Shown: positions 1 through 64,000, counted from the stretch's first letter. The stretch: 64,000 nucleotides of DNA from Crossiella sp. CA-258035 (GCF_030064675.1 NZ_CP116413.1:4434001-4498000), one strand, 5' to 3'. Program-made: numbers and translations. Notes: generated from the sequence alone by a model not told the origin.

Positions 1-666
1 CCGCAGCTCGTCGAGGGTGTTCACCGACAGCGTGCGGATGTGTTCCACCGCCTCCCGCACGGTCGGATCGGGGGTGCTCACCGTGACCACCGCGGCCTGC
101 ACCGCGATCAGGCTGACCTGGTGGGAGACCACGTCGTGCATCTCGCGGGCCAGCTGGTTGCGTTCCTTGGTCAGGATCACCTGGGCGTCCAGCTGCCGCT
201 CGTGCTCCCTGGCCTCCTTGACCTCGGCCAGCCGCAGCGCCAGCTCACGCCGGGTGTGCAGGAACCGGCCGAGCAGGATCGGCGCGCCCGCCGTCATCGT
301 GGAGTAGATGATGTCCAGCACCAGGTCCGGGATCGGGATCGGCGCGCCGGGTTCGGAGAGCGGGAAGACCAGGCTGACCGCCGCGGCCAGTCCGCAGCCG
401 CCGAGCAGCCACCAGCTCCGGTGCCGGGCGGCCACCGTGTAGAGGGTGACGATCACCGGGATGATCGCGCCCAGCAGCACCACGGCAGGCAGTGCGACCG
501 CGAAGGCGGGCAGGGGCCAGCGGCGGCGCAGCACGAGCACCAGCACGGCGGCGGCGCCGAACGCGGCGGCCGTGCTGGACTCGGTGATCCCGGTGATGGC
601 CGCCTCGACCGCGGCGACCGCCAGCACGGCGGTGTCGGTCAGCCAGCGGGGCAGCCGCGGTGTCAC
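1..666 (-). CDS. NarL-type sensor histidine kinase, C-terminal part outside window
   Basis: Minus-strand reading from GTG 666 gives an N-terminal membrane region of several hydrophobic helices, then a HisKA_3 dimerisation segment with the motif EMHDVVSHQVS, in which the histidine after M is the predicted phosphoacceptor. The frame is still open at position 1, so the HATPase_c domain lies outside the window. The GTG start overlaps the stop of the upstream response regulator (GTGA), so the two are translationally coupled. Role: autophosphorylation in response to an unknown membrane signal and transfer to the partner regulator. The stimulus cannot be told from sequence. Confidence 0.85.
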   Translation of the reverse strand, partial: MTPRLPRWLTDTAVLAVAAVEAAITGITESSTAAAFGAAAVLVLVLRRRWPLPAFAVALPAVVLLGAIIPVIVTLYTVAARHRSWWLLGGCGLAAAVSLVFPLSEPGAPIPIPDLVLDIIYSTMTAGAPILLGRFLHTRRELALRLAEVKEAREHERQLDAQVILTKERNQLAREMHDVVSHQVSLIAVQAAVVTVSTPDPTVREAVEHIRTLSVNTLDELR

Positions 667-1322
667 GGTCCGCGCTCCCCGTCGGCGAGCAGTCCGGCGC
701 GCTCGGCGACCAGCGCCGCCTGCACCCTGCTGCCCACCCGCAGCTTGGTCAGGATGGCGCTGACGTGGTCCTTCACCGTGCCGACGCTGACGTGGATCCT
801 GGCGCCGATCTCGGTGTTGGACAGTCCCTCCGCGATCAGCACGAGCACTCCGCGCTCCCGCTCGGTGAGCTGTCCGGCGCGCGCCACGGCCTCGCCGTCC
901 GCGCCGCCACCGAGGTGGCCCTCCACCACCGTGCGGCTGACCTTCGAGGAGAGCACCACCCCGCCCGCGGCCAGGGTGCGCACCATCTGGGCGAGCTGAG
1001 CGGGCGCGGTGTCCTTGAGGATGAAGCCGGCCGCGCCCGAGCGCAGCGCCGTGACGATGTACTCGTCGGAGTCGAACGTGGTCAGCATGGCGACCACGGG
1101 CGGGGGTTTGAGGCCCTGGAGCTGGCGGAGCACGGTGAGCCCGTCCATGTCGGCCATCCGGATGTCCAGCAGCACCACGTCGGGCCGGTGCAGGCCCACC
1201 GCGCGCACCGCCTGCTCGCCGGTGGAGGTGGCGACGACCTCGATGTCCCCGGCCGCCTGGAGGATGAGCCGGAAGCCGGAGCGCACCAGCTCCTCGTCGT
1301 CCACGACGACCACCCGAATCAT
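663..1322 (-). CDS. NarL/LuxR-family response regulator
   Basis: 219 aa. Receiver domain at residues 3-120: acidic pair D8/D9, phosphoacceptor D53 in VVLLDIRM and a conserved LKD lysine. It is followed by a LuxR C-terminal helix-turn-helix at about 150-210 (LTERERGVLVLIAEGLSNTEIG). The ATG at 1322 is preceded by AAAGGAG. It is the first gene of a two-gene operon with the downstream kinase, which starts within its stop codon. Target genes are unknown; the domain order is the classic NarL one, so the family call is secure. Confidence 0.93.
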   Translation of the reverse strand: MIRVVVVDDEELVRSGFRLILQAAGDIEVVATSTGEQAVRAVGLHRPDVVLLDIRMADMDGLTVLRQLQGLKPPPVVAMLTTFDSDEYIVTALRSGAAGFILKDTAPAQLAQMVRTLAAGGVVLSSKVSRTVVEGHLGGGADGEAVARAGQLTERERGVLVLIAEGLSNTEIGARIHVSVGTVKDHVSAILTKLRVGSRVQAALVAERAGLLADGERGP

Positions 1323-1459
1323 GCCACGCTCCTTTGTGGATCCTGTGTCCGTCCAGTGTGGTCACCACCGGCCTCCGGCGGCCACCCGGGGCCGGACCAG
1401 GGCGGCGCGGCAGGCGAGTTTCGGGGGAGGGGCCCGCCCGCCGCGCCGGTTCTCGGGGG

Positions 1460-1729
1460 CTAGCCCTGTCTGCGGCCGTAGGTGCCCGCCAGCAGGCTCA
1501 CGCCACCGGCGGCGAGCCCGATCTGGATGATCAGCTCGATCCAGTCGATGCCCCTGGTGTCGCCGACGCCGAGCGCGTTGGCGATGACCGTGCCGAGCAG
1601 CGCCGCGCCGATGCCGATGAGCACGGTCAGCCAGATCGGGATGCGCTGCCTGCCGGGCACGACCAGCCTGCCCAGCGCGCCGATGAGCAGGCCGACGATG
1701 AGTGCGCTGACAATTCCGGAAATGGCCAT
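1460..1729 (-). CDS. GlsB/YeaQ/YmgE-family (transglycosylase-associated) membrane protein
   Basis: 89 aa with three hydrophobic segments (about residues 2-22, 32-52 and 65-83) and glycine-rich helices. A short basic turn with GRQR follows helix 1, as in the GlsB/YeaQ/YmgE stress-associated family. A good Shine-Dalgarno (AAGGAG) precedes ATG 1729. It lies 26 bp downstream of the Spo0M gene on the same strand, so the two are probably co-transcribed. Family members are small inner-membrane stress proteins; no enzymatic activity is established. Confidence 0.88.
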   Translation of the reverse strand: MAISGIVSALIVGLLIGALGRLVVPGRQRIPIWLTVLIGIGAALLGTVIANALGVGDTRGIDWIELIIQIGLAAGGVSLLAGTYGRRQG

Positions 1730-1755
1730 GGTCGCTCCTTATGTGGTCAGTTGGG

Positions 1756-2745
1756 TCACTCGTCGTCGCCGAACATCTCCTCGGCGACCTCGCCGAGCAC
1801 CACGCCGCCGACCACACCGGCCGCACCGGCGGCGAGCATGCCGCCCATGCCCGGCCCGCGCTGCTGCTGGCCGGGGTGGTCATATCCCTGGTGAGCGCCG
1901 TAACCGGGCTGGCCGTAACCGGGCTGGCTGCCGAAGGCCGGGTTGTGGCCGCCGTGCCCACCGCCGAAGGCCGGGTTCACCTGGCGGCGCTCGGCGGCCT
2001 GGGCGAGCCACCCGGAGATCAGCGAGGCCCAGTCGGTGACCTGCGCTTCCTGGTGCGAGAGCCGGAACTGGCCGAAGGTGTCGCCGCCGGGGGAGAACAT
2101 GCCGCCGCGCCGGTCGGCGGCCAGCAGGACGCACAGCTCGTGCGGACCGGCCACGAAGGTCAGCTCGACCTCCTCGACCCGGCCCGCGTACTGGGCGGGG
2201 CAGGCGAACCGGAGCGCCTGGCGGAAGCCCAGCTCCTGGGCCACGCCGGGCGCCCGGCCCGCTACGACGCCGGTGCCGCGGAAGGAGAACCCGAGCTGCC
2301 CGAAGGCGTCCAGCACCTTGTTCTGCGCGGGCAGCGGGCCGACCTGCACCGGGTCGAGGTCACCCTTGTCCGGCGCGCCCGCGATCACCAGCTCGGTGCG
2401 CACCCCCACCGCCATCCGCGGCAGCGGCGAGCCGCCGACCGCGGTGATCGGCGTCTCCCAGGGCAGCGGCAGCTGGAACGGGATGGCGACCAGCTCACCC
2501 GCGGGCACGCGCACGCCCTGCTGCACCACCAGCCGGGAGAACTCGGCGGTGCCGCCGTCCCCGTGCTCGCCCTCGGCCTCGATCACCAGTGACAGCACCA
2601 CCTGGCCGATCTCGGTGTCGGCGGAGCCGCCCTGGACGCGCACCTGCCCGGTCAGCGCCTGTCCGGGCACGGCGTACGGGGAGTCCAGCACGGTGTCGAC
2701 GGAGGGGCCACCGATACCGAAGGCGCTCAGCATCCGGTTGAACAT
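1756..2745 (-). CDS. Spo0M-like sporulation-control protein (arrestin fold)
   Basis: 329 aa. Residues 1-250 match the SpoOM family: N-terminal MFNRMLSAFGIG, a two-lobe arrestin-like beta-sandwich and the typical segment LRFACP...VEEVELTF. The tail from about residue 260 is Gly/Tyr/Pro-rich with short imperfect repeats (PGYGQPGYG). A hydrophobic Gly/Ala stretch and an acidic C-terminus follow. AAGGAG precedes ATG 2745. In Bacillus, Spo0M modulates sporulation; in actinomycetes the role is unclear. It is divergent from the ABC exporter gene across a 308-bp gap. Confidence 0.88.
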   Translation of the reverse strand: MFNRMLSAFGIGGPSVDTVLDSPYAVPGQALTGQVRVQGGSADTEIGQVVLSLVIEAEGEHGDGGTAEFSRLVVQQGVRVPAGELVAIPFQLPLPWETPITAVGGSPLPRMAVGVRTELVIAGAPDKGDLDPVQVGPLPAQNKVLDAFGQLGFSFRGTGVVAGRAPGVAQELGFRQALRFACPAQYAGRVEEVELTFVAGPHELCVLLAADRRGGMFSPGGDTFGQFRLSHQEAQVTDWASLISGWLAQAAERRQVNPAFGGGHGGHNPAFGSQPGYGQPGYGAHQGYDHPGQQQRGPGMGGMLAAGAAGVVGGVVLGEVAEEMFGDDE

Positions 2746-3053
2746 GAACAGTCTCCTTCAGGAAGTGTGGAACGGCGCTGACTTCGGTTTCCCGTTGGTG
2801 CGCATCGCCTGTCTCATGTGGACCAGCCTGCGCCGGCGGCACCGGCCGGCAACATCTGTCAGGCGTCCGGAACAACCCCCTGACTGGCTGGATGGCACCC
2901 CGCCAGGTGGCTGGTCAGCGCGCGCCGCCGGGGAAACTCGGTGCCGTCGCAGGGCTTCGCTCGGTAGTCTCCACCGCCGTCGGCGTCGTCGGTGTCGATC
3001 GATCGCATGTGGACTATCCAATGTAGACAGTCGTAGAAGGAAGGAAGCTGGAC
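2746..3053. promoter_or_regulatory. Intergenic region between divergent Spo0M and ABC exporter genes
   Basis: 308 bp without a convincing gene; promoters for both neighbours must lie here. Near the exporter end an imperfect dyad, TGTGGAC and GTAGACA separated by 8 bp (3008-3029), lies about 25 bp before ATG 3054. The same stretch can be read as a direct repeat ATGT(G/A)GAC with 14-bp period. It is a plausible regulator-binding or promoter site. A purine-rich ribosome-binding site (GAAGGAAGGAAG) follows. Confidence 0.4.
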
Positions 3054-4883
3054 ATGACCGTCGGGCATTCCTCGTGGCGCGATGTCGCGGACGCGGAGGA
3101 TTCCGGGTCGATCGGTGATCCGGTGCGGGTGGACGGTCGCCGGATCTGGCGGCTGTTCGCGCCCTACCGGTGGCGGCTGGCCAGTGTGATGGGGCTGATC
3201 GCGTTCACCTCGGTGGTGGGGATCCTGACCCCGTTCATCGTCAAGGCGATCGTGGACGAGGCGCTGCCGAACAAGGACCTCCAGCTGTTGTTCGTCTTCG
3301 TCGGCGGGCTGATCGCGATCGCGGCCGTGGAGGCGGTGGTGAGTGTCGTGCAGACGCTCATCGTGTCGCGGGTCGGCCAGGCCGTCATGCACGATCTGCG
3401 CATCGGCGTCTACGGCCACCTGCAACGGATGTCGCTGCGGTTCTTCACCGGCACCCGCACCGGCGAGGTGCAGTCGCGCATCTCCCAGGACATCGGCGGC
3501 ATGCAGTCCTTCGTGACCAACACCGCGGTGGACCTGACCCGCAGCGCGGCGGTGGTCTGCGTCTCGGTGGTCGCGATGCTGGTCCTGGACTGGCGGCTGG
3601 CGCTGTTCTCCTTCCTCGCCCTGCCGTTCTCCATCTGGGTGAACGGGCGGGTCGGCGCGCTGCGCGAGCGGGTGACCACCCGGCAGCAGGAACGGCTCGC
3701 CGACATGCAGTCCCTGGTCCAGGAGTCGCTGTCGGTCTCCGGCATCGTGCTGAGCAAGACCATGGGCCGCTCCCGGCGGATGGTCGAGCGGTTCACCGGC
3801 ACCTCCCGGGACGTGGCCGGTCTGGAGGTCCGCTCGCACACCGCGGGGCAGTGGGAGTACTCGGTGGTCACGCTGCTGATCTCGGCCATGCCCGCGCTGA
3901 CCTACCTGCTGGGCGGTTTCCTGATGGGCGACACGCCGTCGATCACCATCGGCACCCTGGTCGCGATGATCGCTCTGCAGGAGACGTTGACCTGGCCGCT
4001 GGAGGAGATCCTGCGCTCCACCGTGGAGTTCCGGACCGCGCGGGCGCACTTCGCCCGGATCTTCGACTACCAGGACCGCGAGGTCGACATCGTCGAGCGC
4101 GCCGACCCGGTGATCCGCGCCCCGGCCGACATCCGCGGCGACGTCCGGTTCCACCAGGTCTCCTTCCGCTACGCCGGCGCGCCGGAGCCGACCTTGCGGC
4201 GGATCGACCTGGACATCCGCGCGGGCACGAAGGTGGCCGTGGTCGGCGGGACCGGTTCGGGGAAGACGACCCTCGGCTACCTGGTCGCACGGCTCTACGA
4301 CGTGGACTCCGGAGCGGTCACCATCGACGGCATCGACGTGCGCGACCTGAGCTTCACCGCACTGGCCGGGATGCTCGGGGTGGTCACGCAGGAGCCCTAC
4401 CTGCTGCACGCCTCGGTGGCGGACAACCTGCGGTTCGGCAAGGAGGACGCCACGGACGCCGAGCTGGTCGAAGCGGCCAGGATCGCGCAGATCCACGAGC
4501 TGATCGCCAGCCAGCCCGACGGCTACGACACCGTGGTCGGCGAGCGGGGGTTCCGGTTCTCCGGCGGCGAGAAGCAGCGCATCGCCCTGGCCCGGACCAT
4601 CCTGCGCAACCCGCCGATCCTGCTGCTGGACGAGGCGACCAGCGCGCTGGACACGCGCACCGAACGCGCGATCACCGAGGCCCTGGACAAGATCATGGCC
4701 GACCGCACGGTGATCACGATCGCGCACCGCCTCTCCACCGTGCGCGGGGCCGACCAGATCATCGTGCTGGACCGGGGGGAGATCGTCGAGCGCGGCACCC
4801 ACGAGGAGCTGGTGGCCCGCAACGGCCACTACGCCGAACTCGTGACCGGGAGCGCTCCCGCACCGGCCTCGTGCGGTGACTAG
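3054..4883 (+). CDS. ABC exporter, fused permease and ATPase (half-transporter)
   Basis: 609 aa. ABC transmembrane type-1 domain at about residues 35-320 with six membrane helices. Nucleotide-binding domain at about 360-590: Walker A GGTGSGKTT (about 397-405), signature FSGGE instead of the usual LSGGE, Walker B ILLLDEATSALD and H-loop IAHRLST. It is a homodimeric or heterodimeric multidrug/lipid exporter of the MsbA/LmrA type with no partner half-transporter adjacent. The ATG at 3054 follows a purine-rich ribosome-binding site. The substrate is unknown. Only 9 bp separate it from the downstream kinase gene, so co-transcription is likely. Confidence 0.92.
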   Translation: MTVGHSSWRDVADAEDSGSIGDPVRVDGRRIWRLFAPYRWRLASVMGLIAFTSVVGILTPFIVKAIVDEALPNKDLQLLFVFVGGLIAIAAVEAVVSVVQTLIVSRVGQAVMHDLRIGVYGHLQRMSLRFFTGTRTGEVQSRISQDIGGMQSFVTNTAVDLTRSAAVVCVSVVAMLVLDWRLALFSFLALPFSIWVNGRVGALRERVTTRQQERLADMQSLVQESLSVSGIVLSKTMGRSRRMVERFTGTSRDVAGLEVRSHTAGQWEYSVVTLLISAMPALTYLLGGFLMGDTPSITIGTLVAMIALQETLTWPLEEILRSTVEFRTARAHFARIFDYQDREVDIVERADPVIRAPADIRGDVRFHQVSFRYAGAPEPTLRRIDLDIRAGTKVAVVGGTGSGKTTLGYLVARLYDVDSGAVTIDGIDVRDLSFTALAGMLGVVTQEPYLLHASVADNLRFGKEDATDAELVEAARIAQIHELIASQPDGYDTVVGERGFRFSGGEKQRIALARTILRNPPILLLDEATSALDTRTERAITEALDKIMADRTVITIAHRLSTVRGADQIIVLDRGEIVERGTHEELVARNGHYAELVTGSAPAPASCGD

Positions 4884-4892
4884 ACTCCGCCC

Positions 4893-6650
4893 GTGCGCAT
4901 CGGGGACACCATCGCCGACCGGTACCGCCTCGATGAGGCCGTCGGCGAGGGCGGCATGGGGCAGGTGTGGCGGGCCACGGATCTCGAGCTGCGGCGGGAG
5001 GTGGCCCTCAAGCTGACCCGCACCGGCGACGGCGAGCAGACCCGGCGGGAGGCGCGGATCGGCGCCGGGGTGCACCACCCCAACGTGATCTCGGTGTTCG
5101 ACGTGGTGGTGGAGGGCGACCGGCGATGGCTGGTCACCGAGTACCTGCCCGCCCGCAGCCTGGCCGAGGTCTGCCGCACCGACGGACCGCTGGCGCCGGA
5201 GCGGGCGGCGCACGTCGGGGCGCAGCTGGCCGGCGCGCTGGCCGCCATGCACGCCAAGGGCATGGTGCACCGGGATGTCAAGCCCGCCAACATCCTGCTC
5301 GCCGAGGACGGCACGGCGAAGCTGACCGACCTGGGCATCGCCAGCTGGCACCAGGTCACCCAGACCGAGAGCGCGCTCAGCGGCGGCACGCCCGGCTACC
5401 TGGCGCCCGAGGTGCTCACCGGGCACCGGGCCACCCCGGCCTCCGACGTCTACGCCCTCGGCGTGACCCTCTCCGTCGCGGTGGAGGGCCACCCGCGGAC
5501 CGACCGGCGGCTGACCCAGGCACTGGCCGCGATGACCGACGACCTCCCGGCCCGCCGCCCCAGCGCGACCAAGGCCGCCCGGCTGCTCGGCGGCATCGAC
5601 GCGCGCAGGCCCGCGCGGCGTGCCGTGCTGGCCACCGCGCTCGGCCTGGTCGCGGCCGTGGTCGCCGCCGCCGTCATCTTCTGGCCCGAGGCGCGGCCCC
5701 AGCCCGGCAACGCGCTCACCGGGTCCAGCGCCCCGGCCGTGCCGGGCAACGGCCAGGCCTCGCTGCTGTTCGGCCTGGGCGACCAGATCAACTCCGCGCT
5801 CGCGGCCGAGCTGGTGCGCGAGACCCCGGTCCGGATGCTGACCACCAACTACCACAAGCCGAGCGACCTGCCGAAGTTCCAGGACTGGCGGGACACCCTG
5901 GTGGCCAACGCCTACGCCCAGGGCTACGCGCTGCACGTGATCGTCGCCGACTGGGGCTTCGAGGACCCCGAGGTGCCGGTCAACACCAAGTACGGGGTGG
6001 GCTGCGGGCGCGGCCATCCGCTCTCCGCCGACTTCCCCCGGCACATGCGCAGCCTCGCCCGCATCTTCGCCGGCCGGGCCGACGGGCCGCCGCTGTACGT
6101 CACGGTGTTCCAGGAGGTCAACAAGTTCGCCTGCATGAACGGGGTCTACGCCGACGAGCCCTCGACCACGGCGTACTACCGGGCGCTGATGGACCGGTAC
6201 CTGGAGGTCCGGAACATCATCCGGGAGGAGGCCCCCAACGCGCGGGTCGCGATGGGCTGGGACGCCTGGCAGGCCGAGGACGACCACCCGGCGACCGGCG
6301 GCGGGCCGTCGATGTTCGCGCACTTCGCCGAGGTGCTGCGCGCCTCGGACTACCAGGCCGTGCTGGCCAAGGACCCCGAGGGCAACGTGGCGACCATCCG
6401 GGAGTGCGTGCGCCGCCTCGGCGAGTACGGCCCGGTGATGGTCGCCGCCTACGGTCCCAGCGACACCCCTCGCGAGATCATGGAACGCGACGTCCGCGAG
6501 CTGCTCGCCGAGGAGTCGCTGGCCGAGCTGTCCCGGCACCGCCTGTTCGCCTGGAACTTCAACAACGGGCGCGTGCTGGCCGATGCGGGCCGGCCCGCGC
6601 TGGACTTCATCAAGGACGTGGTGCGCCGTCGCGGCCGGGAACCCCGGTGA
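4893..6650 (+). CDS. Membrane Ser/Thr protein kinase with extracellular glycosidase-like domain
   Basis: 585 aa from GTG 4893. Hanks-type kinase at residues 1-235: P-loop VGEGGMGQVW, lysine K40 in ALKLT, catalytic HRDVKP with D128, DLG (146-148) instead of DFG, and APE. A single transmembrane helix lies at about 244-264. The extracellular part (270-585) is not PASTA. It reads like a TIM-barrel glycosidase or endoglucanase-related fold (TVFQEVN, MGWDAWQ, AYGPSDTP, FAWNFNNGR). The GTG start gives the standard N-terminus GDTIADRYRLDEAVGEGG. The outer domain could bind a carbohydrate signal or still be enzymatic; that is inference. Nine bp downstream of the ABC exporter. Confidence 0.88.
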   Translation: MRIGDTIADRYRLDEAVGEGGMGQVWRATDLELRREVALKLTRTGDGEQTRREARIGAGVHHPNVISVFDVVVEGDRRWLVTEYLPARSLAEVCRTDGPLAPERAAHVGAQLAGALAAMHAKGMVHRDVKPANILLAEDGTAKLTDLGIASWHQVTQTESALSGGTPGYLAPEVLTGHRATPASDVYALGVTLSVAVEGHPRTDRRLTQALAAMTDDLPARRPSATKAARLLGGIDARRPARRAVLATALGLVAAVVAAAVIFWPEARPQPGNALTGSSAPAVPGNGQASLLFGLGDQINSALAAELVRETPVRMLTTNYHKPSDLPKFQDWRDTLVANAYAQGYALHVIVADWGFEDPEVPVNTKYGVGCGRGHPLSADFPRHMRSLARIFAGRADGPPLYVTVFQEVNKFACMNGVYADEPSTTAYYRALMDRYLEVRNIIREEAPNARVAMGWDAWQAEDDHPATGGGPSMFAHFAEVLRASDYQAVLAKDPEGNVATIRECVRRLGEYGPVMVAAYGPSDTPREIMERDVRELLAEESLAELSRHRLFAWNFNNGRVLADAGRPALDFIKDVVRRRGREPR

Positions 6651-6663
6651 CCCGGACGGCTCG

Positions 6664-7530
6664 TCATCGCTCGACCGGGGCGGACGCCGCCCAGCTGGCG
6701 AGCAGGTTCATCGCCCGCCGGGACGGTGACCCGTCTTCCGTGGTGTAGACGAACAGGGTGGTGTCCGGGTCGCCGGGCAGTGTGAGGGTCTCGTACTCGA
6801 CGGTCAGGTCCCCGACGAGCGGGTGGCGCAGCCGTTTCGAGCCGTGCGTGCGCTGGTGCACCCGGTGCTGTTCCCACCACTGGCCGAACTCGCGGCTGTG
6901 CTCGCGGAGCTCGGCGACCAGTTCGACGGTGGCCCGGTCCCCGGGGTCGCGGCCGACCTCGAACCGCAGGCTCTCCACCGCGGCCCTGGCCTGGTCCGGC
7001 CAGTCCACGAACAGCGATCGGGCGTCCTCGTCGAGGAACATCCAGCGGGCGTAGTTGCGCTGTGCCGCAGGCAGCCGGTCGAAGTCGGCGAACAGGGCCC
7101 TGGCCATCCGGTTGGCGGCCAGGATGTCGGTGCGGCGGCCCAGGATCAGCGCGGGCTCGCCGTCCAGGGCGTCGAGTAGCTGGTAGAGCCCGGGGCGGAC
7201 CCGCTGCACGCTCCGGGCTGACTGGCGAACCGGCTTCGCGGTCAGCCCGATGAGGTCTGCCAGGTGGGCGCGCCCGGCGGCGTCCAACTCGAGCGCTCGG
7301 CCGATCGCCGCCACCACCGCCGCGGACGGCACGATGCGCCGCCCCTGCTCCAGCCGGGCGTAGTAGTCGGCGGACACCCCGGCCAGCCGCGCGACCTCCT
7401 CGCGGCGCAGACCAGGCACCCGGCGCACCCGTCCATCCGGCGGCAGACCCGCCCGTGCCGGGTCGACCTGGGCGCGGGCGCGCCGCAGGAAATCGGCGAG
7501 TTCGCGGTTGCTGTCGGCCACACGCCCCAT
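6664..7530 (-). CDS. XRE-family regulator with MmyB-like ligand-binding domain
   Basis: 288 aa from ATG 7530. N-terminal helix-turn-helix (about residues 30-85) with the signature LRREEVARLAGVSADYYARLEQGR typical of actinobacterial MmyB-type regulators. The MmyB-like domain (about 110-285) includes ILAANRMARALFADF and the Trp/His-rich QWWEQHRV segment. These domains are thought to sense small lipophilic or fatty-acid-like ligands. It is convergent with the upstream kinase gene (13 bp) and divergent from the DJ-1/PfpI gene, which it may control. Confidence 0.9.
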   Translation of the reverse strand: MGRVADSNRELADFLRRARAQVDPARAGLPPDGRVRRVPGLRREEVARLAGVSADYYARLEQGRRIVPSAAVVAAIGRALELDAAGRAHLADLIGLTAKPVRQSARSVQRVRPGLYQLLDALDGEPALILGRRTDILAANRMARALFADFDRLPAAQRNYARWMFLDEDARSLFVDWPDQARAAVESLRFEVGRDPGDRATVELVAELREHSREFGQWWEQHRVHQRTHGSKRLRHPLVGDLTVEYETLTLPGDPDTTLFVYTTEDGSPSRRAMNLLASWAASAPVER

Positions 7531-7647
7531 TCTCCCGGACAGCGCTCCCGCGTGCCTGGCCCTGTGCGTCCTAGGCAGCCGGGTCCGAGGTCCCGCAGGG
7601 CGCGAGATGAGCGCCTGCACGGGATTCCGCCCCGGCAGGCTTGAGCC

Positions 7648-8352
7648 ATGAGCAAGATCCTGATCGTCATGTCCGCCGCCGACACGTGGGCGCGCACCGA
7701 CGGCACGTCGTACCCGACCGGCTACTGGGCCGAGGAGCTGGCCGCGCCGCACGAGAAGTTCGTCGAGGCCGGTCACACCGTCGACTTCGCCTCTCCCGGC
7801 GGCGTGTCGCAGCCGCTCGACGAGCACAGCGCCAACCCGGAGATCGCCGGCCCGGACTGCGCCCGGTACGTCAGCTACGCCGAGCAGGTGCTGAGCGCGT
7901 TCGGCCCGCCGCGCAAGCTCAGCGAGGTCGACCTCAACGACTACGCCGCGGTGGTGCTGCCCGGCGGCCACGGCCCGGTGGTCGACCTCTGCCAGGACGC
8001 CGACCTCGGCCGCCTGCTCACCGAGGCGGACGCCGCCGGGAAGCTCATCGGCGCGGTCTGCCACGGTCCGGCCGGTTTGCTCTCCGCGGTGGACGAGGAA
8101 GGCAGGTGGCTGTTCGCCGGCCGGGAGATGGCGGCGTTCACCGATGAGGAGGAGCAGCTGTTCGGCACGGCCGAGGGAGCGCCGTGGCTGCTCGCCAGCA
8201 GGCTGCGCGAGCTGGGGGCCGAGCACGCCGGGGGACCCGCCTACCAGCCCTTCACCGTTCGGGACCGGAACCTGTTCACCGGCCAGAACCCGGCCTCCAG
8301 CGCTCCGATGGCCGAGGCCATGATCGCCGCCCTCCGCCAGCCGGCGCGATAG
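7648..8352 (+). CDS. DJ-1/PfpI-family protein (type 1 glutamine amidotransferase-like)
   Basis: 234 aa. DJ-1/PfpI fold with the nucleophile elbow AVCHGPAGLL (Cys near residue 136) and VVLPGGHGP providing the oxyanion region. The conserved early acid is in the GYWAEEL segment, as in Hsp31-like class III members (YbbN/HchA-like chaperones and glyoxalases). It is probably a cytosolic stress-response glyoxalase, chaperone or deglycase; the exact substrate is unknown. It is divergent from the XRE regulator and convergent with the LysR gene (6-bp gap). Confidence 0.9.
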   Translation: MSKILIVMSAADTWARTDGTSYPTGYWAEELAAPHEKFVEAGHTVDFASPGGVSQPLDEHSANPEIAGPDCARYVSYAEQVLSAFGPPRKLSEVDLNDYAAVVLPGGHGPVVDLCQDADLGRLLTEADAAGKLIGAVCHGPAGLLSAVDEEGRWLFAGREMAAFTDEEEQLFGTAEGAPWLLASRLRELGAEHAGGPAYQPFTVRDRNLFTGQNPASSAPMAEAMIAALRQPAR

Positions 8353-8358
8353 CCGCCG

Positions 8359-9243
8359 TCAAGCGGGTTCGGCGATCCTGCCGGCGACCTCCACGGCGAT
8401 CTCGATCGCCCGAGCCGCGAGCGGGGAGTGGGTGCGGTTCGCCTGCCACAGCAGGAAGATCTCGCGCGGTGGCAGTCCCGGCTCGAGCTCGTGCACGCGC
8501 AGCGACCGGTCGGCGCCGCCGAGGGCGAGTCGCGGCAGGATCGCCGAACCCAGGCCGGCGCGCACCATCGACAGCACGGTTTCGTTGCCCGCGGTGCGGA
8601 ACACGATCCGCGGCGCGACGCCGTGGCGGGCCAGCGCCTGTTCCATCCGGGCCTGGTCGCAGACCGGCGGGTGCGCGACCATCGGCGCGCCGTCGAGCTG
8701 GGCCAGCCGCACCGGGCCGTCGGGGAAGGTGCCGCGGCGGGCCACCAGCAGGTAGGGATCGTCGAGCAGTTTGCGGTGTTCGACCTCGCCGTCCACGCGG
8801 CTGTCGAAGAACATCAGGTCGAGCTCGTGCACCGGTGGCCGGTCGGTCTCCTCCTCGAACAGCCTGATGTCGCAGCCGGGATGCTCCTTCCGGAGCCCGC
8901 GCACCACCGGCGGCAGGATCACGTTGGACACGCTCTGGAAGGTGCCGATGTCGACCCGGCCGTCACCGGCCTTGAACCGGTCGACGGCCGCGGCCAGCCC
9001 CTGGGCCTTGGCCAGCAGTTCGCGACCGTGGGCCAGCACGACCGTGCCGAGCGGGGTGATCCGCACCGGCTTCGGTCCGCCCGGCCGGTCGAACACCGGG
9101 CCCCCAACGGCTTTCTCCAGGGCCGCGATCTGCTGGCTCACCGTCGACTGGGTGTACCCGAGCCGTGCGGCCGCCCGCCCGAACGAGCCCTCGTCGGCCA
9201 CCGCGGCCATCGTGCCCAGGTGCCGCAGTTCCACGTCGGACAT
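8359..9243 (-). CDS. LysR-family transcriptional regulator
   Basis: 294 aa. N-terminal winged helix-turn-helix (residues 5-65: LGTMAAVADEGSFGRAAARLG, TQSTVSQQIAALEKAVG), then a periplasmic-binding-like effector domain to about 290. It is divergent from the hydrolase-methyltransferase fusion gene across 85 bp. In LysR biology this arrangement usually means the regulator controls the neighbour. A dyad lies in the gap. Confidence 0.92.
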   Translation of the reverse strand: MSDVELRHLGTMAAVADEGSFGRAAARLGYTQSTVSQQIAALEKAVGGPVFDRPGGPKPVRITPLGTVVLAHGRELLAKAQGLAAAVDRFKAGDGRVDIGTFQSVSNVILPPVVRGLRKEHPGCDIRLFEEETDRPPVHELDLMFFDSRVDGEVEHRKLLDDPYLLVARRGTFPDGPVRLAQLDGAPMVAHPPVCDQARMEQALARHGVAPRIVFRTAGNETVLSMVRAGLGSAILPRLALGGADRSLRVHELEPGLPPREIFLLWQANRTHSPLAARAIEIAVEVAGRIAEPA

Positions 9244-9284
9244 GAGCCCACCCTAGCCAGGTACATCGCAGAGGGCGATTGATT

Positions 9285-9300
9285 CGATCGGAAAGTATCG
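9285..9300. promoter_or_regulatory. Possible LysR-type operator (dyad CGAT-N8-ATCG)
   Basis: Inverted repeat CGAT-N8-ATCG, 29 bp before the GTG 9329 start and 42 bp from the divergent LysR start. It is AT-richer than its surroundings. LysR sites often contain T-N11-A dyads in divergent gaps, so location supports the call. The arms are only 4 bp. Confidence 0.35.
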
Positions 9301-9328
9301 CTGTTGCCGATGGCAAGGCGGGGCTAGC

Positions 9329-10954
9329 GTGACGCCCATGACCGATCACCTCTCGCACGGCGAGAAGCTCCTCGACCTCAACGGCGTCGAGCTGTGCGTC
9401 GAGACCTTCGGCAACCCCGCGGACCCGGCGATCCTGCTCATCGACGGCGCGGCCGCCTCGATGCTGTGGTGGGAAACCGAGCTGTGCGAACAGATCGCGC
9501 GCGGCGACCGGTTCATGATCCGCTACGACAACCGGGACACCGGCAGGTCCACCAGCTACCCACCGGGGCGGCCGGGCTATGCCTACACCGACCTGGCCGC
9601 GGACGCGCTCGGAGTCCTGGACGCACTCGGGGTCGAGCGCGCGCACATCGTCTGCCGGTCCATGTCCGGCGGCATCGGGCTCCTGCTCGGCGTGGACCAC
9701 CCCGGCCGGGTGGCGTCACTGACCTTCGTCTCCACCTCCACGGGTGCGGACGGGCTCCCGCCGTCCGCGCCGGAGCTCGCCAGTGGCATCCCCGCCGACC
9801 CGGACCCCGCCGATGCTGGCGCGGTGGTGGACTTCGTTGTCGCATCGGCCAAAGCGTGCTCGGGCGGCTCGCCCCACTTCGACGAGACCGCGACCCGCGC
9901 GCTGGTCGAGCGGGACGTGGCCCGCGCCCGCGACATCGCGGCCACCCTGGTCAACCACTACGCGATGAGCTTCGACGGGTCCGCCCGCGACTTCGCCGCC
10001 ATCACCGCGCCGACCCTGGTGGTGCACGGCGACCTCGACCCGGTGTGCCCGCTTCCGCACGGACACGCGCTGCGCGAGGCGGTTCCCGGCGCGCGGCTGC
10101 TGGTCCTGGCAGGCGCCGGGCACGACCTGCCGAGGCCACTGTGGGAGGTGTTCGTCCCGGCGCTGCTCCAGCACACCCGGGTGCTGCCCGAGCTGTTCGA
10201 CTACGACGCGGAACTGCGCCAGCACAACGAACTCTTCCGCGCCGCGGCCCGCATCGGTGCCCGCGACCGGGTGCTCGACATCGGCTGCGGCGCCGGCCAG
10301 ACCACCCGCGAGGCCGCCCGGGCCGCCGTCGACGGGAGCGTGGTGGGCGTCGACGTCTCCGCGCCGATGCTCGAACGAGCCCGCGGGCTCAGCGCCGAAC
10401 AGGGGCTGACCAACATCACCTTCCAGCAGACGGACGCGCAGGCGCACCGCTTTCCGCCGGCGAGTTTTGACCTCTGCATCAGCAGGTTCGGCACGATGTT
10501 CTTCGCCGACCCGGTCGCCGCGTTCACCAACATCGGCCGCGCCCTGCGTCCCGGCGCGCGCCTGGTGCTGCTGGTCTGGCAAGGACGCGACCGCAACGAG
10601 TGGGCCACCGCGATCCGCGAGTCCCTCACCGCCACACCGGCCACACCCGTCGGGCCGGACGCGTTCTCCCTCGCCGACCCGGCCGCCACCGAGGAGGTCC
10701 TGGCGGCGGCCGGGTTCACCGGCATCAGCTTCACCGACGTGCACGTGCCCGTCTACTACGGCCCGGACAGCGCCACCGCCCTCGACGCCGTGCTCCGCCT
10801 GCTGAAGTTCGGCGACCTGCTGGCCGGCCTGGACCCCGCGGCCGCTGAGCAGGCCCGCACGCGGTTACGCGCCACCCTCGACGCGCACACCACCGGCAGC
10901 GGCGTGCTGTTCGACTCGCGGGCCTGGATCGTCACCGCGCACCGCCGCCCCTGA
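9329..10954 (+). CDS. Alpha/beta-hydrolase fused to class I SAM methyltransferase
   Basis: 541 aa; GTG 9329 or ATG 9338 could start it. Residues 1-285 are an alpha/beta-hydrolase (LLIDGAAASMLWWE, RYDNRDTGRS, late His in GAGHDLPRP). The nucleophile elbow reads CRSMSGG where GHSMGG is usual, so hydrolase activity may be altered. Residues 290-540 are a methyltransferase with motif I VLDIGCGAGQTT and an ISRFGTMFFADP segment, as in ubiquinone/menaquinone-type enzymes. It carries an in-frame TTA leucine codon at 10865-10867, so translation may need the bldA tRNA. Divergent from the LysR gene. Substrate unknown. Confidence 0.85.
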   Translation: MTPMTDHLSHGEKLLDLNGVELCVETFGNPADPAILLIDGAAASMLWWETELCEQIARGDRFMIRYDNRDTGRSTSYPPGRPGYAYTDLAADALGVLDALGVERAHIVCRSMSGGIGLLLGVDHPGRVASLTFVSTSTGADGLPPSAPELASGIPADPDPADAGAVVDFVVASAKACSGGSPHFDETATRALVERDVARARDIAATLVNHYAMSFDGSARDFAAITAPTLVVHGDLDPVCPLPHGHALREAVPGARLLVLAGAGHDLPRPLWEVFVPALLQHTRVLPELFDYDAELRQHNELFRAAARIGARDRVLDIGCGAGQTTREAARAAVDGSVVGVDVSAPMLERARGLSAEQGLTNITFQQTDAQAHRFPPASFDLCISRFGTMFFADPVAAFTNIGRALRPGARLVLLVWQGRDRNEWATAIRESLTATPATPVGPDAFSLADPAATEEVLAAAGFTGISFTDVHVPVYYGPDSATALDAVLRLLKFGDLLAGLDPAAAEQARTRLRATLDAHTTGSGVLFDSRAWIVTAHRRP

Positions 10955-10966
10955 CCATGCCGATCA

Positions 10967-11395
10967 TCACCAGGTGCAGGCGAACTCGTTGATCACCCAC
11001 GCACAGGCCTGGAGCTGCCCGGGGAGACCGTAGTAGCTGTTCGTCTTGATGTCCTGTGCGGAGCCGGTCGCATACACCCTGGAGTCGGGAACAGGGCCGT
11101 TCACGTTGTACGGGCGGTAGTACATCTCCACCCATTCGCCCAGTCCCGCATAGGCGTTGGTCAGTTGGGCGTGGAACCAGTCGATGTTGGGACGCGGGGA
11201 CGGGCAGGCCCAGAGCCGGATCCAGGACTGCTTGAAGTACCGCTGTTCGACGATGCTGCACCCGGCAGCCGGGGCCGCCGCGGTCACTGCCGTGCCGGAC
11301 GGCGTCTCGGCCACGGCCTGGGCGCCGGCCGTGGTGCTGAACAGCAGCGCGACCGCGCTGACGGTCGCACAGAGGACTTTGTGCCAGTACTTCAT
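10967..11395 (-). CDS. Small secreted protein of unknown function
   Basis: 142 aa from ATG 11395, which has an excellent ribosome-binding site (GGAGGG, 7-nt spacing). Signal peptide: basic MKYWHK, hydrophobic core to about residue 25 and an Ala-x-Ala-type cleavage region (TAGAQA). The mature protein is small and aromatic-rich, with three cysteines (after AAG, in WACPSP and in QACAW) plus a fourth near the C-terminus (FACTW), so two disulfides are possible. No family recognised. It is divergent from the AfsR/SARP-type gene. Confidence 0.75.
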   Translation of the reverse strand: MKYWHKVLCATVSAVALLFSTTAGAQAVAETPSGTAVTAAAPAAGCSIVEQRYFKQSWIRLWACPSPRPNIDWFHAQLTNAYAGLGEWVEMYYRPYNVNGPVPDSRVYATGSAQDIKTNSYYGLPGQLQACAWVINEFACTW

Positions 11396-11536
11396 CGGAA
11401 TCCCTCCAGAGAACCGGAGCAACTAGCTCACTGCGCACCATGCTGCGAACCCGGCTGTGAACGAACTTGGAGGAACTCTGGAACCCGGTGGTCATGGGCG
11501 TGCGCGGGTGGCAGGCTTCGGGTGGGGGAGGAAGCC

Positions 11537-14479
11537 ATGCGGTTTGGGATCCTGGGGGAGATCGGGGCATGGACGGACCGGGCCGTCGCGCTCGGGCACG
11601 CCCGCCAGCGGAGTGTGCTGGCCGTGCTGCTGGTCGAGGCGAACCGGGTCGTGTCCACCGAGCAGTTGATCGACCGGGTGTGGGATGAGCGGGCGCCCCA
11701 ACGGGTGCGGGGTGTGCTGTCCACCTACATCTCCCGGCTCAGGTCGGTGCTGCGGCCTGCGGAGGCGATCCGGCTGACCCGCAGCGGCAGCGGGTACCTG
11801 CTGGCCACCGAGCCGGACTCGGTCGACCTGCACCAGTTCCGGTCCCTGCTGTGCCAGGCCAGGCAAGGCGGTGACGACGAGCGCACGGTCAGCCGGTTCG
11901 AGCAGGCGCTCGGCATGTGGCGCGGCCAGCCGCTGGCCGGACTGGACACGCGGTGGGCCGGCGAGGTGCGGACCGGCCTGCTCGCCGAGCGGCTGGCCGC
12001 GGAGCTGGACCGCGGCGAGGCCATGCTCCGCTGCGGCAGGCACACCGAGCTGCTCACCGGACTCGCCGCCCGCGCCGCGGCACACCCCCTGGACGAGCGG
12101 CTGGCCGAGCAGCTGATGCTGACCCTGTACCGCTGCGGGCGGGCGGTCGAGGCGCTGGCGCACTACCGGAGCCTGCACCGGCGGCTGGCCCAGGAACTGG
12201 GCGTCGACCCCTGCGCCCGCCTCCAGCAGCTGCACCAGCGAATCCTCGCGGCGGACCCCGAACTCGAACCGCGGCAACCTCAGGGCCGGGTGACCCTGTC
12301 CACGCCACGGCAGCTGCCTGCGCCGCCGCGCCGGTTCATCGCCAGGGAGCCCGAGCTCGCCCGGCTGGACCGGGCCGTGCACGACCGCGGCGACTGGGTG
12401 GTCATCACCGGCGCGGGTGGCGTTGGCAAGACCTGGCTCGCCCTGGAGTGGGCCGGCCGGAACCTGGGCCGGTTCCCCGATGGCCAGCTGCACGCGGACC
12501 TGCGGGGCTTCCACCCCACGAGCGCGCCGACCGACCCCGCGACCGTGCTGGCCGGCTTCCTGCACGCCCTCGGCGTCGAGCCCGCCGGGATCCCGGTGGA
12601 CGTGGACGCGCGAGCCGCCCTGTACCGCAGCCTGGTCGCGGGACGGCGCATGCTGGTCCTGCTGGACGACGCCAGGGACACCGAGCAGGTCCGGCCACTG
12701 CTGCCCGGCGAACACACCTGCACCGTGCTGGTCACCAGCCGCCACCGCCTCAGCGGCCTGGTCGTCCAGCACGAAGCCCACCCGGTCACCGTGGACGCGC
12801 TCGCCGACGGCGCGGCCAGGGCGCTGCTGCTCGCCCACCTCGGCGCGGATCGGCTGGCCGCCGAACCCGAGGCGGTCGGCGAGTTGTTGCGGCACTGCGA
12901 AGGACTGCCACTCGCGCTGAGCATCGTCAGCGCCCGCGCCCGGCCCGGGCTCACGCTGGCCACACTCGCCAAGGAGCTGCACGACGCGCACGGCCGGTTG
13001 GACGCCCTGGACGCCGCGGAGCTGACCGCGAGCCTGCGCACCGTGTTCACCGCCTCCGTCCGAGCCCTCACCGCCGAGGCCGCCGAGCTGTTCGGCCTGT
13101 TGAGCCTGCTCCCCGGAGCCGACATCGATCCGTTGGGCGCCAGCGCGCTGACCGCCAGGAGCCCCGCCTGGGCACACCGCGCGCTCCGTGCGCTGGCGGC
13201 CGCGCACCTGGTGCAGCAGGACAGCGGCGACCGGTACCGCATGCACGACCTCCTCCGCTGCTACGCCGCCGAACACCTGGCCCGCACCCGGCCCGCGCGG
13301 CTCCGCGAGCAGGCGACCCGCCGCCTGCTCGACTACTACCTGCACGGCTGCGCGCTGGCGGTGGGCGACCCCAGCTACGTCACGACCCGCCGCAGTCCGG
13401 CGCTGGCAGGCGCCCACCGGCCCGAACACCTGCCCCCGATGGACACCAGGGCGCAGGCCCTCGCCTGGTTGACCGCCGAGCACGCCAACCTCTTCGCCGC
13501 GGTCGAGGCCGCCGCCGACCACGGCTGGCACGACCGCACCTGGGCGCTGGGCCACCTCTTGCAGGACTACGTCTTCCGCCGCGGCCACGCCGACGAGGTC
13601 CGGACCGCCCAACGCCTCGCCCTGCATGCCGCGCAACACGTTCCGCAGGCATGGGCGCACGCCGGCACCGTGCTCAACCTCGGCCGCGCGCACTGGCACG
13701 AGGCCGACTACCCCGAGGCGGCCCGCTGCTTCGAACGAGCCCGCGAGCTCGCACGGGGAACAGCCGAGCCGCCCATGGTCGCGGCGGCCACCGTCTACCT
13801 GAGCGCCGCCTACGCGCACTGGGGACGCTGGGGCACGGCCTCGCGGCAGGCCGGCCAGGCGGTCCTGCTCGCCGTCCAGGCGGCCGACCGGGGGCTGGAG
13901 CTGCTCGCCCGCACCAGCCTGGCCAACGTCTCCAGCTGGCTCGGCGACCACGATGCCGCCCTGCGGCAGGCCGACCGCGCACTGGCGCTGGCCACCGACG
14001 CCGCAGGCGAGTACTTCGCCCGGCTCGCCCTGGCCGCCACCACGGAACGCCTCGGCCAGCACGAGCGGACCCGCGACCAGCTCCAGCGACTCCTCGACCT
14101 GGAACGGGAACTGCACTGGGGCTGGGGCATCCACGCCGTGCACGCGGGCCTGGCCAACACCCTCGTCCAGCTCGGCAGTCCGGCCGAGGCCAGGCGCCAC
14201 CTCGACCTGGCGGTGCCGGCGGGCGCACCCGATCCGTGGCACGACTGCCTCGCCCAGCTGCGCGCGGGCTCGGCCCACCACGGGCTCGGTCAGCACGAGC
14301 AGGCCGTGGAGCAGTACGAGCAGGCGATGACCTTCGCGGTCCGGATCGACAACCCCGGGTTGCGGAGCGAGATCCACCTGCGCCTCGCCGAACACCACGA
14401 GACCGGTGGCGAGCACCGGCTCGCCACAGAGCACAGGGAGCGCGCACGTTCCCTGGTGACTCGCGCCCGGTCGAGCTGA
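11537..14479 (+). CDS. AfsR-type SARP regulator (OmpR HTH, BTAD, NB-ARC, TPR)
   Basis: 980 aa from ATG 11537, preceded by GGGGGAGGA. Domains in order: OmpR-like winged helix (1-90), bacterial transcriptional activation domain (95-240) and an NB-ARC ATPase from about 265 with Walker A ITGAGGVGKT (about 290-300) and LVLLDDARD. A TPR-like tail follows at about 650-970. AfsR-type proteins integrate signals to activate secondary metabolism or development by binding direct repeats near the -35 region. It lies 15 kb from the polyketide cluster, so it is probably not the pathway-specific regulator; the 651-aa SARP at 55.7-57.7 kb fits that role. Confidence 0.9.
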   Translation: MRFGILGEIGAWTDRAVALGHARQRSVLAVLLVEANRVVSTEQLIDRVWDERAPQRVRGVLSTYISRLRSVLRPAEAIRLTRSGSGYLLATEPDSVDLHQFRSLLCQARQGGDDERTVSRFEQALGMWRGQPLAGLDTRWAGEVRTGLLAERLAAELDRGEAMLRCGRHTELLTGLAARAAAHPLDERLAEQLMLTLYRCGRAVEALAHYRSLHRRLAQELGVDPCARLQQLHQRILAADPELEPRQPQGRVTLSTPRQLPAPPRRFIAREPELARLDRAVHDRGDWVVITGAGGVGKTWLALEWAGRNLGRFPDGQLHADLRGFHPTSAPTDPATVLAGFLHALGVEPAGIPVDVDARAALYRSLVAGRRMLVLLDDARDTEQVRPLLPGEHTCTVLVTSRHRLSGLVVQHEAHPVTVDALADGAARALLLAHLGADRLAAEPEAVGELLRHCEGLPLALSIVSARARPGLTLATLAKELHDAHGRLDALDAAELTASLRTVFTASVRALTAEAAELFGLLSLLPGADIDPLGASALTARSPAWAHRALRALAAAHLVQQDSGDRYRMHDLLRCYAAEHLARTRPARLREQATRRLLDYYLHGCALAVGDPSYVTTRRSPALAGAHRPEHLPPMDTRAQALAWLTAEHANLFAAVEAAADHGWHDRTWALGHLLQDYVFRRGHADEVRTAQRLALHAAQHVPQAWAHAGTVLNLGRAHWHEADYPEAARCFERARELARGTAEPPMVAAATVYLSAAYAHWGRWGTASRQAGQAVLLAVQAADRGLELLARTSLANVSSWLGDHDAALRQADRALALATDAAGEYFARLALAATTERLGQHERTRDQLQRLLDLERELHWGWGIHAVHAGLANTLVQLGSPAEARRHLDLAVPAGAPDPWHDCLAQLRAGSAHHGLGQHEQAVEQYEQAMTFAVRIDNPGLRSEIHLRLAEHHETGGEHRLATEHRERARSLVTRARSS

Positions 14480-14560
14480 CCGAGCTGGACGGGTTGCCCA
14501 TGTCCACACAGGACCGCGGGGTGGCGGCCAGCGGTGCGGCGTGAAGCCGAGGTTCCTGGG

Positions 14561-15601
14561 TCAGCGCAGGTAGCCGGCCAGCGGCAGGTTCAGCTCGCGG
14601 ACGCCCCGCGCGACGAGGGTGGCCATCTCCGCGCCGCCGCGTGCGGAGAAGTGGGTGTTGTCTCCCGCTTCCCTGGTCAGGAACAGCGCCTGGGAGGCCG
14701 ATGGACCCATCGACTCCACCAGCGCCTTGCTCTTGGCGGTCAGGTCGATGACCGGAACGTTGGCGCTGCGGCCGAGCGCCCGGATCACCGCGGGCAGGTC
14801 CACGCCCACGCCGTTGACGTGCAACGCGGTGGCGGTGAGTGTGCTGCCGTTGAAGAGCCTGCGCACCGGCGGCGTCATCAGCACCGGCACGCCGCCGCGC
14901 TCGCGCACGCCGTTGACCAGGCGGGTGAGGTTGTCGCGGAAGGCGGACGCGGTGGTCTGCTTGTCGTTGTGCCCGAGCTGGATGAACACCAGGTCCCTGC
15001 TCTTGATCAGCGGCTTCATCCGGGGGAAGAGCGCGCTGTTGGACAGGAAGCTGCCCGAGCTCTCGCCGGAGTCGCCGTAGTTGGCCACCACGGCGCCGCC
15101 ACGCAGGAGGGCCGGCAGGTGCTGACCCCAGCCGGTGTAGGGCGCGGTGGGCTGGTCGCAGACGGTCGAGTCACCGGCGAGGTAGGCCACCAGCGGGGCC
15201 TTGGCCGGGGTCACGGTGAGCGCGCCGATCGCGGGTGCGGTGCCGCTGAAGGTGATCTGCAGGCCCGGGGTGCCGTTGCCGCCCTGTCCGGTGGGCTGGC
15301 CCTCGGGGTTGCGGACGTTGACCGTGGCCGTGGCGCGGACGACCTGGCCCGCGGTGGTGGAGACGGGGTTGAGGACCTGCCTGCGTGCTTCCACCGACAT
15401 CGAGGTGTTGGCGGCCTTGGTGGTGCTGCCCAGTTCCACCGTGACGTCGTAGTTGCCTGGTGCCAGGGTGAAACCGCACTTGATCGGCGCGGTGCCCGAG
15501 CACTGCGGTGGCAACGCCGCCGGCGCGGCCGTGGCCGGAACGGGAGCCAGCACGGCCACGTTCACCGCGGCGGTGAGGAACGCGAAACGCTTCAGGGACA
15601 C
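14561..15601 (-). CDS. Secreted SGNH/GDSL esterase, rhamnogalacturonan acetylesterase-like
   Basis: About 346 aa from GTG 15601, preferred because GGAG lies just upstream and the protein then opens with a clean signal peptide (MSLKRFAFLTAA...PATAAP). An ATG at 15619 lacks a ribosome-binding site. The N-terminal beta-rich region (about 30-130) is followed by an SGNH domain with block I AGDST, block III LGHND and the catalytic DNTH pair (D-x-x-H). This is the pattern of pectin/rhamnogalacturonan acetylesterases. It probably deacetylates plant polysaccharide outside the cell. Two operator-like palindromes sit upstream. Confidence 0.85.
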   Translation of the reverse strand: MSLKRFAFLTAAVNVAVLAPVPATAAPAALPPQCSGTAPIKCGFTLAPGNYDVTVELGSTTKAANTSMSVEARRQVLNPVSTTAGQVVRATATVNVRNPEGQPTGQGGNGTPGLQITFSGTAPAIGALTVTPAKAPLVAYLAGDSTVCDQPTAPYTGWGQHLPALLRGGAVVANYGDSGESSGSFLSNSALFPRMKPLIKSRDLVFIQLGHNDKQTTASAFRDNLTRLVNGVRERGGVPVLMTPPVRRLFNGSTLTATALHVNGVGVDLPAVIRALGRSANVPVIDLTAKSKALVESMGPSASQALFLTREAGDNTHFSARGGAEMATLVARGVRELNLPLAGYLR

Positions 15602-15621
15602 GGAGTCTCCAGCCGTCATGA

Positions 15622-15637
15622 TGTGAACGTGCACAGC
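15622..15637. promoter_or_regulatory. Operator-like near-palindrome, proximal copy
   Basis: TGTGAACGTGCACAGC; the core GTGAACGTGCAC matches its own reverse complement at 10 of 12 positions with a central CG, as in LacI-family operators. It lies 21 bp before GTG 15601 of the SGNH esterase gene. The identical 16-mer recurs 88 bp further upstream. Confidence 0.55.
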
Positions 15638-15708
15638 GTTCTTGGGGCGCGAGTAGCTCTGATGGAACAGCACGTACGCGCCCGTTTCAAGAGCAGCTCG
15701 CCTTGTAT

Positions 15709-15725
15709 CTGTGAACGTGCACAGC
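15709..15725. promoter_or_regulatory. Operator-like near-palindrome, distal copy
   Basis: CTGTGAACGTGCACAG (15709-15724) matches its reverse complement at 14 of 16 positions; the repeated 16-mer spans 15710-15725. Start-to-start spacing to the proximal copy is 88 bp, close to whole helical turns, as expected for a looping LacI-type repressor. No LacI gene is in the window, so the regulator is encoded elsewhere. Confidence 0.5.
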
Positions 15726-15791
15726 ATCGTCGAAATTCGACCGCGCATTCGACGACCCCTGTTGAACGGCCGGGCGAAAGGGGCCTTGCGG

Positions 15792-16106
15792 CTACGCCTT
15801 CTCCCGGGCCAGCAGCGCGAGCAAGCCGGGGAAGCGTTCCTCGATGTCGTTGCGGCGCAACCGCACCTTGCGGCTGTTGCCGCGGTCGACCTGCCTGACC
15901 AGACCCGACTCGCGCAGCACGCGGAAGTGGTGGGTCAGCGTGGACTTGCTGACCGGCAGCCCGAAGGACAGGCACGTGCGTTCGGTGTCCGCCGGCTCGC
16001 CGAGCAGCGTGACGATCACCAGGCGGCGGTGGTCGTCGGCGAGAGCGCTCAGCACGGACCGCAGCTCCATCTCCGCGACTTCGGGATGCCCCTCGGTGTC
16101 CGGCAC
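15792..16106 (-). CDS. ArsR-family transcriptional regulator
   Basis: 104 aa from GTG 16106, chosen because GAGGAGG lies 4-5 nt upstream; an upstream in-frame GTG at 16121 has no such site. Winged helix with recognition segment VSKSTLTHHFRVLRESGLV (about residues 50-70). No CxC metal-binding motif like that of classic ArsR was seen, so the ligand is probably not arsenite. Divergent from the MFS exporter, which it probably represses; an inverted repeat lies between them. Confidence 0.9.
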   Translation of the reverse strand: MPDTEGHPEVAEMELRSVLSALADDHRRLVIVTLLGEPADTERTCLSFGLPVSKSTLTHHFRVLRESGLVRQVDRGNSRKVRLRRNDIEERFPGLLALLAREKA

Positions 16107-16184
16107 CTTGCCTCCTCGCACGGTCGGGTTTCAATTTCATCGTACCTAAGGCTTGCCCGTGCGCGGCGGACCGTGTCAGGCTTC

Positions 16185-16206
16185 AGGTACGTATCTAGTC
16201 GTACCT
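16185..16206. promoter_or_regulatory. Inverted repeat in the ArsR/MFS gap, probable operator
   Basis: AGGTACG-N8-CGTACCT: perfect 7-bp arms. A third half-site CGTACCT lies at 16141-16147, nearer the ArsR start. Position between divergent regulator and exporter genes, 35 bp before ATG 16241, suits autoregulation and exporter repression. Confidence 0.6.
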
Positions 16207-16240
16207 ACGACCCGATTAGAACCTCAGTGGAGATCGTTCG

Positions 16241-17794
16241 ATGAGTGCTACCGACGACCTGGCCATCGCCGACCGCGCGACCGCCCCACTCGCTGCCAAG
16301 GGAGCGGGGCTGACCCTGGCGGTGGTGTTGCTGGCCGTGTTCGTGGTGCCGAGCTCGATCTCCGGCACGGCCGTCGCGCTGCCCGTGATGGGCGCGGAGC
16401 TGGACTCCGGCGCCGCGGGCCTGCAATGGGTCGTGAACGCCTTCAACCTGGCCTTCGCCTGCTGCACGCTGGCCTGGGGCTCGGTCGCCGACATCATCGG
16501 CCGCGGCAAGGCCTTCGCCATCGGCGCCGGGCTGTACCTCCTCGCGTCGGTGGCCAGCGCGTTCGGCACGAACATCTACCTGATCGACGCGGCCCGCGCG
16601 CTGGCCGGCATCGGCGGCGCGGCGATCTTCGCCTCAGGCGGCGCGATCATCTCCACCATCTTCACCGGGGCGGCGCGGGCCCGGGCGTTCGGGCTCTTCG
16701 GCACGGTCGCCGGGGTCGGGGTGGCCCTCGGGCCGTCGCTGTCCGGCGCGATCGTCGACACGCTGGGCTGGCGGTGGATCTTCGGCGTGCACGTCCTCGC
16801 GCTGACGCTCGCGCTGATCGGCTCGCCCGCGGTGTTCCGCACGGTCGGCAGCGAACGGCGTGCGGCGCGCGTGGACACGGCGGGCACGGCGCTGTTCGTC
16901 CTGGCCATGCTCTCATTGATGATCGGCATCGTGCAGGGCGGCGAGTGGGGCTTCGCCAGCCCGGCGGTGCTCGGGTTCTTCACCGGGTTCGTCGTGCTGC
17001 TCGGTGCTTTTGTGGCGGTGCAGCAGCGGGTCGCGCAGCCGATGCTGGACCTCTCCGTGCTGCGCGACCGCAGGTTCGTCGGCATGTGCCTGGTGACCGT
17101 GGTGGCCTCGTTCGGGTTCGTCACGATGCTGACCTACCTGCCGAGCTACCTCACCACCGTGGGCGGCAGGTCGACCGCGACCGCCGGCGTGCTGATGGTG
17201 CTGCTGACGCTGGGCGTGCTGGTGTGCCCGCTGGCGGCGGGCAAGCTGGTGGCCAAGGGCGTCCCGCCGCGGACGGTGATCTACGTGAGCCTGGCCTGCC
17301 TGGTGGTCGGCGACGCGACCGCGCTGGTCTTCGGCCCGTCGTTCTCCGTCGCCGTGGTCGCGGTGCCGCTGCTGCTGATCGGCGCGGGCATGGGCCTGTC
17401 GGCCGGTCTCGTCGACGGGCAGGCCCTCGACGCGTTTCCGGCCGAGAAGGCGGGCATGGCGGCGGGTCTGCTGAACACGGTGCGCCTGGGCAGCGAGGCG
17501 ATCGCCGTGGCGGTGTACGGCGCCCTGCTCGCCGGGCTGCTGCGGGGCGCGGTGGCCGACGGGCTGGCCGCGCACACCGCCGACGATCCCGCGCGGGTCG
17601 CCGGTGATCTCGCGACCGGCAACCTGACCGCGGCCGCGCAGGGCGGCGGCGCGGAGCTGACCGGCTTCCTGGTCAGCAGCTACGACGGGGCGTTCCACAC
17701 CATCCTGATGGTGCTCACCGGCGTCTGCCTGGTGCTGTCGCTGGTGGTCGTCGTCCTCCTGCGCACACCGGCGAAGGTCACCGCGGCGCGGTGA
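16241..17794 (+). CDS. MFS drug exporter, DHA2 (14-TMS) family
   Basis: 517 aa with about 14 hydrophobic helices. Motif A-like loop WGSVADIIGRGKAFAIG follows helix 2, and a family motif C-like GVGVALGPSLSGAIVDTLGWRWIF lies in helix 5 and the following loop. Ribosome-binding site GGAG precedes ATG 16241. Proton-driven efflux of hydrophobic or antibiotic-like compounds is expected for the family; the substrate is unknown. Divergent from the ArsR gene and convergent with the next response regulator. Confidence 0.92.
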   Translation: MSATDDLAIADRATAPLAAKGAGLTLAVVLLAVFVVPSSISGTAVALPVMGAELDSGAAGLQWVVNAFNLAFACCTLAWGSVADIIGRGKAFAIGAGLYLLASVASAFGTNIYLIDAARALAGIGGAAIFASGGAIISTIFTGAARARAFGLFGTVAGVGVALGPSLSGAIVDTLGWRWIFGVHVLALTLALIGSPAVFRTVGSERRAARVDTAGTALFVLAMLSLMIGIVQGGEWGFASPAVLGFFTGFVVLLGAFVAVQQRVAQPMLDLSVLRDRRFVGMCLVTVVASFGFVTMLTYLPSYLTTVGGRSTATAGVLMVLLTLGVLVCPLAAGKLVAKGVPPRTVIYVSLACLVVGDATALVFGPSFSVAVVAVPLLLIGAGMGLSAGLVDGQALDAFPAEKAGMAAGLLNTVRLGSEAIAVAVYGALLAGLLRGAVADGLAAHTADDPARVAGDLATGNLTAAAQGGGAELTGFLVSSYDGAFHTILMVLTGVCLVLSLVVVVLLRTPAKVTAAR

Positions 17795-17817
17795 AGGAGG
17801 ACAGCGGGCCGACGGAC

Positions 17818-18504
17818 TCAGCGCCGCTGGGGCGAGGTGGCCGTCACGATGCGGTTCTCCCAGGCCCAGGCGGCGATCTGGACCCGGTTGCGCACCCCGA
17901 GCTTGGTCTGGATGCCGGAGACGTGGGTCTTGACCGTGCTCAGCGAGATGAACAGCTCGGCCGCGATCTCCTGGTTGGTGCGGCCCTTGGCGATGGCCCG
18001 GACGACCTCGGTCTCCCGGTCGGACAGCGGCCGGCCCGACCCGCCGGCCGTCGGGGTGGTGTGCACGTCCGCGAGGTGGCGCAGCAGTCGCAGGGTGACC
18101 GAGGGGGAGACCAGGGCGTCGCCGACGTTCGCGGCGCGGACGGCCTCGGCGAGCAGGTTGGCCCCGGCGTCCTTGAGGATGAAGCCGACCGCGCCGCCGC
18201 GGAGCGCGCCGTAGATGTACTCGTCGGTGTCGAAGGTGGTGACCACGACCACCCGCAGCGGGTCGGGGACGCCGGGACCGGCCAGGGCGCGGGTGACCTC
18301 GATGCCGTCGAGGCGGGGCATGCGGATGTCCACCAGGCACACGTCGGGACGCAGCCTGCGGGCCGTGCTGACCGCCTCGACGCCGTCGGCAGCTTCCGCG
18401 ACCACGGTGATGTCGGGCTCGTCCTCCAGCAGCAGCCGCAGGCCGCTGCGGATCATGGCCTGGTCGTCGGCCAGCAGGACGCTGATGGTCGAGGGGCTGG
18501 TCAT
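17818..18504 (-). CDS. NarL/LuxR-family response regulator
   Basis: 228 aa from ATG 18504. Receiver domain (residues 6-125) with acidic pair in LLADD, phosphoacceptor D59 in CLVDIRMP and LKD lysine; LuxR helix-turn-helix at about 155-215 (LSDRETEVVRAIAKGRTNQEIA). Its ATG overlaps the stop of the kinase gene (ATGA), so the kinase is translated first and the pair is coupled. Targets unknown. Confidence 0.93.
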   Translation of the reverse strand: MTSPSTISVLLADDQAMIRSGLRLLLEDEPDITVVAEAADGVEAVSTARRLRPDVCLVDIRMPRLDGIEVTRALAGPGVPDPLRVVVVTTFDTDEYIYGALRGGAVGFILKDAGANLLAEAVRAANVGDALVSPSVTLRLLRHLADVHTTPTAGGSGRPLSDRETEVVRAIAKGRTNQEIAAELFISLSTVKTHVSGIQTKLGVRNRVQIAAWAWENRIVTATSPQRR

Positions 18505-19643
18505 CGGCGCTCCCGGACCGGGAGTGGCAGGACGGCGCGCACCGACCAGCCGGCGTCCGGGCAGGGGCCGGCGGACAGTGTGCCACCGAGGGCCTCGACG
18601 CGTTCGCGCATCCCGACCAGGCCGTAGCCGTCGCGGCGGGGGTAGCGGGCCGGGGCCTGGGGGGCGTCGTCGACGACCTCGACGGTGATCTCCGGCCGGT
18701 CCTGGATGACGTCCACGGTGACCGCGCGGGCGTGCGGGGCGTGCTTGGTGATGTTGGTCAGGGACTCCTGGACGACCCGGTACACCGTGCTGGTGACCTC
18801 CGGCGGCCATGCGGGTTCCTCCTCGGGTAGCCGGAGGCGCACGGCAGGGCCGTGGCCGGTGAAGCGCGCGACGAGCTCGCTGAGCTGTTCGGGGCCGGGG
18901 GTGGCGGGGGCCGCGTCGTCGGTGTCGCGCAGCAGGCCGACCACGCGGCGCATCGCGGCCAGCGCGTCGGAGCCCGCGGCCTCGATGCCGGCCAGGGAGT
19001 CGTCCAGTCGCTCCGGGTGCTTGCGCCGGAGGACCCTGGCGGCCTGGGCGTGCAGCACCACGCCGGTGATGTGGTGCGCGACGACGTCGTGCAGTTCCCT
19101 GGCCAGTTCAAGGCGTTCGTCCCGGCGCACCTGCTCGGTGGCGGCCTGCCGGTGGGTGTCGAGCAGCCGCAGACCCAGCCCGGTGGCGAGCGCGGCGAGC
19201 CAGCCGGCGACGCCCAGCATCGTCACCGCCGACTCCGATTGGGCGAGGGCGGAACCGGCGACCAGCGCGAGCCCGCCGGCCGCGATGGCGCTGGCCCAGG
19301 GGATCGAGAGGGTTCTGACCGCGGAGCCGATGAGCACGGACAGGCCGAGCGTGGTGGCAGGCCCGGGTTCGGCTGGCAGGTGGGCCAGCCGGGCGAGAAG
19401 GACCGCGGTCGCCGCGACCGTCAGGCCGGCGACCGCGGCCCCGGCCAGGTGGCGCCGGCGCAGCAGGGCGAGCACGCCCAGCACCAGCCCGGTGGCGCAG
19501 CCGACCACCCAGTAGCCGCCACCCCAGCTGTCCGCGATCGCGAACGCGGTGATGGCCAGCGCCGCGGCGAGTGCGACGCCGAGCCCGGTGTCGGCCATGA
19601 TGCCGGCCAGCCGCTTCACGCTGGTCGTGCCGTTCCCTCGCAT
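18501..19643 (-). CDS. NarL-type sensor histidine kinase
   Basis: About 380 aa from ATG 19643; in-frame ATG 19667 is an alternative and neither has a strong ribosome-binding site. N-terminal half has about five to six membrane helices (about 20-170). HisKA_3 follows with phosphoacceptor His in LARELHDVVAHH (about 205-216), and the C-terminus is an HATPase_c domain (about 290-378) ending GYGLVGMRERVEALGG. It pairs with the response regulator that starts inside its stop codon. The cue is unknown. Confidence 0.9.
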   Translation of the reverse strand: MRGNGTTSVKRLAGIMADTGLGVALAAALAITAFAIADSWGGGYWVVGCATGLVLGVLALLRRRHLAGAAVAGLTVAATAVLLARLAHLPAEPGPATTLGLSVLIGSAVRTLSIPWASAIAAGGLALVAGSALAQSESAVTMLGVAGWLAALATGLGLRLLDTHRQAATEQVRRDERLELARELHDVVAHHITGVVLHAQAARVLRRKHPERLDDSLAGIEAAGSDALAAMRRVVGLLRDTDDAAPATPGPEQLSELVARFTGHGPAVRLRLPEEEPAWPPEVTSTVYRVVQESLTNITKHAPHARAVTVDVIQDRPEITVEVVDDAPQAPARYPRRDGYGLVGMRERVEALGGTLSAGPCPDAGWSVRAVLPLPVRERR

Positions 19644-19761
19644 GTGGTGCAGGCTAGGAACGCTCATCCGCGCGCCGAATCGGTCAAAAGTACGGTTACG
19701 TCCGGCGCGAACCCCGCTTTCACCTGATGTTCGACGCCGCAGCGGCTCACAGGATGTGGCC

Positions 19762-20877
19762 ATGCCCTACCACAAACGCCCGCGCGGCCTGCTCGCCCTC
19801 GTCGGCCTGCTCGCCGTCGCGACCGCCGCCTCCTCCGCGCACGCCGCCGCGGCGGCCAGCACGCCCTACCTGCCCGCGCCCACCGGCGCCCATCCGGTCG
19901 GCACCACTTCCTTGCACCTGACCGACAAGTCGCGTCCGGACCCGTGGGTCCCCGCGGCCGGGGCGAGAGAACTCATGGTCTCCCTGTGGTTCCCGGCCAA
20001 GTCGCGGGGCGAGCGGCCGGCGCGGTACATGACGCCGAAGGAGTCGGAGCTGCTGCTGAGGAGCGCGGACATCACCAGCGTGCCCCCCGATGTGCTGAGC
20101 AGGACCCGGGTCAACGCCTACACCGACGTGAAACCGTTGGGCGGCAAGCGACCGCTCGTCGTGCTCTCGCCCGGCATGGGCTGGTTGCGCACCTCGCTCA
20201 CCTCCCTGGCCGAGGAACTGGCGAGCAGCGGCTACCTGGTGGCCGCGATCGACCACACCTACGAGACCCACGCCACCACCTTCCCGGACGGGCGGGTCAC
20301 CACCTGCGCCACGTGTGAGCTGGGGATCGAGGACTTTCCCAGGCTCGCGGTGGAAAGCCGGGCCCGCGACGTCTCCTTCGTGCTCGACGAGCTGACCCGC
20401 TCACCCATGGTCGATGCGTCCCGGATCGCGATGGCGGGCATGTCCCTCGGCGGCGCGAGCGTCGGTGAGACCATGCTGACCGACCCCCGGGTGCGGGCCG
20501 GCATCAACCTGGACGGCACGAACTTCAAGCCACTGCCCGCAACCGGGCTGTCGCGGCCGTTCATGTTCTTCGGCGCCCCCGCGGCCGAACCCTCGTGGGT
20601 CCGGGACTACCAGCGCCTGACCGGGTGGAAGCGCTGGTTCGCGGTGCAGGGGTCGGTGCACACCTCGTTCACCGACTACGACATGCTGACCAACCAGATC
20701 GGCGTCGACCTCGGCAGCAAGCTCCCGGGCACCCGTTCCGCGGTGATCACCCGCGCCTACGTCGAAGCCTTCTTCGACCTGCACCTGCGCGGCACCCCGC
20801 AGCCCCTGCTGGAACGGCCGTCCACGCACTTCCCCGAGGTCCGGTCCTGCACCCCGGAAACCCAGCCCTGCCAGTAG
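19762..20877 (+). CDS. Secreted alpha/beta-hydrolase, PAF-acetylhydrolase/lipase-like
   Basis: 371 aa. Signal peptide (MPYHKRPRGLLALVGLLAV...SAHA). Body matches plasma PAF acetylhydrolase-like or dienelactone-type hydrolases: oxyanion VVLSPGMGWLRTS, nucleophile elbow GMSLGG (Ser near residue 230) and late His in QGSVHTSFTDY. A Cys pair (CATC) lies in the cap region. It likely hydrolyses ester bonds outside the cell. It is convergent with the polysaccharide lyase gene across a strong hairpin. Confidence 0.85.
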   Translation: MPYHKRPRGLLALVGLLAVATAASSAHAAAAASTPYLPAPTGAHPVGTTSLHLTDKSRPDPWVPAAGARELMVSLWFPAKSRGERPARYMTPKESELLLRSADITSVPPDVLSRTRVNAYTDVKPLGGKRPLVVLSPGMGWLRTSLTSLAEELASSGYLVAAIDHTYETHATTFPDGRVTTCATCELGIEDFPRLAVESRARDVSFVLDELTRSPMVDASRIAMAGMSLGGASVGETMLTDPRVRAGINLDGTNFKPLPATGLSRPFMFFGAPAAEPSWVRDYQRLTGWKRWFAVQGSVHTSFTDYDMLTNQIGVDLGSKLPGTRSAVITRAYVEAFFDLHLRGTPQPLLERPSTHFPEVRSCTPETQPCQ

Positions 20878-20885
20878 GAAACCCG

Positions 20886-20926
20886 CCGCGGCCGGTGGCG
20901 GCTCGCCCGAGCGCCACCGGCCGCGG
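20886..20926. terminator. Bidirectional hairpin terminator
   Basis: Perfect 15-bp stem CCGCGGCCGGTGGCG / CGCCACCGGCCGCGG with an 11-nt loop, between convergent hydrolase and lyase genes. No U-tract, as is common in high-GC actinomycetes. Confidence 0.75.
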
Positions 20927-20935
20927 TGCCCCGAG

Positions 20936-23446
20936 TCACGGGGCCTCGGGGCCGACCTGGGCCGCGTTCAGTGGGGTCCGGGTGACGGCGGCCGTCGACC
21001 GCTCGTCTGCTCCCACGTCCGCGACCCCGGTGCGGGCCTGGCCGTCCATGTCCTCGGTCAGGAACGGGTGACCGCCGGCGCCGGCGTCGATCGCCGGGCT
21101 CCCGTCGCCGAGCCGGAACACCGGCCCCTGGCGGACCAGCAGCGGATCGACCGGGCGCACCGCGCCGGCCGGCTTGCTGACGCCGACGGTCGCCGAGCCG
21201 GTCGGCCAGGCGATGTTGCCGGTGTAGGTCAGGTTCACCGGCGCCTTGACCTCGTTGATCAGCTTGCCCTGGCCGCCGGTGACCACGTTGCCGGTGATCA
21301 CCGAGTCCACCGGGGCGAGCTTGTAGTTGGCGCCGACCTCGATGTTGGAGACGTTGCCGACGAAGGTGTTGTGCGCCACCGTCGCCCGGTAGACCCGCCA
21401 GTGCGCGTTCAGCGCGCCCGAGGTGTCCACGTCACCGCCGTCGAGCTGTAGCGCGGCGTCGTAGCCGGTGCCGGTCAGGCCCTCGAAGTAGTTGTTGTAG
21501 ATCTTGTGGTCCTGGCCGTAGATCCGGATGCCGCCGGTGCCGGCCTTCCCGCCGCCGAAGAAGAAGTTGCCGTAGAAGGCGCCGCGGTTGCCGTGCCGGT
21601 GCGACAACGTGCCCTGCGAGGTGCGGAAGGTGTTGTGGCGCACGGTGTTGTCGTTGCTCTTGACCGAGATGATCTCCGGGTCGCCGTCGCAGTTCTCGAA
21701 CAGGTTCGACTCGACCACGGTGAAGCCGCTGGACTGGGAGATCTTGCTCCAGCCGACCCGGATCGCCTCCATCTCGTTCTCGGCGCGCGGGCCGATGTTG
21801 CGGAAGTGGTTGTGGTCGATCCGATCGTGTTGCGACTGCTGGGTTTCCGTGCCGTCGATGGTGATGAAGTTGCCCTGCTGGTGCTTCTCCTCGAACAGGT
21901 TGTGGTCGATCCGGTTGTGGTGGCTGTCCACCCCCTGGATGAGCACCCACTTCAGCGAGGAGCTCTCGGTCAGCCGGAAGTGGTTGCGGGTCAGCCGCAC
22001 GTTGTTGGAGCCGGTGAGCTTCAGCGTGGCACTGTTGGTCCAGCGCAGGCCCTCCACCGTCACGTAGGAGGAGTTCGCCACCTCCAGCTGACCGGCGTTG
22101 ATCACCGCCTTGCCGCGGTTGGCCGCCACCACGGTGATCGGCTGGGTCGCGGTGCCGTGCTTGCCGGCGAGCTTGCCGATGCTGTACTGGCCGTCCGCGA
22201 GCACGATCCGGTCCCCGGCCCGCGCCGCGCCGAAAGCGCTCTGCAACTGGGCCGAGCTGGCCACCGGCACGGTCCGGCCGGGTTCGGGATCCCCGGTGTT
22301 GTCGTGGGAGACGGTCAGGCCGTGGACCTTCACCTCGCCGAAGTTGCCGTCCTCGCAGGGCGCGGAGTTGTCGCAGTTGGCCTGGGTGTAGGCCCCGGCC
22401 TTGAAGTAGCCGCCGGTGAACGCCTTGGCCAGCGTGGCCTTCAGCTCGCCGTTGTAGTAGGCCCTGACCTGGCCGCCGTTGACCACGAACTTGGCCTGGA
22501 ACCTGGTGCCCAGCTGGTAGTTCTCGGTGATCAGGGTGTGCTTGGTGTCGCCGTCGGTGAGGTAGAGCTTGCTGCCGTCCAGCCGGAAGACCGAGACGTC
22601 GTCGTCGGCGGCGTCGTGGATCTGCCCGGCGACGAGGTGCGGAGTTCCCTTGGGCAGCGCGGTGATGGCCTGGTCGATCACCATCGTGTGCGTGCCCGAG
22701 GTCGAGGACCAGCCGGCCTTGGTGCCCGAGGCGGTCATCTCGCGCAGCTCGGCGCGCGGGTGGTTCGAGCCGCTGGTGGTGACCCCGTTGACCGCGGCCC
22801 GGAACTGCACCGCCTGGCAGTCCGGGGTGGCGCGGAACCACGGGTCGATCGAGTAGGTGGCCAGCGCGGGCTGCTCGACGGTGAGCGGCTGCCCTGGTTC
22901 CCCGATCGGCAGCCCGAGGGACCAGTTGCTCAGGTTCAGCACGTCGGCCGGGTGGTCGCACTCGCCCCCGCTGCCGCCGTCGGCCCCGTTGACGGTGGCC
23001 TCGGTGATGCTGGTCCAGTCGTTGACGGTGTTGCCGTGCCCGACCACGCGGAGGTACCGCGCGGACCTGTCCGGGAAGTCGTGGTTCTCCAGCTGGAGCG
23101 TGCGGCCGCTGGTGGTGCGGCGGGGGAGCACCGTGGTCCAGGCCGAGCCGTCGTCGGAGAGCTGGACCTCGAAGGTGTCCTTCCTGGTGTCACCCTTGTG
23201 CCAGGCCAGCGACACCGAGCCCACGGTCCGCGCCGAGCCCAGGTCGAAGCGGATCCACACCCCGTCGCCCTCGGCCGACCACCGGGTGTTCAGGTCCCGG
23301 TCCAGGGTGTTGGCCGCGACGTTGCCGTCATCGGCGATGGCCAGCACCCCCGCGACCGGCAACGGAGCCCCCGCGGCCGCCGCCACCGGACTGGCCAGCC
23401 CCGCCACCAGCACCGCGGCCAGTACCCCCAGCACAACCCGTCTCAT
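20936..23446 (-). CDS. Secreted CBM32-PL7-PL6 multidomain polysaccharide lyase
   Basis: 836 aa. Signal peptide (MRRVVLGVLAAVLVAGLASPVAAAA). F5/8 type C discoidin domain (CBM32-like) at about 30-155. Alginate-lyase-2 (PL7) jelly roll at about 165-385 shows all three hallmark motifs: PRAELREM, QIH and YFKAGAYTQ. A parallel beta-helix PL6-like domain lies at about 390-830, with EIISVKSND and TLSHRHGNR supplying the PL6-type Lys and Arg. Both lyase halves keep their catalytic residues, suggesting one secreted enzyme with two active sites on alginate-like polyuronates. Two lyase families plus a binding module in one chain is unusual. Confidence 0.88.
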   Translation of the reverse strand: MRRVVLGVLAAVLVAGLASPVAAAAGAPLPVAGVLAIADDGNVAANTLDRDLNTRWSAEGDGVWIRFDLGSARTVGSVSLAWHKGDTRKDTFEVQLSDDGSAWTTVLPRRTTSGRTLQLENHDFPDRSARYLRVVGHGNTVNDWTSITEATVNGADGGSGGECDHPADVLNLSNWSLGLPIGEPGQPLTVEQPALATYSIDPWFRATPDCQAVQFRAAVNGVTTSGSNHPRAELREMTASGTKAGWSSTSGTHTMVIDQAITALPKGTPHLVAGQIHDAADDDVSVFRLDGSKLYLTDGDTKHTLITENYQLGTRFQAKFVVNGGQVRAYYNGELKATLAKAFTGGYFKAGAYTQANCDNSAPCEDGNFGEVKVHGLTVSHDNTGDPEPGRTVPVASSAQLQSAFGAARAGDRIVLADGQYSIGKLAGKHGTATQPITVVAANRGKAVINAGQLEVANSSYVTVEGLRWTNSATLKLTGSNNVRLTRNHFRLTESSSLKWVLIQGVDSHHNRIDHNLFEEKHQQGNFITIDGTETQQSQHDRIDHNHFRNIGPRAENEMEAIRVGWSKISQSSGFTVVESNLFENCDGDPEIISVKSNDNTVRHNTFRTSQGTLSHRHGNRGAFYGNFFFGGGKAGTGGIRIYGQDHKIYNNYFEGLTGTGYDAALQLDGGDVDTSGALNAHWRVYRATVAHNTFVGNVSNIEVGANYKLAPVDSVITGNVVTGGQGKLINEVKAPVNLTYTGNIAWPTGSATVGVSKPAGAVRPVDPLLVRQGPVFRLGDGSPAIDAGAGGHPFLTEDMDGQARTGVADVGADERSTAAVTRTPLNAAQVGPEAP

Positions 23447-23620
23447 CGAACCTCGCTCCCGTCACGCGCCACCGCTGATCGGTTCATCGCGGTAAGGGTC
23501 ACGGGTCCGGGCGGGGACCGGTCCCGTACCGGCTGGCACGGTTCAGTGCCGCGCGGACGGTAGTTCCCGGCCGGCCGGGCAATCCTCCAGTCCCGTACCA
23601 CGGTCGCGGAGGCGAGGCCG

Positions 23621-23941
23621 ATGTTGTCGATCACCATGACTGGATCCGCCACCGAGGGCCCCACCGTGCTCACCCTCTCCGGCGTGCTCGACCCCGACGG
23701 CTCGGCCCGGCTGCTGGAACGGGTCAGGCGGCTGATCGACGGCGGCTGCCGGCACCTGGTGCTCAACCTGGGCGGGGTGACCTTCTGCGACTCCAGCGGC
23801 ATCAGCGCCCTGCTGCGCGCCAGGGCCAAGGCCGCGGAGGCCGACTCCCGGGTGCGGCTCAGCACGCCGAGCCCGGCGCTGCGGCGGGCACTGGCGCTCA
23901 CCGGGATGACGTGGGTCTTCCAGGACTCGGTCGACCAGTGA
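23621..23941 (+). CDS. STAS-domain anti-sigma factor antagonist
   Basis: 106 aa, a single STAS domain. The phosphorylatable serine motif is [11 protein letters not shown] (around residues 55-65), as in SpoIIAA/RsbV-type anti-anti-sigma factors. No anti-sigma kinase or sigma factor gene is adjacent, so it is an orphan. GAGGCGAGG precedes ATG 23621. It probably frees an alternative sigma factor when dephosphorylated. Confidence 0.88.
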
Positions 23942-24087
23942 GCCCGGTCCCGGGCTCCGGCCCGGCGCCGGCGTGCCGTCCGAGTCCCCGCGCGGCCAGG
24001 TTCGCGGTGGCGCGCCCACCCCCCGGTTCAGGACCCCGCCGGTGGGTAGCCCCCGTCCAGAAACCCCGTCTGTGGAAGGGCTCTGCC

Positions 24088-25878
24088 ATGACGGCGACCG
24101 AACACCCGCCCGCCGCGCCGGCTCCCGTGCCGGTCCGGCCCGTGCACCGCCGGCCCCTGGGTTCGGCGCTGTTGCGCATGTTGCGCACCACCGACCACAA
24201 GCAGATCGGCATCCTCTACCTGGTCGCCTCGTTCGGGTTCTTCCTCATCGGCGGGGTGATGGCGCTGCTCATGCGCGCCGAGCTGGGGCTGCCCGGCATG
24301 CAGCTGCTCTCCAGCGAGCAGTACAACCAGCTGTTCACCATGCACGGCACGGTGATGATGCTGCTCTACGCCACCCCGACCGTGTTCGGCTTCGCCAACT
24401 ACGTGCTGCCGCTGCAGATCGGCTCGCCGGACGTGGCCTTCCCGAGGCTGAACGCCCTGTCCTTCTGGCTGTTCCTCACCGGCGGGCTGATCACCATCGG
24501 CGGTTTCCTCACCCCCGGCGGGGCCGCCGACTTCGGCTGGTTCGCCTACACCCCGCTGTCGCTGGCCACGTACTCGCCCGGTGTCGGCGGCAACCTGTGG
24601 GCGGTGGGCCTGATCATCAGCGGCCTGGGCACCATCCTGGGCGCGGTCAACATGATCACCACCGTGCTGTGCCTGCGCGCGCCCGGGATGACCATGTGGC
24701 GGATGCCGATCTTCACCTGGAACATCCTGTTCACCAGCATCCTGGTGCTGATGGCCTTCCCGATCCTGACCGCCGCCCTGTTCGGGCTGCTGTCCGACCG
24801 GCTGCTCGGCTCGCACGTCTTCGACCCCGCCAACGGCGGCTCGATCCTCTGGCAGCACCTGTTCTGGTTCTTCGGCCACCCCGAGGTCTACATCGTGGCG
24901 CTGCCGTTCTTCGGCATCGTCAGCGAGGTCATCCCGGTCTTCTCCCGCAAACCCCTCTTCGGCTACAAGGCGCTGGTGTGGGCCACCGTCGGCATCACCG
25001 GGCTGTCGGTGGTGGTCTGGGCGCACCACATGTACGCCACCGGCGCGGTGCTGCTGCCGTTCTTCGCCATCACCACCTTCCTCATCGCCATCCCCACCGG
25101 CATCAAGTTCTTCAACTGGATCGGCACCATGTGGCGCGGCCAGCTCAGCTTCGAGACCCCGATGCTGTTCTCGGTCGGGTTCATGGTGACCTTCCTGCTG
25201 GGCGGCCTCACCGGCATCCTGATGGCCGCCCCGGCCATCGACTTCCACGTGCACGACACCTATTTCGTGGTCGCGCACTTCCACTACGTGCTCTTCGGCA
25301 CCATCGTCTTCGCCACCTTCGCCGGGATCTACTTCTGGTTCCCCAAGATGACCGGCAGGCTGCTCGACGAACGCCTGGGCAAACTGCACTTCTGGACCAC
25401 CTTCATCGGCTTCCACCTGACCTTCCTGATCCAGCACTGGCTCGGCTCGGCAGGCATGCCCCGCCGCTACGCCGACTACCTGCCCTCAGACGAGTTCACC
25501 TGGATGCACGCGACCTCCACCATCGGCGCGTTCCTGCTGGGCGCCTCGGTGCTGCCCTTCATGTGGAACGCCATGCGCAGCTACCGCTACGGCGAGGTGG
25601 TGACCGTCGACGACCCCTGGGGCCACGGCAACTCCCTGGAATGGGCCACCTCCTGCCCACCGCCACGGCACAACTTCACCGAGCTGCCGCGGATCCGCTC
25701 CGAGCGCCCGGCCTTCGAGCTGCACTACCCGCACATGCTCGAGCGGCTGCGCGCCGAGGCGCACGTGGGCGGCAGGCGCCAGCAGCCGGACGGGCCGACC
25801 GCGCCATCGGAGATGGCCGCACACGGCACCCGCGCGGACGAGGAAGCGGTGAACCCGGACAACCCGAAGGAGCGCTGA
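24088..25878 (+). CDS. ctaD: Cytochrome c oxidase subunit I
   Basis: 596 aa with 12 membrane helices. Heme-copper oxidase residues are all present: [13 protein letters not shown] (CuB His and cross-linked Tyr), WAHHMYATG (two CuB His) and the heme a/a3 ligand segment [11 protein letters not shown]. The C-terminal extension of about 70 residues after the last helix is charged and low-complexity. Start ATG 24088 chosen for homology at [12 protein letters not shown]. Subunits II and III are not adjacent; in actinobacteria ctaD is often separate, and extra copies are common. Confidence 0.95.
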
Positions 25879-25981
25879 GGGGCGTCCTGGAACCACGTTC
25901 ACCGAGAGGCCGGACACCAACGAGGACACCGTTGGCGAGCTGGCCGAGGGGTGGAAGGACGACCCGGCTCGCCGCAGTCGG

Positions 25982-26602
25982 CTACCAGGAGGGCTGTGGG
26001 TCGTTGCGGAGGATTCGCCAGCACAGGTAGACGCACACGCCGACCGCGGGCGCACCGCCCAGCAGCGTGGCGGCGATCCCGAGCGGGATCACCGCTCCGG
26101 CCAGGTACAGCGGCACCAGCACCGCTGTGGCGATGGCGAACTTGGCCAGGAACACCGCCGTGCACACGTAGTAGCGCCGCCGCTGCCCGCGATCGCGTCG
26201 CCAGGCGAGACGGTCACCGCGCACCGTGCCCAGCACCAACCCGATCGCCGGCCATCGCATGAGCATGGACGCCAGGAACAGCACGCCACCGCTTGCCTGC
26301 AAGAGGACGGTGGTGAGGTAGAAGTCGACCGCGTGTCCAGTGCTCCCGGCCAGCAGCGCGGACACGCCGACCACGATCAACCCGATCGCCGGCTGCCACA
26401 CCTTGCCGCCGGTGCACAGCCGCACCACGGCCAGCACGAACACGCCACCGACCGCGACCAGCGCGGACGCCGGCACCTGCCCGGTCAGCAGGTACGCGAG
26501 GAGGAACAGCGCTCGCGACACGACGCCTTCGGCGACCGTGCGCCAACCGCCGATCGCGCTGAACAACGAGAGGGACCTCCGCGTCAGCAGGCTGAGGTTC
26601 AT
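25982..26602 (-). CDS. DUF3159-family membrane protein
   Basis: 206 aa with five or six hydrophobic helices. Family-typical segments are present: GGWRTVAEGVVSRALFLLAY, LMRWPAIGLVLG, LAWRRDRGQRRRY and a VPLYLAGAV helix. Its ATG 26602 overlaps the stop of the FAD monooxygenase gene (ATGA), so the pair is translationally coupled and TetR-controlled. Function unknown; coupling suggests a transport or membrane-tethering role linked to the oxygenase. Confidence 0.85.
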   Translation of the reverse strand: MNLSLLTRRSLSLFSAIGGWRTVAEGVVSRALFLLAYLLTGQVPASALVAVGGVFVLAVVRLCTGGKVWQPAIGLIVVGVSALLAGSTGHAVDFYLTTVLLQASGGVLFLASMLMRWPAIGLVLGTVRGDRLAWRRDRGQRRRYYVCTAVFLAKFAIATAVLVPLYLAGAVIPLGIAATLLGGAPAVGVCVYLCWRILRNDPQPSW

Positions 26603-27729
26603 GTGCTCGCCTTGGCCGCGGCAGGCGTGAAACTGTTGCGGCGCATCGTGTCCTCGTAGCCGCCGATCGCATCGAGCAGGTCGAGCCGGCCACCGTGCGC
26701 CTGGACCAGTGCCGCACAGAGGTGGTGCGCGTCCTGCATCGCCAGGTTGCCACCGAAACCCGGGGCCAGGTGGATCGCGTCGCCGATGACCGTCACGGGG
26801 CTGGCGGGCCAGGCAGGCGCCGACGGGATCACTCCGATGCGCAGCGCGACCGTGACCTCCGGCCACGCCTCGGCGACGACCAATCGCAGGGCCGGAGGCA
26901 GTTCCACCGTCAACTCCCTGGCCCGGCGCCACACCGCGGCCGAGCCGAGCCGCTCCTGGGTGGTGGGCAATGCCCACATCACGTAGTCCTCGACCTCGGC
27001 GACCGCGCTGCGGTGCAAGGCGGGCAGCCACTGCCTCCGCGCGACCACCGGCGGCTGGGTGAACCGCAGCACTCCCAACGCCATCGTCGTGCCGCGCACA
27101 TGTGCACCGGCCGGGTTGTCGCCGATCAGGTTCGGCAGCCCGGTACCGGCCACAGCCCGAAGTGGCGTCGCGCCCATGATCATGCGTCGTCCCGTGTCCA
27201 CCACCCGCACATCGGGCAGGTACTGGCGGCGGACCGCTGAACCGATTCCATCCGCACCGACCAGCACATCCGCGGTATCGGTGCGGCCGTCGGCGAACCA
27301 CACCCGGACCGTGCCGTCGGCGCGCTGCTCGAACCGCGTGAACTCCACCCCGAACCGGACCACGTCGTCCAGTTCCGTGAGCAACACCGCCCGCAGCAGC
27401 GGTCGATGGACCTGCCGGCCAGGCCGCGCCCGCCCCGCCATGCCGTCGGAGGGCCGAGCGCCCGTGACGGTGAGCTGTCCATCCCGGTCGGACAGCGTCA
27501 GGGTCTGCGCACGCGGTCCCCCCATGGTGGCCTCCACCATCGCGGCATGCGCCGGCGGCAGGCACGCACGCAGTGCCGCCACGCCGCGCTCGTCCACGTG
27601 CAGGCTGACGCCCTGCCGACGCCCCAGCGCGCCGTCTCGCTCGTACACCACGACCTCGACCCCTGCCCGGCGCAACCCATGAGCGAGCGTCAACCCGCCC
27701 AGACCGGCGCCGACCACAACCACCCTCAT
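26599..27729 (-). CDS. FAD-dependent monooxygenase (PHBH/TetX-like)
   Basis: 376 aa. Rossmann FAD motif VVGAGLGGLTLAHGLRRAG at residues 5-23, the DG motif LVGADGIGSAVR (about 155-166) and the second FAD motif VIGDAIHLAPGFGGN (about 285-300). This is the class A flavoprotein hydroxylase layout of TetX-like and salicylate-hydroxylase-like enzymes. It is divergent from a TetR gene across a strong palindrome and coupled to a DUF3159 gene. It may inactivate or modify an aromatic compound that is also the TetR ligand. Confidence 0.9.
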   Translation of the reverse strand: MRVVVVGAGLGGLTLAHGLRRAGVEVVVYERDGALGRRQGVSLHVDERGVAALRACLPPAHAAMVEATMGGPRAQTLTLSDRDGQLTVTGARPSDGMAGRARPGRQVHRPLLRAVLLTELDDVVRFGVEFTRFEQRADGTVRVWFADGRTDTADVLVGADGIGSAVRRQYLPDVRVVDTGRRMIMGATPLRAVAGTGLPNLIGDNPAGAHVRGTTMALGVLRFTQPPVVARRQWLPALHRSAVAEVEDYVMWALPTTQERLGSAAVWRRARELTVELPPALRLVVAEAWPEVTVALRIGVIPSAPAWPASPVTVIGDAIHLAPGFGGNLAMQDAHHLCAALVQAHGGRLDLLDAIGGYEDTMRRNSFTPAAAKAST

Positions 27730-27741
27730 CCTCGCACCCCA

Positions 27742-27763
27742 TTCTTCATCGCCTGATGAAGAA
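27742..27763. promoter_or_regulatory. TetR operator (9-bp inverted repeat)
   Basis: TTCTTCATC-GCCT-GATGAAGAA, perfect 9-bp arms, 12 bp before the FAD monooxygenase start. A second half-site GATGAAGAA lies at 27800-27808, near the TetR start. AACACCCT (27762-27769) and AGGGTGTT (27809-27816) form a further, overlapping inverted pair. Confidence 0.75.
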
Positions 27764-27830
27764 CACCCTAGGCCGAGTCGCGGACAAACTCCACCGAGCG
27801 ATGAAGAAAGGGTGTTAGGCTGTAGCGGTC

Positions 27831-28439
27831 ATGACAGAACACGACAAGCACGGTCGTCCCGGACGCTGGCGCTCCGGCGCGGAGAGCAAGCAGCGAGTCC
27901 TGCAGGTCGCCCGCGAACTGTTCGACCAGAACGGCTACAGCGGCACGACCGTGCGCGCGATCGCCACTGCGGCGGAAGTCGACCCGGCGATGGTGTTCTA
28001 CTTCTTCGGCACCAAACAGGGCCTGTTCAGCGCCGTGATCGACATGTCCGGCAACGTCCCGCCAGCCATCGAGTCGATCTTCGCCGGCAGCCTCGGCACC
28101 ATCGGCGAGCGCATCGTCCGGACACTCGTGCAGAACCTCGACAAGTCCGACCGCACGCCGCTGGTCATGCTCACCAGGTCGGCGCCCACCGACCCGAAGT
28201 CCGAAGCCCTGCTGCGCGAGTTCATCGACCGGGAGATCACCGACCGGCTCGCGGCACTGCTCGGCACGCCGGACGCTGCGCTACGGGCGGGCATGGTCAA
28301 CGTCCAGATCCTGGGTCTCGCGGTAGCCCGGTACATCGTACGCATCGAGCCGATCGCATCATCATCCGCCGACGAGCTGGCCACCATGTTCGGTCCGCTC
28401 GTACAGCACTGCCTGACCGGACGAACAACACCATCGTGA
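27831..28439 (+). CDS. TetR-family transcriptional regulator
   Basis: 202 aa. N-terminal helix-turn-helix (about residues 18-65: VLQVARELFDQNGYSGTTVRAIATAAEVDPAMVFYFFGTKQGLF), C-terminal TetR ligand domain of the AefR/ActR-like sort. It is divergent from the FAD monooxygenase gene with a clear palindrome between, so it likely represses both that operon and itself. Ligand unknown. Confidence 0.92.
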   Translation: MTEHDKHGRPGRWRSGAESKQRVLQVARELFDQNGYSGTTVRAIATAAEVDPAMVFYFFGTKQGLFSAVIDMSGNVPPAIESIFAGSLGTIGERIVRTLVQNLDKSDRTPLVMLTRSAPTDPKSEALLREFIDREITDRLAALLGTPDAALRAGMVNVQILGLAVARYIVRIEPIASSSADELATMFGPLVQHCLTGRTTPS

Positions 28440-28502
28440 GCAGTGGAGCGGTGCTGGCGTCCTGGGGTTCGCTGATCGGCACCACCTCAGGCGACTCGCG
28501 GG

Positions 28503-28694
28503 CTAGTTCGGGGTGTTCCCGATGGTGGTGCCCGCGATGAGCGCGGCTGCCACGGCGGTGTCGTCACCGGTCTCCGCGACCGGCGTGACCGTCCAGGTCT
28601 TGGGCTCGGCCATGCTCCCTCGCAACCGCTGCTGACGACAGTCCCGGCACCAGCGCCGCGAGGTGCCGTGCCGCTCGCAGTGGGTGGACGTCAT
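28503..28694 (-). CDS. Small Cys-rich hypothetical protein
   Basis: 63 aa. ATG 28694 has an excellent ribosome-binding site (GAGGAG, 6-nt spacing), which argues for real translation. The N-terminal half is basic with C6, H9, C16 and C19 spaced like a small zinc ribbon (CERHG...CRDC). The C-terminal half is acidic, then Ala/Thr-rich, ending TTIGNTPN. No family is recognised. A RiPP precursor was considered, but no maturation enzyme is adjacent. The gene sits at the left edge of the polyketide cluster; a link is unproven. Confidence 0.5.
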   Translation of the reverse strand: MTSTHCERHGTSRRWCRDCRQQRLRGSMAEPKTWTVTPVAETGDDTAVAAALIAGTTIGNTPN

Positions 28695-29147
28695 TGAGTT
28701 CTCCTCGATGTTCCGGCAACCCTTTTCATGTGTGCATCACATTTTCCTCTTGTTCGTCGCAGCACAGAAGACTGCAATCACACCCGCCTGGCCCGTGAGA
28801 AAAATCGAAGCCGGGCTTGGGCAGGGTCGTGGGTGTCGGCGAGCTCCCTGATGGGTGTACCGAGTCGAAGGGCCAGCGGGATCAACGGCTTCACCTCGGC
28901 CGTGCCAGGGCGAGCGCCGGTGCACGAGCCACCGGGTCGCGGCAGGCCACCTGCCGCACCGTCTGGTCCACCACGTCCGGCCGGTGCTGCGGCAGAGCGG
29001 GGAGCCGCGCGGTCACGCCTGCCTCGCCGCCGTCGCGCACCAGGAGCACGATGCCCGGCACGGCGACCCTGGCCAAGACCCGGAGACCACCCACCTTCCA
29101 CACCCGTGCGCTATAGAAAATCGATAGAGCACGCGCATCATGCCGGC
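28695..29147. other. Intergenic region at left boundary of the polyketide cluster
   Basis: 453 bp. The left part (about 28715-28810) is unusually AT-rich for this genome and suits a promoter for the small leftward gene. The middle (28810-29100) contains no convincing gene; minus-strand pieces in two frames look like a decayed coding remnant but match no family I know. The right end carries TAGAAAA (29114) and TAGAGCA (29125) with 11-bp spacing, just before the epimerase gene. CGATAGAGCA (29122-29131) recurs exactly before the glycosyltransferase block. Confidence 0.45.
29114..29131 (+). promoter_or_regulatory. Possible promoter or SARP site for the epimerase gene
   Basis: TAGAAAA and TAGAGCA start 11 bp apart, 17 bp before ATG 29148. 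The 10-mer CGATAGAGCA (29122-29131) is shared exactly with 40114-40123 upstream of the glycosyltransferases, and a near match (GGATAGAGGA) lies at 53231-53240. It could be a -10 element or part of a SARP repeat. Confidence 0.4.
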
Positions 29148-29705
29148 ATGCAGATGGTGCCTTTCACTGTGCGAAGCTGTGCGATCCCCGGCCTGACCGT
29201 GCTGCAGACGCGGCAGGCCGCCGACGAACGCGGAACGGTTCGAGAGTTCTTCCGCGCCTCCGCCATGACCGATGCCGGCCTGCACGCGGGGCCTTGGCAG
29301 CAAATCAACGTCACGCGCACGTCCCCGGGCGCGCTGCGCGGCTTGCACGGCGAAGCGATGACCAAGCTGATCGGCGTCGTGTCGGGTGCGGCGTTGGGCG
29401 CGTACGTCGACCTGCGGGTGGACTCGCCGGTGCGCGGCCGCGTCGTGACGGTGTCGCTGACGCCCGGGGTGCAGGTGCTGGTGCCGCCCGGCGTGTGCAA
29501 CGGCTACCAGGCGGTCGGGCCGGAGCCGATCGAGTACCTGTACGCCTTCGACCGGGAATGGGTGCCGGGCATCGGCGGTGTCGCGGTGCACGCGCTGGAT
29601 CCGGCGCTGGGGATCGAGTGGCCGGTCCTGATCGACCCTGCCGACAGGTCGAAGCTGTCCGCGAAGGACGCCGGGCTGCCGCTGCTGGCGGACGCGTTGG
29701 GCTGA
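29148..29705 (+). CDS. dTDP-4-dehydro-6-deoxysugar 3,5- (or 5-) epimerase
   Basis: 185 aa cupin of the RmlC family. Catalytic His region ALRGLHGEAMTKL (about residues 63-75), AYVDLRVDSP (beta strand with the acid pair) and PPGVCNGYQAVG. GLHGE rather than the GLHYQ of true RmlC is typical of antibiotic-pathway epimerases. It acts on a dTDP-4-keto-6-deoxysugar to convert D to L configuration or to invert C5 or C3. ATG 29148 or ATG 29154 may start it; no strong ribosome-binding site. It is the first clear gene of the polyketide cluster. Confidence 0.88.
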   Translation: MQMVPFTVRSCAIPGLTVLQTRQAADERGTVREFFRASAMTDAGLHAGPWQQINVTRTSPGALRGLHGEAMTKLIGVVSGAALGAYVDLRVDSPVRGRVVTVSLTPGVQVLVPPGVCNGYQAVGPEPIEYLYAFDREWVPGIGGVAVHALDPALGIEWPVLIDPADRSKLSAKDAGLPLLADALG

Positions 29706-29737
29706 CCCCGCGGGCCCGGCGACGCCGCCAGATGGAT

Positions 29738-29766
29738 TCGAGTTGCGGTGAAGTGCGGCTCGAGCG
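29738..29766 (+). promoter_or_regulatory. Predicted SARP-binding heptamers upstream of pccB
   Basis: TCGAGTT (29738), TGAAGTG (29749) and TCGAGCG (29760) start every 11 bp. SARP activators such as ActII-ORF4 and DnrI bind direct TCGAG-type heptamers with this period. The last repeat ends 46 bp before ATG 29813. Confidence 0.5.
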
Positions 29767-29812
29767 TCATCGGCCACCCTTCGGCGGTGCCGGTCGGCAG
29801 TCGGGAGAACAG

Positions 29813-31414
29813 ATGAGCGTCATCGAGAACGGAAGACTGACCGTCCCGCGCGCCGGAGCGCCGAAGCAGATGCGGGACCGGGTGGCGGACCTGGCGCGCC
29901 TGCGGGAGCGGCTGCGCGAGGGCCCCGGACCGGCCGCGACCCAGGCGCAGCGGTCGCGAGGCAAGCTGACCGTCCGGGACCGGCTGGCGCTGCTCTTCGA
30001 CGACGGAACGTTCACCGAGGTCGAGCCGTGGCGGCGGCATCGCGCCACCGGCTTCGGGCTGGAGGACCGGCGCCCGCCCACCGACGGCGTGGTCACCGGG
30101 TGGGGCGAAGTCTACGGGCGGACGGTCTTCGCCTACGCGCACGACTTCCGGATCTTCGGTGGCGCGCTCGGCGAGGCGCACGCCCAGAAGATCCACAAGG
30201 TGATGGACCTGGCGGAGAGCGTGGGCGCGCCGATCGTCGGCCTCTGCGACGGTGCGGGCGCCCGGATCCAGGAGGGCGTGACCGCGCTGGCCGGGTACGG
30301 CGGCCTCTTCCAGCGCAACGTGCGCTGCTCCGGAGTGCTACCGCAGATCAGCGTGATGGTAGGCCCGTGCGCCGGAGGTGCGGCCTACTCGCCGGCGCTC
30401 ACTGATTTCGTCTTCATGGTCCGCGACATCTCCCAGATGTTCCTCACCGGCCCGGACGTGGTGCACGCGGTCACCGGCGAGGTGATCACCCATGACGCGC
30501 TCGGTGGCGCCGATGTGCACGGCGAGTTGTCCGGGGTGGCGGCGTTCGTCCACGACTCCGAGGCGGACTGCCTGGCCGACGTCCGCTACCTGCTGTCGCT
30601 GCTGCCGGCGAACAACCGGGAGCTTCCGCCAGACGGCCCGGCGGACGACCCGCCGCAGCGGCGTACCGAGCGCCTGCTCGACCTGGTGCCGGCAGAACCC
30701 CGCCAGTCGTACGACATGTACCAGGTGTTGACGGAGATCGTTGACCACGGCGAGTTCCTCGAAATCCACGAGCGGTGGGCGCGCAACATCATCTGTGCGC
30801 TGGCGCGCCTCGGTGGGCAGGTCGTCGGCATCGTCGCCAACCAGCCGAGCCACCTGGCGGGCGCGCTCGACATCCACGCGTCGGAGAAGGCCGCACGGTT
30901 CGTGCAGACCTGTGACGCCTTCAACATCCCCTTGGTGACGCTGGTGGACGTGCCCGGCTTCCTGCCCGGCGTCGACCAGGAGCACGGCGGGATCGTCCGG
31001 CACGGCGCCAAGCTGCTGTACGCGTACTGCAACGCGAGCGTGCCCCGGGTCCAGCTGGTCCTGCGCAAGGCCTACGGCGGGGCCTACATCGTCATGGACT
31101 CCCAGGCGATCGGCTCGGACATATCGCTGGCCTGGCCGACCTGCGAGATAGCGGTCATGGGGGCCGACGCGGCAGCCAGTGTGATCTTCCGCCGGGAGAT
31201 CGCGTCGGCCGCGGATCCCGAGAAGGTCCGCGGACAGCGCATCGCCGAGTACCAGGAGGCGCTCATGCACCCCTTCTACGCCGCGGAGTGTGGGCTGGTT
31301 GACGACATCATCGATCCGGCGGACACCCGCGCGGCCCTGATCAGCGCGCTGACCATGCTGCGCACCAAGCACCGCGGCGTTCCCGCGCGCAAGCACGGGA
31401 ACCAGCCGCAGTGA
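29813..31414 (+). CDS. Acyl-CoA carboxylase beta subunit (carboxyltransferase)
   Basis: 533 aa, the usual length for PccB/AccD-type biotin-dependent carboxyltransferases. Two crotonase-like halves: N half with GFGLEDRRPPTDGVVTGWGEV and the acyl-CoA oxyanion region GPCAGGAAYSPALTDF; C half with HGAKLLYAYCNASVPRV and YGGAYIVMDS. ATG 29813 after GGGAG. It transfers CO2 from carboxybiotin to acetyl- or propionyl-CoA to make malonyl- or methylmalonyl-CoA; in the cluster it probably boosts extender supply. The biotinylated alpha subunit is not in the window. Confidence 0.93.
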   Translation: MSVIENGRLTVPRAGAPKQMRDRVADLARLRERLREGPGPAATQAQRSRGKLTVRDRLALLFDDGTFTEVEPWRRHRATGFGLEDRRPPTDGVVTGWGEVYGRTVFAYAHDFRIFGGALGEAHAQKIHKVMDLAESVGAPIVGLCDGAGARIQEGVTALAGYGGLFQRNVRCSGVLPQISVMVGPCAGGAAYSPALTDFVFMVRDISQMFLTGPDVVHAVTGEVITHDALGGADVHGELSGVAAFVHDSEADCLADVRYLLSLLPANNRELPPDGPADDPPQRRTERLLDLVPAEPRQSYDMYQVLTEIVDHGEFLEIHERWARNIICALARLGGQVVGIVANQPSHLAGALDIHASEKAARFVQTCDAFNIPLVTLVDVPGFLPGVDQEHGGIVRHGAKLLYAYCNASVPRVQLVLRKAYGGAYIVMDSQAIGSDISLAWPTCEIAVMGADAAASVIFRREIASAADPEKVRGQRIAEYQEALMHPFYAAECGLVDDIIDPADTRAALISALTMLRTKHRGVPARKHGNQPQ

Positions 31415-31429
31415 CATCCGTTCCCGGGT

Positions 31430-31491
31430 TCGAGATCGCTCGCGGCACGCCTGGCGCCGATGAGACCGCCGTGTCGAGCGAGGCTCCAGCG
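31430..31491 (+). promoter_or_regulatory. Predicted SARP-binding heptamers upstream of the sugar methyltransferase gene
   Basis: TCGAGAT (31430), TCGAGCG (31474) and TCCAGCG (31485): spacings 44 and 11 bp, all multiples of 11. The AKR/dehydratase divergent region at 53169/53213/53224 has the same geometry. They lie between pccB and ATG 31536. Confidence 0.5.
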
Positions 31492-31535
31492 AGGCCACCG
31501 ACCCTCCACGCACCCGCACACGAAGGGAAACGACG

Positions 31536-32456
31536 ATGACCCACACCTTCCAGGCCAGCCGGATGTGGCAGCGCATCAACGAGTTCTGGGTGACGGAGGA
31601 CGCGGCGGTCGACCTGACCGACTTCAAGTCGGACCGCCGGAACTTCAACCTCGCGCTCTGGGATCCGGCCGCCAACGGTGTCAGGTACTTCAAGGCGATG
31701 CTGTACCACCTGGCATCGGAGCTGACCCCGGCCCAGTGGGCCCGGATCGAGCCGATCCGCAACCGGGAGGTGGGAAACCCGATCACGGTACGCATCGACG
31801 GCCGCCCGGTGTGCCTCGACTACCTGCAGGCCGCGCTCGAGCTCGAGTTCATCGAGCCGCACGTCGACCTGCGGAACGCGGACGTGCTCGAAGTGGGGGC
31901 CGGTTACGGGCGTACCTGCCACGCGATTCTCTCCAACCACGACGTGTCGAGTTACTGCATCGTGGACCTGGGCAACACGCTCCGGCTGAGCCGCCGGTAC
32001 TTGCGCGAGGTGCTGGACGACGCCCAGTTCGCCAAGGTCCGGTTCGTGGACGTGGACACCGAGGACCCGGCGAGCACGCTCGCGCCGATGCGGTTCGACC
32101 TGTGCGTCAACATCCACTCCTTCACCGAGATGATGCCGGAGACCGTGCGCGCCTACCTGGACCTGATCGCCGGCACCTGCGCCGCGTTCTACGTGAAGAA
32201 CCCGGTCGGCAAGTTCTTCGACAAGCGCCTCGACGGTCACTGGAAGGGCGACGAGGCTGTCCGGTACGCCCTCGAGGTGGGGCCGCTCCGCGAGGTCGTG
32301 GACATCTACGACAACCGAGCCGTGGCGTCCCGGGCGCCCGGCTACGTCGACACCTACCGGCCGGCCGGCGACTGGACCTGCCTGGCCGACGCGCGGGCCG
32401 AGCCGTGGAGCTACTTCTGGCAGGCCGTCTACCGCAAGGGCGACACCGCGCCGTGA
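31536..32456 (+). CDS. Putative NDP-sugar O-methyltransferase
   Basis: 306 aa SAM-dependent methyltransferase of the putative sugar O-methyltransferase family. Motif I VLEVGAGYGRTCHAIL (about residues 112-127); YCIVDLGNTLRLSRRYL and DLCVNIHSFTEMM are typical of the family. The N-terminal segment (1-100) has the SDRRNFNLALWD start and a DYLQAALELEFIE lid. Ribosome-binding site GAAGGG. Its stop overlaps the ATG of the 4-ketoreductase gene (ATGA), so it acts with deoxysugar formation. It likely methylates a hydroxyl of a 2,6-dideoxysugar; position unknown. Confidence 0.75.
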   Translation: MTHTFQASRMWQRINEFWVTEDAAVDLTDFKSDRRNFNLALWDPAANGVRYFKAMLYHLASELTPAQWARIEPIRNREVGNPITVRIDGRPVCLDYLQAALELEFIEPHVDLRNADVLEVGAGYGRTCHAILSNHDVSSYCIVDLGNTLRLSRRYLREVLDDAQFAKVRFVDVDTEDPASTLAPMRFDLCVNIHSFTEMMPETVRAYLDLIAGTCAAFYVKNPVGKFFDKRLDGHWKGDEAVRYALEVGPLREVVDIYDNRAVASRAPGYVDTYRPAGDWTCLADARAEPWSYFWQAVYRKGDTAP

Positions 32457-33436
32457 TGCCGGAGCGGGAACTGCGAGGGCGCACGGCCGTGGTGCTCGGC
32501 GGGTCCGGGTTCGTCGGCCGGCACGTCTGCGCGGCAATGAGCGCGGCGGGCGCGCGGGTGGTGCGCGTTGTCAGGTCGGCTCGGCCCAGCCTCGACGACG
32601 ACTCCAGCACGGCCCGTCTCGACCTGGCGCTCGACGGGCCACGCGCGCTGACCGGGCTGCTCGATGAGCAGGACGCGGAGATCCTGGTGAACGCGGCCGG
32701 AATCGTGTGGGGCGGCTCCGAGGAGCAGCTGACCGCGGCCAACGCGGGCGTGGTCGCGCTGATGGCCGAGGCCGCGCGGGGCGCGGCGCGGCGGCCGCGG
32801 CTCGTTCAGCTCGGCACCGCCTACGAGTACGGGCCCGCCCCGTACGGCACGTCGACCCGGGAGGACCATCCGCCCGCGCCCACCAGTCCCTACGGCCGTT
32901 CGAAGCTGCTGGGCACCCGCACGGTGCTGCGCGCCGCCGCGGAGCACGGTCTGGAGGCGGTGGTGCTGCGGCTGTCCGTGGCATGCGGCCCCGGCGCCTC
33001 ACGGGCCGGCCTCAGCGGGATCGTCGCCGACCACCTCGCCGCGGGACGGCCGGAGGTTCGGCTGGCGCCGCTGCGGGCCTACCGCGATGTGGTGGACGTC
33101 CGGGACGCCGCGCGGGCGGTGGTCGCCGCGGCGCGGGCGCCCTCCAGCGCCGTGGCCGGTGCGACGATCAACGTCGGCGCCGGACGTGCCGTGCAGGTGC
33201 GCGAGCTGGTCGATCTCATGATCGCTCTCAGTGGCCGTTCGCTGCGCGTGGTGGAGGAGGCAGGCAGGCCGCGGGCGCGGGCGGACGCGCCCTGGCAGCG
33301 GCTGGACATCACCGCGGCCCGGCGGCTCCTCGGCTGGTCGCCGCGCCGGAGCCTGGAGGAGTCGCTCCGCGACCTGCTGGCATCCGTCGGCGTGCATGCC
33401 TTGAACGGGACGGCATCGGCGATCCATCGAGAGTAG
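32456..33436 (+). CDS. NDP-4-keto-6-deoxyhexose 4-ketoreductase (extended SDR)
   Basis: 326 aa. NAD(P)-binding GGSGFVGRHVC at residues 14-24, catalytic Tyr/Lys in SPYGRSKLLG, and GTAYEYGP providing the active-site Thr. Family: dTDP-4-dehydro-6-deoxyhexose 4-reductases (UrdR/OleU/MtmC-like). It reduces the C4 ketone in the last step of a neutral deoxysugar. Translationally coupled to the sugar methyltransferase gene. The TAG stop overlaps TAGAGCG upstream of KS-alpha. Confidence 0.85.
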   Translation: MPERELRGRTAVVLGGSGFVGRHVCAAMSAAGARVVRVVRSARPSLDDDSSTARLDLALDGPRALTGLLDEQDAEILVNAAGIVWGGSEEQLTAANAGVVALMAEAARGAARRPRLVQLGTAYEYGPAPYGTSTREDHPPAPTSPYGRSKLLGTRTVLRAAAEHGLEAVVLRLSVACGPGASRAGLSGIVADHLAAGRPEVRLAPLRAYRDVVDVRDAARAVVAAARAPSSAVAGATINVGAGRAVQVRELVDLMIALSGRSLRVVEEAGRPRARADAPWQRLDITAARRLLGWSPRRSLEESLRDLLASVGVHALNGTASAIHRE

Positions 33437-33440
33437 AGCG
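33416..33440 (+). promoter_or_regulatory. Possible SARP heptamers ahead of the KS-alpha operon
   Basis: TCGGCGA (33416) and TCGAGAG (33427) start 11 bp apart, then TAGAGCG (33434). They overlap the end of the ketoreductase gene and lie about 90-110 bp before ATG 33530. Weaker than the other sites. Confidence 0.3.
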
Positions 33441-33529
33441 GATCACGAGAGGCCCAATGCACCGTGAGTGCGAGGCGTTTCCCCGCTTCGGTGGTGGACA
33501 TGGCGGCAGGCCCACACAGAGGGATCTCT

Positions 33530-34798
33530 ATGACAAGACGGGCGGTAGTGACCGCAATCGGCATCGTGGCCCCTGGCGCGACCGGCACCAAACGCTTCTG
33601 GGATCTCATCTCCGGAGGACGGACCGCGACCCGGACGATCAGCTTCTTCGACCCGTCGCCCTTCCGATCGCAGATCGCCGCGGAGTGCGACTTCGATCCC
33701 GCGCGCGAAGGCCTCTCCCCGCAGCAGATCCTCCGCATGGACCGCGCCGCGCAACTCGCCGTGGTGAGCGCGCGGGAGTGCCTGGCGGACAGCGGGCTGG
33801 TCATCGGGGACCTCGACCCCGCCCGCATCGGGGTGTCCATCGGCAGCGCGGTCGGCTGCACCATGGGCCTTGAGGAGGAGTACGTCGTGGTCAGTGACGG
33901 CGGCCGCAGGTGGCTGGTGGACGAGGACTACGCGGTCCGGCACCTCTACAACTACTTCGTGCCGAGCTCCATCGCGGCCGAGGTGGCCTGGGAGGCCGGC
34001 GCGGAGGGCCCGGCCGCGCTGATCTCGACCGGCTGCACCTCGGGCCTGGACGCGGTCGGGCACGCGGCCACGCTGATCCGGGAGGGCGCGGCTGACGTGA
34101 TGCTGACCGGCGCCACGGACGCGCCCATCTCGCCCATCACGGTCGCGTGCTTCGACGCGATCAAGGCGACCTCCCCGCGCAACGACGATCCCTCGCACGC
34201 GTCCCGGCCGTTCGACCGGACGCGCAACGGGTTCGTCCTGGGCGAGGGGGCGGCTGTCTTCGTGGTGGAGGAGCTGGATCATGCGATCCGGCGCGGTGCG
34301 CACATCTACGCGGAGATCGCCGGGTTCGCCTCGCGGTCCAACGCCTTCCACATGACCGGGCTGCGACCCGACGGCCGGGAGATGTCGGTGGCCATCGACG
34401 CGGCGCTGGCGCAGGCCGGCCGGACGCCCGCGCAGGTTGACTACATCAACGCGCACGGCTCGGGCACGAAGCAGAACGACCGGCACGAGACGGCGGCGTT
34501 CAAGCGCAGTTTCGGCGAGCAGGCCTACCGGGTGCCGATCAGCGGGATCAAGTCGATGATCGGGCACTCGCTGGGCGCCATCGGCTCCCTTGAGATCGCC
34601 GCCTGCGCGCTGGCCATCAAGCACAACGTGGTGCCGCCCACCGCCAACCTGCACCACCCGGATCCGGAGTGCGATCTGGACTACGTGCCGCTCGTCGCGC
34701 GGGAGCAGCGAACGGACACGGTGCTGACCGTCGGCAGCGGCTTCGGGGGTTTCCAGAGCGCGATGGTGCTCACCGACGTCGCGGAGGCGGTCCTGTGA
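33530..34798 (+). CDS. Type II PKS ketosynthase alpha (KS-alpha)
   Basis: 422 aa from ATG 33530, chosen for GAGGGA 6 nt upstream and for the family start [15 protein letters not shown]; an in-frame ATG at 33464 would add 22 residues. Thiolase-fold condensing enzyme. Active-site C169 in [11 protein letters not shown]; His residues in [11 protein letters not shown] and [13 protein letters not shown] complete the Cys-His-His triad. It builds the poly-beta-ketone chain on the ACP as a heterodimer with the CLF. Its stop overlaps the CLF start (GTGA). First of the minimal PKS trio. Confidence 0.97.
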
Positions 34799-36036
34799 CC
34801 GAGGCGCCGGTGGTCACCGGGATCGGGGTCGTCGCGCCGACCGGTATGGACGCTGCCACGCACTGGGGGAGCACCGTGCGCGGGGAGAGCGCGCTGCGCC
34901 GGATCAGCAGGTTCGATCCGGCGCCGTACTCGAGCCGGATAGCCGGGGAGATCAGCGATTTCCGCGCCCAGGACCACCTGCCGAGTCGCCTGCTCCCGCA
35001 GTCTGACCACATGACGCGGCTCGCGCTGGTAGCCGCGGACCGGGCGTTCGAGGACGCCGGGGTCGACCTGCGGTCGATGCCTGAGTACGGCGTCGGCGTC
35101 GTCACCGCGAGCACTGCCGGGGGATTCGAGTTCGGCCAGCGGGAGCTGGAGAAGCTGTGGAGTCTCGGGCCGCAGCACGTGAGCGCGTACCAGTCGTTCG
35201 CGTGGTTCTACGCGGTGAACACCGGGCAGATCTCGATCCGGCACGGCACCCGAGGGCCCGGCGGCGTGCTGGTGACCGACCATGCCGGCGGGCTGGACGT
35301 TGTTGCCCAGGCCCGCCGGAACCTCCGGCAGGGCGCCTCGATGATGATCGCCGGCGGCGTGGACGGCTCGCCCTGCCCGTGGGGGTGGGTCGCCCAGCAA
35401 GCAGGAGGGCGGCTCAGCACCTCGGCCGAGCCGGCGGCCGCGTACCTGCCGTTCGACGCCGCCGCGAACGGCCAGGTGCCCGGTGAGGGCGGCGCCCTGC
35501 TGGTGCTGGAGTCGGCCGAGGCGGCGCGGGCCCGCGGCGTCAGCCGCTGGTATGGGCGGATCCTCGGCTACGCGGCGACCTTCGACCCGGCACCGGGCTC
35601 GGACCGCCCGCCGACGCTGCGCCGCGCCGTGGAGCTGGCGCTGGCGGACGCGTCCGTGACGCCGGACCAGGTCGACGTGGTCTTCGCCGACGCGGCCGGC
35701 GTCCCGGAGCTGGACCGGATCGAGGCCCGGGCGATCCGGGACGTCTTCGGCCCGCACGGCGTCCCGGTGACCGCGCCGAAGACGATGACTGGCCGGCTCG
35801 GGGCGGGCGGTGCCGCGCTCGACCTGGCCACCGCGCTCCTCGCGATGAACGAAAACGTGATCCCCCCGACCGCGAACGTGTCAAGTCCGGTGCCCGGCTA
35901 CGAGCTGGACCTCGTGCTCCTGCCGCGGCCGGCGCCGCTGTCCATCGCGCTGGTGCTCGCCCGTGGCCACGGGGGGTTCAACGCCGCGATGGTCTGTCAG
36001 AACGAGCCGACGACAAGGAAGGTGGCGGTGAGATGA
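34795..36036 (+). CDS. Type II PKS chain-length factor (KS-beta)
   Basis: 413 aa from GTG 34795. KS-beta fold without the active-site Cys: the region reads VTDHAGGLD, placing H163 where most CLFs have Gln (typically QAGGLD). Other CLF hallmarks are normal: [24 protein letters not shown] and [17 protein letters not shown]. It pairs with KS-alpha to set chain length and, in the Gln type, helps decarboxylate malonyl-ACP for priming. The Gln-to-His change and the nearby acyl-CoA ligase point to a non-acetate starter; that is inference. The stop overlaps the ACP start. Confidence 0.95.
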
Positions 36037-36299
36037 GCGAGCTGACGCTTCGACGGCTCATGGAGGTCATGCGCGACTGCGCGGGTGACGGCGAGGGTGT
36101 GGACCTCGACGGGGACATCCAGGACCGCAGCTTCGACGACCTCGGCTACGACTCCCTCGCGCGGCTGGAGACCGCGGCCAAGCTGGAACGCGACCTCGGC
36201 ATCCGCCTGCCGGACGAGGAGGTCACCGAGGCCATGACGCCAAGGGACTTCCTCGCACTCGTCAACGAGAGCCGCTCGTCGACCGGCACCGGTGGATGA
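36033..36299 (+). CDS. Acyl carrier protein of the type II PKS
   Basis: 88 aa. Phosphopantetheine attachment at S41 in LGYDSLARLE; helix II ends ERDLGIRLPDEE. ATG 36033 overlaps the CLF stop (ATGA), completing the KS-CLF-ACP minimal PKS. Carries malonyl and the growing poly-beta-ketone. Confidence 0.96.
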   Translation: MSELTLRRLMEVMRDCAGDGEGVDLDGDIQDRSFDDLGYDSLARLETAAKLERDLGIRLPDEEVTEAMTPRDFLALVNESRSSTGTGG

Positions 36300-37452
36300 C
36301 ATGACTCCGACGGAACTCCACGTCCCCTTCAACCGGGCCGGCATGCTGGGTCGAGAGATGGCCTACGTCACCGAGGCGATGAGCACGGGCGTCATGGACG
36401 GCGACGGCCAGTTCACCAGACAGGCCGGTGAGCTGCTCGCCGGTCTGACGAAGGCCCAGCACGTCTTGCTGACGACGTCGTGCACGCACGCGCTGGAGCT
36501 GGCGGCGCTGTTGCTCGACCTGAACCCGGGCGATGAAGTGATCATGCCGTCGTTCACGTTCCCGTCGACGGCGAACGCCTTCGCGCTGCGGGGAGCGGTT
36601 CCGGTCTTCGTCGACTGCCGCGCGGACACGCTCAACATCGACGAGCGGCTCATCGAGGCGGCGGTCACGGAACGGACGAGGGCCATCGTGGTCGTGCACT
36701 ACGCCGGGGTGGGCTGCGCGATGGAGGAGATCCAACGCATTGCCGACCGGCACGGGATCAGCGTGATCGAGGACAACGCGCACGGGCTGGCCGGTGCCTA
36801 CCGGGGCCGGCCGCTGGGCTCGTTCGGCGCGCTGGCCGCGCAGAGCTTCCACTCGACCAAGAACGTCCACTGCGGCGAGGGCGGCGCCCTGCTGATCAAC
36901 AATCCCGATCTGGTCGAGCGGGCCGAGATGATCCGTGACAAGGGGACCAACCGCAACGAGTACTTCCGCCGGAAGGTGGACAAGTACCGGTGGGTGAGCC
37001 TCGGCTCGAGCTACCTGCTCTCCGATCTGCTCGCCGCTTTCCTCAGCGCGCAACTGGAAGCGCTGCCGACGATCCAGGCGCGCCGGCACGCCGTGTGGAA
37101 CGCCTACCACGAGGGACTCGCCGTCTGGGCCGGGGACAACGGCGTGGTGCGGCCCACGGTGCCGGCGGACTGCCTGCACTCGGGGCACATCTACTACCTG
37201 CTGTTGCCCGACCAGACGGTGCGCAAGGCGTTCCTCGAGCACCTCGCGCGCCAGGGGATCAAGGCGACGTTCCACTACCAGCCGCTGCACCAGGCGCCGG
37301 CCGGCGAGCGTTTCGGGCGGTGCGCTCCCGAGGGCTGTCCCATCTCCACCCGGGTCGCCGACCAGCTGGTACGCCTGCCGCTGTACTCCAACATGACCGA
37401 CGCCGAGGCCGCGCGCGTGGTGGCGGCCATCACCGATTTCGTGGTCAGCTGA
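36292..37452 (+). CDS. WecE/RffA-type NDP-4-keto-6-deoxyhexose 4-aminotransferase
   Basis: 386 aa from GTG 36292 (8-bp overlap with ACP) or 383 aa from ATG 36301. DegT/DnrJ/EryC1 PLP enzyme closely resembling E. coli WecE along its length: PGDEVIMPSFTFPSTANAF, IVVVHYAGVGC, IRDKGTNRNEYFR, WVSLGSSYLLSDL. PLP lysine K187 in HSTKNVHCGEGG (ATG 36301 numbering). WecE aminates C4 of dTDP-4-keto-6-deoxyglucose. It therefore points to a 4-amino-4,6-dideoxysugar, completed by the N,N-dimethyltransferase at 57.7-58.4 kb. A strong terminator follows. Confidence 0.92.
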   Translation: MDDMTPTELHVPFNRAGMLGREMAYVTEAMSTGVMDGDGQFTRQAGELLAGLTKAQHVLLTTSCTHALELAALLLDLNPGDEVIMPSFTFPSTANAFALRGAVPVFVDCRADTLNIDERLIEAAVTERTRAIVVVHYAGVGCAMEEIQRIADRHGISVIEDNAHGLAGAYRGRPLGSFGALAAQSFHSTKNVHCGEGGALLINNPDLVERAEMIRDKGTNRNEYFRRKVDKYRWVSLGSSYLLSDLLAAFLSAQLEALPTIQARRHAVWNAYHEGLAVWAGDNGVVRPTVPADCLHSGHIYYLLLPDQTVRKAFLEHLARQGIKATFHYQPLHQAPAGERFGRCAPEGCPISTRVADQLVRLPLYSNMTDAEAARVVAAITDFVVS

Positions 37453-37458
37453 CCAGCA

Positions 37459-37505
37459 CAGAAGAGGGCGGGGAGCAGACGACGTCCGCTCCCCGCCCTC
37501 TTCTG
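37459..37505. terminator. Bidirectional hairpin terminator
   Basis: Perfect 18-bp stem CAGAAGAGGGCGGGGAGC / GCTCCCCGCCCTCTTCTG with an 11-nt loop, between the convergent aminotransferase and flavin hydroxylase genes. It separates the plus-strand minimal-PKS operon from the leftward tailoring pair. Confidence 0.85.
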
Positions 37506-37506
37506 G

Positions 37507-38997
37507 CTAGCCGAACCAGTGCACGATCGCCTCGCGCAGGGCGTCGCGGTCGTCCACCGACCGCTCGCGGCTGTCGGTCGCCCAGGCGCAGTAGCCGTCC
37601 GGCCGGATGAGCAGCGCCGCCGCGGGGGCCGGTTCGTCGGTGTGCGCGGCGACCACCTCGACGCGGTCCTGCCGGTCCTGTGCGAGCGGGCGCAGGTCCT
37701 CGCGGCCGGCCAGGTCCAGCAGGACGCCCCGGCCGCTGGAGAGCAGACGGGACACGAGGACCTCGCCGTCCGCGGTCTTGAGCGGCAGGTCGGGGGCGAA
37801 ACGTCCGGCGAGCGGGTGGTCCGGTGCGGTCTCACCGAGGTCGTACCGGATGTCGGTGCCGGTGATCATGGCGATCAGGTGCCGGTTGACCTCCTCGATG
37901 CCGAGCAGCTCCTCGACCAGCGTCCGCAACGGGGTGGTGTGCTGCTCGTCCGGGTTCATCAGTGCCAGCTGTGCCCGGGTGTTCATGAGCACCCGCTGCG
38001 CGACCGGCTGGCGCTCACGCTGGTAGGAGTCGAGCACTGCCTCCGACGCCCAGCCGTGGATCCGCCCGGCCAGCTTCCACCCCAGGTTGACCGCGTCCTG
38101 CAGCCCCGTGTTGAGGCCCTGGCCGCCGATCGGGAAGTGCACGTGACTGGCGTCGCCGGCCACGAACACCCGTCCTCTGCGGTAGTGCTCGGCGTGGCCG
38201 CTGCGGTCGCTGAACCGCGACAGCCACAGCACCGGCTCGGTGAGCGGCACCTCGCGCCCGGTCACCCGGTGCACCGCCTCCCGCAGCTCGGTCAGCGTCG
38301 CGGGCGCGTCCCGGTCGACGTCGGGCCGGTTGTACTCCATGGTCACCACCCGGCCGATCCCACCCTCCGGAGGGAAACCGAGCACGATGATGCCGCCCTT
38401 GGCCCGCTCCCACTTCATCGGCAGGTTCTTCTCCTGGCAGGTCGCGTAGCCGATCAGGGCGCTCACGCTGGCCTCGACGCCGCGGAACCCCATGTCCGCG
38501 AGGCGGCGGACGCTGCTGCGCCCTCCATCGCAGCCCACCAGGTACCGGCCGCGGAACTGGTATGTGCCGTCGGGCCCGGTGACCTCCGCCGTCACCTCGT
38601 CCGCGTTCTGCGCCAGACCCGTCACCTCGTGGCCCCGGCGGATCTCGACGCCGAGCTCGGCGGCGCGGTCGGTGAGCAGCCGCTCCGTCTGCGACTGGGG
38701 GACCAGCAGCGAGAACTTGTGCCGCGTGTCGAGGTGCTCGTGGACGATGCCGGTGGAGAAGATGCCGGCGAACGGCAAGCCCTCAGTGATGTCGTTGCCC
38801 TCGCGGAAGCGCGCGAACAGGCCGCGCGCGGCGAGCGTCTCGACGGTCCTGGTGTGCAGCACACCGGCCCGGTCGTGACCGGTCGGCTCCGCCAGCCGTT
38901 CGAGGATGACCGGGCGCACCCCGCCCAGCGCCAGTTCGCAGGCGGTCATCAGGCCGACCGGCCCGCCACCCACTACCACCACGTCGGCGTCGGTCAT
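37507..38997 (-). CDS. Class A flavoprotein aromatic hydroxylase
   Basis: 496 aa. FAD motif VVGGGPVGLMTACELALGG (residues 8-26), DG motif VGCDGGRSSVR and GD motif VAGDASHVHFPIGGQGLNTG, then the typical C-terminal thioredoxin-like domain of PgaE/RdmE/OxyS-type enzymes. It likely hydroxylates the aromatic polyketide (or does Baeyer-Villiger chemistry, as MtmOIV does). Its ATG overlaps the stop of the O-methyltransferase gene (ATGA). It shares clear similarity with the 522-aa flavin hydroxylase at 50.5-52.1 kb, so two distinct oxidations are expected. Confidence 0.93.
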   Translation of the reverse strand: MTDADVVVVGGGPVGLMTACELALGGVRPVILERLAEPTGHDRAGVLHTRTVETLAARGLFARFREGNDITEGLPFAGIFSTGIVHEHLDTRHKFSLLVPQSQTERLLTDRAAELGVEIRRGHEVTGLAQNADEVTAEVTGPDGTYQFRGRYLVGCDGGRSSVRRLADMGFRGVEASVSALIGYATCQEKNLPMKWERAKGGIIVLGFPPEGGIGRVVTMEYNRPDVDRDAPATLTELREAVHRVTGREVPLTEPVLWLSRFSDRSGHAEHYRRGRVFVAGDASHVHFPIGGQGLNTGLQDAVNLGWKLAGRIHGWASEAVLDSYQRERQPVAQRVLMNTRAQLALMNPDEQHTTPLRTLVEELLGIEEVNRHLIAMITGTDIRYDLGETAPDHPLAGRFAPDLPLKTADGEVLVSRLLSSGRGVLLDLAGREDLRPLAQDRQDRVEVVAAHTDEPAPAAALLIRPDGYCAWATDSRERSVDDRDALREAIVHWFG

Positions 38998-40046
38998 CGC
39001 TTCACTGCCACCAGGATCCGGTCGTTGGTGATCGTGTCGGCGTGGATCACGTCAGCCACCTCGAACCCGGCGTTCTCCGCCCACGAGCCGGCCTCCGCCG
39101 CGGTGTACTCCGAGCCGCCCTCGCGGATCATCCGGCAGCGCAGGCTCTGCACGAGCGAGTCCGGATCGGCGCGCTCGTCGTCGATCATCGCGTCGTAGAC
39201 GATCAGCGCGCCGCCCGGCCGGACCGCCTCGCCGAGCCGAGCGATCAGGCGCCGGCGGTCATCGGCCGGCCAGTCGTGCAGCGTGTGCCCGATGATCGCG
39301 ACATCGGTCTGCGGCAGTGCGTCGGTGTAGAAGTCGCCGGCGTGGAACCGGACCCGGTCCGCGGCGCCGTAGGCCGCCACGTGCTCGTCGAACAGCGGTT
39401 CGACCTGCGGCAGGTCGAACACCGTGCCGGTGAGGTGGGGGAAGGTTCTGACCAGGTGGACGGCGGTGTTGCCACGCGCGCCGCCGAAGTCCACGAACGA
39501 GGAGTACCGCTTCCAGTCCACGGCGCTGTCGAGCCAGTAGTTCACGAAGTTGTTGAACGCGTCCATGTGGTCCATGAGCCGGCGGACGTGCTCGGGATCG
39601 TCATAGGGCTTCTTGAACGAGTTGGCGAGCAGCCCGGACTGCGCGCGCCCGTCGCGCAGCGCGTCGGTCAGCCTGCCCCACAGCCCGAAATGAATGGAGC
39701 CGTGACTGCGCACGGCACCGCCGATGAACGTCGGTTTGCCCGGCACCAGGTATTCGGCGGCGCCGGCGCTGTTGCGGTATTTCCCGGCGACCCGGTCGAG
39801 AAGCCCCAATCCCGTGAGCGCGTCGAGGAAGTCCTGTGCCAGTGCGGGCTGCAGACCGAGGTCGGCGAAGATCTCCTCGGCCGTGGCCTGACGTTCGCCC
39901 AGATAGGAGAAGAGCCCGAGCTCCACGGCACTGTGCAGGATCCGCGATTTGCAGTACACGACGTTGAGCTCATTGATGGCCCGCGCGACAGCCACAGGAT
40001 CGGCGGCGAGAGCCTTCTCCGAAAAGTTGGGACTGGTTCCCAGCAT
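38994..40046 (-). CDS. SAM-dependent O-methyltransferase (plant-type/TcmO-DnrK-like)
   Basis: 350 aa. N-terminal dimerisation winged helix (about 20-110: LHSAVELGLFSYLGERQATAEE), then methyltransferase_2 domain. Motif I is FVDFGGARGNTAVHLV, with TVFDLPQV, HAGDFYTDALP and catalytic-type HTLHDWPADDRR. Family methylates phenolic hydroxyls of aromatic polyketides, and some members do decarboxylation or hydroxylation instead (DnrK, RdmB). Ribosome-binding site AAGGGG precedes ATG 40046. Divergent from the glycosyltransferase block; coupled to the flavin hydroxylase. Confidence 0.92.
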   Translation of the reverse strand: MLGTSPNFSEKALAADPVAVARAINELNVVYCKSRILHSAVELGLFSYLGERQATAEEIFADLGLQPALAQDFLDALTGLGLLDRVAGKYRNSAGAAEYLVPGKPTFIGGAVRSHGSIHFGLWGRLTDALRDGRAQSGLLANSFKKPYDDPEHVRRLMDHMDAFNNFVNYWLDSAVDWKRYSSFVDFGGARGNTAVHLVRTFPHLTGTVFDLPQVEPLFDEHVAAYGAADRVRFHAGDFYTDALPQTDVAIIGHTLHDWPADDRRRLIARLGEAVRPGGALIVYDAMIDDERADPDSLVQSLRCRMIREGGSEYTAAEAGSWAENAGFEVADVIHADTITNDRILVAVKR

Positions 40047-40094
40047 TGAGGCCCCTTAGGTCGATGTCCGGCTCTCCACGATCACACCCAGGAC

Positions 40095-40123
40095 TTGATG
40101 CGGGCTCGAGCGACGATAGAGCA
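40095..40123 (+). promoter_or_regulatory. Predicted SARP-binding heptamers in the methyltransferase/glycosyltransferase divergent gap
   Basis: TTGATGC (40095), TCGAGCG (40106) and TAGAGCA (40117) start every 11 bp. CGATAGAGCA (40114-40123) is identical to 29122-29131. They lie 52-80 bp before ATG 40175 and 49-77 bp from the divergent O-methyltransferase start. Confidence 0.55.
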
Positions 40124-40174
40124 GCGATGTCGCCGGTCCACCAGAAGTCGAATGGGGGACAGCACGATCAGCGC

Positions 40175-41320
40175 ATGCGGATTCTGCTGACGACGGCCCC
40201 GATGCTGAGTCATCTCTACCTGCTGGCACCGCTGGCGTGGGCGTTGCGGGCGGAGGGCCACGACGTCCTGACGGCGGTGCAGCAGGGGTTCGCGGACCCG
40301 GTCCTCGGCGCCGGCCTGCCCGTCGTGGAGCACACCCCGCCGATGTCCATCTCGCAAGCGATGGCCGTCGACCGGGCGGGCAGGCCGGTGGAGTGGACGG
40401 CCGACCTCCAGCGCGCGGCACAGCGGGCCGCCCGCGGGTTCGCCCGCGTGTCCGCCGCAGCGACCGACGACACCATCGCCCTGGTCCGGGCCTGGCGGCC
40501 CGACCTCGTGATCAGCGACCCCTGCGAGTTCGCAGGCCCGATGGCGGCCGCCGCCCACGGAATCCCGTGGGTGACCTACGAGTGGGGAGTGCCGCTCGAT
40601 CCTGCCTTCCTGCCCGCGGCCGCGGACGAGCTCGCGCCCGAACGCGAGCACCTCGGCCTCACCGGGGCGCCGCTTCCCGCGCTGGTGCTGGACAACCGCC
40701 CGCCGAGCCTCCGCACGGAGAACAACGCGGGAACGCATGCCATGCGCTACATCCCGTACAACGGATGCGCGGCCGTGCCGCCGTGGCTGCTCCGGCCGCC
40801 GCGTTCCCCGCGCATCTGCGTCACCGTCAGCACCTTCGCCTCAGCCGGCTCGGATCTCGGGATGCTGAAGGACGTCCTGGTGGCGCTGGCCGGCCTGCGC
40901 GCGGAGGTCGTGGTGGGCGGCAACGACGACCTGCTGGCCGAGCTGGGCGACCTGCCGGACGGGGTACGGGTGATGGGATGGCTGCCGTTGCAGCTGGTGT
41001 TCCCCACCTGTGCGGTGGCCATCCACCACGGCGGGCTGGGCAGCCTGCTGACCTCGCTCTACTACGGGTTGCCGCAACTGGTGCTGCCCGCGGCCGGTTA
41101 CGACCTCGCGTACGCGGAGATGATCACGGGCCTCTCGGCCGGACGCTGGCTCGACCCCTACACACTCACCGCCGCGCAGGTGCGCTCGAGCGTGGAGGCC
41201 CTGCTGCACGTGCCGGTCCACCGCAAAGCGGCCCGCGTGCTCGCCGCGGAGATCGCCGCTCAGCCGGCCCCGGCCGACGTGGTGCCGGTCCTGGAACGCC
41301 TCGCCGCGACCCGCCCATGA
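40175..41320 (+). CDS. Glycosyltransferase GT-B (family 1), first of four
   Basis: 381 aa from ATG 40175, chosen for the family start MRILLTTAPMLSH; in-frame ATGs at 40127 and 40046 are possible. N-lobe catalytic-type His in MLSHLYLLAPLAWALRAEGH; C-lobe nucleotide motif HHGGLGS with H284/H285. The usual sugar-binding PQ..DQ region reads PAAGYDLAYAE. It transfers an NDP-activated deoxysugar to the aglycone or a growing chain. First of four tandem paralogues; a 92-bp gap precedes the next gene. Confidence 0.92.
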   Translation: MRILLTTAPMLSHLYLLAPLAWALRAEGHDVLTAVQQGFADPVLGAGLPVVEHTPPMSISQAMAVDRAGRPVEWTADLQRAAQRAARGFARVSAAATDDTIALVRAWRPDLVISDPCEFAGPMAAAAHGIPWVTYEWGVPLDPAFLPAAADELAPEREHLGLTGAPLPALVLDNRPPSLRTENNAGTHAMRYIPYNGCAAVPPWLLRPPRSPRICVTVSTFASAGSDLGMLKDVLVALAGLRAEVVVGGNDDLLAELGDLPDGVRVMGWLPLQLVFPTCAVAIHHGGLGSLLTSLYYGLPQLVLPAAGYDLAYAEMITGLSAGRWLDPYTLTAAQVRSSVEALLHVPVHRKAARVLAAEIAAQPAPADVVPVLERLAATRP

Positions 41321-41412
41321 GCCTTCGAGTCCTGCTGGACCAGCGTTCCACCGCCGGATGTCAGCGTGGCGTCAAGTGCAAGAAGCCACCGATGCGGAGT
41401 GGGGCCTAGGTC

Positions 41413-42639
41413 ATGCGCGTGTTGTTCACCACCTTCCCGTGGGCGTCACATCACTACACGATGGTCCCGCTCGCCTGGGCCTTCCGGGCGGCGGGGCACG
41501 AAGTGGTCGTGGCCAGCACCCCGGCCCTGGAGTCCACGATCACCGGGTCGGGCCTGCCCGCGGTGAACGTCGGCACGGAGGTCGACCTGGCCCGCATGTC
41601 GGCCGGCCCCCGGCTGGCGAACTGGCACGAGGAAAGCGGCTGGCCCACCGGCTGGACCAACAATCCGAGCCTGCTCGGCGAGGAGCGGCTGCAGCTGCTC
41701 GAGCGCCTCGCGGGACTGCAGTTCGCCATGGCCGGCGCGATGGTGGACGACCTCGTGGACTTCTCCCGCGCCTGGCGGCCCGACCTGGTCGTGCACAACA
41801 CGGTGAGCTTCGCCGGGCCCGTCGCCGCCGCGGTCCTCGGCGTCCCCAGCGTCAGCCACCACTGGGGCGGCCCCGGGCTGCACCGCGTCGAGATGCGCAG
41901 GCTCGGCTCCGAGCCACTGCCCGGGTACGTCGCGCTCTTCGAACGTTTCGGCGCGCCGGTCAGGTCGCCCTCGCTCTGGATCGACATGTGCCCGGAGAGC
42001 CTGCGCATCCCCACGTCGTTCCCGTGCCTGCCGGTGCGCTACATCCCCTACAACGGACCAGGGACGATGCCGGACTGGGCGCTGGACAAGCCGGCCCGGC
42101 GGCGGGTCTGCGTCACCTGGGGCGAGACCACGCTGCGGTTGCTCGGCCCGGACGGCCTGGAGATGTTCGGCAAGACGGTGCGCGCGCTCGCCGATCTCGA
42201 CGCCGAGGTGCTGGTGGTGACCACCGCCGCCCAGCTCGAGGTGCTCGGCGACCTGCCGGCGAACGTGCGGCCCGCGCTGTCCGTGCCGCTGCACATGCTG
42301 CTCGACACCTGTGACGTGATCGTGCACCACGGGGGCTCGGGGACCGTGATGACCGCAACCGCGTTCGGGGTCCCGCAACTGGCCATCACCCGCCGTCCCG
42401 AACCCGAGCTGCACGGCGAGCGGCTCGCGGCCGTGGGCGCCGGACGACACCTGCCGTACGGCCGCATCTCCCGCGACTCCTCGCCCGAGCTCACCATCCG
42501 GGCGGAGGTGGAGACGATGCTCAACGACCCGTCCTACCGCGAGGCGGCACAGCGGATCCAGGCGGAGGTCCTCGCCCGGCCCACGCCCGACCAGGTCGTC
42601 CCGGACCTGGAGAAGCTGTGCCTGGGGGGTACCCGGTGA
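41413..42639 (+). CDS. Glycosyltransferase GT-B (family 1), second of four
   Basis: 408 aa. MRVLFTTFPWASHHYTMVPLAWAFRAAGH start with N-lobe His; C-lobe motif HHGGSGT with H305/H306, the complete canonical form. GVPQLAITRRPEPELHGERLAAVGAG follows as sugar-binding segment. Its stop overlaps the GTG of the third glycosyltransferase. Most conventional of the four, so likely catalytic. Confidence 0.93.
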   Translation: MRVLFTTFPWASHHYTMVPLAWAFRAAGHEVVVASTPALESTITGSGLPAVNVGTEVDLARMSAGPRLANWHEESGWPTGWTNNPSLLGEERLQLLERLAGLQFAMAGAMVDDLVDFSRAWRPDLVVHNTVSFAGPVAAAVLGVPSVSHHWGGPGLHRVEMRRLGSEPLPGYVALFERFGAPVRSPSLWIDMCPESLRIPTSFPCLPVRYIPYNGPGTMPDWALDKPARRRVCVTWGETTLRLLGPDGLEMFGKTVRALADLDAEVLVVTTAAQLEVLGDLPANVRPALSVPLHMLLDTCDVIVHHGGSGTVMTATAFGVPQLAITRRPEPELHGERLAAVGAGRHLPYGRISRDSSPELTIRAEVETMLNDPSYREAAQRIQAEVLARPTPDQVVPDLEKLCLGGTR

Positions 42640-43835
42640 AGGTCCTGTTCGTCACCTCGGGCTGGCCCACCCACTTCTACCTCGTGGCGCCGTTGGCCTG
42701 GGCGTTCCGGGTCCGCGGGCACGAGGTCCGGGTGGCCGTGCCGCCATCGGGGGTCGCCACCGTCACCGGTGCCGGCCTGCCCGCCGTACGGGTCGGACGG
42801 GACATCGACTTCATGGAACTCCGTCGGCAGACCCTGCCGCACGAGCTTTCCGACGAGCGGCCGGAGACCTTCGAGGAGCTGACGGAGCGGTTCGCAAGCG
42901 ACGGCGGCGACGGCGGCGTCCTGGGCCAGTGGCAGGACGCGTCCTTCGCCGCGACCGAGGACCTGGTGCGCCTGGCCCGCCGCTGGCGGCCCGACCTCGT
43001 CATCGCGGACACCATGTCGATCGGCGGCCTGGTCGCCGCGCACGTCGTCGGCGTGCCGGCGATCCGTCATCTGCTGGCCACCGACATCCTCGGCTCCGTC
43101 GACGGCGAAGGGCTGCTGGACATCCTGCCCGGCTTCCGCGAGCACTTCGCGCAGTACGGTGTCGCGCTCGCCGGCGACCCGGCGCACCTCACGCTGGACC
43201 CGTGCCCGCCGAGCATGCAGCACCCTCCGGCGCCGTCCCGCCGGCAGATCCGTTTCGTGCCGTACAACGGCACCGCGACGGTGCCGCGATGGCTGCGGGA
43301 ACCACCGACCCGGCCGCGCGTCTGCGTCACCTGGGGCACCACGTCGGCGTGGTCGGCAGGGGAGAGCAAGTTCCTCGTCCCCGAGATCGTGGAGGCGCTC
43401 GGCGAGCTGGACGTGGAGATCATCGTGACGCTCGGCGCCGGGCAACGCCGCTTCCTCGGCGAGACGCCTCCCGGGGTACGGGTGCTCGAGGGGCTGCCGC
43501 TGCACCTGCTCATGCCGACGACCGCGGTGCTGATCAACCAGGGCGGCTCGGCGTCGATCCTGACCGGGGCCCGTTACGCGGTGCCGCAGCTGTGCGTCGC
43601 CTACCTTCCCGAGCAGGTCAACGACGGGGAGGCCTACGCCTCGACGGGCGCCGGGATCTGCCTGCACGTGGAGAAGATCGACGCGGAGACGCACGGCCGG
43701 GCCGTCGGCAGCCTGCTGGGCGACCCGTCCTACCGGCGCGCGGCCGAGCGGGTCCGGGACGAGATGACGCGGCAGCCGAGCCTGGCCGAGACCGTCAGCA
43801 TGCTGGAGGACCTGTGCGGGAGGAGTGCCGGATGA
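42636..43835 (+). CDS. Glycosyltransferase GT-B, third of four, with degenerate donor motif
   Basis: 399 aa from GTG 42636, preceded by GGGGGG and overlapping the previous stop. N-lobe His kept in WPTHFYLVAPLAWAFRVRGH. The C-lobe motif HHGGSGT is changed to NQGGSAS (N301-S307): both His and the phosphate-contacting Gly/Thr are altered. PQLCVAYLPEQVNDGEAYASTGAG keeps the PEQ..D region. It may use a different donor, be weakly active, or serve as partner to another of the block. Very similar to the fourth paralogue, indicating a tandem duplication. Confidence 0.9.
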   Translation: MKVLFVTSGWPTHFYLVAPLAWAFRVRGHEVRVAVPPSGVATVTGAGLPAVRVGRDIDFMELRRQTLPHELSDERPETFEELTERFASDGGDGGVLGQWQDASFAATEDLVRLARRWRPDLVIADTMSIGGLVAAHVVGVPAIRHLLATDILGSVDGEGLLDILPGFREHFAQYGVALAGDPAHLTLDPCPPSMQHPPAPSRRQIRFVPYNGTATVPRWLREPPTRPRVCVTWGTTSAWSAGESKFLVPEIVEALGELDVEIIVTLGAGQRRFLGETPPGVRVLEGLPLHLLMPTTAVLINQGGSASILTGARYAVPQLCVAYLPEQVNDGEAYASTGAGICLHVEKIDAETHGRAVGSLLGDPSYRRAAERVRDEMTRQPSLAETVSMLEDLCGRSAG

Positions 43836-45022
43836 AGGTCCTGATCGTGACTCCCGGCTGGCGGACGCACTTCTACATGGTCGCACCACTGGCGTGGGCG
43901 CTGCGGGTGTCCGGTCACGAGGTCCGGGTGTCCAGCCCGCCGTCCGGGACGGCCGCGATCCTCCAGGCCGGGCTGCCGGCCGTGGCACTCGGCCCGGAGC
44001 TGGACTTCATGGGGATCCGGCAGCGCGCCTCGCAGCACGAGGACCCGCTGCACGAGCGGCCGGACACCTACGAAAGCCTCGACCGGATGCTGGACGACAG
44101 CCACGCGGCCGAGGTCCTCTCCGCGTGGTACGGGGTAGCGTTCTCGGCGACTGACGACATCGTCGCGTTCGCCCGGGCGTGGCGCCCCGACCTGGTCATC
44201 AGCGACGCGCTGTGCGCCGGCGGCCTTGCCGCGGCCCACGTGGTCGGCGTTCCCGCGGTACGTGTGCTGTCCACTGTGGACGTGCTCGGTTCGGTCGACG
44301 GCGAGGTGCTGTTCTCGCTTCCCGGCTACCCCGAGCAGTTCGCCGCGCACGACGTCGTGATCAACGGAGACCCGGCCGACGTGACGGTCAACCCGTTCCC
44401 GCCGAGCGTTCTGCCGGCGCCGACTGCCTCGCGCCGGGAAATGCGCTTCGTGCCGTACAACGGGCCTGCCCGGATGCCCGCCTGGTTGCTGGAACGGCCC
44501 GCGCGTCCCCGGGTCTGCGTCACCTGGGGCACGTCGTCGAACTGGTTCGCCGACAGCGGCCGTTTCCTCGTCCCCGACGTCATCCGCGCGCTCGCGACCG
44601 CGGACCTGGAGGTCCTGGTGACCATCGGGCCGGAGCAGCGGAAACTGGTGGGGGACGTGCCCGACGGCGTGCGGCTGGTGGAGAACATGCCCCTGCACCT
44701 GCTGTTGCCCGGCAGCGACCTGCTGATCCACCAGGGCGGCGGGTCGACGATGATGACCGCGGCCGCGGCGGGCGTCCCCCAGTTAGTCCTGCCGTACCTG
44801 TCCGAGCAGATCGACGTCGCGCAGGCGATCGCCGGGTCCGGAGCGGGTGTCGCGGTCGGGGTCGACGATGCGGACGTGCCCGCCATCCGAGAGCAGGTGG
44901 CGAAGCTGCTCGCCGACCAGTCCTGCCGGGAGGCCGCGGAACGCCTGCGGCAGGAGATCCTCGCGCAGCCGTCCCCGCTGGACACCGCGCGGATGCTGGC
45001 CGGGCTCGTCGGCAGCGCCTGA
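43832..45022 (+). CDS. Glycosyltransferase GT-B, fourth of four, with TTA codon
   Basis: 396 aa from ATG 43832, overlapping the third gene's stop (ATGA). WRTHFYMVAPLAWALRVSGH has the N-lobe His; C-lobe motif HQGGGST (H300). LSEQIDVAQAIAGSGAG is the sugar-binding region. An in-frame TTA leucine codon (codon 318, 44783-44785) makes it a candidate for bldA-dependent translation. Together with the third gene it forms the youngest duplicate pair of the block. Terminator follows. Confidence 0.92.
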   Translation: MKVLIVTPGWRTHFYMVAPLAWALRVSGHEVRVSSPPSGTAAILQAGLPAVALGPELDFMGIRQRASQHEDPLHERPDTYESLDRMLDDSHAAEVLSAWYGVAFSATDDIVAFARAWRPDLVISDALCAGGLAAAHVVGVPAVRVLSTVDVLGSVDGEVLFSLPGYPEQFAAHDVVINGDPADVTVNPFPPSVLPAPTASRREMRFVPYNGPARMPAWLLERPARPRVCVTWGTSSNWFADSGRFLVPDVIRALATADLEVLVTIGPEQRKLVGDVPDGVRLVENMPLHLLLPGSDLLIHQGGGSTMMTAAAAGVPQLVLPYLSEQIDVAQAIAGSGAGVAVGVDDADVPAIREQVAKLLADQSCREAAERLRQEILAQPSPLDTARMLAGLVGSA

Positions 45023-45025
45023 GCG

Positions 45026-45057
45026 GTGCGGGGGCCGGACGGTTCCGGCCCCCGCAC
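45026..45057. terminator. Bidirectional hairpin terminator
   Basis: Perfect 13-bp stem GTGCGGGGGCCGG / CCGGCCCCCGCAC, 6-nt loop, between the convergent fourth glycosyltransferase and ABM monooxygenase genes. Confidence 0.8.
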
Positions 45058-45063
45058 ACCACC

Positions 45064-45351
45064 TCAGAGCTCGTCGATCGTCTCGAACACGTCCGGGTCG
45101 GGCTTCGCAACGCCACCGAGCTGCTGCACCTGGCTGCGGAAGGCCTCCGCCTGCATGGCGCTGCGGTGCGACTCCGCGTCCTTCCACTGGGCCGTCTCGA
45201 CGTACACACCCGGGTTGCGCAACGACCGGTACAGCTTGTGGCCGAGGAAGCCGGGCTGGCTGCTCATGTACTCGGTGATGCCGGCCAGGACGCGTTCGAA
45301 CTCGTCGTTCCGGCCCTCGGACACCTGGAACTTGTTGATCAGGGTTACCAC
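45064..45351 (-). CDS. ABM-family monooxygenase (ActVA-Orf6/TcmH-like)
   Basis: 95 aa from GTG 45351, overlapping the stop of the acyl-CoA ligase gene. Antibiotic biosynthesis monooxygenase fold (dimeric ferredoxin-like barrel): LINKFQVSEGRNDEFERVL and GFLGHKLYRSL...YVETAQWKDAESHRSAM. ABM enzymes such as TcmH, ElmH and ActVA-Orf6 oxidise anthrones or naphthacenones to quinones without a cofactor. It is the last gene of the leftward core operon. Substrate position unknown. Confidence 0.9.
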   Translation of the reverse strand: MVTLINKFQVSEGRNDEFERVLAGITEYMSSQPGFLGHKLYRSLRNPGVYVETAQWKDAESHRSAMQAEAFRSQVQQLGGVAKPDPDVFETIDEL

Positions 45352-46829
45352 GGCAGTGCCTCCTCCTCGGGGATGGGACGCAGTCGTTCCCGCAGCTCCC
45401 GGCGCTGGATCTTGCCGATGCCGGACCGCGGGATCCGCTCCACCACGGTTGTGTCGCGGATGTGCTGGTAGTAGGGCATCCGTGCGTTGACGGACGTCTG
45501 GATGGCGGTCGGGTCCGCGCCGTCGCGCACGACGATGAACGCATGTGCCACGGCGCCGCTGAACGGGTCGGGAGCATCGACCACGGCGGCGTCCGCGACG
45601 CCGGGCACGGCCAGCAGCACCTCTTCGATCTCACTCGGGGCGACCAGCCAGTTGTCGCACTTGAACACGTCCTTGAGCCGGTCGACCAGGAACAGGTAGC
45701 CGTCCTCGTCGATCCTGCCTACGTCGCCGGTGGCGAACCACGCTCCCGGCTCCAGCGGCGGCTCCCCGAGATAGCCCCTCATCAGCTGGGGGCCGCGCAC
45801 CTGCACCTCGCCGCGCTCGCCTGCCGGCAGCGGCTGGCCGGTCGCGAGGTCGGTCACCCGGCACTCGGTGCCGCTGACCGGCTGGCCCACCGACCCGATC
45901 CTCGGGTGTTGCGGGCTGTCGACGTGGGTGAGCGGCGACGTCTCCGCCAGTCCGTACCCCTGCAGCACCGGGATCCCGAAGTGCTCGGACAGCGTGCGGG
46001 CGGCGGGCACGGGCAGCGCCGAGCCGCCGGAGAGCACGCGTCCCACCGTCCGCAGCCGCAGGTCCGGCAGCCCGGGATCGGCGGCCAGGCGCGCCAGCCG
46101 TACCGGCAGGCTGTAGTAGTGGGTGGCCTCGTTGCGGTTGGCCAGGTCGATCGCGTCCGCGCTGGACGGGCTCGTGCACAGCACCTGGAGGGCGCCGGCG
46201 TGCACGGCGGAGTTCAGGTGCATCGGATGGTACGTCGGCAGGTGGTTGAGCGAGATCGCATGCTCGTCCAGCTCGTGTGCCTCGGCGATCTGCGCGGCGT
46301 TGACGACCAGGTTGCGATGGCTCAGCACCACCGCCTTCGGCCGGCCCGTGGTGCCACTGGTGAACTGGATGCACGCGGCGTCGTCCGGGTCACCGGCGTC
46401 GTCCGGTCCGGCCGAGCCGTCCTCGGACCCGTCCGCGGCGGTGACCGCGTCCAGGTCGGCGACGTGCTCCACGGCCGACGAGGCCCGGGCGCGGGCGGCA
46501 ACCTCACCGCAGGCGAGCAGCAACCGTGCTCCCGAGGCGCCCACGGTGGCGCGCAGCCCGTCCTCGCGCAGCAGCGGGTTGACGATCGCGACGACGTTGC
46601 CGCTGCGGACGACCGCGTAGTAGGCGATGGCGAACGCGGGGTCCAGGACGGCGGCGACGCCGATGACGTGCCCGCGACCGCCGGCCAGCCGGGTGAGCTC
46701 CCGCGCGCACCGGGTCACCCGCCGGTCGAGCTCGGTGAAGGTGAGCTCGACCCGGTCAGTTCGGATGGCGATGTGGTCCGGATACCGCTCCGCGGTGCGG
46801 CGCAGCATCCGGCCCAGGTGCTCAGCCAT
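45345..46829 (-). CDS. Acyl-CoA ligase (ANL superfamily)
   Basis: 494 aa. AMP-binding motif QFTSGTTGRPKAVVLSHRN (about residues 155-173), YGLAETSPLTH, the TGD motif WFATGDVGRIDEDGYL, hinge VDRLKD and catalytic A10 lysine in RSGIGKIQRREL. ATG 46829 overlaps the cyclase stop. It activates a carboxylic acid as acyl-AMP then CoA thioester. In aromatic clusters such ligases prime the PKS with a non-acetate starter or have a tailoring or cyclisation role (MtmL-like). The acid is not evident. Confidence 0.9.
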   Translation of the reverse strand: MAEHLGRMLRRTAERYPDHIAIRTDRVELTFTELDRRVTRCARELTRLAGGRGHVIGVAAVLDPAFAIAYYAVVRSGNVVAIVNPLLREDGLRATVGASGARLLLACGEVAARARASSAVEHVADLDAVTAADGSEDGSAGPDDAGDPDDAACIQFTSGTTGRPKAVVLSHRNLVVNAAQIAEAHELDEHAISLNHLPTYHPMHLNSAVHAGALQVLCTSPSSADAIDLANRNEATHYYSLPVRLARLAADPGLPDLRLRTVGRVLSGGSALPVPAARTLSEHFGIPVLQGYGLAETSPLTHVDSPQHPRIGSVGQPVSGTECRVTDLATGQPLPAGERGEVQVRGPQLMRGYLGEPPLEPGAWFATGDVGRIDEDGYLFLVDRLKDVFKCDNWLVAPSEIEEVLLAVPGVADAAVVDAPDPFSGAVAHAFIVVRDGADPTAIQTSVNARMPYYQHIRDTTVVERIPRSGIGKIQRRELRERLRPIPEEEALPW

Positions 46830-47754
46830 TCGCGCGTTCCTCGGCGTACCGCTTGGCGATGTGCAAGTTGCTGAGGCTGTTCGTGCTGAGCACGCGGCGC
46901 AGGTACCGCCGGGCGTCCGGCACAGTGGTGCCCTCGCCGAGCAGGGACAGCGCGGACGGCTTGATCGTGGCGGCGTGGCGCGCGCTGGCGATCACGCCCT
47001 CCGGCGTCTCGGTGAACTTCCAGTGCCCCAGGTGCGCGTCGAGCAACCCGGGCAGCCGGATCTGCTTGTAGACGATCCGGTGGTGCGGGAAGCAGAGCCG
47101 TACCGAGCGCGTGGTGTGCGGGACGCCGTCGGGGGTGTGCGTGTCCATGTCGAAGAACTGCACGTTCGGCTCGTCCTCGGTCATGTCCAGCCGCTTGACG
47201 TGCGCCATCCGCTCGGGCCACTTGTCCGCCTCGTACAGCACCCGGTAGACGTCCTCGATGCGCCCGGCGATGAACAGCGGATCCTCGAACGAGATGACCA
47301 GCTGCTCGAGCTCCTTCACCCGTTCCGCGGCGTCCTTCAGCGTCGCGAGGTAGGCGGCGGTGCCCTTCTCGACCGCGGCGACCAGCTCGGCGGCCTCGCC
47401 GGTGACCGTCAGTTCGTGGCGCATCTCCACGGTGGTGCGCTCCGCGGCGGACTCCTCGAGGAACCAGCCGCCGGATACCTGTTCAGCGGGCGGCCGGGGG
47501 TCTTCATGGTCGAACGTGATGCGCAGCCCGGACCGGTCGAGCGTGCGCCGGGTACGCCGGGTCCGCACGGCGCTCAGGCCGTCAAGGGTCCACTGCTGCA
47601 CGAGATCGGCGCCCTCGCCGCGCTCCAGGTACTCGGCGTGCACGGCGGGCGGGTGGAACTGCGGCCACCGCTCGACGTCGCTGATCAGGTCGTAGACGGT
47701 CGCCGCGGGCGCCGCGATGGTGACCGCCTGGACGACGGTCCTTGACTTCGGCAT
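46822..47754 (-). CDS. Two-domain polyketide aromatase/cyclase (tandem SRPBCC)
   Basis: 310 aa with two START/Bet v1-type SRPBCC domains, residues 5-145 and 155-305. First: VTIAAPAATVYDLISDVERWPQFHP. Second: GRIEDVYRVLYEADKWPERMAHV. This is the TcmN/ActVII-like didomain type that folds and aromatises the first ring(s) of a poly-beta-ketone. GGAAGG precedes ATG 47754. It lies between the radical SAM and acyl-CoA ligase genes in a compact operon. Regiospecificity (C7-C12 or C9-C14) cannot be read from sequence by eye. Confidence 0.93.
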   Translation of the reverse strand: MPKSRTVVQAVTIAAPAATVYDLISDVERWPQFHPPAVHAEYLERGEGADLVQQWTLDGLSAVRTRRTRRTLDRSGLRITFDHEDPRPPAEQVSGGWFLEESAAERTTVEMRHELTVTGEAAELVAAVEKGTAAYLATLKDAAERVKELEQLVISFEDPLFIAGRIEDVYRVLYEADKWPERMAHVKRLDMTEDEPNVQFFDMDTHTPDGVPHTTRSVRLCFPHHRIVYKQIRLPGLLDAHLGHWKFTETPEGVIASARHAATIKPSALSLLGEGTTVPDARRYLRRVLSTNSLSNLHIAKRYAEERANG

Positions 47755-47788
47755 GGTGATACGCCTTCCGGGTCGGAGGGAGTGATCG

Positions 47789-49789
47789 TCAGACGCGCGC
47801 GGAGCGGTTCGACTCGCGGTCGAGCTGCTCTCTCGTCATCCCCATGAAGTGCACGATCTCCTCGTGGTTGGTGGAGCTGGCGAAGTTCTCGAAACCCTTG
47901 CGGTAGTAGAGGTCGACGATCGTGAGCTTCGGTGTGAGGTCGGGCGCGCGGTTGGCCCGCAGGGCCGCGATGATCTCCGGGACGTCGTAGCTCAGCGGGA
48001 TGTTCTCCCGGGTGAAGTACGTACCGCCGTGCAACTCCACCTCGGGGAGCAGCAGCGTCTCACCGGCGTCCTGTCCGGGGTACACGGGCAGCGTGAGCAT
48101 GTCGAAGCGGATGATCTCGTCGAGTACCGGGCGCATGCCCTCGGGCAGCTTGGGACGCATGGACTCGTGCCACCACTGGGCGAACAGACGCCGTGCCTCG
48201 TACGAGCCGAAGAGGTAGCTCAGCGCCTGCCCGTACGCGTCGGAGCCCCCGATGACCGCGTCGAACGCGGCTCGCAGCGGCGCGGCCGCAGGACTGGTCG
48301 TCGCCGACATCCACTGCTCGATGTCCTGTAGTGCCTGCGACTGCCGCAGCTCGCCCAGCTCGCGCAACCCGACCCAGAGGTGCCGGAAGACCGCCATCTC
48401 GCAGAGCAGCCGCGACCAGTACAGGAACCGCTGCATCTGCTGGTTGGTGGCGAAGGACATCGTGCGGTGCGCCAGCACGTACTCGAAGTCGTCGTTGTCG
48501 CCGCGCACCGAGATGATGCCGTGCAGCTCCTTCTGCTCGGCGTACTCGGTGTTCGGCAGCAGCAGCAGTGGATACACCGCGATCCGCGAGACGTGCTGGG
48601 ACAGCCGGTCGTAGCCGTCCATGAACCCCTGCACGGTTTCCCCCGGTGCGCCCCAGATGAGCTCGGCGTACGAGTCGAGTCCTTCCCGGTCCAGCCACTC
48701 GGCGAGTTCTTCCCAGGCGTTGACCTTCATGTTGCGGCGGTTCATCAGCCGCAGCGCGTTGTCGTCCAGCGTCTGCAGGGCGAGGGTGAACGAACTGCGC
48801 ATGCCGGCCTGCTTGAGCTTGTGCACGATGGAGAAGAAGACCGCCGACTTGTTCTTCGCCCATGAGGTCTCCAGCGCCCGCGGAAAGCCGTGCACCTCCC
48901 GGATCCGCAGCAGGTCGTCGACGAACTCCTCGTCGATCGGCAGCATGCCGAAGTTCGCGTCGCACAGCACGATCGTGTGCACCTTCAGCTTGGCGAACAG
49001 CTCGAGCTCGGCGCGCAGACGCTCCCGGGAGAAGGCCCGCACCCGCTGGCCGGTGGCGCCGCCCCAGTAGCAGAACGAGCACTTGTACGGACATCCCCGG
49101 TTGGTCTCCATCAGCGCGACGTCGTACCGGAAGGCGCCCTCCTCGTCGAGCAGCGGGATGGCCCCGGTCAGGAACGGTGAGGGGATGCAGTCCAGGTCCT
49201 GGATTCGCTCGCGGGCCGGCGTGGTGACCGGCACGTTGTCGAGTCCCTGGTAGGTGATGCCCTCCACCGCGCCGAGGTCGTGACGGGAGCCGCCGTCCAG
49301 GTAGGCGGCTACCAGGTCGCAGAACGTCAGCTCACCCTCGCCGTTCACCACGATGTCGACGTCCGGGAACATCCGGAACGTCCGCTCGGCCTGGTTGGCC
49401 ACGTGCGTGCCGCCGAAGACGACCCAGCCGTCCGGGTTGAGCTGCTTGAAGGTCTCGGCGAGCGAGCCGAACGCCCGGTAGTTCCAGCCGAACACCGAGA
49501 AGGCGAGGATGTCCGGCGGGCCGGCGCGCAGCAGGTCGTTGGCCATCGCGGCCAGTGTCACCTCGCCGCGGTAGTTGACGATGTCGATGTCGACGTGCGG
49601 CCCGGTGCGCGGGTCCGTCAGCGCCATGGCCTTCATGTATCCGGCCGCCAGCGGCATCGACTCCAGCGGCATGTCCCACACGCCCTGCTGGATCATCGTG
49701 ATCCGGACCTTGCCGCCGGACCCTGGCGACGCCGCGGGCGCACGGGGCGCATGAGTGCGGGAGTTCTTCGGGGGGTGGGACTGGTGCAT
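47789..49789 (-). CDS. Cobalamin-binding radical SAM enzyme (class B type)
   Basis: 666 aa. After a Pro-rich N-terminus, a B12-binding Rossmann domain lies at about 28-165 (LAFSVFGWNYRAF, VVFGGTHVANQ, VVNGEGELTF). The radical SAM barrel (about 220-430) carries the CxxxCxxC motif CPYKCSFCYW (C233, C237, C240), and a C-terminal extension follows to 666. It resembles B12-dependent radical SAM C-methyltransferases and rearrangement enzymes. The ATG overlaps the ketoreductase stop (TAATG), so it is made together with the core PKS enzymes. Predicted to methylate an unactivated carbon or rearrange the carbon skeleton; substrate unknown. Confidence 0.9.
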   Translation of the reverse strand: MHQSHPPKNSRTHAPRAPAASPGSGGKVRITMIQQGVWDMPLESMPLAAGYMKAMALTDPRTGPHVDIDIVNYRGEVTLAAMANDLLRAGPPDILAFSVFGWNYRAFGSLAETFKQLNPDGWVVFGGTHVANQAERTFRMFPDVDIVVNGEGELTFCDLVAAYLDGGSRHDLGAVEGITYQGLDNVPVTTPARERIQDLDCIPSPFLTGAIPLLDEEGAFRYDVALMETNRGCPYKCSFCYWGGATGQRVRAFSRERLRAELELFAKLKVHTIVLCDANFGMLPIDEEFVDDLLRIREVHGFPRALETSWAKNKSAVFFSIVHKLKQAGMRSSFTLALQTLDDNALRLMNRRNMKVNAWEELAEWLDREGLDSYAELIWGAPGETVQGFMDGYDRLSQHVSRIAVYPLLLLPNTEYAEQKELHGIISVRGDNDDFEYVLAHRTMSFATNQQMQRFLYWSRLLCEMAVFRHLWVGLRELGELRQSQALQDIEQWMSATTSPAAAPLRAAFDAVIGGSDAYGQALSYLFGSYEARRLFAQWWHESMRPKLPEGMRPVLDEIIRFDMLTLPVYPGQDAGETLLLPEVELHGGTYFTRENIPLSYDVPEIIAALRANRAPDLTPKLTIVDLYYRKGFENFASSTNHEEIVHFMGMTREQLDRESNRSARV

Positions 49790-50541
49790 TATCTACCACC
49801 TGCAACCGTGATGAGTTCGCCGTTCACATGGCCGTTTGCCGCCGAGCACAGGAATGCCACGACGTTCGCCACCTCCTGCGGTGTGCTGAGCCGCCCGCTC
49901 GGGGTCTCCCGGATGGCAGCCGATCGGACGTGCTCGGGCAGGTCCGCGCGGACGCCCTCGGTGAGGGTCAGTCCCGGGCAGACGGTGTTGACCAGGACGC
50001 CGTCGCGTGACAGGTCCCAGATCAGGCTCCTGGCCAGCCCGTGCAGCGCCGCCTTGACCGCGCCGTACACCTCCTGGCCTGGTCCGCCCCGGTGCGCGAG
50101 GTGCGAGGAGATCAGCGCGATGCGGCCCCAGCCGCGCCGTCGCATGCCCGAGGACATGAGCTGCACCGTGCGGATCGTGCCGGGGAGGTTCTCCCGCACG
50201 ACCGGCCACCACTCGTCGATCGGCACCTCGTCGAAGCGTTCGTCCGGCGGGCGTCGGCGCCCGAGCCGGACCGCGTTGGCGACCAGCACGTCCGGTCCGG
50301 CACCCCAATGATCGTGGAGGGCGCCGGCCAGCCGGTCCGGGGCGTCCAGGCCGGCCAGCTCGTACGGCACGGCGAGCGCGCCGCCCAGCTCCTCCGCGAC
50401 GTTCTTCGCCCGGATCGCGTCGGATCTGTAGGTGATCGCGACCCGGGCGCCTGCGGCGGCGAACACCCGCGCGGTCGCGAGGCCGATGCCACGGGTGCCG
50501 CCGGTGACGAGCACGGTCTTGTCTGCCAGGCCGAGGTCCAT
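49789..50541 (-). CDS. Ketoreductase, SDR family (polyketide KR)
   Basis: 250 aa from ATG 50541, which overlaps the flavin hydroxylase stop. Rossmann motif TGGTRGIG (about 13-20), NAVR segment, catalytic Ser in LISSHLAH and Tyr/Lys in VYGAVKAAL. FabG-type SDR of aromatic pathways: reduces one carbonyl of the folded or nascent polyketide, or a later quinone or ketone. Sits between the hydroxylase and radical SAM genes. The stop overlaps the radical SAM start. Confidence 0.9.
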   Translation of the reverse strand: MDLGLADKTVLVTGGTRGIGLATARVFAAAGARVAITYRSDAIRAKNVAEELGGALAVPYELAGLDAPDRLAGALHDHWGAGPDVLVANAVRLGRRRPPDERFDEVPIDEWWPVVRENLPGTIRTVQLMSSGMRRRGWGRIALISSHLAHRGGPGQEVYGAVKAALHGLARSLIWDLSRDGVLVNTVCPGLTLTEGVRADLPEHVRSAAIRETPSGRLSTPQEVANVVAFLCSAANGHVNGELITVAGGR

Positions 50542-52109
50542 CAGCGCACCGGATCGGTGAGCGCGGCCGACAGGTGCAACCGCGCGAACGCCGCGGTGAG
50601 GGCGGCCGGGTCGAGGCGTTCGCCACGGTCGGAGACGTAGCCGTCGGGACGCACGAGCAGCCATCCCTGACTGGCCAGACCGAGGCCGCGGCGGACCACC
50701 TCGTCCACGACGTGCGGCGACAGCCAGTCCGCGTGTTCCTTCCCCACGGCGGACACGAGGTGCCGGTCCGCGTCCGCGGTCACCGCCAGGGTCCAGCGGC
50801 CGTCGCGCAGCTGCGCCAGGAGAGCGGACCAGCCAGGCTGCGCGGCGTCAGCCTCGGTGACTTCGGTGACGCGTCCACCGGGTCGTGGCCCCCGCGCCGC
50901 CGGATCCGTGCCGGCGTGGGTGAGCGGACTGTCGTCGTAGCGCAGGGCGAGGGCGGTCATGCCGCGCATGATCTTGCGCTCGATCTTGCCCTTGAGCGGT
51001 GGTGTGTTGCGGATGACCGCGAAGGCGATCGGCAGCGCCACGCCCTGAACGGCGCTCTTGAGCGCCACCATCCGGGTCGCGGTCTTCGTCGTGTCGAGGA
51101 GCGCCCGTCCCACCGGGACACGCTCGGCGGAGAAACTGTCGAGCAGCGGGTCACGGGCGTGCCCGCGGACGACCATGGCCAGCTTCCAGGCCAGGTTGAA
51201 CGCGTCCTGGACGCCGGTGTTGAGGCCTTGGCCGGAGGCGGGGCTGTGCACGTGCGCGGCGTCGCCGGCGACGAAGCACCGGCCGTCGCGCATCCGGGGG
51301 ATCATGCGCTGCTGGATGTCGAAGACGGAGACCCAGGTGAGGTCGCGGACCGTGGCGGGCAGGCCGCACCCTGTCCTGATCTTGTCGGCGAAGCGTGCGG
51401 CCAGCGCCTCCTTGTCGCCGTCGTAGCTGACGTCGACCGTGTCCAGCAGCCGCCACCGCCCCTCCTGCGGGAACGGCACGAGCATGATCGTCCCGCCCTT
51501 GAGGTGCATCAGGTGCAGGCTGTCCGTGGGCAGGTCCACCTCGACCGAGGCGTCGGCGATCAGCCACCGCTCGCTGGAGTCGCCGATCAGCGGCAGTTCG
51601 AGCCGCTTGCGGACGGTGCTGTGGCCGCCGTCGCAGCCGACCAGCCACGGCGTCCGCACCTGCTCGGAGGAGCCGTCGGCGCGACGCAGCGTGGCGATCG
51701 CCTCCGTGTCGTTCTGCCGCAGATCCTCCAGGCGCACGCCCCACTCGACGGCCGTGCCGAGGCCCTCCACCGCCTCACGCAGCACCTCCTCGGTCAGGGC
51801 CTGGTCGATGACGAGGGTGAACGGGAACCGGGTCGGGAGCTCGGAGTAGTCCGGCCCGAAGCGCACCAGCCGGCGGCCGCGCTGGTGCATGGTGAAGTGC
51901 TGCACCCGCCGGCCTCGCGCGAGAACGCGGTCCACGATCCCCATCTGGTCGTAGATCTCCAGCGATCGCGCGTGCGTGGCCAGGGCGCGGCTGGTGACGG
52001 ACGGCCCGTCCGCGGAGTCGATCAGCCGCACCCGCACGCCCCGCCGCAGCAGCTCGTGGGTCAGGGTGAGGCCGACCGGGCCGGCACCCACCACCAGGAC
52101 GTCCGTCAT
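50541..52109 (-). CDS. Class A flavoprotein aromatic hydroxylase
   Basis: 522 aa from ATG 52109, overlapping the aldo-keto reductase stop (ATGA). FAD motif [19 protein letters not shown] (residues 5-23), DG motif [14 protein letters not shown] and GD motif [20 protein letters not shown], plus a C-terminal thioredoxin-like domain ending [12 protein letters not shown]. It belongs with PgaE/RdmE/RdxO-type enzymes that hydroxylate or oxidatively rearrange tetracyclic polyketides. A paralogue of the 496-aa hydroxylase at 37.5-39.0 kb. Confidence 0.93.
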
Positions 52110-53104
52110 CGCCCGCCCTCCTGGTCCGCGAGATCGGGGTCGGTCCAGAGGACGACGGGCTCCAGGATCTCGTCGATGCGCTTGATGACCTCGGTTTCCA
52201 GCGTCACCCCGGCCGCCGCGGCGTTCTGCGCGAACTGCTCCGGACGCGACGCGCCCAGCACCAGGCCGCTGACCGCCCGGTCGCGCAACGCCCAGGCGAT
52301 GGCGAGCTGAGCGGTGGTCAGCTCCAGCTCCTCGGCCAGCGGGTTCAGCTGCTGCACGCGGGAGAGCACCTCGTCGGAGAGCATCCGCTGCATGACCGGC
52401 GCCCGGCCGCCCTTCATGTCCGTGGCGCGGGAGCCTGCCGGTGGTGGCGCGCCAACGGCGTACTTGCCGGTGAGCACGCCCTGCTCGAGCGCGAAGTAGG
52501 GCAGGATGCCGATGCCCAGCTCCGCGCAGGCGGGGAAGACCTCCGGCTCGGCCACCCGCCACACCATGGAGTAGCGGACGCTGTTGGCGATCAGCGGGAC
52601 ACGGAGCTCCCTGGCGAGCTCGACGGCGCGCCTGATCTGCGGGATCTCCCACTCGGAGATGCCCATGTACCGGATCTTGCCGGCGCGCACCAGGTCCGAG
52701 AAGGTCAGCATCGTCTCCTCGAGCGGCGTTTCCTCGTCGTACCGATGCGCGATGTAGACGTCGATGTGGTCGGTGCGCAGCCGCCGCAGTGAGCCCTCGA
52801 CCGCCTCGAGGACGTGCTTGCGGGAGAGCCCCCTGCCGTTCGGCTCGTAGCGGATCGGGAAACCGACCTTGGTGATGATCTCCACGCTGTCCCGCGGAAC
52901 GTTCTCCAAGGCGACGCCGAGCGCGGACTCGCACGCGAAGAGGCCGTAGATGTCGGCGGTGTCGAACGTGGTGACACCCGCGTCCAGCGCAGCCCGCGCG
53001 TGCGCCACCAGCTCGGCCTCGTCCGCATCTCCCGGGTAGCGGAGATTTCCGTAGATGATCTCGCTGACGGACAACCCGCTCGCGCCCACCTTGCGATATT
53101 CCAT
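52106..53104 (-). CDS. Aldo-keto reductase
   Basis: 332 aa from ATG 53104 with ribosome-binding site GGGAGAGG. AKR TIM barrel with catalytic tetrad: Asp and Tyr in FDTADIYG, Lys in IITKVGF, His in YIAHRYD. It is first in the leftward core operon (AKR, hydroxylase, KR, radical SAM, cyclase, ligase, ABM). It may reduce a polyketide side-chain ketone or a sugar ketone; the Voltage-channel-beta-like subfamily does both in antibiotic pathways. Divergent from the 2,3-dehydratase gene across a SARP-site region. Confidence 0.9.
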
Positions 53105-53168
53105 GTGCCTCTCCCAAGGAATGCATCGGTAGCACAGCGGACCGTATTCAAGGCCTCTCAAGACCAGC

Positions 53169-53240
53169 TCGAGCCGAGAACGAAGAACCAGCACCGGTTC
53201 GCCCCGCCACCGTCGAGCCGACTTCGAGCTGGATAGAGGA
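53169..53240. promoter_or_regulatory. Predicted SARP-binding heptamers in the AKR/2,3-dehydratase divergent region
   Basis: TCGAGCC (53169), TCGAGCC (53213) and TCGAGCT (53224): spacings 44 and 11 bp, all on one helical face. GGATAGAGGA (53231-53240) follows and resembles CGATAGAGCA at the epimerase and glycosyltransferase promoters. The 173-bp gap 53105-53277 must serve both divergent operons. Confidence 0.6.
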
Positions 53241-53277
53241 CGATCTGACGGCAGCAGACCGCCAGTTGAGGAGCGAC

Positions 53278-54735
53278 ATGACCAACCTTCGAGTCGCACC
53301 GACGCAGCTCGGCGCCGCAGGCGCGGACGCCGCGCGCCGATTCACGAGCTCCGCTCTGACCACCGAGAGCGCCGTGACGCGCAACGAGAGGTTCGCCGCG
53401 TGGTTCGCCGACCGCTCCCAGGCGCAGCGCATCGAAGTGAAGAACATTCTCTTCAGGGATATGGACAAGTGGGGTTTCGAAGAGGGCACCGGAAACCTGG
53501 TGCACGCGAGCGGACGCTTCTTCACGATTTCCGGGCTGTGCGTGCAGACCCAGTTCGAGCCGTTCATCGAATGGTCCCAGCCCATCATCAACCAGCCGGA
53601 GATCGGGATCCTGGGGCTGGTCGCACGCGACTTCGGCGGCATCCTGCACTTTCTCGTGCAGGCGAAGACGGAGCCGGGGAACGTCAACGGCGTGCAGATA
53701 TCGCCCACCGTGCAGGCGACCTACAGCAACTACAGCGGCGTCCACCGCGGTTCGCCCGTGCGTTACCTCGAGTGCTTCGTCCAGATGACCGCCTCCGGCC
53801 GCGCGCGGGTGCTCGTCGACGTCCTCCAGTCCGAGCAGGGCGCCTGGTACTGGTGCAAGCGCAACCGCAACATGATCGTGGAGGTCTTCGAGGACCTGCC
53901 TGGCCACGAGGACTTCTGCTGGCTGACCCTCGGCCAGATCCAGCAGCTGCTCGGCCGGGACAACGTGGTGAACATGGACGCCCGGTCGGTGCTGGCCTGC
54001 ATACCGTTCACCGGCCCTGCGGCGGAGGACGGCACCGGCGCGCTCGGCGACGGCCTGTCCCGGTCCATGCGGCCGAGCGAGGGCGTGCACACACTGGACG
54101 AGATCGACAGCTGGCTCCGCGACATGAAGACCCGGCAGAGCATCCTGCGCAGCCCGATCAACCTGGCCGACGTGGCCGGCTGGCGGCGGGGCCCGGGCGC
54201 GATCACGCACGAGGAGGGCCGGCATTTCAGCGTCGAGGCGGTCGAGATCACGGCGAACAGCCGGGAGGTGAGCCGGTGGACGCAGCCGCTGCTGCAACCG
54301 GTCGCGGAAGGCGTCGTCGCGTTCTTGGTCCGGGACATCGGCGGAGTCACGCACGTGCTGCTGCACGCCAAGACGGAACCGGGACTGGTGGACATGGTGG
54401 AGCTCGCGCCCACGGTCCAGGGGGTTTCCGACAGCTACCGCGGGTTGAGCGCGGACCGGCAGCCGCGTTACCTCGACTACGTGCTCGCCATCGATCCCGC
54501 ACGAGTGGTCTACGAGACACGGCTGTCCGAGGAGGGTGGCCGGTTCCTGCACGCCGTCAACCGCTACATGGTGGTCGACACCGGCGACGACGTGCCGGTC
54601 GACGTGGTCGGGCCGTACCGGTGGGTCACGCTGGGACAGCTCACCGAGCTGATCCGGCACAGCTACTACCTCAACATGCAGGCCCGCACAGTGCTGGCCT
54701 GCCTGCACGCGCTGTGGGGCGGGCTCGCGCGATGA
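53278..54735 (+). CDS. NDP-hexose 2,3-dehydratase
   Basis: 485 aa from ATG 53278 with GAGGAG 4 nt upstream. Internally duplicated, as in TylX3/OleV/Eva[21 protein letters not shown] and [20 protein letters not shown] open the two halves, each followed by AKTEPG. It removes the C2 hydroxyl of NDP-4-keto-6-deoxyglucose, committing to 2-deoxysugars, and needs the next gene's 3-ketoreductase. Stop overlaps that gene's ATG. Confidence 0.95.
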
Positions 54736-55721
54736 GCCAGACGCCGCTCCGGATCGGGGTCATGGGCTGCGCGGACATCGCGTGGCGCCGCACGCTGCCC
54801 GCGATGGCCGCCGTGCCGCAGGTCGCGCTCGTCGCGGTGGGCAGCCGCGACCGGGAACGCGCCGCGCTGTTCGCCGGCCGGTTCGGCGGCGATCCGGTGG
54901 TCGGTTACGAGCGGATCCTCGAGCGTGCGGACGTGGACGCGGTCTATGTGCCGCTCCCGATCGGCCTGCACGGCGAGTGGGTGGCCCGCGCGCTGGCCGC
55001 GGGGAAGCACGTGCTGGTGGAGAAGCCGCTGACGACCGGACGTGACGCGGCGGAGGAGCTGGTACTGGCCGCGCGGCGACGAGGGCTGGTGCTGATGGAG
55101 AACTTCGCGTTCCTGCACCATTCCCAGCACGCGTTCGTGCGGCGGCTGATCGCCGAGGGCGCCATCGGCGACCTGCGCTCGGTGACCAGTGAGTTCGGCG
55201 TCCCACCGCGCGCGCCGGAGGACTTCCGGTACCGCGAGGACCTCGGCGGCGGGGCGCTGCTGGACATGGGCGTCTACCCGTTGCGGGCCGCGATGATGTT
55301 CCTCGGCCCGGATCTCGAGGTGCGCGGCGCCAGCCTGCGGTTCGACCCGGCGTACCGGGTGGAGGTCTCCGGGAGTGTGCTGCTCACCTCCCCGCAGGAC
55401 GTCACCGCGCACCTCACCTTCGGGTTCGAGCGCTCCTACCGGTGCCGGTACGCCGTGTGGGGATCCGCCGGCCGGTTGTCAGTCGACCGCGCGTTCACCT
55501 CGCCGGACTGGCTGCGCCCGGTGGTGCGCATCCAGCGGCAGGACCGGTTGGAGGAGCTGACCCTCCCGGCCGAGGACCAGTTCGCCGAGAGCCTGCGCGC
55601 GTTCGCCGCCGCGGTGGGCGACGAGGCCGGCCCGGGTGGTGACGGCGACCTGATGACCACCCTCGCCGGTCTCGTCGAGTCCGTCCGGGCCGCGGCCCGG
55701 ACGGCAACCCCTGTTCCCTGA
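54732..55721 (+). CDS. NDP-hexose 3-ketoreductase (Gfo/Idh/MocA family)
   Basis: 329 aa from ATG 54732 (ATGA overlap). NAD(P)-binding GVMGCADIAWRRTLPAM, EKPLTTG with the family's catalytic Lys, and DLGGGALLDMGVYPLRAAMMFLG. It reduces the C3 ketone made by 2,3-dehydratase (UrdT/OleW/KijD10-like), giving NDP-4-keto-2,6-dideoxyhexose, the branch point for both the 4-ketoreductase and the 4-aminotransferase. Ends 7 bp before the convergent SARP gene. Confidence 0.93.
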   Translation: MSQTPLRIGVMGCADIAWRRTLPAMAAVPQVALVAVGSRDRERAALFAGRFGGDPVVGYERILERADVDAVYVPLPIGLHGEWVARALAAGKHVLVEKPLTTGRDAAEELVLAARRRGLVLMENFAFLHHSQHAFVRRLIAEGAIGDLRSVTSEFGVPPRAPEDFRYREDLGGGALLDMGVYPLRAAMMFLGPDLEVRGASLRFDPAYRVEVSGSVLLTSPQDVTAHLTFGFERSYRCRYAVWGSAGRLSVDRAFTSPDWLRPVVRIQRQDRLEELTLPAEDQFAESLRAFAAAVGDEAGPGGDGDLMTTLAGLVESVRAAARTATPVP

Positions 55722-55728
55722 CCTGGTG

Positions 55729-57684
55729 TCAGGCCGCGCCGGCGCAGCCGGCCGGGAGCCAGGCGGTGTCCTCCGCGCCGCCGAAGACGCGCAGCCGAGT
55801 GCCCTGATGGCACAGCTGCAGCATGCCGTCCAGCTTCTCGCGGGCGTAGCACCACACGAGCTCCGGGAAGGCGAACTGGGCGTTCCCGTCCTCTTCGTAG
55901 AACATCCGCAACAGGTGATGGTCCTCCAGGTACGCGAGCGCCCGCTTCACCGAGCCGAGATCCCGGCCGAGGAGATCGGCCGCGGCCTCAGCGGGGAAGC
56001 GGCCCGCCGGGAACATCGCGAGCAACCGGAAGATGCCCTGCGTCTCCCGGTCCATCGCTCGATAGCTGGAGTCGAACCGGGCACGGATGTCGAGTCCCTC
56101 GAACGGCAGCTCGTCGAACAGGTGAGCCGGCCGGCTGATCTGCTTGGCGACGCCGCGCAGCGACAGCGTCGGGTTCGCCACCAGCCTGCTGCCTATGCAG
56201 CGAAGGGCGAGCGGGTGCCGGCAGAACTCGGACTCGATCAGGTCGGCAGCCGCCTGTTCCTCGGTGTCGATCCGGGATCGACCCACCAGCTGGATGAGCA
56301 AGTCGAGGGCCTCACCGCGGCTGAGCACCTCCAGATCGACCCGCCGCGATCCGGCCAGGCCGAACAGTCTTGAGCGGCTGGTGACTATCACCCCGCACTG
56401 CGGGTCACCGGGCAGCACCGCGCTGAGGTCGACCGGCGGGACGTTGTCGAGCAGCAGCAGGATGCGGCGTCCTGCCGTGATGGAGCGGAACAGCTTCCCG
56501 CGCTCCTCCGCGGTGTCCGGCATCTGGTGGCGGGTGACCCCCATGGCGGTGAGCAGGCCGTGGGCGAGCTCGGCGACGTCTCTGCGGGTGCCGGCGCGAC
56601 CGTTGAGATCGGCGTAGAGCTGGCCGTCAGGGAAGCGAGTCCGCAGCCGGTGCGCGATGTGTATCGCCAGCGCGGTCTTGCCCACCCCCGGCATCCCCGA
56701 GATCACGGCGACCGGCGTCGCGTTCTTGGCGGGGCAGGTGAACTCGGCTTCTATCTCATCGCGGATGGCCGTTCGGCCGGTGAACTCCGCGATGGCGGGC
56801 GGAAGCTGCGCGGGCTGCCCAGGCCAGAGCGCGGCCTCGGCGGTCACCGCCGCCCGCGGTTCCTCCTGGGCAACCGTTTGCATTGGCGCGACGCCACCGA
56901 TCTCGAGCGGGGCGGCTGGCTGCAGGGCGAACGGCGACTCGATCGAGGTGTCGGAGAGCATCGACTGGTGCAGCCGCTGAATCTCCCGGCCCGGCTCCAG
57001 GCCCAGCTCCTTGATCACGTTGCCACGGTGCAACTGGTACAGCTCCAGCGCCTCGTGCCGTCGGCCCGAGTGGTAGAGCGCGGTCATCAGCGCCGCGTGC
57101 AGTTGTTCGTCCAGCAGGTGGGTCTGCACGAGCGACTTGAGCTCACCGATCGTCTCGCGGTAGCGCCCGAGCGCGAAGTCGGCCCGGATGCGCAGCTCCA
57201 GAGTGCGCGCACGCTGCTCCTCCAGCCCGGTCGCGTAGGAGGAGAGCAGCGTGCCGCGCGCCACGTCGACCAGGGCGGGACCGCGCCAGACGCTCAGCGC
57301 CTGCTCGAGGAACTTCGACGCGTTCGCGGCGTCACCCTGATCGAGCAGTTCCTTGCCCCGGCTGGCGTCGGCCTCGAAGCGGTGCAGGTCAAGGGCCTCG
57401 TCCGGGACGAACAACTTGTAGCCGCCCGGCCAGGTGCTGAGGATGTCGCCCGCCTCGCACTCGGCGAGGATCCGGCGCAGCTTGTAGATGTAGGTCTGCA
57501 GGGTGGTCATCGCGCTGGACGGCGGGTTGTCCTCCCACAGCTCGTCGATGAGCTCACCGGTCTGGACCAGCGCGTTGCGCCGGAGCGTGAGCAGCGAGGC
57601 GACCTGCCGTGGTTTGGCTGCCGTCGGAATGATGTTCCGTCCGCAGTAGACGATTTCTAAAGGCCCGAGCACTCGAAAGTCCAT
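55729..57684 (-). CDS. SARP pathway regulator with NB-ARC domain (TTA codon)
   Basis: 651 aa from ATG 57684, with GGGGGA just upstream. OmpR-like winged helix (1-95), BTAD (100-245), and NB-ARC ATPase from about 310 (ISGMPGVGKTALAI, RRILLLLDN). Codon 9 is TTA (57658-57660), so translation may depend on bldA. It is the pathway-specific activator candidate: TCGAG heptamers with 11-bp period lie upstream of several cluster operons. Last gene of the leftward run UvrA, N-methyltransferase, SARP; CACTGGGGG precedes its start as it does that of the methyltransferase. Confidence 0.92.
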   Translation of the reverse strand: MDFRVLGPLEIVYCGRNIIPTAAKPRQVASLLTLRRNALVQTGELIDELWEDNPPSSAMTTLQTYIYKLRRILAECEAGDILSTWPGGYKLFVPDEALDLHRFEADASRGKELLDQGDAANASKFLEQALSVWRGPALVDVARGTLLSSYATGLEEQRARTLELRIRADFALGRYRETIGELKSLVQTHLLDEQLHAALMTALYHSGRRHEALELYQLHRGNVIKELGLEPGREIQRLHQSMLSDTSIESPFALQPAAPLEIGGVAPMQTVAQEEPRAAVTAEAALWPGQPAQLPPAIAEFTGRTAIRDEIEAEFTCPAKNATPVAVISGMPGVGKTALAIHIAHRLRTRFPDGQLYADLNGRAGTRRDVAELAHGLLTAMGVTRHQMPDTAEERGKLFRSITAGRRILLLLDNVPPVDLSAVLPGDPQCGVIVTSRSRLFGLAGSRRVDLEVLSRGEALDLLIQLVGRSRIDTEEQAAADLIESEFCRHPLALRCIGSRLVANPTLSLRGVAKQISRPAHLFDELPFEGLDIRARFDSSYRAMDRETQGIFRLLAMFPAGRFPAEAAADLLGRDLGSVKRALAYLEDHHLLRMFYEEDGNAQFAFPELVWCYAREKLDGMLQLCHQGTRLRVFGGAEDTAWLPAGCAGAA

Positions 57685-57733
57685 GCGTCCCCCAGTGATG
57701 CTGTTAGATGTGCTTTCCAATCGTGCGTGACGG

Positions 57734-58444
57734 TCAGGGTTTGATGCCGACGTAGAGCCCGCGGCCGGACGGGCCGCCGTCGAGGTAGTCGACGGTCAGC
57801 CCAGCGCGGGTGAAGGCGTCCAGGTACAACTCCCGCGGGAAGAAGTGCAGCACCTGGGTGTCGGTGAAGTGCCGGATGCCGTCCTCGTCCGCGACCAGGA
57901 AGTGGCACTGCAGGTGATGGGCGCCGTCGCGTTGCCGGCCGTGCGAGACCCGGGCGATCACGGTGGAGTCGTCCCGGATGACGTCGCCGACCACCTGGCC
58001 CTCGGTCGCCTTCTCCGGTAGCCACCACGGCTCAACCACCAGAACTCCGCCGGGCGCCAGGTGGGCGGCCATGCAGGAGACTGCCGAGGCGAGCTGCGGG
58101 GCCTGCAGGTAGGCGATGCCGCTGTAGAGGCACGTGACCACGTCGTAGGTCCGGCCGAGCGCGAAGTCGCTCATGTCGGCGAGGTGCACGGTGACGCCGG
58201 GCAGTTTCGACCTGGCGACGTCCACCATCGCCGGCGCCAGGTCCGCGCCTTCGACGTGCGCGAAGAGTTCCCGGAGTGAGGCGAGGTGCTCGCCGGTGCC
58301 GCAGGCGACGTCGAGCAGCGTCGCCGCGCCAGGCTTGCGCGCGCGCACCAGCGCGGCGAGTTCCTTGGCCTCCGACGCGTAGTCCTTGCCGCGTCCGCTG
58401 TAGACGAGGTCGTAGATCCGGGCGTGGTCCTTTCCAAAAAGCAC
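57734..58444 (-). CDS. Aminosugar N,N-dimethyltransferase (DesVI/TylM1-like)
   Basis: 236 aa from GTG 58444 (GGGGGG upstream), the length of DesVI. Matches that family throughout: IYDLVYSGRGKDYASEAKEL, LLDVACGTGEHLASL (motif I), VVTCLYSGIAYL, APGGVLVVEPWWLPE and DYLDGGPSGRGLYVGIKP. These enzymes add two methyls to the amino group of an NDP-aminosugar. With the WecE-type aminotransferase it predicts a 4-dimethylamino-deoxyhexose. Upstream of the SARP gene. Confidence 0.92.
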   Translation of the reverse strand: MLFGKDHARIYDLVYSGRGKDYASEAKELAALVRARKPGAATLLDVACGTGEHLASLRELFAHVEGADLAPAMVDVARSKLPGVTVHLADMSDFALGRTYDVVTCLYSGIAYLQAPQLASAVSCMAAHLAPGGVLVVEPWWLPEKATEGQVVGDVIRDDSTVIARVSHGRQRDGAHHLQCHFLVADEDGIRHFTDTQVLHFFPRELYLDAFTRAGLTVDYLDGGPSGRGLYVGIKP

Positions 58445-58485
58445 GGTGCCCCCCAGTGCTGGTCGGTGTGGTCTGCGGAAGATGC

Positions 58486-60960
58486 CTAACCTTGGTGCAC
58501 GAGCCGCCGCAGGAACGGCGCGGTGGGCCCGCCACCGGACGCGACGTGCGCGGGCGTGCCCGCGTTGATGATCTGGCCGCCGGCCCGTCCGGCCCCCGGT
58601 CCCATGTCGATGATCCAGTCGGCGCAGGCCGCGGAGTGGATGTCGTGCTCGGCGATGACCACGGTCTGGCCACGCTCCAGCAACCGGTCCAGGGTGCGCA
58701 TCAGGCGCTGCGCGTCGTCCGGGTGCAGGCCCGTGACCGGCTCGTCGAGGATGAGCAAACCGGGGTCGTTGCCCCGGCGGCCGCGCAGCGTGGCCTTGGC
58801 GAGCTTGATCCGCTGTGCCTCGCCGCCGGACAGGGCGGTGCCGCTCTCGCCGAGGGTGAGGTAGCCCAGGCCGATGTGGTCCATCGCCTCCAGCAGCGCC
58901 GCGAGCGTCTCCGGCTCGTCGAACACCCCGGCTGCCTCGGACACCGTGAGGTTGAGGACCTCGTCGATCGCGAGCCCGCGGTAGGTGACCGCCAGCACCT
59001 CTTCGGTGTAGCGCCGCCCGTCGCAGGCTTGGCAGGTGATGTACGTGTCGCCGAGGAACTGCATGTCGAGCTTGATCTGACCGAGACCCTGGCAGGTCTC
59101 GCACCGGCCACCGGTGGAGTTGAACGAGAAGACCGACGGATTGGCCAGTCCCCGGCGCCGCGCCTCTTCCGTACCCGCGAACAGCACGCGGATCTGGTCG
59201 AATGCCTTGGTGTACGTCGCCGGGTTCGACCGCGGCGTGCGCCCGATGGGACTCTGGTCCACGATGGTGACCCAGCGCAGGCCGCCCAGCCCGGACACCT
59301 TCTCCACCGCGGTGTGCGGCCGGCCGGCCAGCGCGGACTCGACGGAATTGGCCAGCACCTGGTTGAGCAGGCTGCTCTTGCCGCTGCCGCTGATACCGGT
59401 CAGGCAGGTGAGCCGGTTCAACGGGATCCGGACCTCCGGCGCGCTGACGTTGTGCACGGCCGCGTTGTGCAGCACCAGCCACTCGGTGTCCTCGGCCGGC
59501 GGCCGCTCCGCCCGCTCCAGCCGGTAGTGCGGCTCGCGCAGGTACCGGCCGGTCACCGACGCCGGATGCGCGGCGATGTCGCCGGGAGTCCCGGCGGCCA
59601 TCAGGGTGCCGCCGTCACGCCCGCCGCCGGGGCCCAGGTCGATCACCCAGTCGGCGCGGGCGACCAGGTCGGGATCGTGCTCCACCATCAGCACGGTGTT
59701 GCCGGCCTCGCGCAGCTCGCACAGGATTGCGAAGAGGTGGTCCTTGTCGGCGGGGTGCAGGCCCGCGCCGGGCTCGTCGAAGACATAGGTGAGGCCGCTC
59801 AGCGCGGTGCTGATCTGCGCTGACAAACGGGCGCGCTGCAGTTCGCCGCCGGAGAGCGTCGGCGCGCCGCGCCACAGCTCCACGTGCCCGAGGCCGAGGC
59901 GGATCAGCAGGTCGAGCCGGTCGCGCAGTTCGGGCACCAGGATCTGGCCGACCTTCCGCTGCGGCTCGTTGAGTTCGGCGTCGACTTCGTCGATCCAGCG
60001 CCGCACGTCTTCGACCGCGCTCTCCAGCACGTCGCGGAATGTCTTGTCCCGCAACGTCACGGTGCGCGCGATCTGGCCGAGGCCGGTGCCCTCGCAGCCG
60101 GGGCAGGGCTGCCGCTCCAGGAATGGGCGGTAGATCTCCTTGGCCTCGTCGGTGGCGGCCGCGGCGTAGGCGGCCTCGATCTCGGCGATCGCGCCGATCA
60201 ACGCCTGGTCGGCCTTGTAGGAGTACTGGCTGTTCTTCTTCTTGTTCGAGCCGGTGAGGGTGACCTCGATGGTCGCGCCCGCGGTGCCGTGCAGCGCCGC
60301 GTGCTGGAACGCCTCGGGCTGTTCGTTCCAGGGCAGGCTCAGGTCCGTGCCGTGGTGCGCGGCCAGCGAGGGCAGGTAGGTGGCCTCGTTGGACAGCTTC
60401 CCGCCGAACCAGGGCGAGCCGCCTTCCAGCAGCGGCAGCCCCGGTGCCGGCACGATGAGGTCGGGCCGCGCGTTGACGACCTCGCGGGCCCCGATGCAGG
60501 TGTGGCAGATGCCGTCGCGGGTGTACGGATCGAACTGGGCGGGATGCAGCGGCCCGGTCCACGTGCTGCCGGTCGCCAGCGGCGCCAGCCGGGCGAAGGC
60601 CAGGCCGAGGTAGGCGTCCACACCGGTCAGCGTGCCGAGCGTGGAGTTCGGATTGCGGTTGGAGTTGCGCTGGTCGACGGCGAGCGTCGCGGTCAGCCCG
60701 CGGACCCGGTCGATCTGCGGCCGGTCACGCGGCGTGAGGAACTTGCGCACGTACGGGTCGAAGCCCTCGACGTAGCGCAGCTGCGCCTCGGCGTGCAGCG
60801 TGTCCATCACCAGCGAACTCTTGCCGCTCCCACTGACGCCGGTGAACGCGGTGATGGTGTGGTGGGGCACCCGGACGTCGATGCCGTCCAGGTTGTGCGT
60901 GCGCACGCCGGTCAACTCGATCCAGCCCGCGGCGCCTGCGGGACGCGACTGGCTGGTCAT
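58486..60960 (-). CDS. UvrA-like resistance protein (DrrC type)
   Basis: 824 aa from ATG 60960, overlapping the permease stop. Two UvrA ATPase modules: Walker A GVSGSGKSSL and GISGSGKSSLL; signatures LSGGELQRARLSAQ and LSGGEAQRIKLA. Zinc-type CxxC groups: CHTC, CPGC, and CETC...CQAC. Shorter than repair UvrA (about 940 aa), like class II UvrA proteins of daunorubicin and mithramycin clusters, which protect DNA from bound drug. It implies the product binds DNA. Coupled to the exporter operon. Confidence 0.93.
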   Translation of the reverse strand: MTSQSRPAGAAGWIELTGVRTHNLDGIDVRVPHHTITAFTGVSGSGKSSLVMDTLHAEAQLRYVEGFDPYVRKFLTPRDRPQIDRVRGLTATLAVDQRNSNRNPNSTLGTLTGVDAYLGLAFARLAPLATGSTWTGPLHPAQFDPYTRDGICHTCIGAREVVNARPDLIVPAPGLPLLEGGSPWFGGKLSNEATYLPSLAAHHGTDLSLPWNEQPEAFQHAALHGTAGATIEVTLTGSNKKKNSQYSYKADQALIGAIAEIEAAYAAAATDEAKEIYRPFLERQPCPGCEGTGLGQIARTVTLRDKTFRDVLESAVEDVRRWIDEVDAELNEPQRKVGQILVPELRDRLDLLIRLGLGHVELWRGAPTLSGGELQRARLSAQISTALSGLTYVFDEPGAGLHPADKDHLFAILCELREAGNTVLMVEHDPDLVARADWVIDLGPGGGRDGGTLMAAGTPGDIAAHPASVTGRYLREPHYRLERAERPPAEDTEWLVLHNAAVHNVSAPEVRIPLNRLTCLTGISGSGKSSLLNQVLANSVESALAGRPHTAVEKVSGLGGLRWVTIVDQSPIGRTPRSNPATYTKAFDQIRVLFAGTEEARRRGLANPSVFSFNSTGGRCETCQGLGQIKLDMQFLGDTYITCQACDGRRYTEEVLAVTYRGLAIDEVLNLTVSEAAGVFDEPETLAALLEAMDHIGLGYLTLGESGTALSGGEAQRIKLAKATLRGRRGNDPGLLILDEPVTGLHPDDAQRLMRTLDRLLERGQTVVIAEHDIHSAACADWIIDMGPGAGRAGGQIINAGTPAHVASGGGPTAPFLRRLVHQG

Positions 60961-61718
60961 GCGAGCTCCCGGGCGAAGCTGCGGCTGCTGACCACGAGCG
61001 CCACCGCGACCAGTGCGCCGGCGACCCCGAGGCCGATGAAGACCTCGGCGGCGGCGAGGTCGCCGCGCAGCGCCGGCCGCATCCCGTCCAGGATGTGGCG
61101 GAACGGGTTGAGGTAGGACAGCACCTCGAGCCAGCGTGGAGCCAGCGACATGGGCAGCAGGATTCCGGACAGCAGCATCACAGGCAGAGTTCCCAAACTG
61201 ATCAGTGGGGCGAAAACGTACTGGTGTCTTGTCTTGAGCGCCAGGGCATAGGAGAGCGCGGCGCTTCCGATCGTGAGCAGCGCGACGAAGAGCAGCTGGA
61301 CGAGCATGCCGAGCAGGGGAGCGCGAAGCCACAAGACGGCGGCGAGGACGAGCAGCAGCGTCGCCTGGAACAGCTGGACGACCACGTCGTGCGCGAGCCG
61401 GCCGAGCAACAGCGAGGTCGGGCTGACCGGCGTGGCCCGCAGGCGCTCCTGGTATCCGGAGTGCAGGTCGGCGAAGAGGGCGAAACCCGCGTACCCGGCG
61501 CTGAACAGGGCCAGCATGACGAGGATGCCCGGCACGTAGAGGCTCCAGGCGGCGGAGACGTGCCCTTCCTGGGCGGCCAGGACGCTGCTCATGATCGGGC
61601 CGAACAGCAGGAGGAAGAGGACCGGCTGGGTCACTCCCACGAAGATGCCGCTCCGGTAGCTCACGGTGGCTCGCAACTGCCGGCGAGCGAGGATCGCCAC
61701 GTCGCGTGCGGTCTGCAT
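60957..61718 (-). CDS. ABC-2 type permease (DrrB-like)
   Basis: 253 aa, six membrane helices. N-terminal VAILARRQLRATVSYRSGIF and the DrrB-like SLYVPGILVMLALFSAGYAG and LPVMLLSGILLPMSLAPRWLEVLSYLNPFRH. Partner of the ATPase 10 bp upstream. It exports the cluster product. Stop overlaps the UvrA-like start. Confidence 0.93.
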   Translation of the reverse strand: MQTARDVAILARRQLRATVSYRSGIFVGVTQPVLFLLLFGPIMSSVLAAQEGHVSAAWSLYVPGILVMLALFSAGYAGFALFADLHSGYQERLRATPVSPTSLLLGRLAHDVVVQLFQATLLLVLAAVLWLRAPLLGMLVQLLFVALLTIGSAALSYALALKTRHQYVFAPLISLGTLPVMLLSGILLPMSLAPRWLEVLSYLNPFRHILDGMRPALRGDLAAAEVFIGLGVAGALVAVALVVSSRSFARELA

Positions 61719-61728
61719 GGGCTTCCCT

Positions 61729-62694
61729 TCAGCTGGGCAGGACTGGGGCGGCGCCGGCCAACTGCCGGCCGGTCATCGCGAGCAAGACGTCGTCCAGACA
61801 GGGCCGGGTGACCTCGATGGCAGTCGGCTTGACCTCTGCGGCTTCCAACGTCCGGACGACGGTGGTGACCAGAGCCTCGTCGTGCCGTGCGGTGAATCTG
61901 AGGGTCTCGCCGTCGACTGCCACCGGACCGGTCGCGCAGGCCTCCAGGGCGGCGCGCGCCGCGTCGGCGCCACCGGGCACCTTGACGATGACGACGTCGC
62001 TGCCGACCTTCCTCTTCAGCGCCTCGGGCGTGTCCTGGGCGACGACGCGGCCCTCGTCGAGGACCAGGACCTGGTCGCACAGTGCGTCCGCTTCCGCCAG
62101 GTGGTTCGTCGTGAGGAACACGGTCACACCGTGGTCTTCGCGCAGCCGCTGGATGTGCCGCCAGAGCTGAGCGCGGCTCGGCGGGTCCAGGCCGGCGGTC
62201 GGCTCGTCGAGGACGACGAGCCCGGGCCGGTGCACGAACCCCAGCGCGAGCTCGAAGCGTCGGCGCCGGCCGCCGGACAGGTGCGCGGACTGCCGATCCA
62301 TGAGTTCCGTGAGGTCGAACATCGCCGCCACCGCGTCCGCACGGGCGGCCGCGTCGGTGCTGGAGAGCCGGTGGAGGCGCGCCTGGAGCACCAGCTCCTG
62401 GCGTACGGTCGCGTTCGCGTCAGCGCCGCCCTGCTGGGCTACGAAGCCGATCCGGCGGCGTACGCCCGTGGGGTCGCGCCGCAGGTCGCAGCCCATCACC
62501 GTGGCCGTGCCCGCGTCGGGCCGCAGCAGCGTGGCCAGCATGCGCAGGGTGGTGGTCTTGCCGGCTCCGTCGCGCCCGAGGAAGCCGAAGATCTCGCCGG
62601 AGGCGACGGTGAAGCTGATGCTCCGGACCGCCTCAACCCGTTGGCCGTCGGCGATGAAGGTGCGTGTCAGCCCCTCGGCCTCGATGGCGCTCAT
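61729..62694 (-). CDS. ABC transporter ATPase (DrrA-like)
   Basis: 321 aa. Walker A reads GRDGAGKTT (usual GPNGAGKTT; the essential GKT is kept), signature LSGGRRRRFELALG, Walker B GLVVLDEPTAGLDP and H-loop LTTNHLAEADAL. DrrA-type C-terminal domain at about 230-315. With the permease it forms a two-component exporter for the DNA-binding product. Starts 3 bp after the PadR stop. Confidence 0.93.
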   Translation of the reverse strand: MSAIEAEGLTRTFIADGQRVEAVRSISFTVASGEIFGFLGRDGAGKTTTLRMLATLLRPDAGTATVMGCDLRRDPTGVRRRIGFVAQQGGADANATVRQELVLQARLHRLSSTDAAARADAVAAMFDLTELMDRQSAHLSGGRRRRFELALGFVHRPGLVVLDEPTAGLDPPSRAQLWRHIQRLREDHGVTVFLTTNHLAEADALCDQVLVLDEGRVVAQDTPEALKRKVGSDVVIVKVPGGADAARAALEACATGPVAVDGETLRFTARHDEALVTTVVRTLEAAEVKPTAIEVTRPCLDDVLLAMTGRQLAGAAPVLPS

Positions 62695-62697
62695 CTC

Positions 62698-63243
62698 TCA
62701 GTCCCGTCTCGAAGTGACTGTCGACCGATGTTCGTCGAGCCAGCGGATCTCCGCCTCGAGCAATATCATCTGGCGCCGGAACAGCGCCGAGTCCAGGCCG
62801 TGTATGCGCCCTTCGCTGACCAGTTGGGCCCGTTCGGCGTCGAGCTCGGCGACCGTGGTGGCGAGCAGTTCCCGCCGCCGGGCGAGGAGCTCGTCGAGCG
62901 CGACTGGGTCCTGCGCCCTGCCGAACAGCAATGCCACTGCCAGCGAGTCGGGACCGAAGCGCAGCTCACAGATCGCCCTTTCCCGCAGCGCCGACAACTC
63001 CCGGCGCCCATCCCCAGTGATCTCGTAGACCGTGCGTACCGGTCTGCGCCCGACCTGCTGCACCGCGACCGCCCGAACCAGGCCCGTCTCACTGGCCTGC
63101 CGCAGCTCACGGTTGATGGCGCCGGTGCCGACGCCGCCCCATTCCGACACATCGGTGTACTTGGCGATTTTCTTGATCTCATGACCGTGGATCGGGCCCT
63201 GAGACGCGAGCAGCCCCAAGATCATGAGGCGGGTTAGATTCAC
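62698..63243 (-). CDS. PadR-family transcriptional regulator
   Basis: 181 aa from GTG 63243. N-terminal PadR winged helix (residues 3-85: RLMILGLLASQGPIHGHEIKKI, GTGAINRELRQASETGLV) and a C-terminal helical dimerisation arm. Heads the exporter operon, so it likely represses it until the product is made. No ribosome-binding site is seen, and GATACTAGAT lies just upstream of the GTG; possibly leaderless. A dyad AGTA-N9-TACT overlaps this start region. Confidence 0.88.
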   Translation of the reverse strand: MNLTRLMILGLLASQGPIHGHEIKKIAKYTDVSEWGGVGTGAINRELRQASETGLVRAVAVQQVGRRPVRTVYEITGDGRRELSALRERAICELRFGPDSLAVALLFGRAQDPVALDELLARRRELLATTVAELDAERAQLVSEGRIHGLDSALFRRQMILLEAEIRWLDEHRSTVTSRRD

Positions 63244-63249
63244 GAATCT

Positions 63250-63266
63250 AGTATCGTGTCACTACT
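63250..63266. promoter_or_regulatory. Possible PadR operator
   Basis: AGTA-N9-TACT dyad, 7 bp before GTG 63243 and overlapping the stop codon region of the upstream methyltransferase gene. PadR autoregulators often bind such AT-rich dyads over their promoter. Confidence 0.35.
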
Positions 63267-64000
63267 CTAGCGAAGCAAGTCGTTCGGCGCGAGTCGCTAT
63301 CAGCAGCCGCATGGATGACCCATCCTTGCTGTGGATCTCCGGCGCAGCGAAACCGCTGTCTGCGAGCATGGCGTGGTAGCTGTCGTAGGAGTGCACCTGG
63401 CCTTCGGTGGTGAGCGCGAGCATCACCGTGGAGAACAGGTGGGCGCGCGGGTCCGCGGCCGGGTCGGCCTCGTCCGCCACCGGCGCGACGATCACCAGGC
63501 GCCCGCCCGGCTTGAGCACCGAGTGCAGTCTGCGCAGCAGCTCGCGCACCCGCTCGGACGAGAAGTGGTGCATCACGCCGGCCGCGATCGCGACATCGTA
63601 GGGACCGGCCAGCGGATCGGTGAACATGTCGCCCGGCAGCAGCCTCACCCGGTCCTGCACCGCCAGTTCGCGCGCGTGTTTCTCCGCGTAGGCCACGATG
63701 TTGGGGAAGTCGACGAGCGACACCCGGGCCCGCGGATTGTTGGCGGCGACGGTCAGGCCGTACCAGCCGGGACCGCAGGCCACGTCGAGAACGTCCAGTT
63801 CGGAACGGGTCTGCGCCCACGTCGTGAGCCGCTCCCAGACGAGCTCGGCGAGCGCTGCCGTGTCGCTGCCCATGTAGGCGTTCGCGGCCCACTCCTCGAG
63901 GAACTCGTTTCCGGGCGTCTCGAGGTTGTAGCCCATGACCGTGCCGCCGTGCCGTACTGCCTCGGCGAGTCGCCCGAGCGCCTCCCACTCCGAGTACGGC
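63262..64000 (-). CDS. SAM-dependent O-methyltransferase, N-terminus outside window
   Basis: At least 245 aa visible; the frame is still open at 64000 (coding continues upstream of ATG 63936 as ...SEWEALGRLAEAVRHGGTV), so the N-terminal dimerisation domain is cut off. Methyltransferase_2 domain: motif I DVLDVACGPGWYGLTVA, SLVDFPNI, GDMFTDPLAGPYD, catalytic-type GVMHHFSSERVRELL. Resembles the phenolic O-methyltransferases of aromatic polyketide clusters, distinct from the one at 39-40 kb. It shows the cluster continues past the right edge. Confidence 0.88.
   Translation of the reverse strand, partial: PYSEWEALGRLAEAVRHGGTVMGYNLETPGNEFLEEWAANAYMGSDTAALAELVWERLTTWAQTRSELDVLDVACGPGWYGLTVAANNPRARVSLVDFPNIVAYAEKHARELAVQDRVRLLPGDMFTDPLAGPYDVAIAAGVMHHFSSERVRELLRRLHSVLKPGGRLVIVAPVADEADPAADPRAHLFSTVMLALTTEGQVHSYDSYHAMLADSGFAAPEIHSKDGSSMRLLIATRAERLASLE

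Follow-up and report, generated by a model that had tools for sequence, protein, structure and literature searches.

The genome of Crossiella sp. CA-258035 contains a type II polyketide locus with a cobalamin-dependent radical SAM gene in its core operon, which raises the question of what class of compound the locus makes and on which carbon the radical enzyme acts. The window analysed comprises 64,000 nt (NZ_CP116413.1:4434001-4498000), and positions are counted from its first letter. We consider it fairly probable that the stretch from 29148 to the right edge holds the left-hand three quarters of a cluster of the aureolic acid type (mithramycin/chromomycin-like) with a working radical methylase; this estimate covers class and working enzyme jointly and excludes the C-7 target discussed below. 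The cluster would probably make a new, differently decorated relative of mithramycin, a DNA-binding antitumour drug.

Extent and gene content of the cluster

The cluster spans about 46 kb with 41 called genes, from position 29148 to ~11.3 kb beyond the right edge of the window, and its extent had been drawn too short in an initial annotation made from the sequence of the window. Gene calls and Pfam/NCBIfam scans of these ~11.3 kb revealed, among others, a 3,4-dehydrase-type enzyme, an SDR, two additional glycosyltransferases, a further FAD enzyme (the third of the cluster), a PF04199 cyclase and a SnoaL-like protein. Within the window all gene types named in the annotation were recovered with Pfam/NCBIfam models (KS-alpha, KS-beta and ACP, didomain cyclase, KR, ABM oxygenase, two FAD hydroxylases, acyl-CoA ligase, WecE-type aminotransferase, four glycosyltransferases, UvrA-like protein, ABC-2 permease and ATPase), and the family models likewise bear out its cobalamin radical SAM gene and DNA-binder resistance kit; its list lacked the carboxyltransferase, the NanM-type sugar O-methyltransferase, the SARP and the PadR regulator, all located in the window. 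What is established here is gene content and order, the assignment to families, and the overlap with other clusters.

For comparison we used two reference clusters, one on plasmid NZ_CP107946.1 of Streptomyces sp. NBC_00390 and one in the Streptomyces-group genome G1066. On the plus strand the polyketide genes comprise an acyl-CoA carboxylase carboxyltransferase presumed to supply precursors (29813..31414; PF01039, 612 bits), the ketosynthase KS-alpha (33548..34798) and the chain-length factor KS-beta (34795..36036; both PF00109/PF02801) and an acyl carrier protein (36033..36299; PF00550, 40.7 bits). Located on the minus strand are an ABM-type monooxygenase (45064..45351; PF03992, 63 bits), an acyl-CoA ligase (45345..46829; PF00501, 252 bits; 52-58% in both references), which we take to be MtmL-like, a didomain aromatase/cyclase (46822..47754) with StfQ, presumably from steffimycin, as best PDB match (332 bits; BexL 209), an SDR ketoreductase (49789..50541; PF13561, 151 bits; 56-59% in both references) and the FAD monooxygenase FAD2 (50541..52109; PF01494, 280 bits). 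Two methyltransferase genes, also on the minus strand, presumably form an MtmMI/MtmMII-like pair. The first (38994..40046; PF00891, 114 bits) is 54% to RS38625 of NBC_00390; the second, a gene call at 63262..64000 that reaches 64299 past the window edge, gave no Pfam match with its in-window part and has reciprocal hits of 44-45% in both references, the NBC_00390 counterpart being the annotated methyltransferase RS38630.

Two further minus-strand enzymes are the most informative. FAD1 (37507..38997), a candidate Baeyer-Villiger monooxygenase, matches PDB entries 4k5r (616 bits) and 3fmw (583 bits), both of which we take to be MtmOIV, with the next-best match at 387 bits; it is 55% to its NBC_00390 counterpart. 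The aldo-keto reductase (52106..53104) resembles the side-chain reductase MtmW (6ovq, 426 bits; next 187). The corresponding pair of NBC_00390 matches the same two enzymes (790 and 507 bits).

The sugar genes on the plus strand encode an RmlC-like dTDP-sugar 3,5-epimerase (29148..29705; PF00908, 110.7 bits), a NanM-type sugar O-methyltransferase (31536..32456; TIGR04371, 165 bits, cut-off 44), an NDP-sugar 4-ketoreductase-like SDR (32489..33436; PF01370, 131 bits), a WecE-type NDP-4-keto-sugar aminotransferase (36301..37452; NF008687, 525 bits, cut-off 375; TIGR02379, 485 bits, cut-off 434.85), four glycosyltransferases with EryCIII-like N and C domains (GT1 40175..41320, GT2 41413..42639, GT3 42618..43835, GT4 43814..45022), an NDP-hexose 2,3-dehydratase (53278..54735; PF03559, 497 bits) and a Gfo/Idh/MocA-type 3-ketoreductase (54732..55721; PF01408/PF22725). 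On the minus strand follows a sugar N,N-dimethyltransferase (57734..58444), whose best PDB match is 3bxo, an 'N,N-dimethyltransferase' (248 bits), followed by CalS10 and dTDP-3-amino-sugar N,N-dimethyltransferases. With the aminotransferase above two WecE-type cut-offs and the N-methyltransferase closest to 3bxo, the earlier classification of the cluster as encoding a type II polyketide glycoside, with a route to a 4-aminosugar, stands. The sugars then suggested (4-dimethylamino-2,4,6-trideoxyhexose and possibly an O-methylated 2,6-dideoxysugar) are plausible but incomplete, as a gene beyond the window edge encodes a candidate for 3-deoxygenation. No cluster gene reaches the cut-off for a dTDP-glucose 4,6-dehydratase, the sole copy above it in the genome being located at 958941, whereas NBC_00390 has both a dTDP-glucose synthase and a 4,6-dehydratase annotated. 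The missing 4,6-dehydratase counts against the aureolic-acid-type reading; we treat possession of these two genes as a variable, not a defining, feature of aureolic acid clusters.

The remaining genes of the window, all on the minus strand, encode a large SARP-type regulator (55729..57672; BTAD PF03704, 138 bits, and NB-ARC), a UvrA-like protein with a putative role in self-resistance (58486..60960; TIGR00630, 766 bits, and PF17755), an ABC-2 permease (60957..61718; PF01061, 89 bits), an ABC ATPase (61729..62694; PF00005, 94 bits) and a PadR-type regulator (62698..63225; PF03551, 29.7 bits; 49% in G1066).

Relation to the reference clusters

The annotation had found no recognisable counterpart of this cluster, yet 23 of the 41 genes have reciprocal best hits in NBC_00390 and 26 in G1066. 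Both references share the minimal PKS, KR, didomain cyclase, acyl-CoA ligase, ABM enzyme, PF04199 cyclase, SnoaL-like protein, MtmOIV-like oxygenase, MtmW-like reductase, methyltransferase pair, glycosyltransferases, 2,3-dehydratase and 3-ketoreductase. The UvrA-like protein and the ABC pair also have reciprocal hits in both, and the PadR regulator in G1066; a PadR gene is annotated in NBC_00390. Unmatched in both (E 1e-10 over at least half of the query), and added in the window cluster, are the KedN5-type radical SAM gene, the WecE-type aminotransferase, the sugar N,N-dimethyltransferase, the NanM-type O-methyltransferase, the 3,4-dehydrase candidate and AccB. As to features of aureolic acid clusters, we found a type II minimal PKS with KR and didomain first-ring aromatase, at least four glycosyltransferases (six EryCIII-like) with 2,6-dideoxysugar genes (2,3-dehydratase, 3-ketoreductase), the UvrA-like protein with ABC pair and PadR regulator and, by homology only, the MtmOIV-type ring-cleaving oxygenase and MtmW-type side-chain reductase. 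Because the shared genes include the oxygenase, the reductase, the acyl-CoA ligase, the cyclases, the UvrA-like protein and the ABC pair, an aureolic-acid-type pathway appears to be the best reading, rather than a relative of lomaiviticin.

Concatenation of up to nine aglycone genes gave an unrooted tree in which a single branch sets the window cluster, NBC_00390, G1066 and two Catellatospora clusters apart from the other nine (SH-aLRT 97.9, UFBoot 90), and the position of the window cluster inside this group of five has a support of only 21.8/52. We count the UFBoot value of 90 and the low support within the group against the aureolic-acid-type reading, and likewise the identities of KS-alpha and KS-beta, which are higher to other clusters (Thermomonospora echinospora, L082: 80% and 72%) than to NBC_00390 and G1066 (74-75% and 60-62%). 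The 21 kb of L082 examined showed neither an MtmOIV-like nor an MtmW-like gene.

From these genes we infer the reactions, the C-7 target and the product. The type II PKS with KR, didomain aromatase, acyl-CoA ligase, ABM enzyme and PF04199/SnoaL-like cyclases would give a tetracyclic intermediate, to which the two methyltransferases would add one O-methyl and one C-methyl group. Deoxysugars would be added by the glycosyltransferases, the opening of one ring would fall to the MtmOIV-like oxygenase and completion of the side chain to the MtmW-like reductase, with the UvrA-like protein and ABC pair serving in protection and export. The WecE-type aminotransferase and the N,N-dimethyltransferase would provide a 4-(dimethylamino)sugar, and the KedN5-family enzyme would place one or more methyls on an unactivated carbon of the chromophore.

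The radical SAM methylase and its target

The KedN5-family cobalamin-dependent radical SAM C-methylase gene (47789..49789, minus strand) scores 1006 bits against NF033712 (cut-off 700), the match covering positions 3-623 of 624. The 666-aa ORF starts at 49789, but the family model begins at residue 1 of a shorter form starting at 49696, so that the true start may differ. The ATG at 49789 overlaps the stop codon of the KR gene (TAATG), and 34 bases lie between the stop of the radical SAM gene and the start of the cyclase gene. The operon order is ABM-ACL-cyclase-KR-FAD2 in G1066 and ABM-ACL-cyclase-[rSAM]-KR-FAD2-AKR in the window; G1066 has the same operon without the radical SAM gene. The location of this gene inside the core operon, as annotated, is confirmed, but the pairing with type II PKS genes is not unique and recurs in at least six other clusters (G045, G100, G162, G183, G269, G383), with G1411 probably a seventh, its KS genes lying outside the stretch examined. 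In the radical SAM tree, from which G1411 was left out, G045, G183, G269 and G383 group together in a clade to which G100 does not belong, and G162 is the weakly supported neighbour of the window gene. A related acyl-CoA ligase is present in G045, G100, G183, G269 and G1411 and went unmatched in G162 and in the examined part of G383; no MtmW-like gene at ≥50% occurs in the examined DNA of any of these seven.

The nearest sequences in our sample are 64-65% identical to the window enzyme, and its PDB matches are CysS (205 bits) and TokK (203 bits). The CxxxCxxC [4Fe-4S] motif (C202/C206/C209) and Trp71 are invariant in 45 of 45 rows, and Trp71 lies near, and may correspond to, CysS Trp75 and TokK Trp76, which PMC12846815 places under the cobalt. 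Unlike the KedN5, CysS and TokK methylases, which it resembles in model score, PDB matches and CxxxCxxC motif, the window enzyme is encoded in an aureolic-type PKS operon. We infer that it would lengthen an alkyl or a methoxy group of the chromophore.

One serious possibility, somewhat short of probable, is that in an aureolic-acid-type pathway, instead of acting on the C-7 alkyl group, the enzyme extends a methoxy group (to ethoxy or isopropoxy, as CysS would) or methylates a sugar carbon; this explanation shares its class with the one we favour, and the two are not mutually exclusive. In line with it, an OMT-like gene occurs in all seven radical SAM/type II stretches (23-53% to its counterpart in the window, some at family level only), and no class I sugar C-methyltransferase family was reported among the cluster genes scanned. 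According to PMC12846815, CysS turns a methoxy group stepwise into ethoxy, isopropoxy and sec- or tert-butoxy, but TokK, matched nearly as well, makes an alkyl and not an alkoxy chain, namely isopropyl via three methylations. The location of the gene, within the PKS operon rather than among genes for sugars, also argues against this target.

More tentatively, and with clear doubt about the full combination, we propose that a CysS/TokK-like enzyme here extends the C-7 methyl to a branched alkyl group and that a 4-(dimethylamino)sugar is attached, which would make this the first aureolic-acid-type pathway of its kind. C-7 attracts attention as a target since the alkyl chain at this position is larger in UCH9, and its growth to a branched alkyl would be the most attractive radical SAM step. 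If true, the aureolic acids would gain an aminosugar branch, and the larger C-7 chain of UCH9-like members a genetic origin that becomes testable; the cluster would also provide an enzyme that extends an alkyl group late on an aromatic polyketide. A cobalamin radical methylase together with an amino sugar would extend aureolic acid chemistry in chromophore and sugars alike; PMC7588889 describes the group as GC-rich minor-groove binders of pharmacological interest whose members are told apart by sugar type, the latter point counting against the C-7 proposal.

Other product classes

It is unlikely that the product is an uncleaved tetracyclic glycoside (polyketomycin-, anthracycline- or tetracycline-like), in which the MtmOIV-like enzyme would hydroxylate and the reductase act on another ketone. 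Such a product would fit G1398, where an ABM-ACL-cyclase-KR-FAD2 operon has a 1728-aa type I PKS and a 34DH-type sugar gene as neighbours and no MtmW-like gene occurs in the 60 kb examined, and Streptomyces musisoli, which has much of the core in common plus a 3,4-dehydrase candidate at 73%; StfQ as best match of the cyclase and a KS pair closest to clusters not of the reference type point the same way. However, the 97.9/90 branch separates S. musisoli and G1398 from the window cluster, and the oxygenase scores highest with MtmOIV by a wide margin.

Neither marker is diagnostic alone: FAD1-like proteins (44-52%) occur in the type II clusters G449, G045, G1398 and G1428 without an MtmW-like gene in the DNA examined, and a phylum sample of 396 genomes, scored for gene presence, has reductases 52-57% to that of the window in ten genomes besides this one, in which a further copy lies outside the cluster. 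Of the 37 stretches compared, NBC_00390 and G1066 alone had both markers at ≥50%, and of 13 clusters they also have the closest UvrA-like genes (52-53%; G045 36%), which argues for the aureolic-acid-type reading. Against it, 67 genomes of Paractinoplanes, the genus of the durhamycin producer, yielded no cluster with both at ≥50%, although this set may or may not contain that species.

A lomaiviticin-like diazo-aromatic pathway is highly improbable: lomaiviticin bears a 4-dimethylamino-2,4,6-trideoxysugar, and the likeness seen in the annotation holds for the predicted sugar and its 4-aminosugar route, but the aglycone genes match NBC_00390 and G1066, the nearest PDB matches of oxygenase and reductase are MtmOIV and MtmW, so that lomaiviticin is not the nearest relative seen, and general Pfam scans of the cluster genes gave nothing suggesting diazo formation. 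Among the 37 stretches compared, the radical SAM gene, the MtmOIV/MtmW-type set and the 4-(dimethylamino)sugar route were seen together only in this cluster.

Extent and gene content of the cluster

Genes were called with a codon-usage caller, not a standard program, over the window (bases 4434001-4498000 within one 9.17-Mb contig) and a further 40 kb to its right. Combined with Pfam and NCBIfam scans, this gave a compact cluster extending from position 29148 of the window to ~75.3 kb (position 11327 of L009, the stretch to the right of the window), with a total of 41 genes, not counting a discarded 42-aa call within it. The scans recovered all gene types named in the initial annotation, and extension of the contig to the right, as proposed there, showed that the cluster goes on beyond the window with more biosynthetic genes. 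Pfam matches to the right of the window edge comprise an SDR, a third FAD monooxygenase, a PF04199 cyclase, a SnoaL-like protein, two additional glycosyltransferases, an additional aldo-keto reductase, a TylF-like methyltransferase, a DegT-type 3,4-dehydrase candidate and an epimerase-like protein of 254 aa (L009:5010-5774), in which only the C-terminal part of PF01370 was matched. Homologues of similar length (~250 aa) to the latter are present in S. musisoli and in the Streptomyces-group genome G1066.

According to Pfam scans, CBS, LuxR, alkyl-sulfatase-like and amidase genes flank the cluster on the right; on the left it is preceded by TetR, FAD and DUF3159 genes (25982-28439). This DUF3159-FAD-TetR block is kept in three relatives (G086:C1, G055:C1 and G108:C7), where other genes then follow in the fetched DNA and the cluster does not adjoin, so its presence varies across the genus. 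The genome of the same species, G086, is without a close KS-beta (best 57-58%).

Comparison with aureolic-acid-type clusters

Reciprocal best blastp (E 1e-10, at least half of the query covered) paired 23 of the 41 genes with the aureolic-acid-type cluster of Streptomyces NBC_00390 and 26 with that of G1066, and the view that the window's cluster matches no recognised cluster was therefore not borne out. Acyl-CoA ligase, cyclases, ketoreductase (KR), FAD enzymes, UvrA-like protein and the ABC pair are common to all three. The NBC_00390 sequence ended at 88000 in this search, and its other methyltransferase was therefore compared apart (54% identity to the PF00891 enzyme of the window); the NBC_00390 ABM match falls within the ligase protein and was left out of the 23. 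The NBC_00390 cluster sits on a 156-kb circular plasmid (NZ_CP107946.1:76000-137000, L258 and L281) with IS3 and IS5 transposases nearby. Up to nine aglycone genes per cluster were concatenated for an unrooted tree, with identity limits set by hand and not every cluster having the full set of genes; in it the window, NBC_00390, G1066 and two Catellatospora clusters split from nine others (SH-aLRT 97.9, UFBoot 90), the branching order inside this group not being settled by the tree.

Two enzymes were used as class markers. FAD1, the MtmOIV-like oxygenase at 37507-38997, matches PDB entries 4k5r (616 bits) and 3fmw (583 bits), the next enzyme reaching 387; both entries are titled just 'oxygenase' and are presumably MtmOIV. 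AKR1, the MtmW-like reductase at 52106-53104, matches an entry named as MtmW at 426 bits, with the next at 187. The oxygenase and reductase of NBC_00390 match the same entries at 790 and 507 bits. With FAD1 as query, four matches were obtained among 343 genomes of one genus (apparently Streptomyces, as the match in G478 has the same coordinates as the NBC_00390 gene), and full clusters were found at two of these, the NBC_00390 plasmid and G1066. Both markers together at ≥50% occur solely in NBC_00390 and G1066 among 37 stretches compared, some of them overlapping and many just 20-60 kb long; a gene counted as absent from a compared cluster is one lacking in the fetched stretch (about 15-80 kb). 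Neither marker by itself is diagnostic of the aureolic-acid class: MtmOIV-like enzymes with 44-52% identity are found in type II clusters with no MtmW-like gene in the fetched DNA, and a sample of 396 genomes contains ten others that encode aldo-keto reductases with 52-57% identity to AKR1, while the own genome has one more such gene outside the cluster. Among 67 genomes of Paractinoplanes, the genus of the durhamycin producer, seven had an oxygenase match, and in none of the seven surrounding stretches did both markers reach 50%.

It is the gene set and order, rather than one marker, that carry the assignment, and we consider an aureolic-acid-type cluster with a working radical methylase, its product and reactions being predicted, to be the probable reading. 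A product that stays an uncleaved tetracyclic glycoside is a good deal less probable. The KS pair points away from the two aureolic-type clusters, its nearest relatives being those of Thermomonospora echinospora (80% and 72%), with lower identities to NBC_00390 and G1066 (74-75% and 60-62%). We counted these identities against the aureolic-acid reading, which slightly lowered our confidence in it and slightly raised that in the tetracycle. Kinship with lomaiviticin is rejected, as the aglycone genes match NBC_00390 and G1066, and so is a fusion of two unrelated clusters, as core genes on either side of the window edge have reciprocal best matches inside one cluster in each of these two.

The carboxyltransferase at 29813-31414 shows 68-74% identity to ones located beside KS genes in many of 80 named loci; no match was found in NBC_00390 or G1066. 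Longer forms of the acyl-CoA ligase (615-764 aa) are encoded in G045:C48, G183, L258 and G689/G688; there the ABM query matches inside the ligase and gene calling gave no stand-alone ABM gene, pointing to a fusion of ABM and ligase.

The radical SAM gene and its recurrence

The cobalamin radical SAM (rSAM) gene at 47789-49789 on the minus strand scores 1006 bits against the KedN5 family model (cut-off 700), and PDB matches relate its product to CysS and TokK. The CxxxCxxC motif is retained, and Trp71 is conserved in all 45 rows of the alignment. Sections of PMC12846815 place a Trp at position 75/76 of CysS and TokK beneath the cobalt, and Trp71 may be read as its counterpart, from position rather than alignment. 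The gene lies between cyclase and KR, its ATG overlapping the KR stop; G1066 has the same operon without it. Two further KedN5-family genes of the own genome differ from each other in gene context and fall on other branches of the rSAM tree, one at G000:C1:4073772-4075652 (L066), adjoined by a second, more distant rSAM gene, and one at G000:C1:4358367-4360166 (L080). For the window's gene an enediyne-type origin is possible.

KedN5-family genes are common, with 32 of 297 genomes of the taxonomic family above the cut-off. In total 41 matches above the cut-off were listed, one being the window's own, and for the remaining 40 the surrounding DNA was fetched in stretches of at most 20 kb. Six other clusters combine such a gene with a type II PKS (G045, G100, G162, G183, G269 and G383; for G383 the KS pair was seen on L151 from Microbispora catharanthi, taken as the same contig as G383:C20). 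G1411 is a probable seventh, with ACP, cyclases and ligase seen and the KS outside the fetched stretch. Uniqueness of the pairing is thereby ruled out. Counting against such recurrence, no rSAM match lay within roughly 10 kb on either side of any of the 80 named KS-beta loci; at L151, one of the 80, the gene is located just beyond that distance. Seven rows of the rSAM tree, including the window, are linked to a type II PKS and require at least four label changes, so the pairing arose repeatedly; four of them fall into a single clade, and the gene of the window adjoins the group of G162 with weak support (83/81). The new element is such a pairing inside an aureolic-type cluster. An OMT-128aa-FAD2-OMT-FAD2-rSAM block is common to the type II PKS clusters of G183:C1:5000900-5060899 and G383:C20, which come from different families, and represents a second home of KedN5-family genes.

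The literature searched, with many subscription papers outside it, yielded no paper linking aureolic acid, gene cluster and radical SAM, no mention of KedN5 and no matching cluster; no PKS cluster containing a radical SAM gene appears in the accessible portion of PMC7296137.

Predicted pathway and sugars

Biosynthesis in the aureolic-acid family proceeds from the PKS through cyclisation, methylation, glycosylation and ring opening to side-chain reduction. The chain made here would be cyclised, methylated and glycosylated likewise, the MtmOIV-like enzyme would open the ring and side-chain reduction would come last. The rSAM enzyme would add an extra alkyl-growing step, a reading we prefer since both ordinary methyltransferases already have counterparts here. 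For this step the methyl group at C-7 makes an attractive target, and a methoxy group is about equally possible. UCH9 carries a sec-butyl group at C-7. Excerpts of PMC7588889 describe aureolic acids as bearing an aliphatic side chain at each of C-3 and C-7 and their members as told apart by their sugars, and excerpts of PMC4009808 place durhamycin A close to UCH9; the C-7 structure of UCH9 was not found in the available parts of these two papers or of PMC10940327, nor elsewhere in the literature searched. CysS extends a methoxy group stepwise and TokK makes isopropyl (parts of PMC12846815).

As for the sugars, the aminotransferase exceeds two WecE-type cut-offs, the methyltransferase encoded at 57734 has sugar N,N-dimethyltransferases as its closest matches, and a 2,3-dehydratase and a 3-ketoreductase are present, from which a 4-(dimethylamino)-2,4,6-trideoxysugar is predicted. 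The same sugar had been guessed in the initial annotation and retains this support, now with an alternative: if the 3,4-dehydrase candidate (70-73% identity in two other clusters) acts on it, a 2,3,4,6-tetradeoxysugar would be predicted, as in the forosamine-type route. No cluster gene reached the cut-off for a 4,6-dehydratase, and the copy at 958941 of the genome may serve the cluster. The NanM-type and TylF-like enzymes, the latter with 72% identity in NBC_00390, could act as sugar O-methylators.
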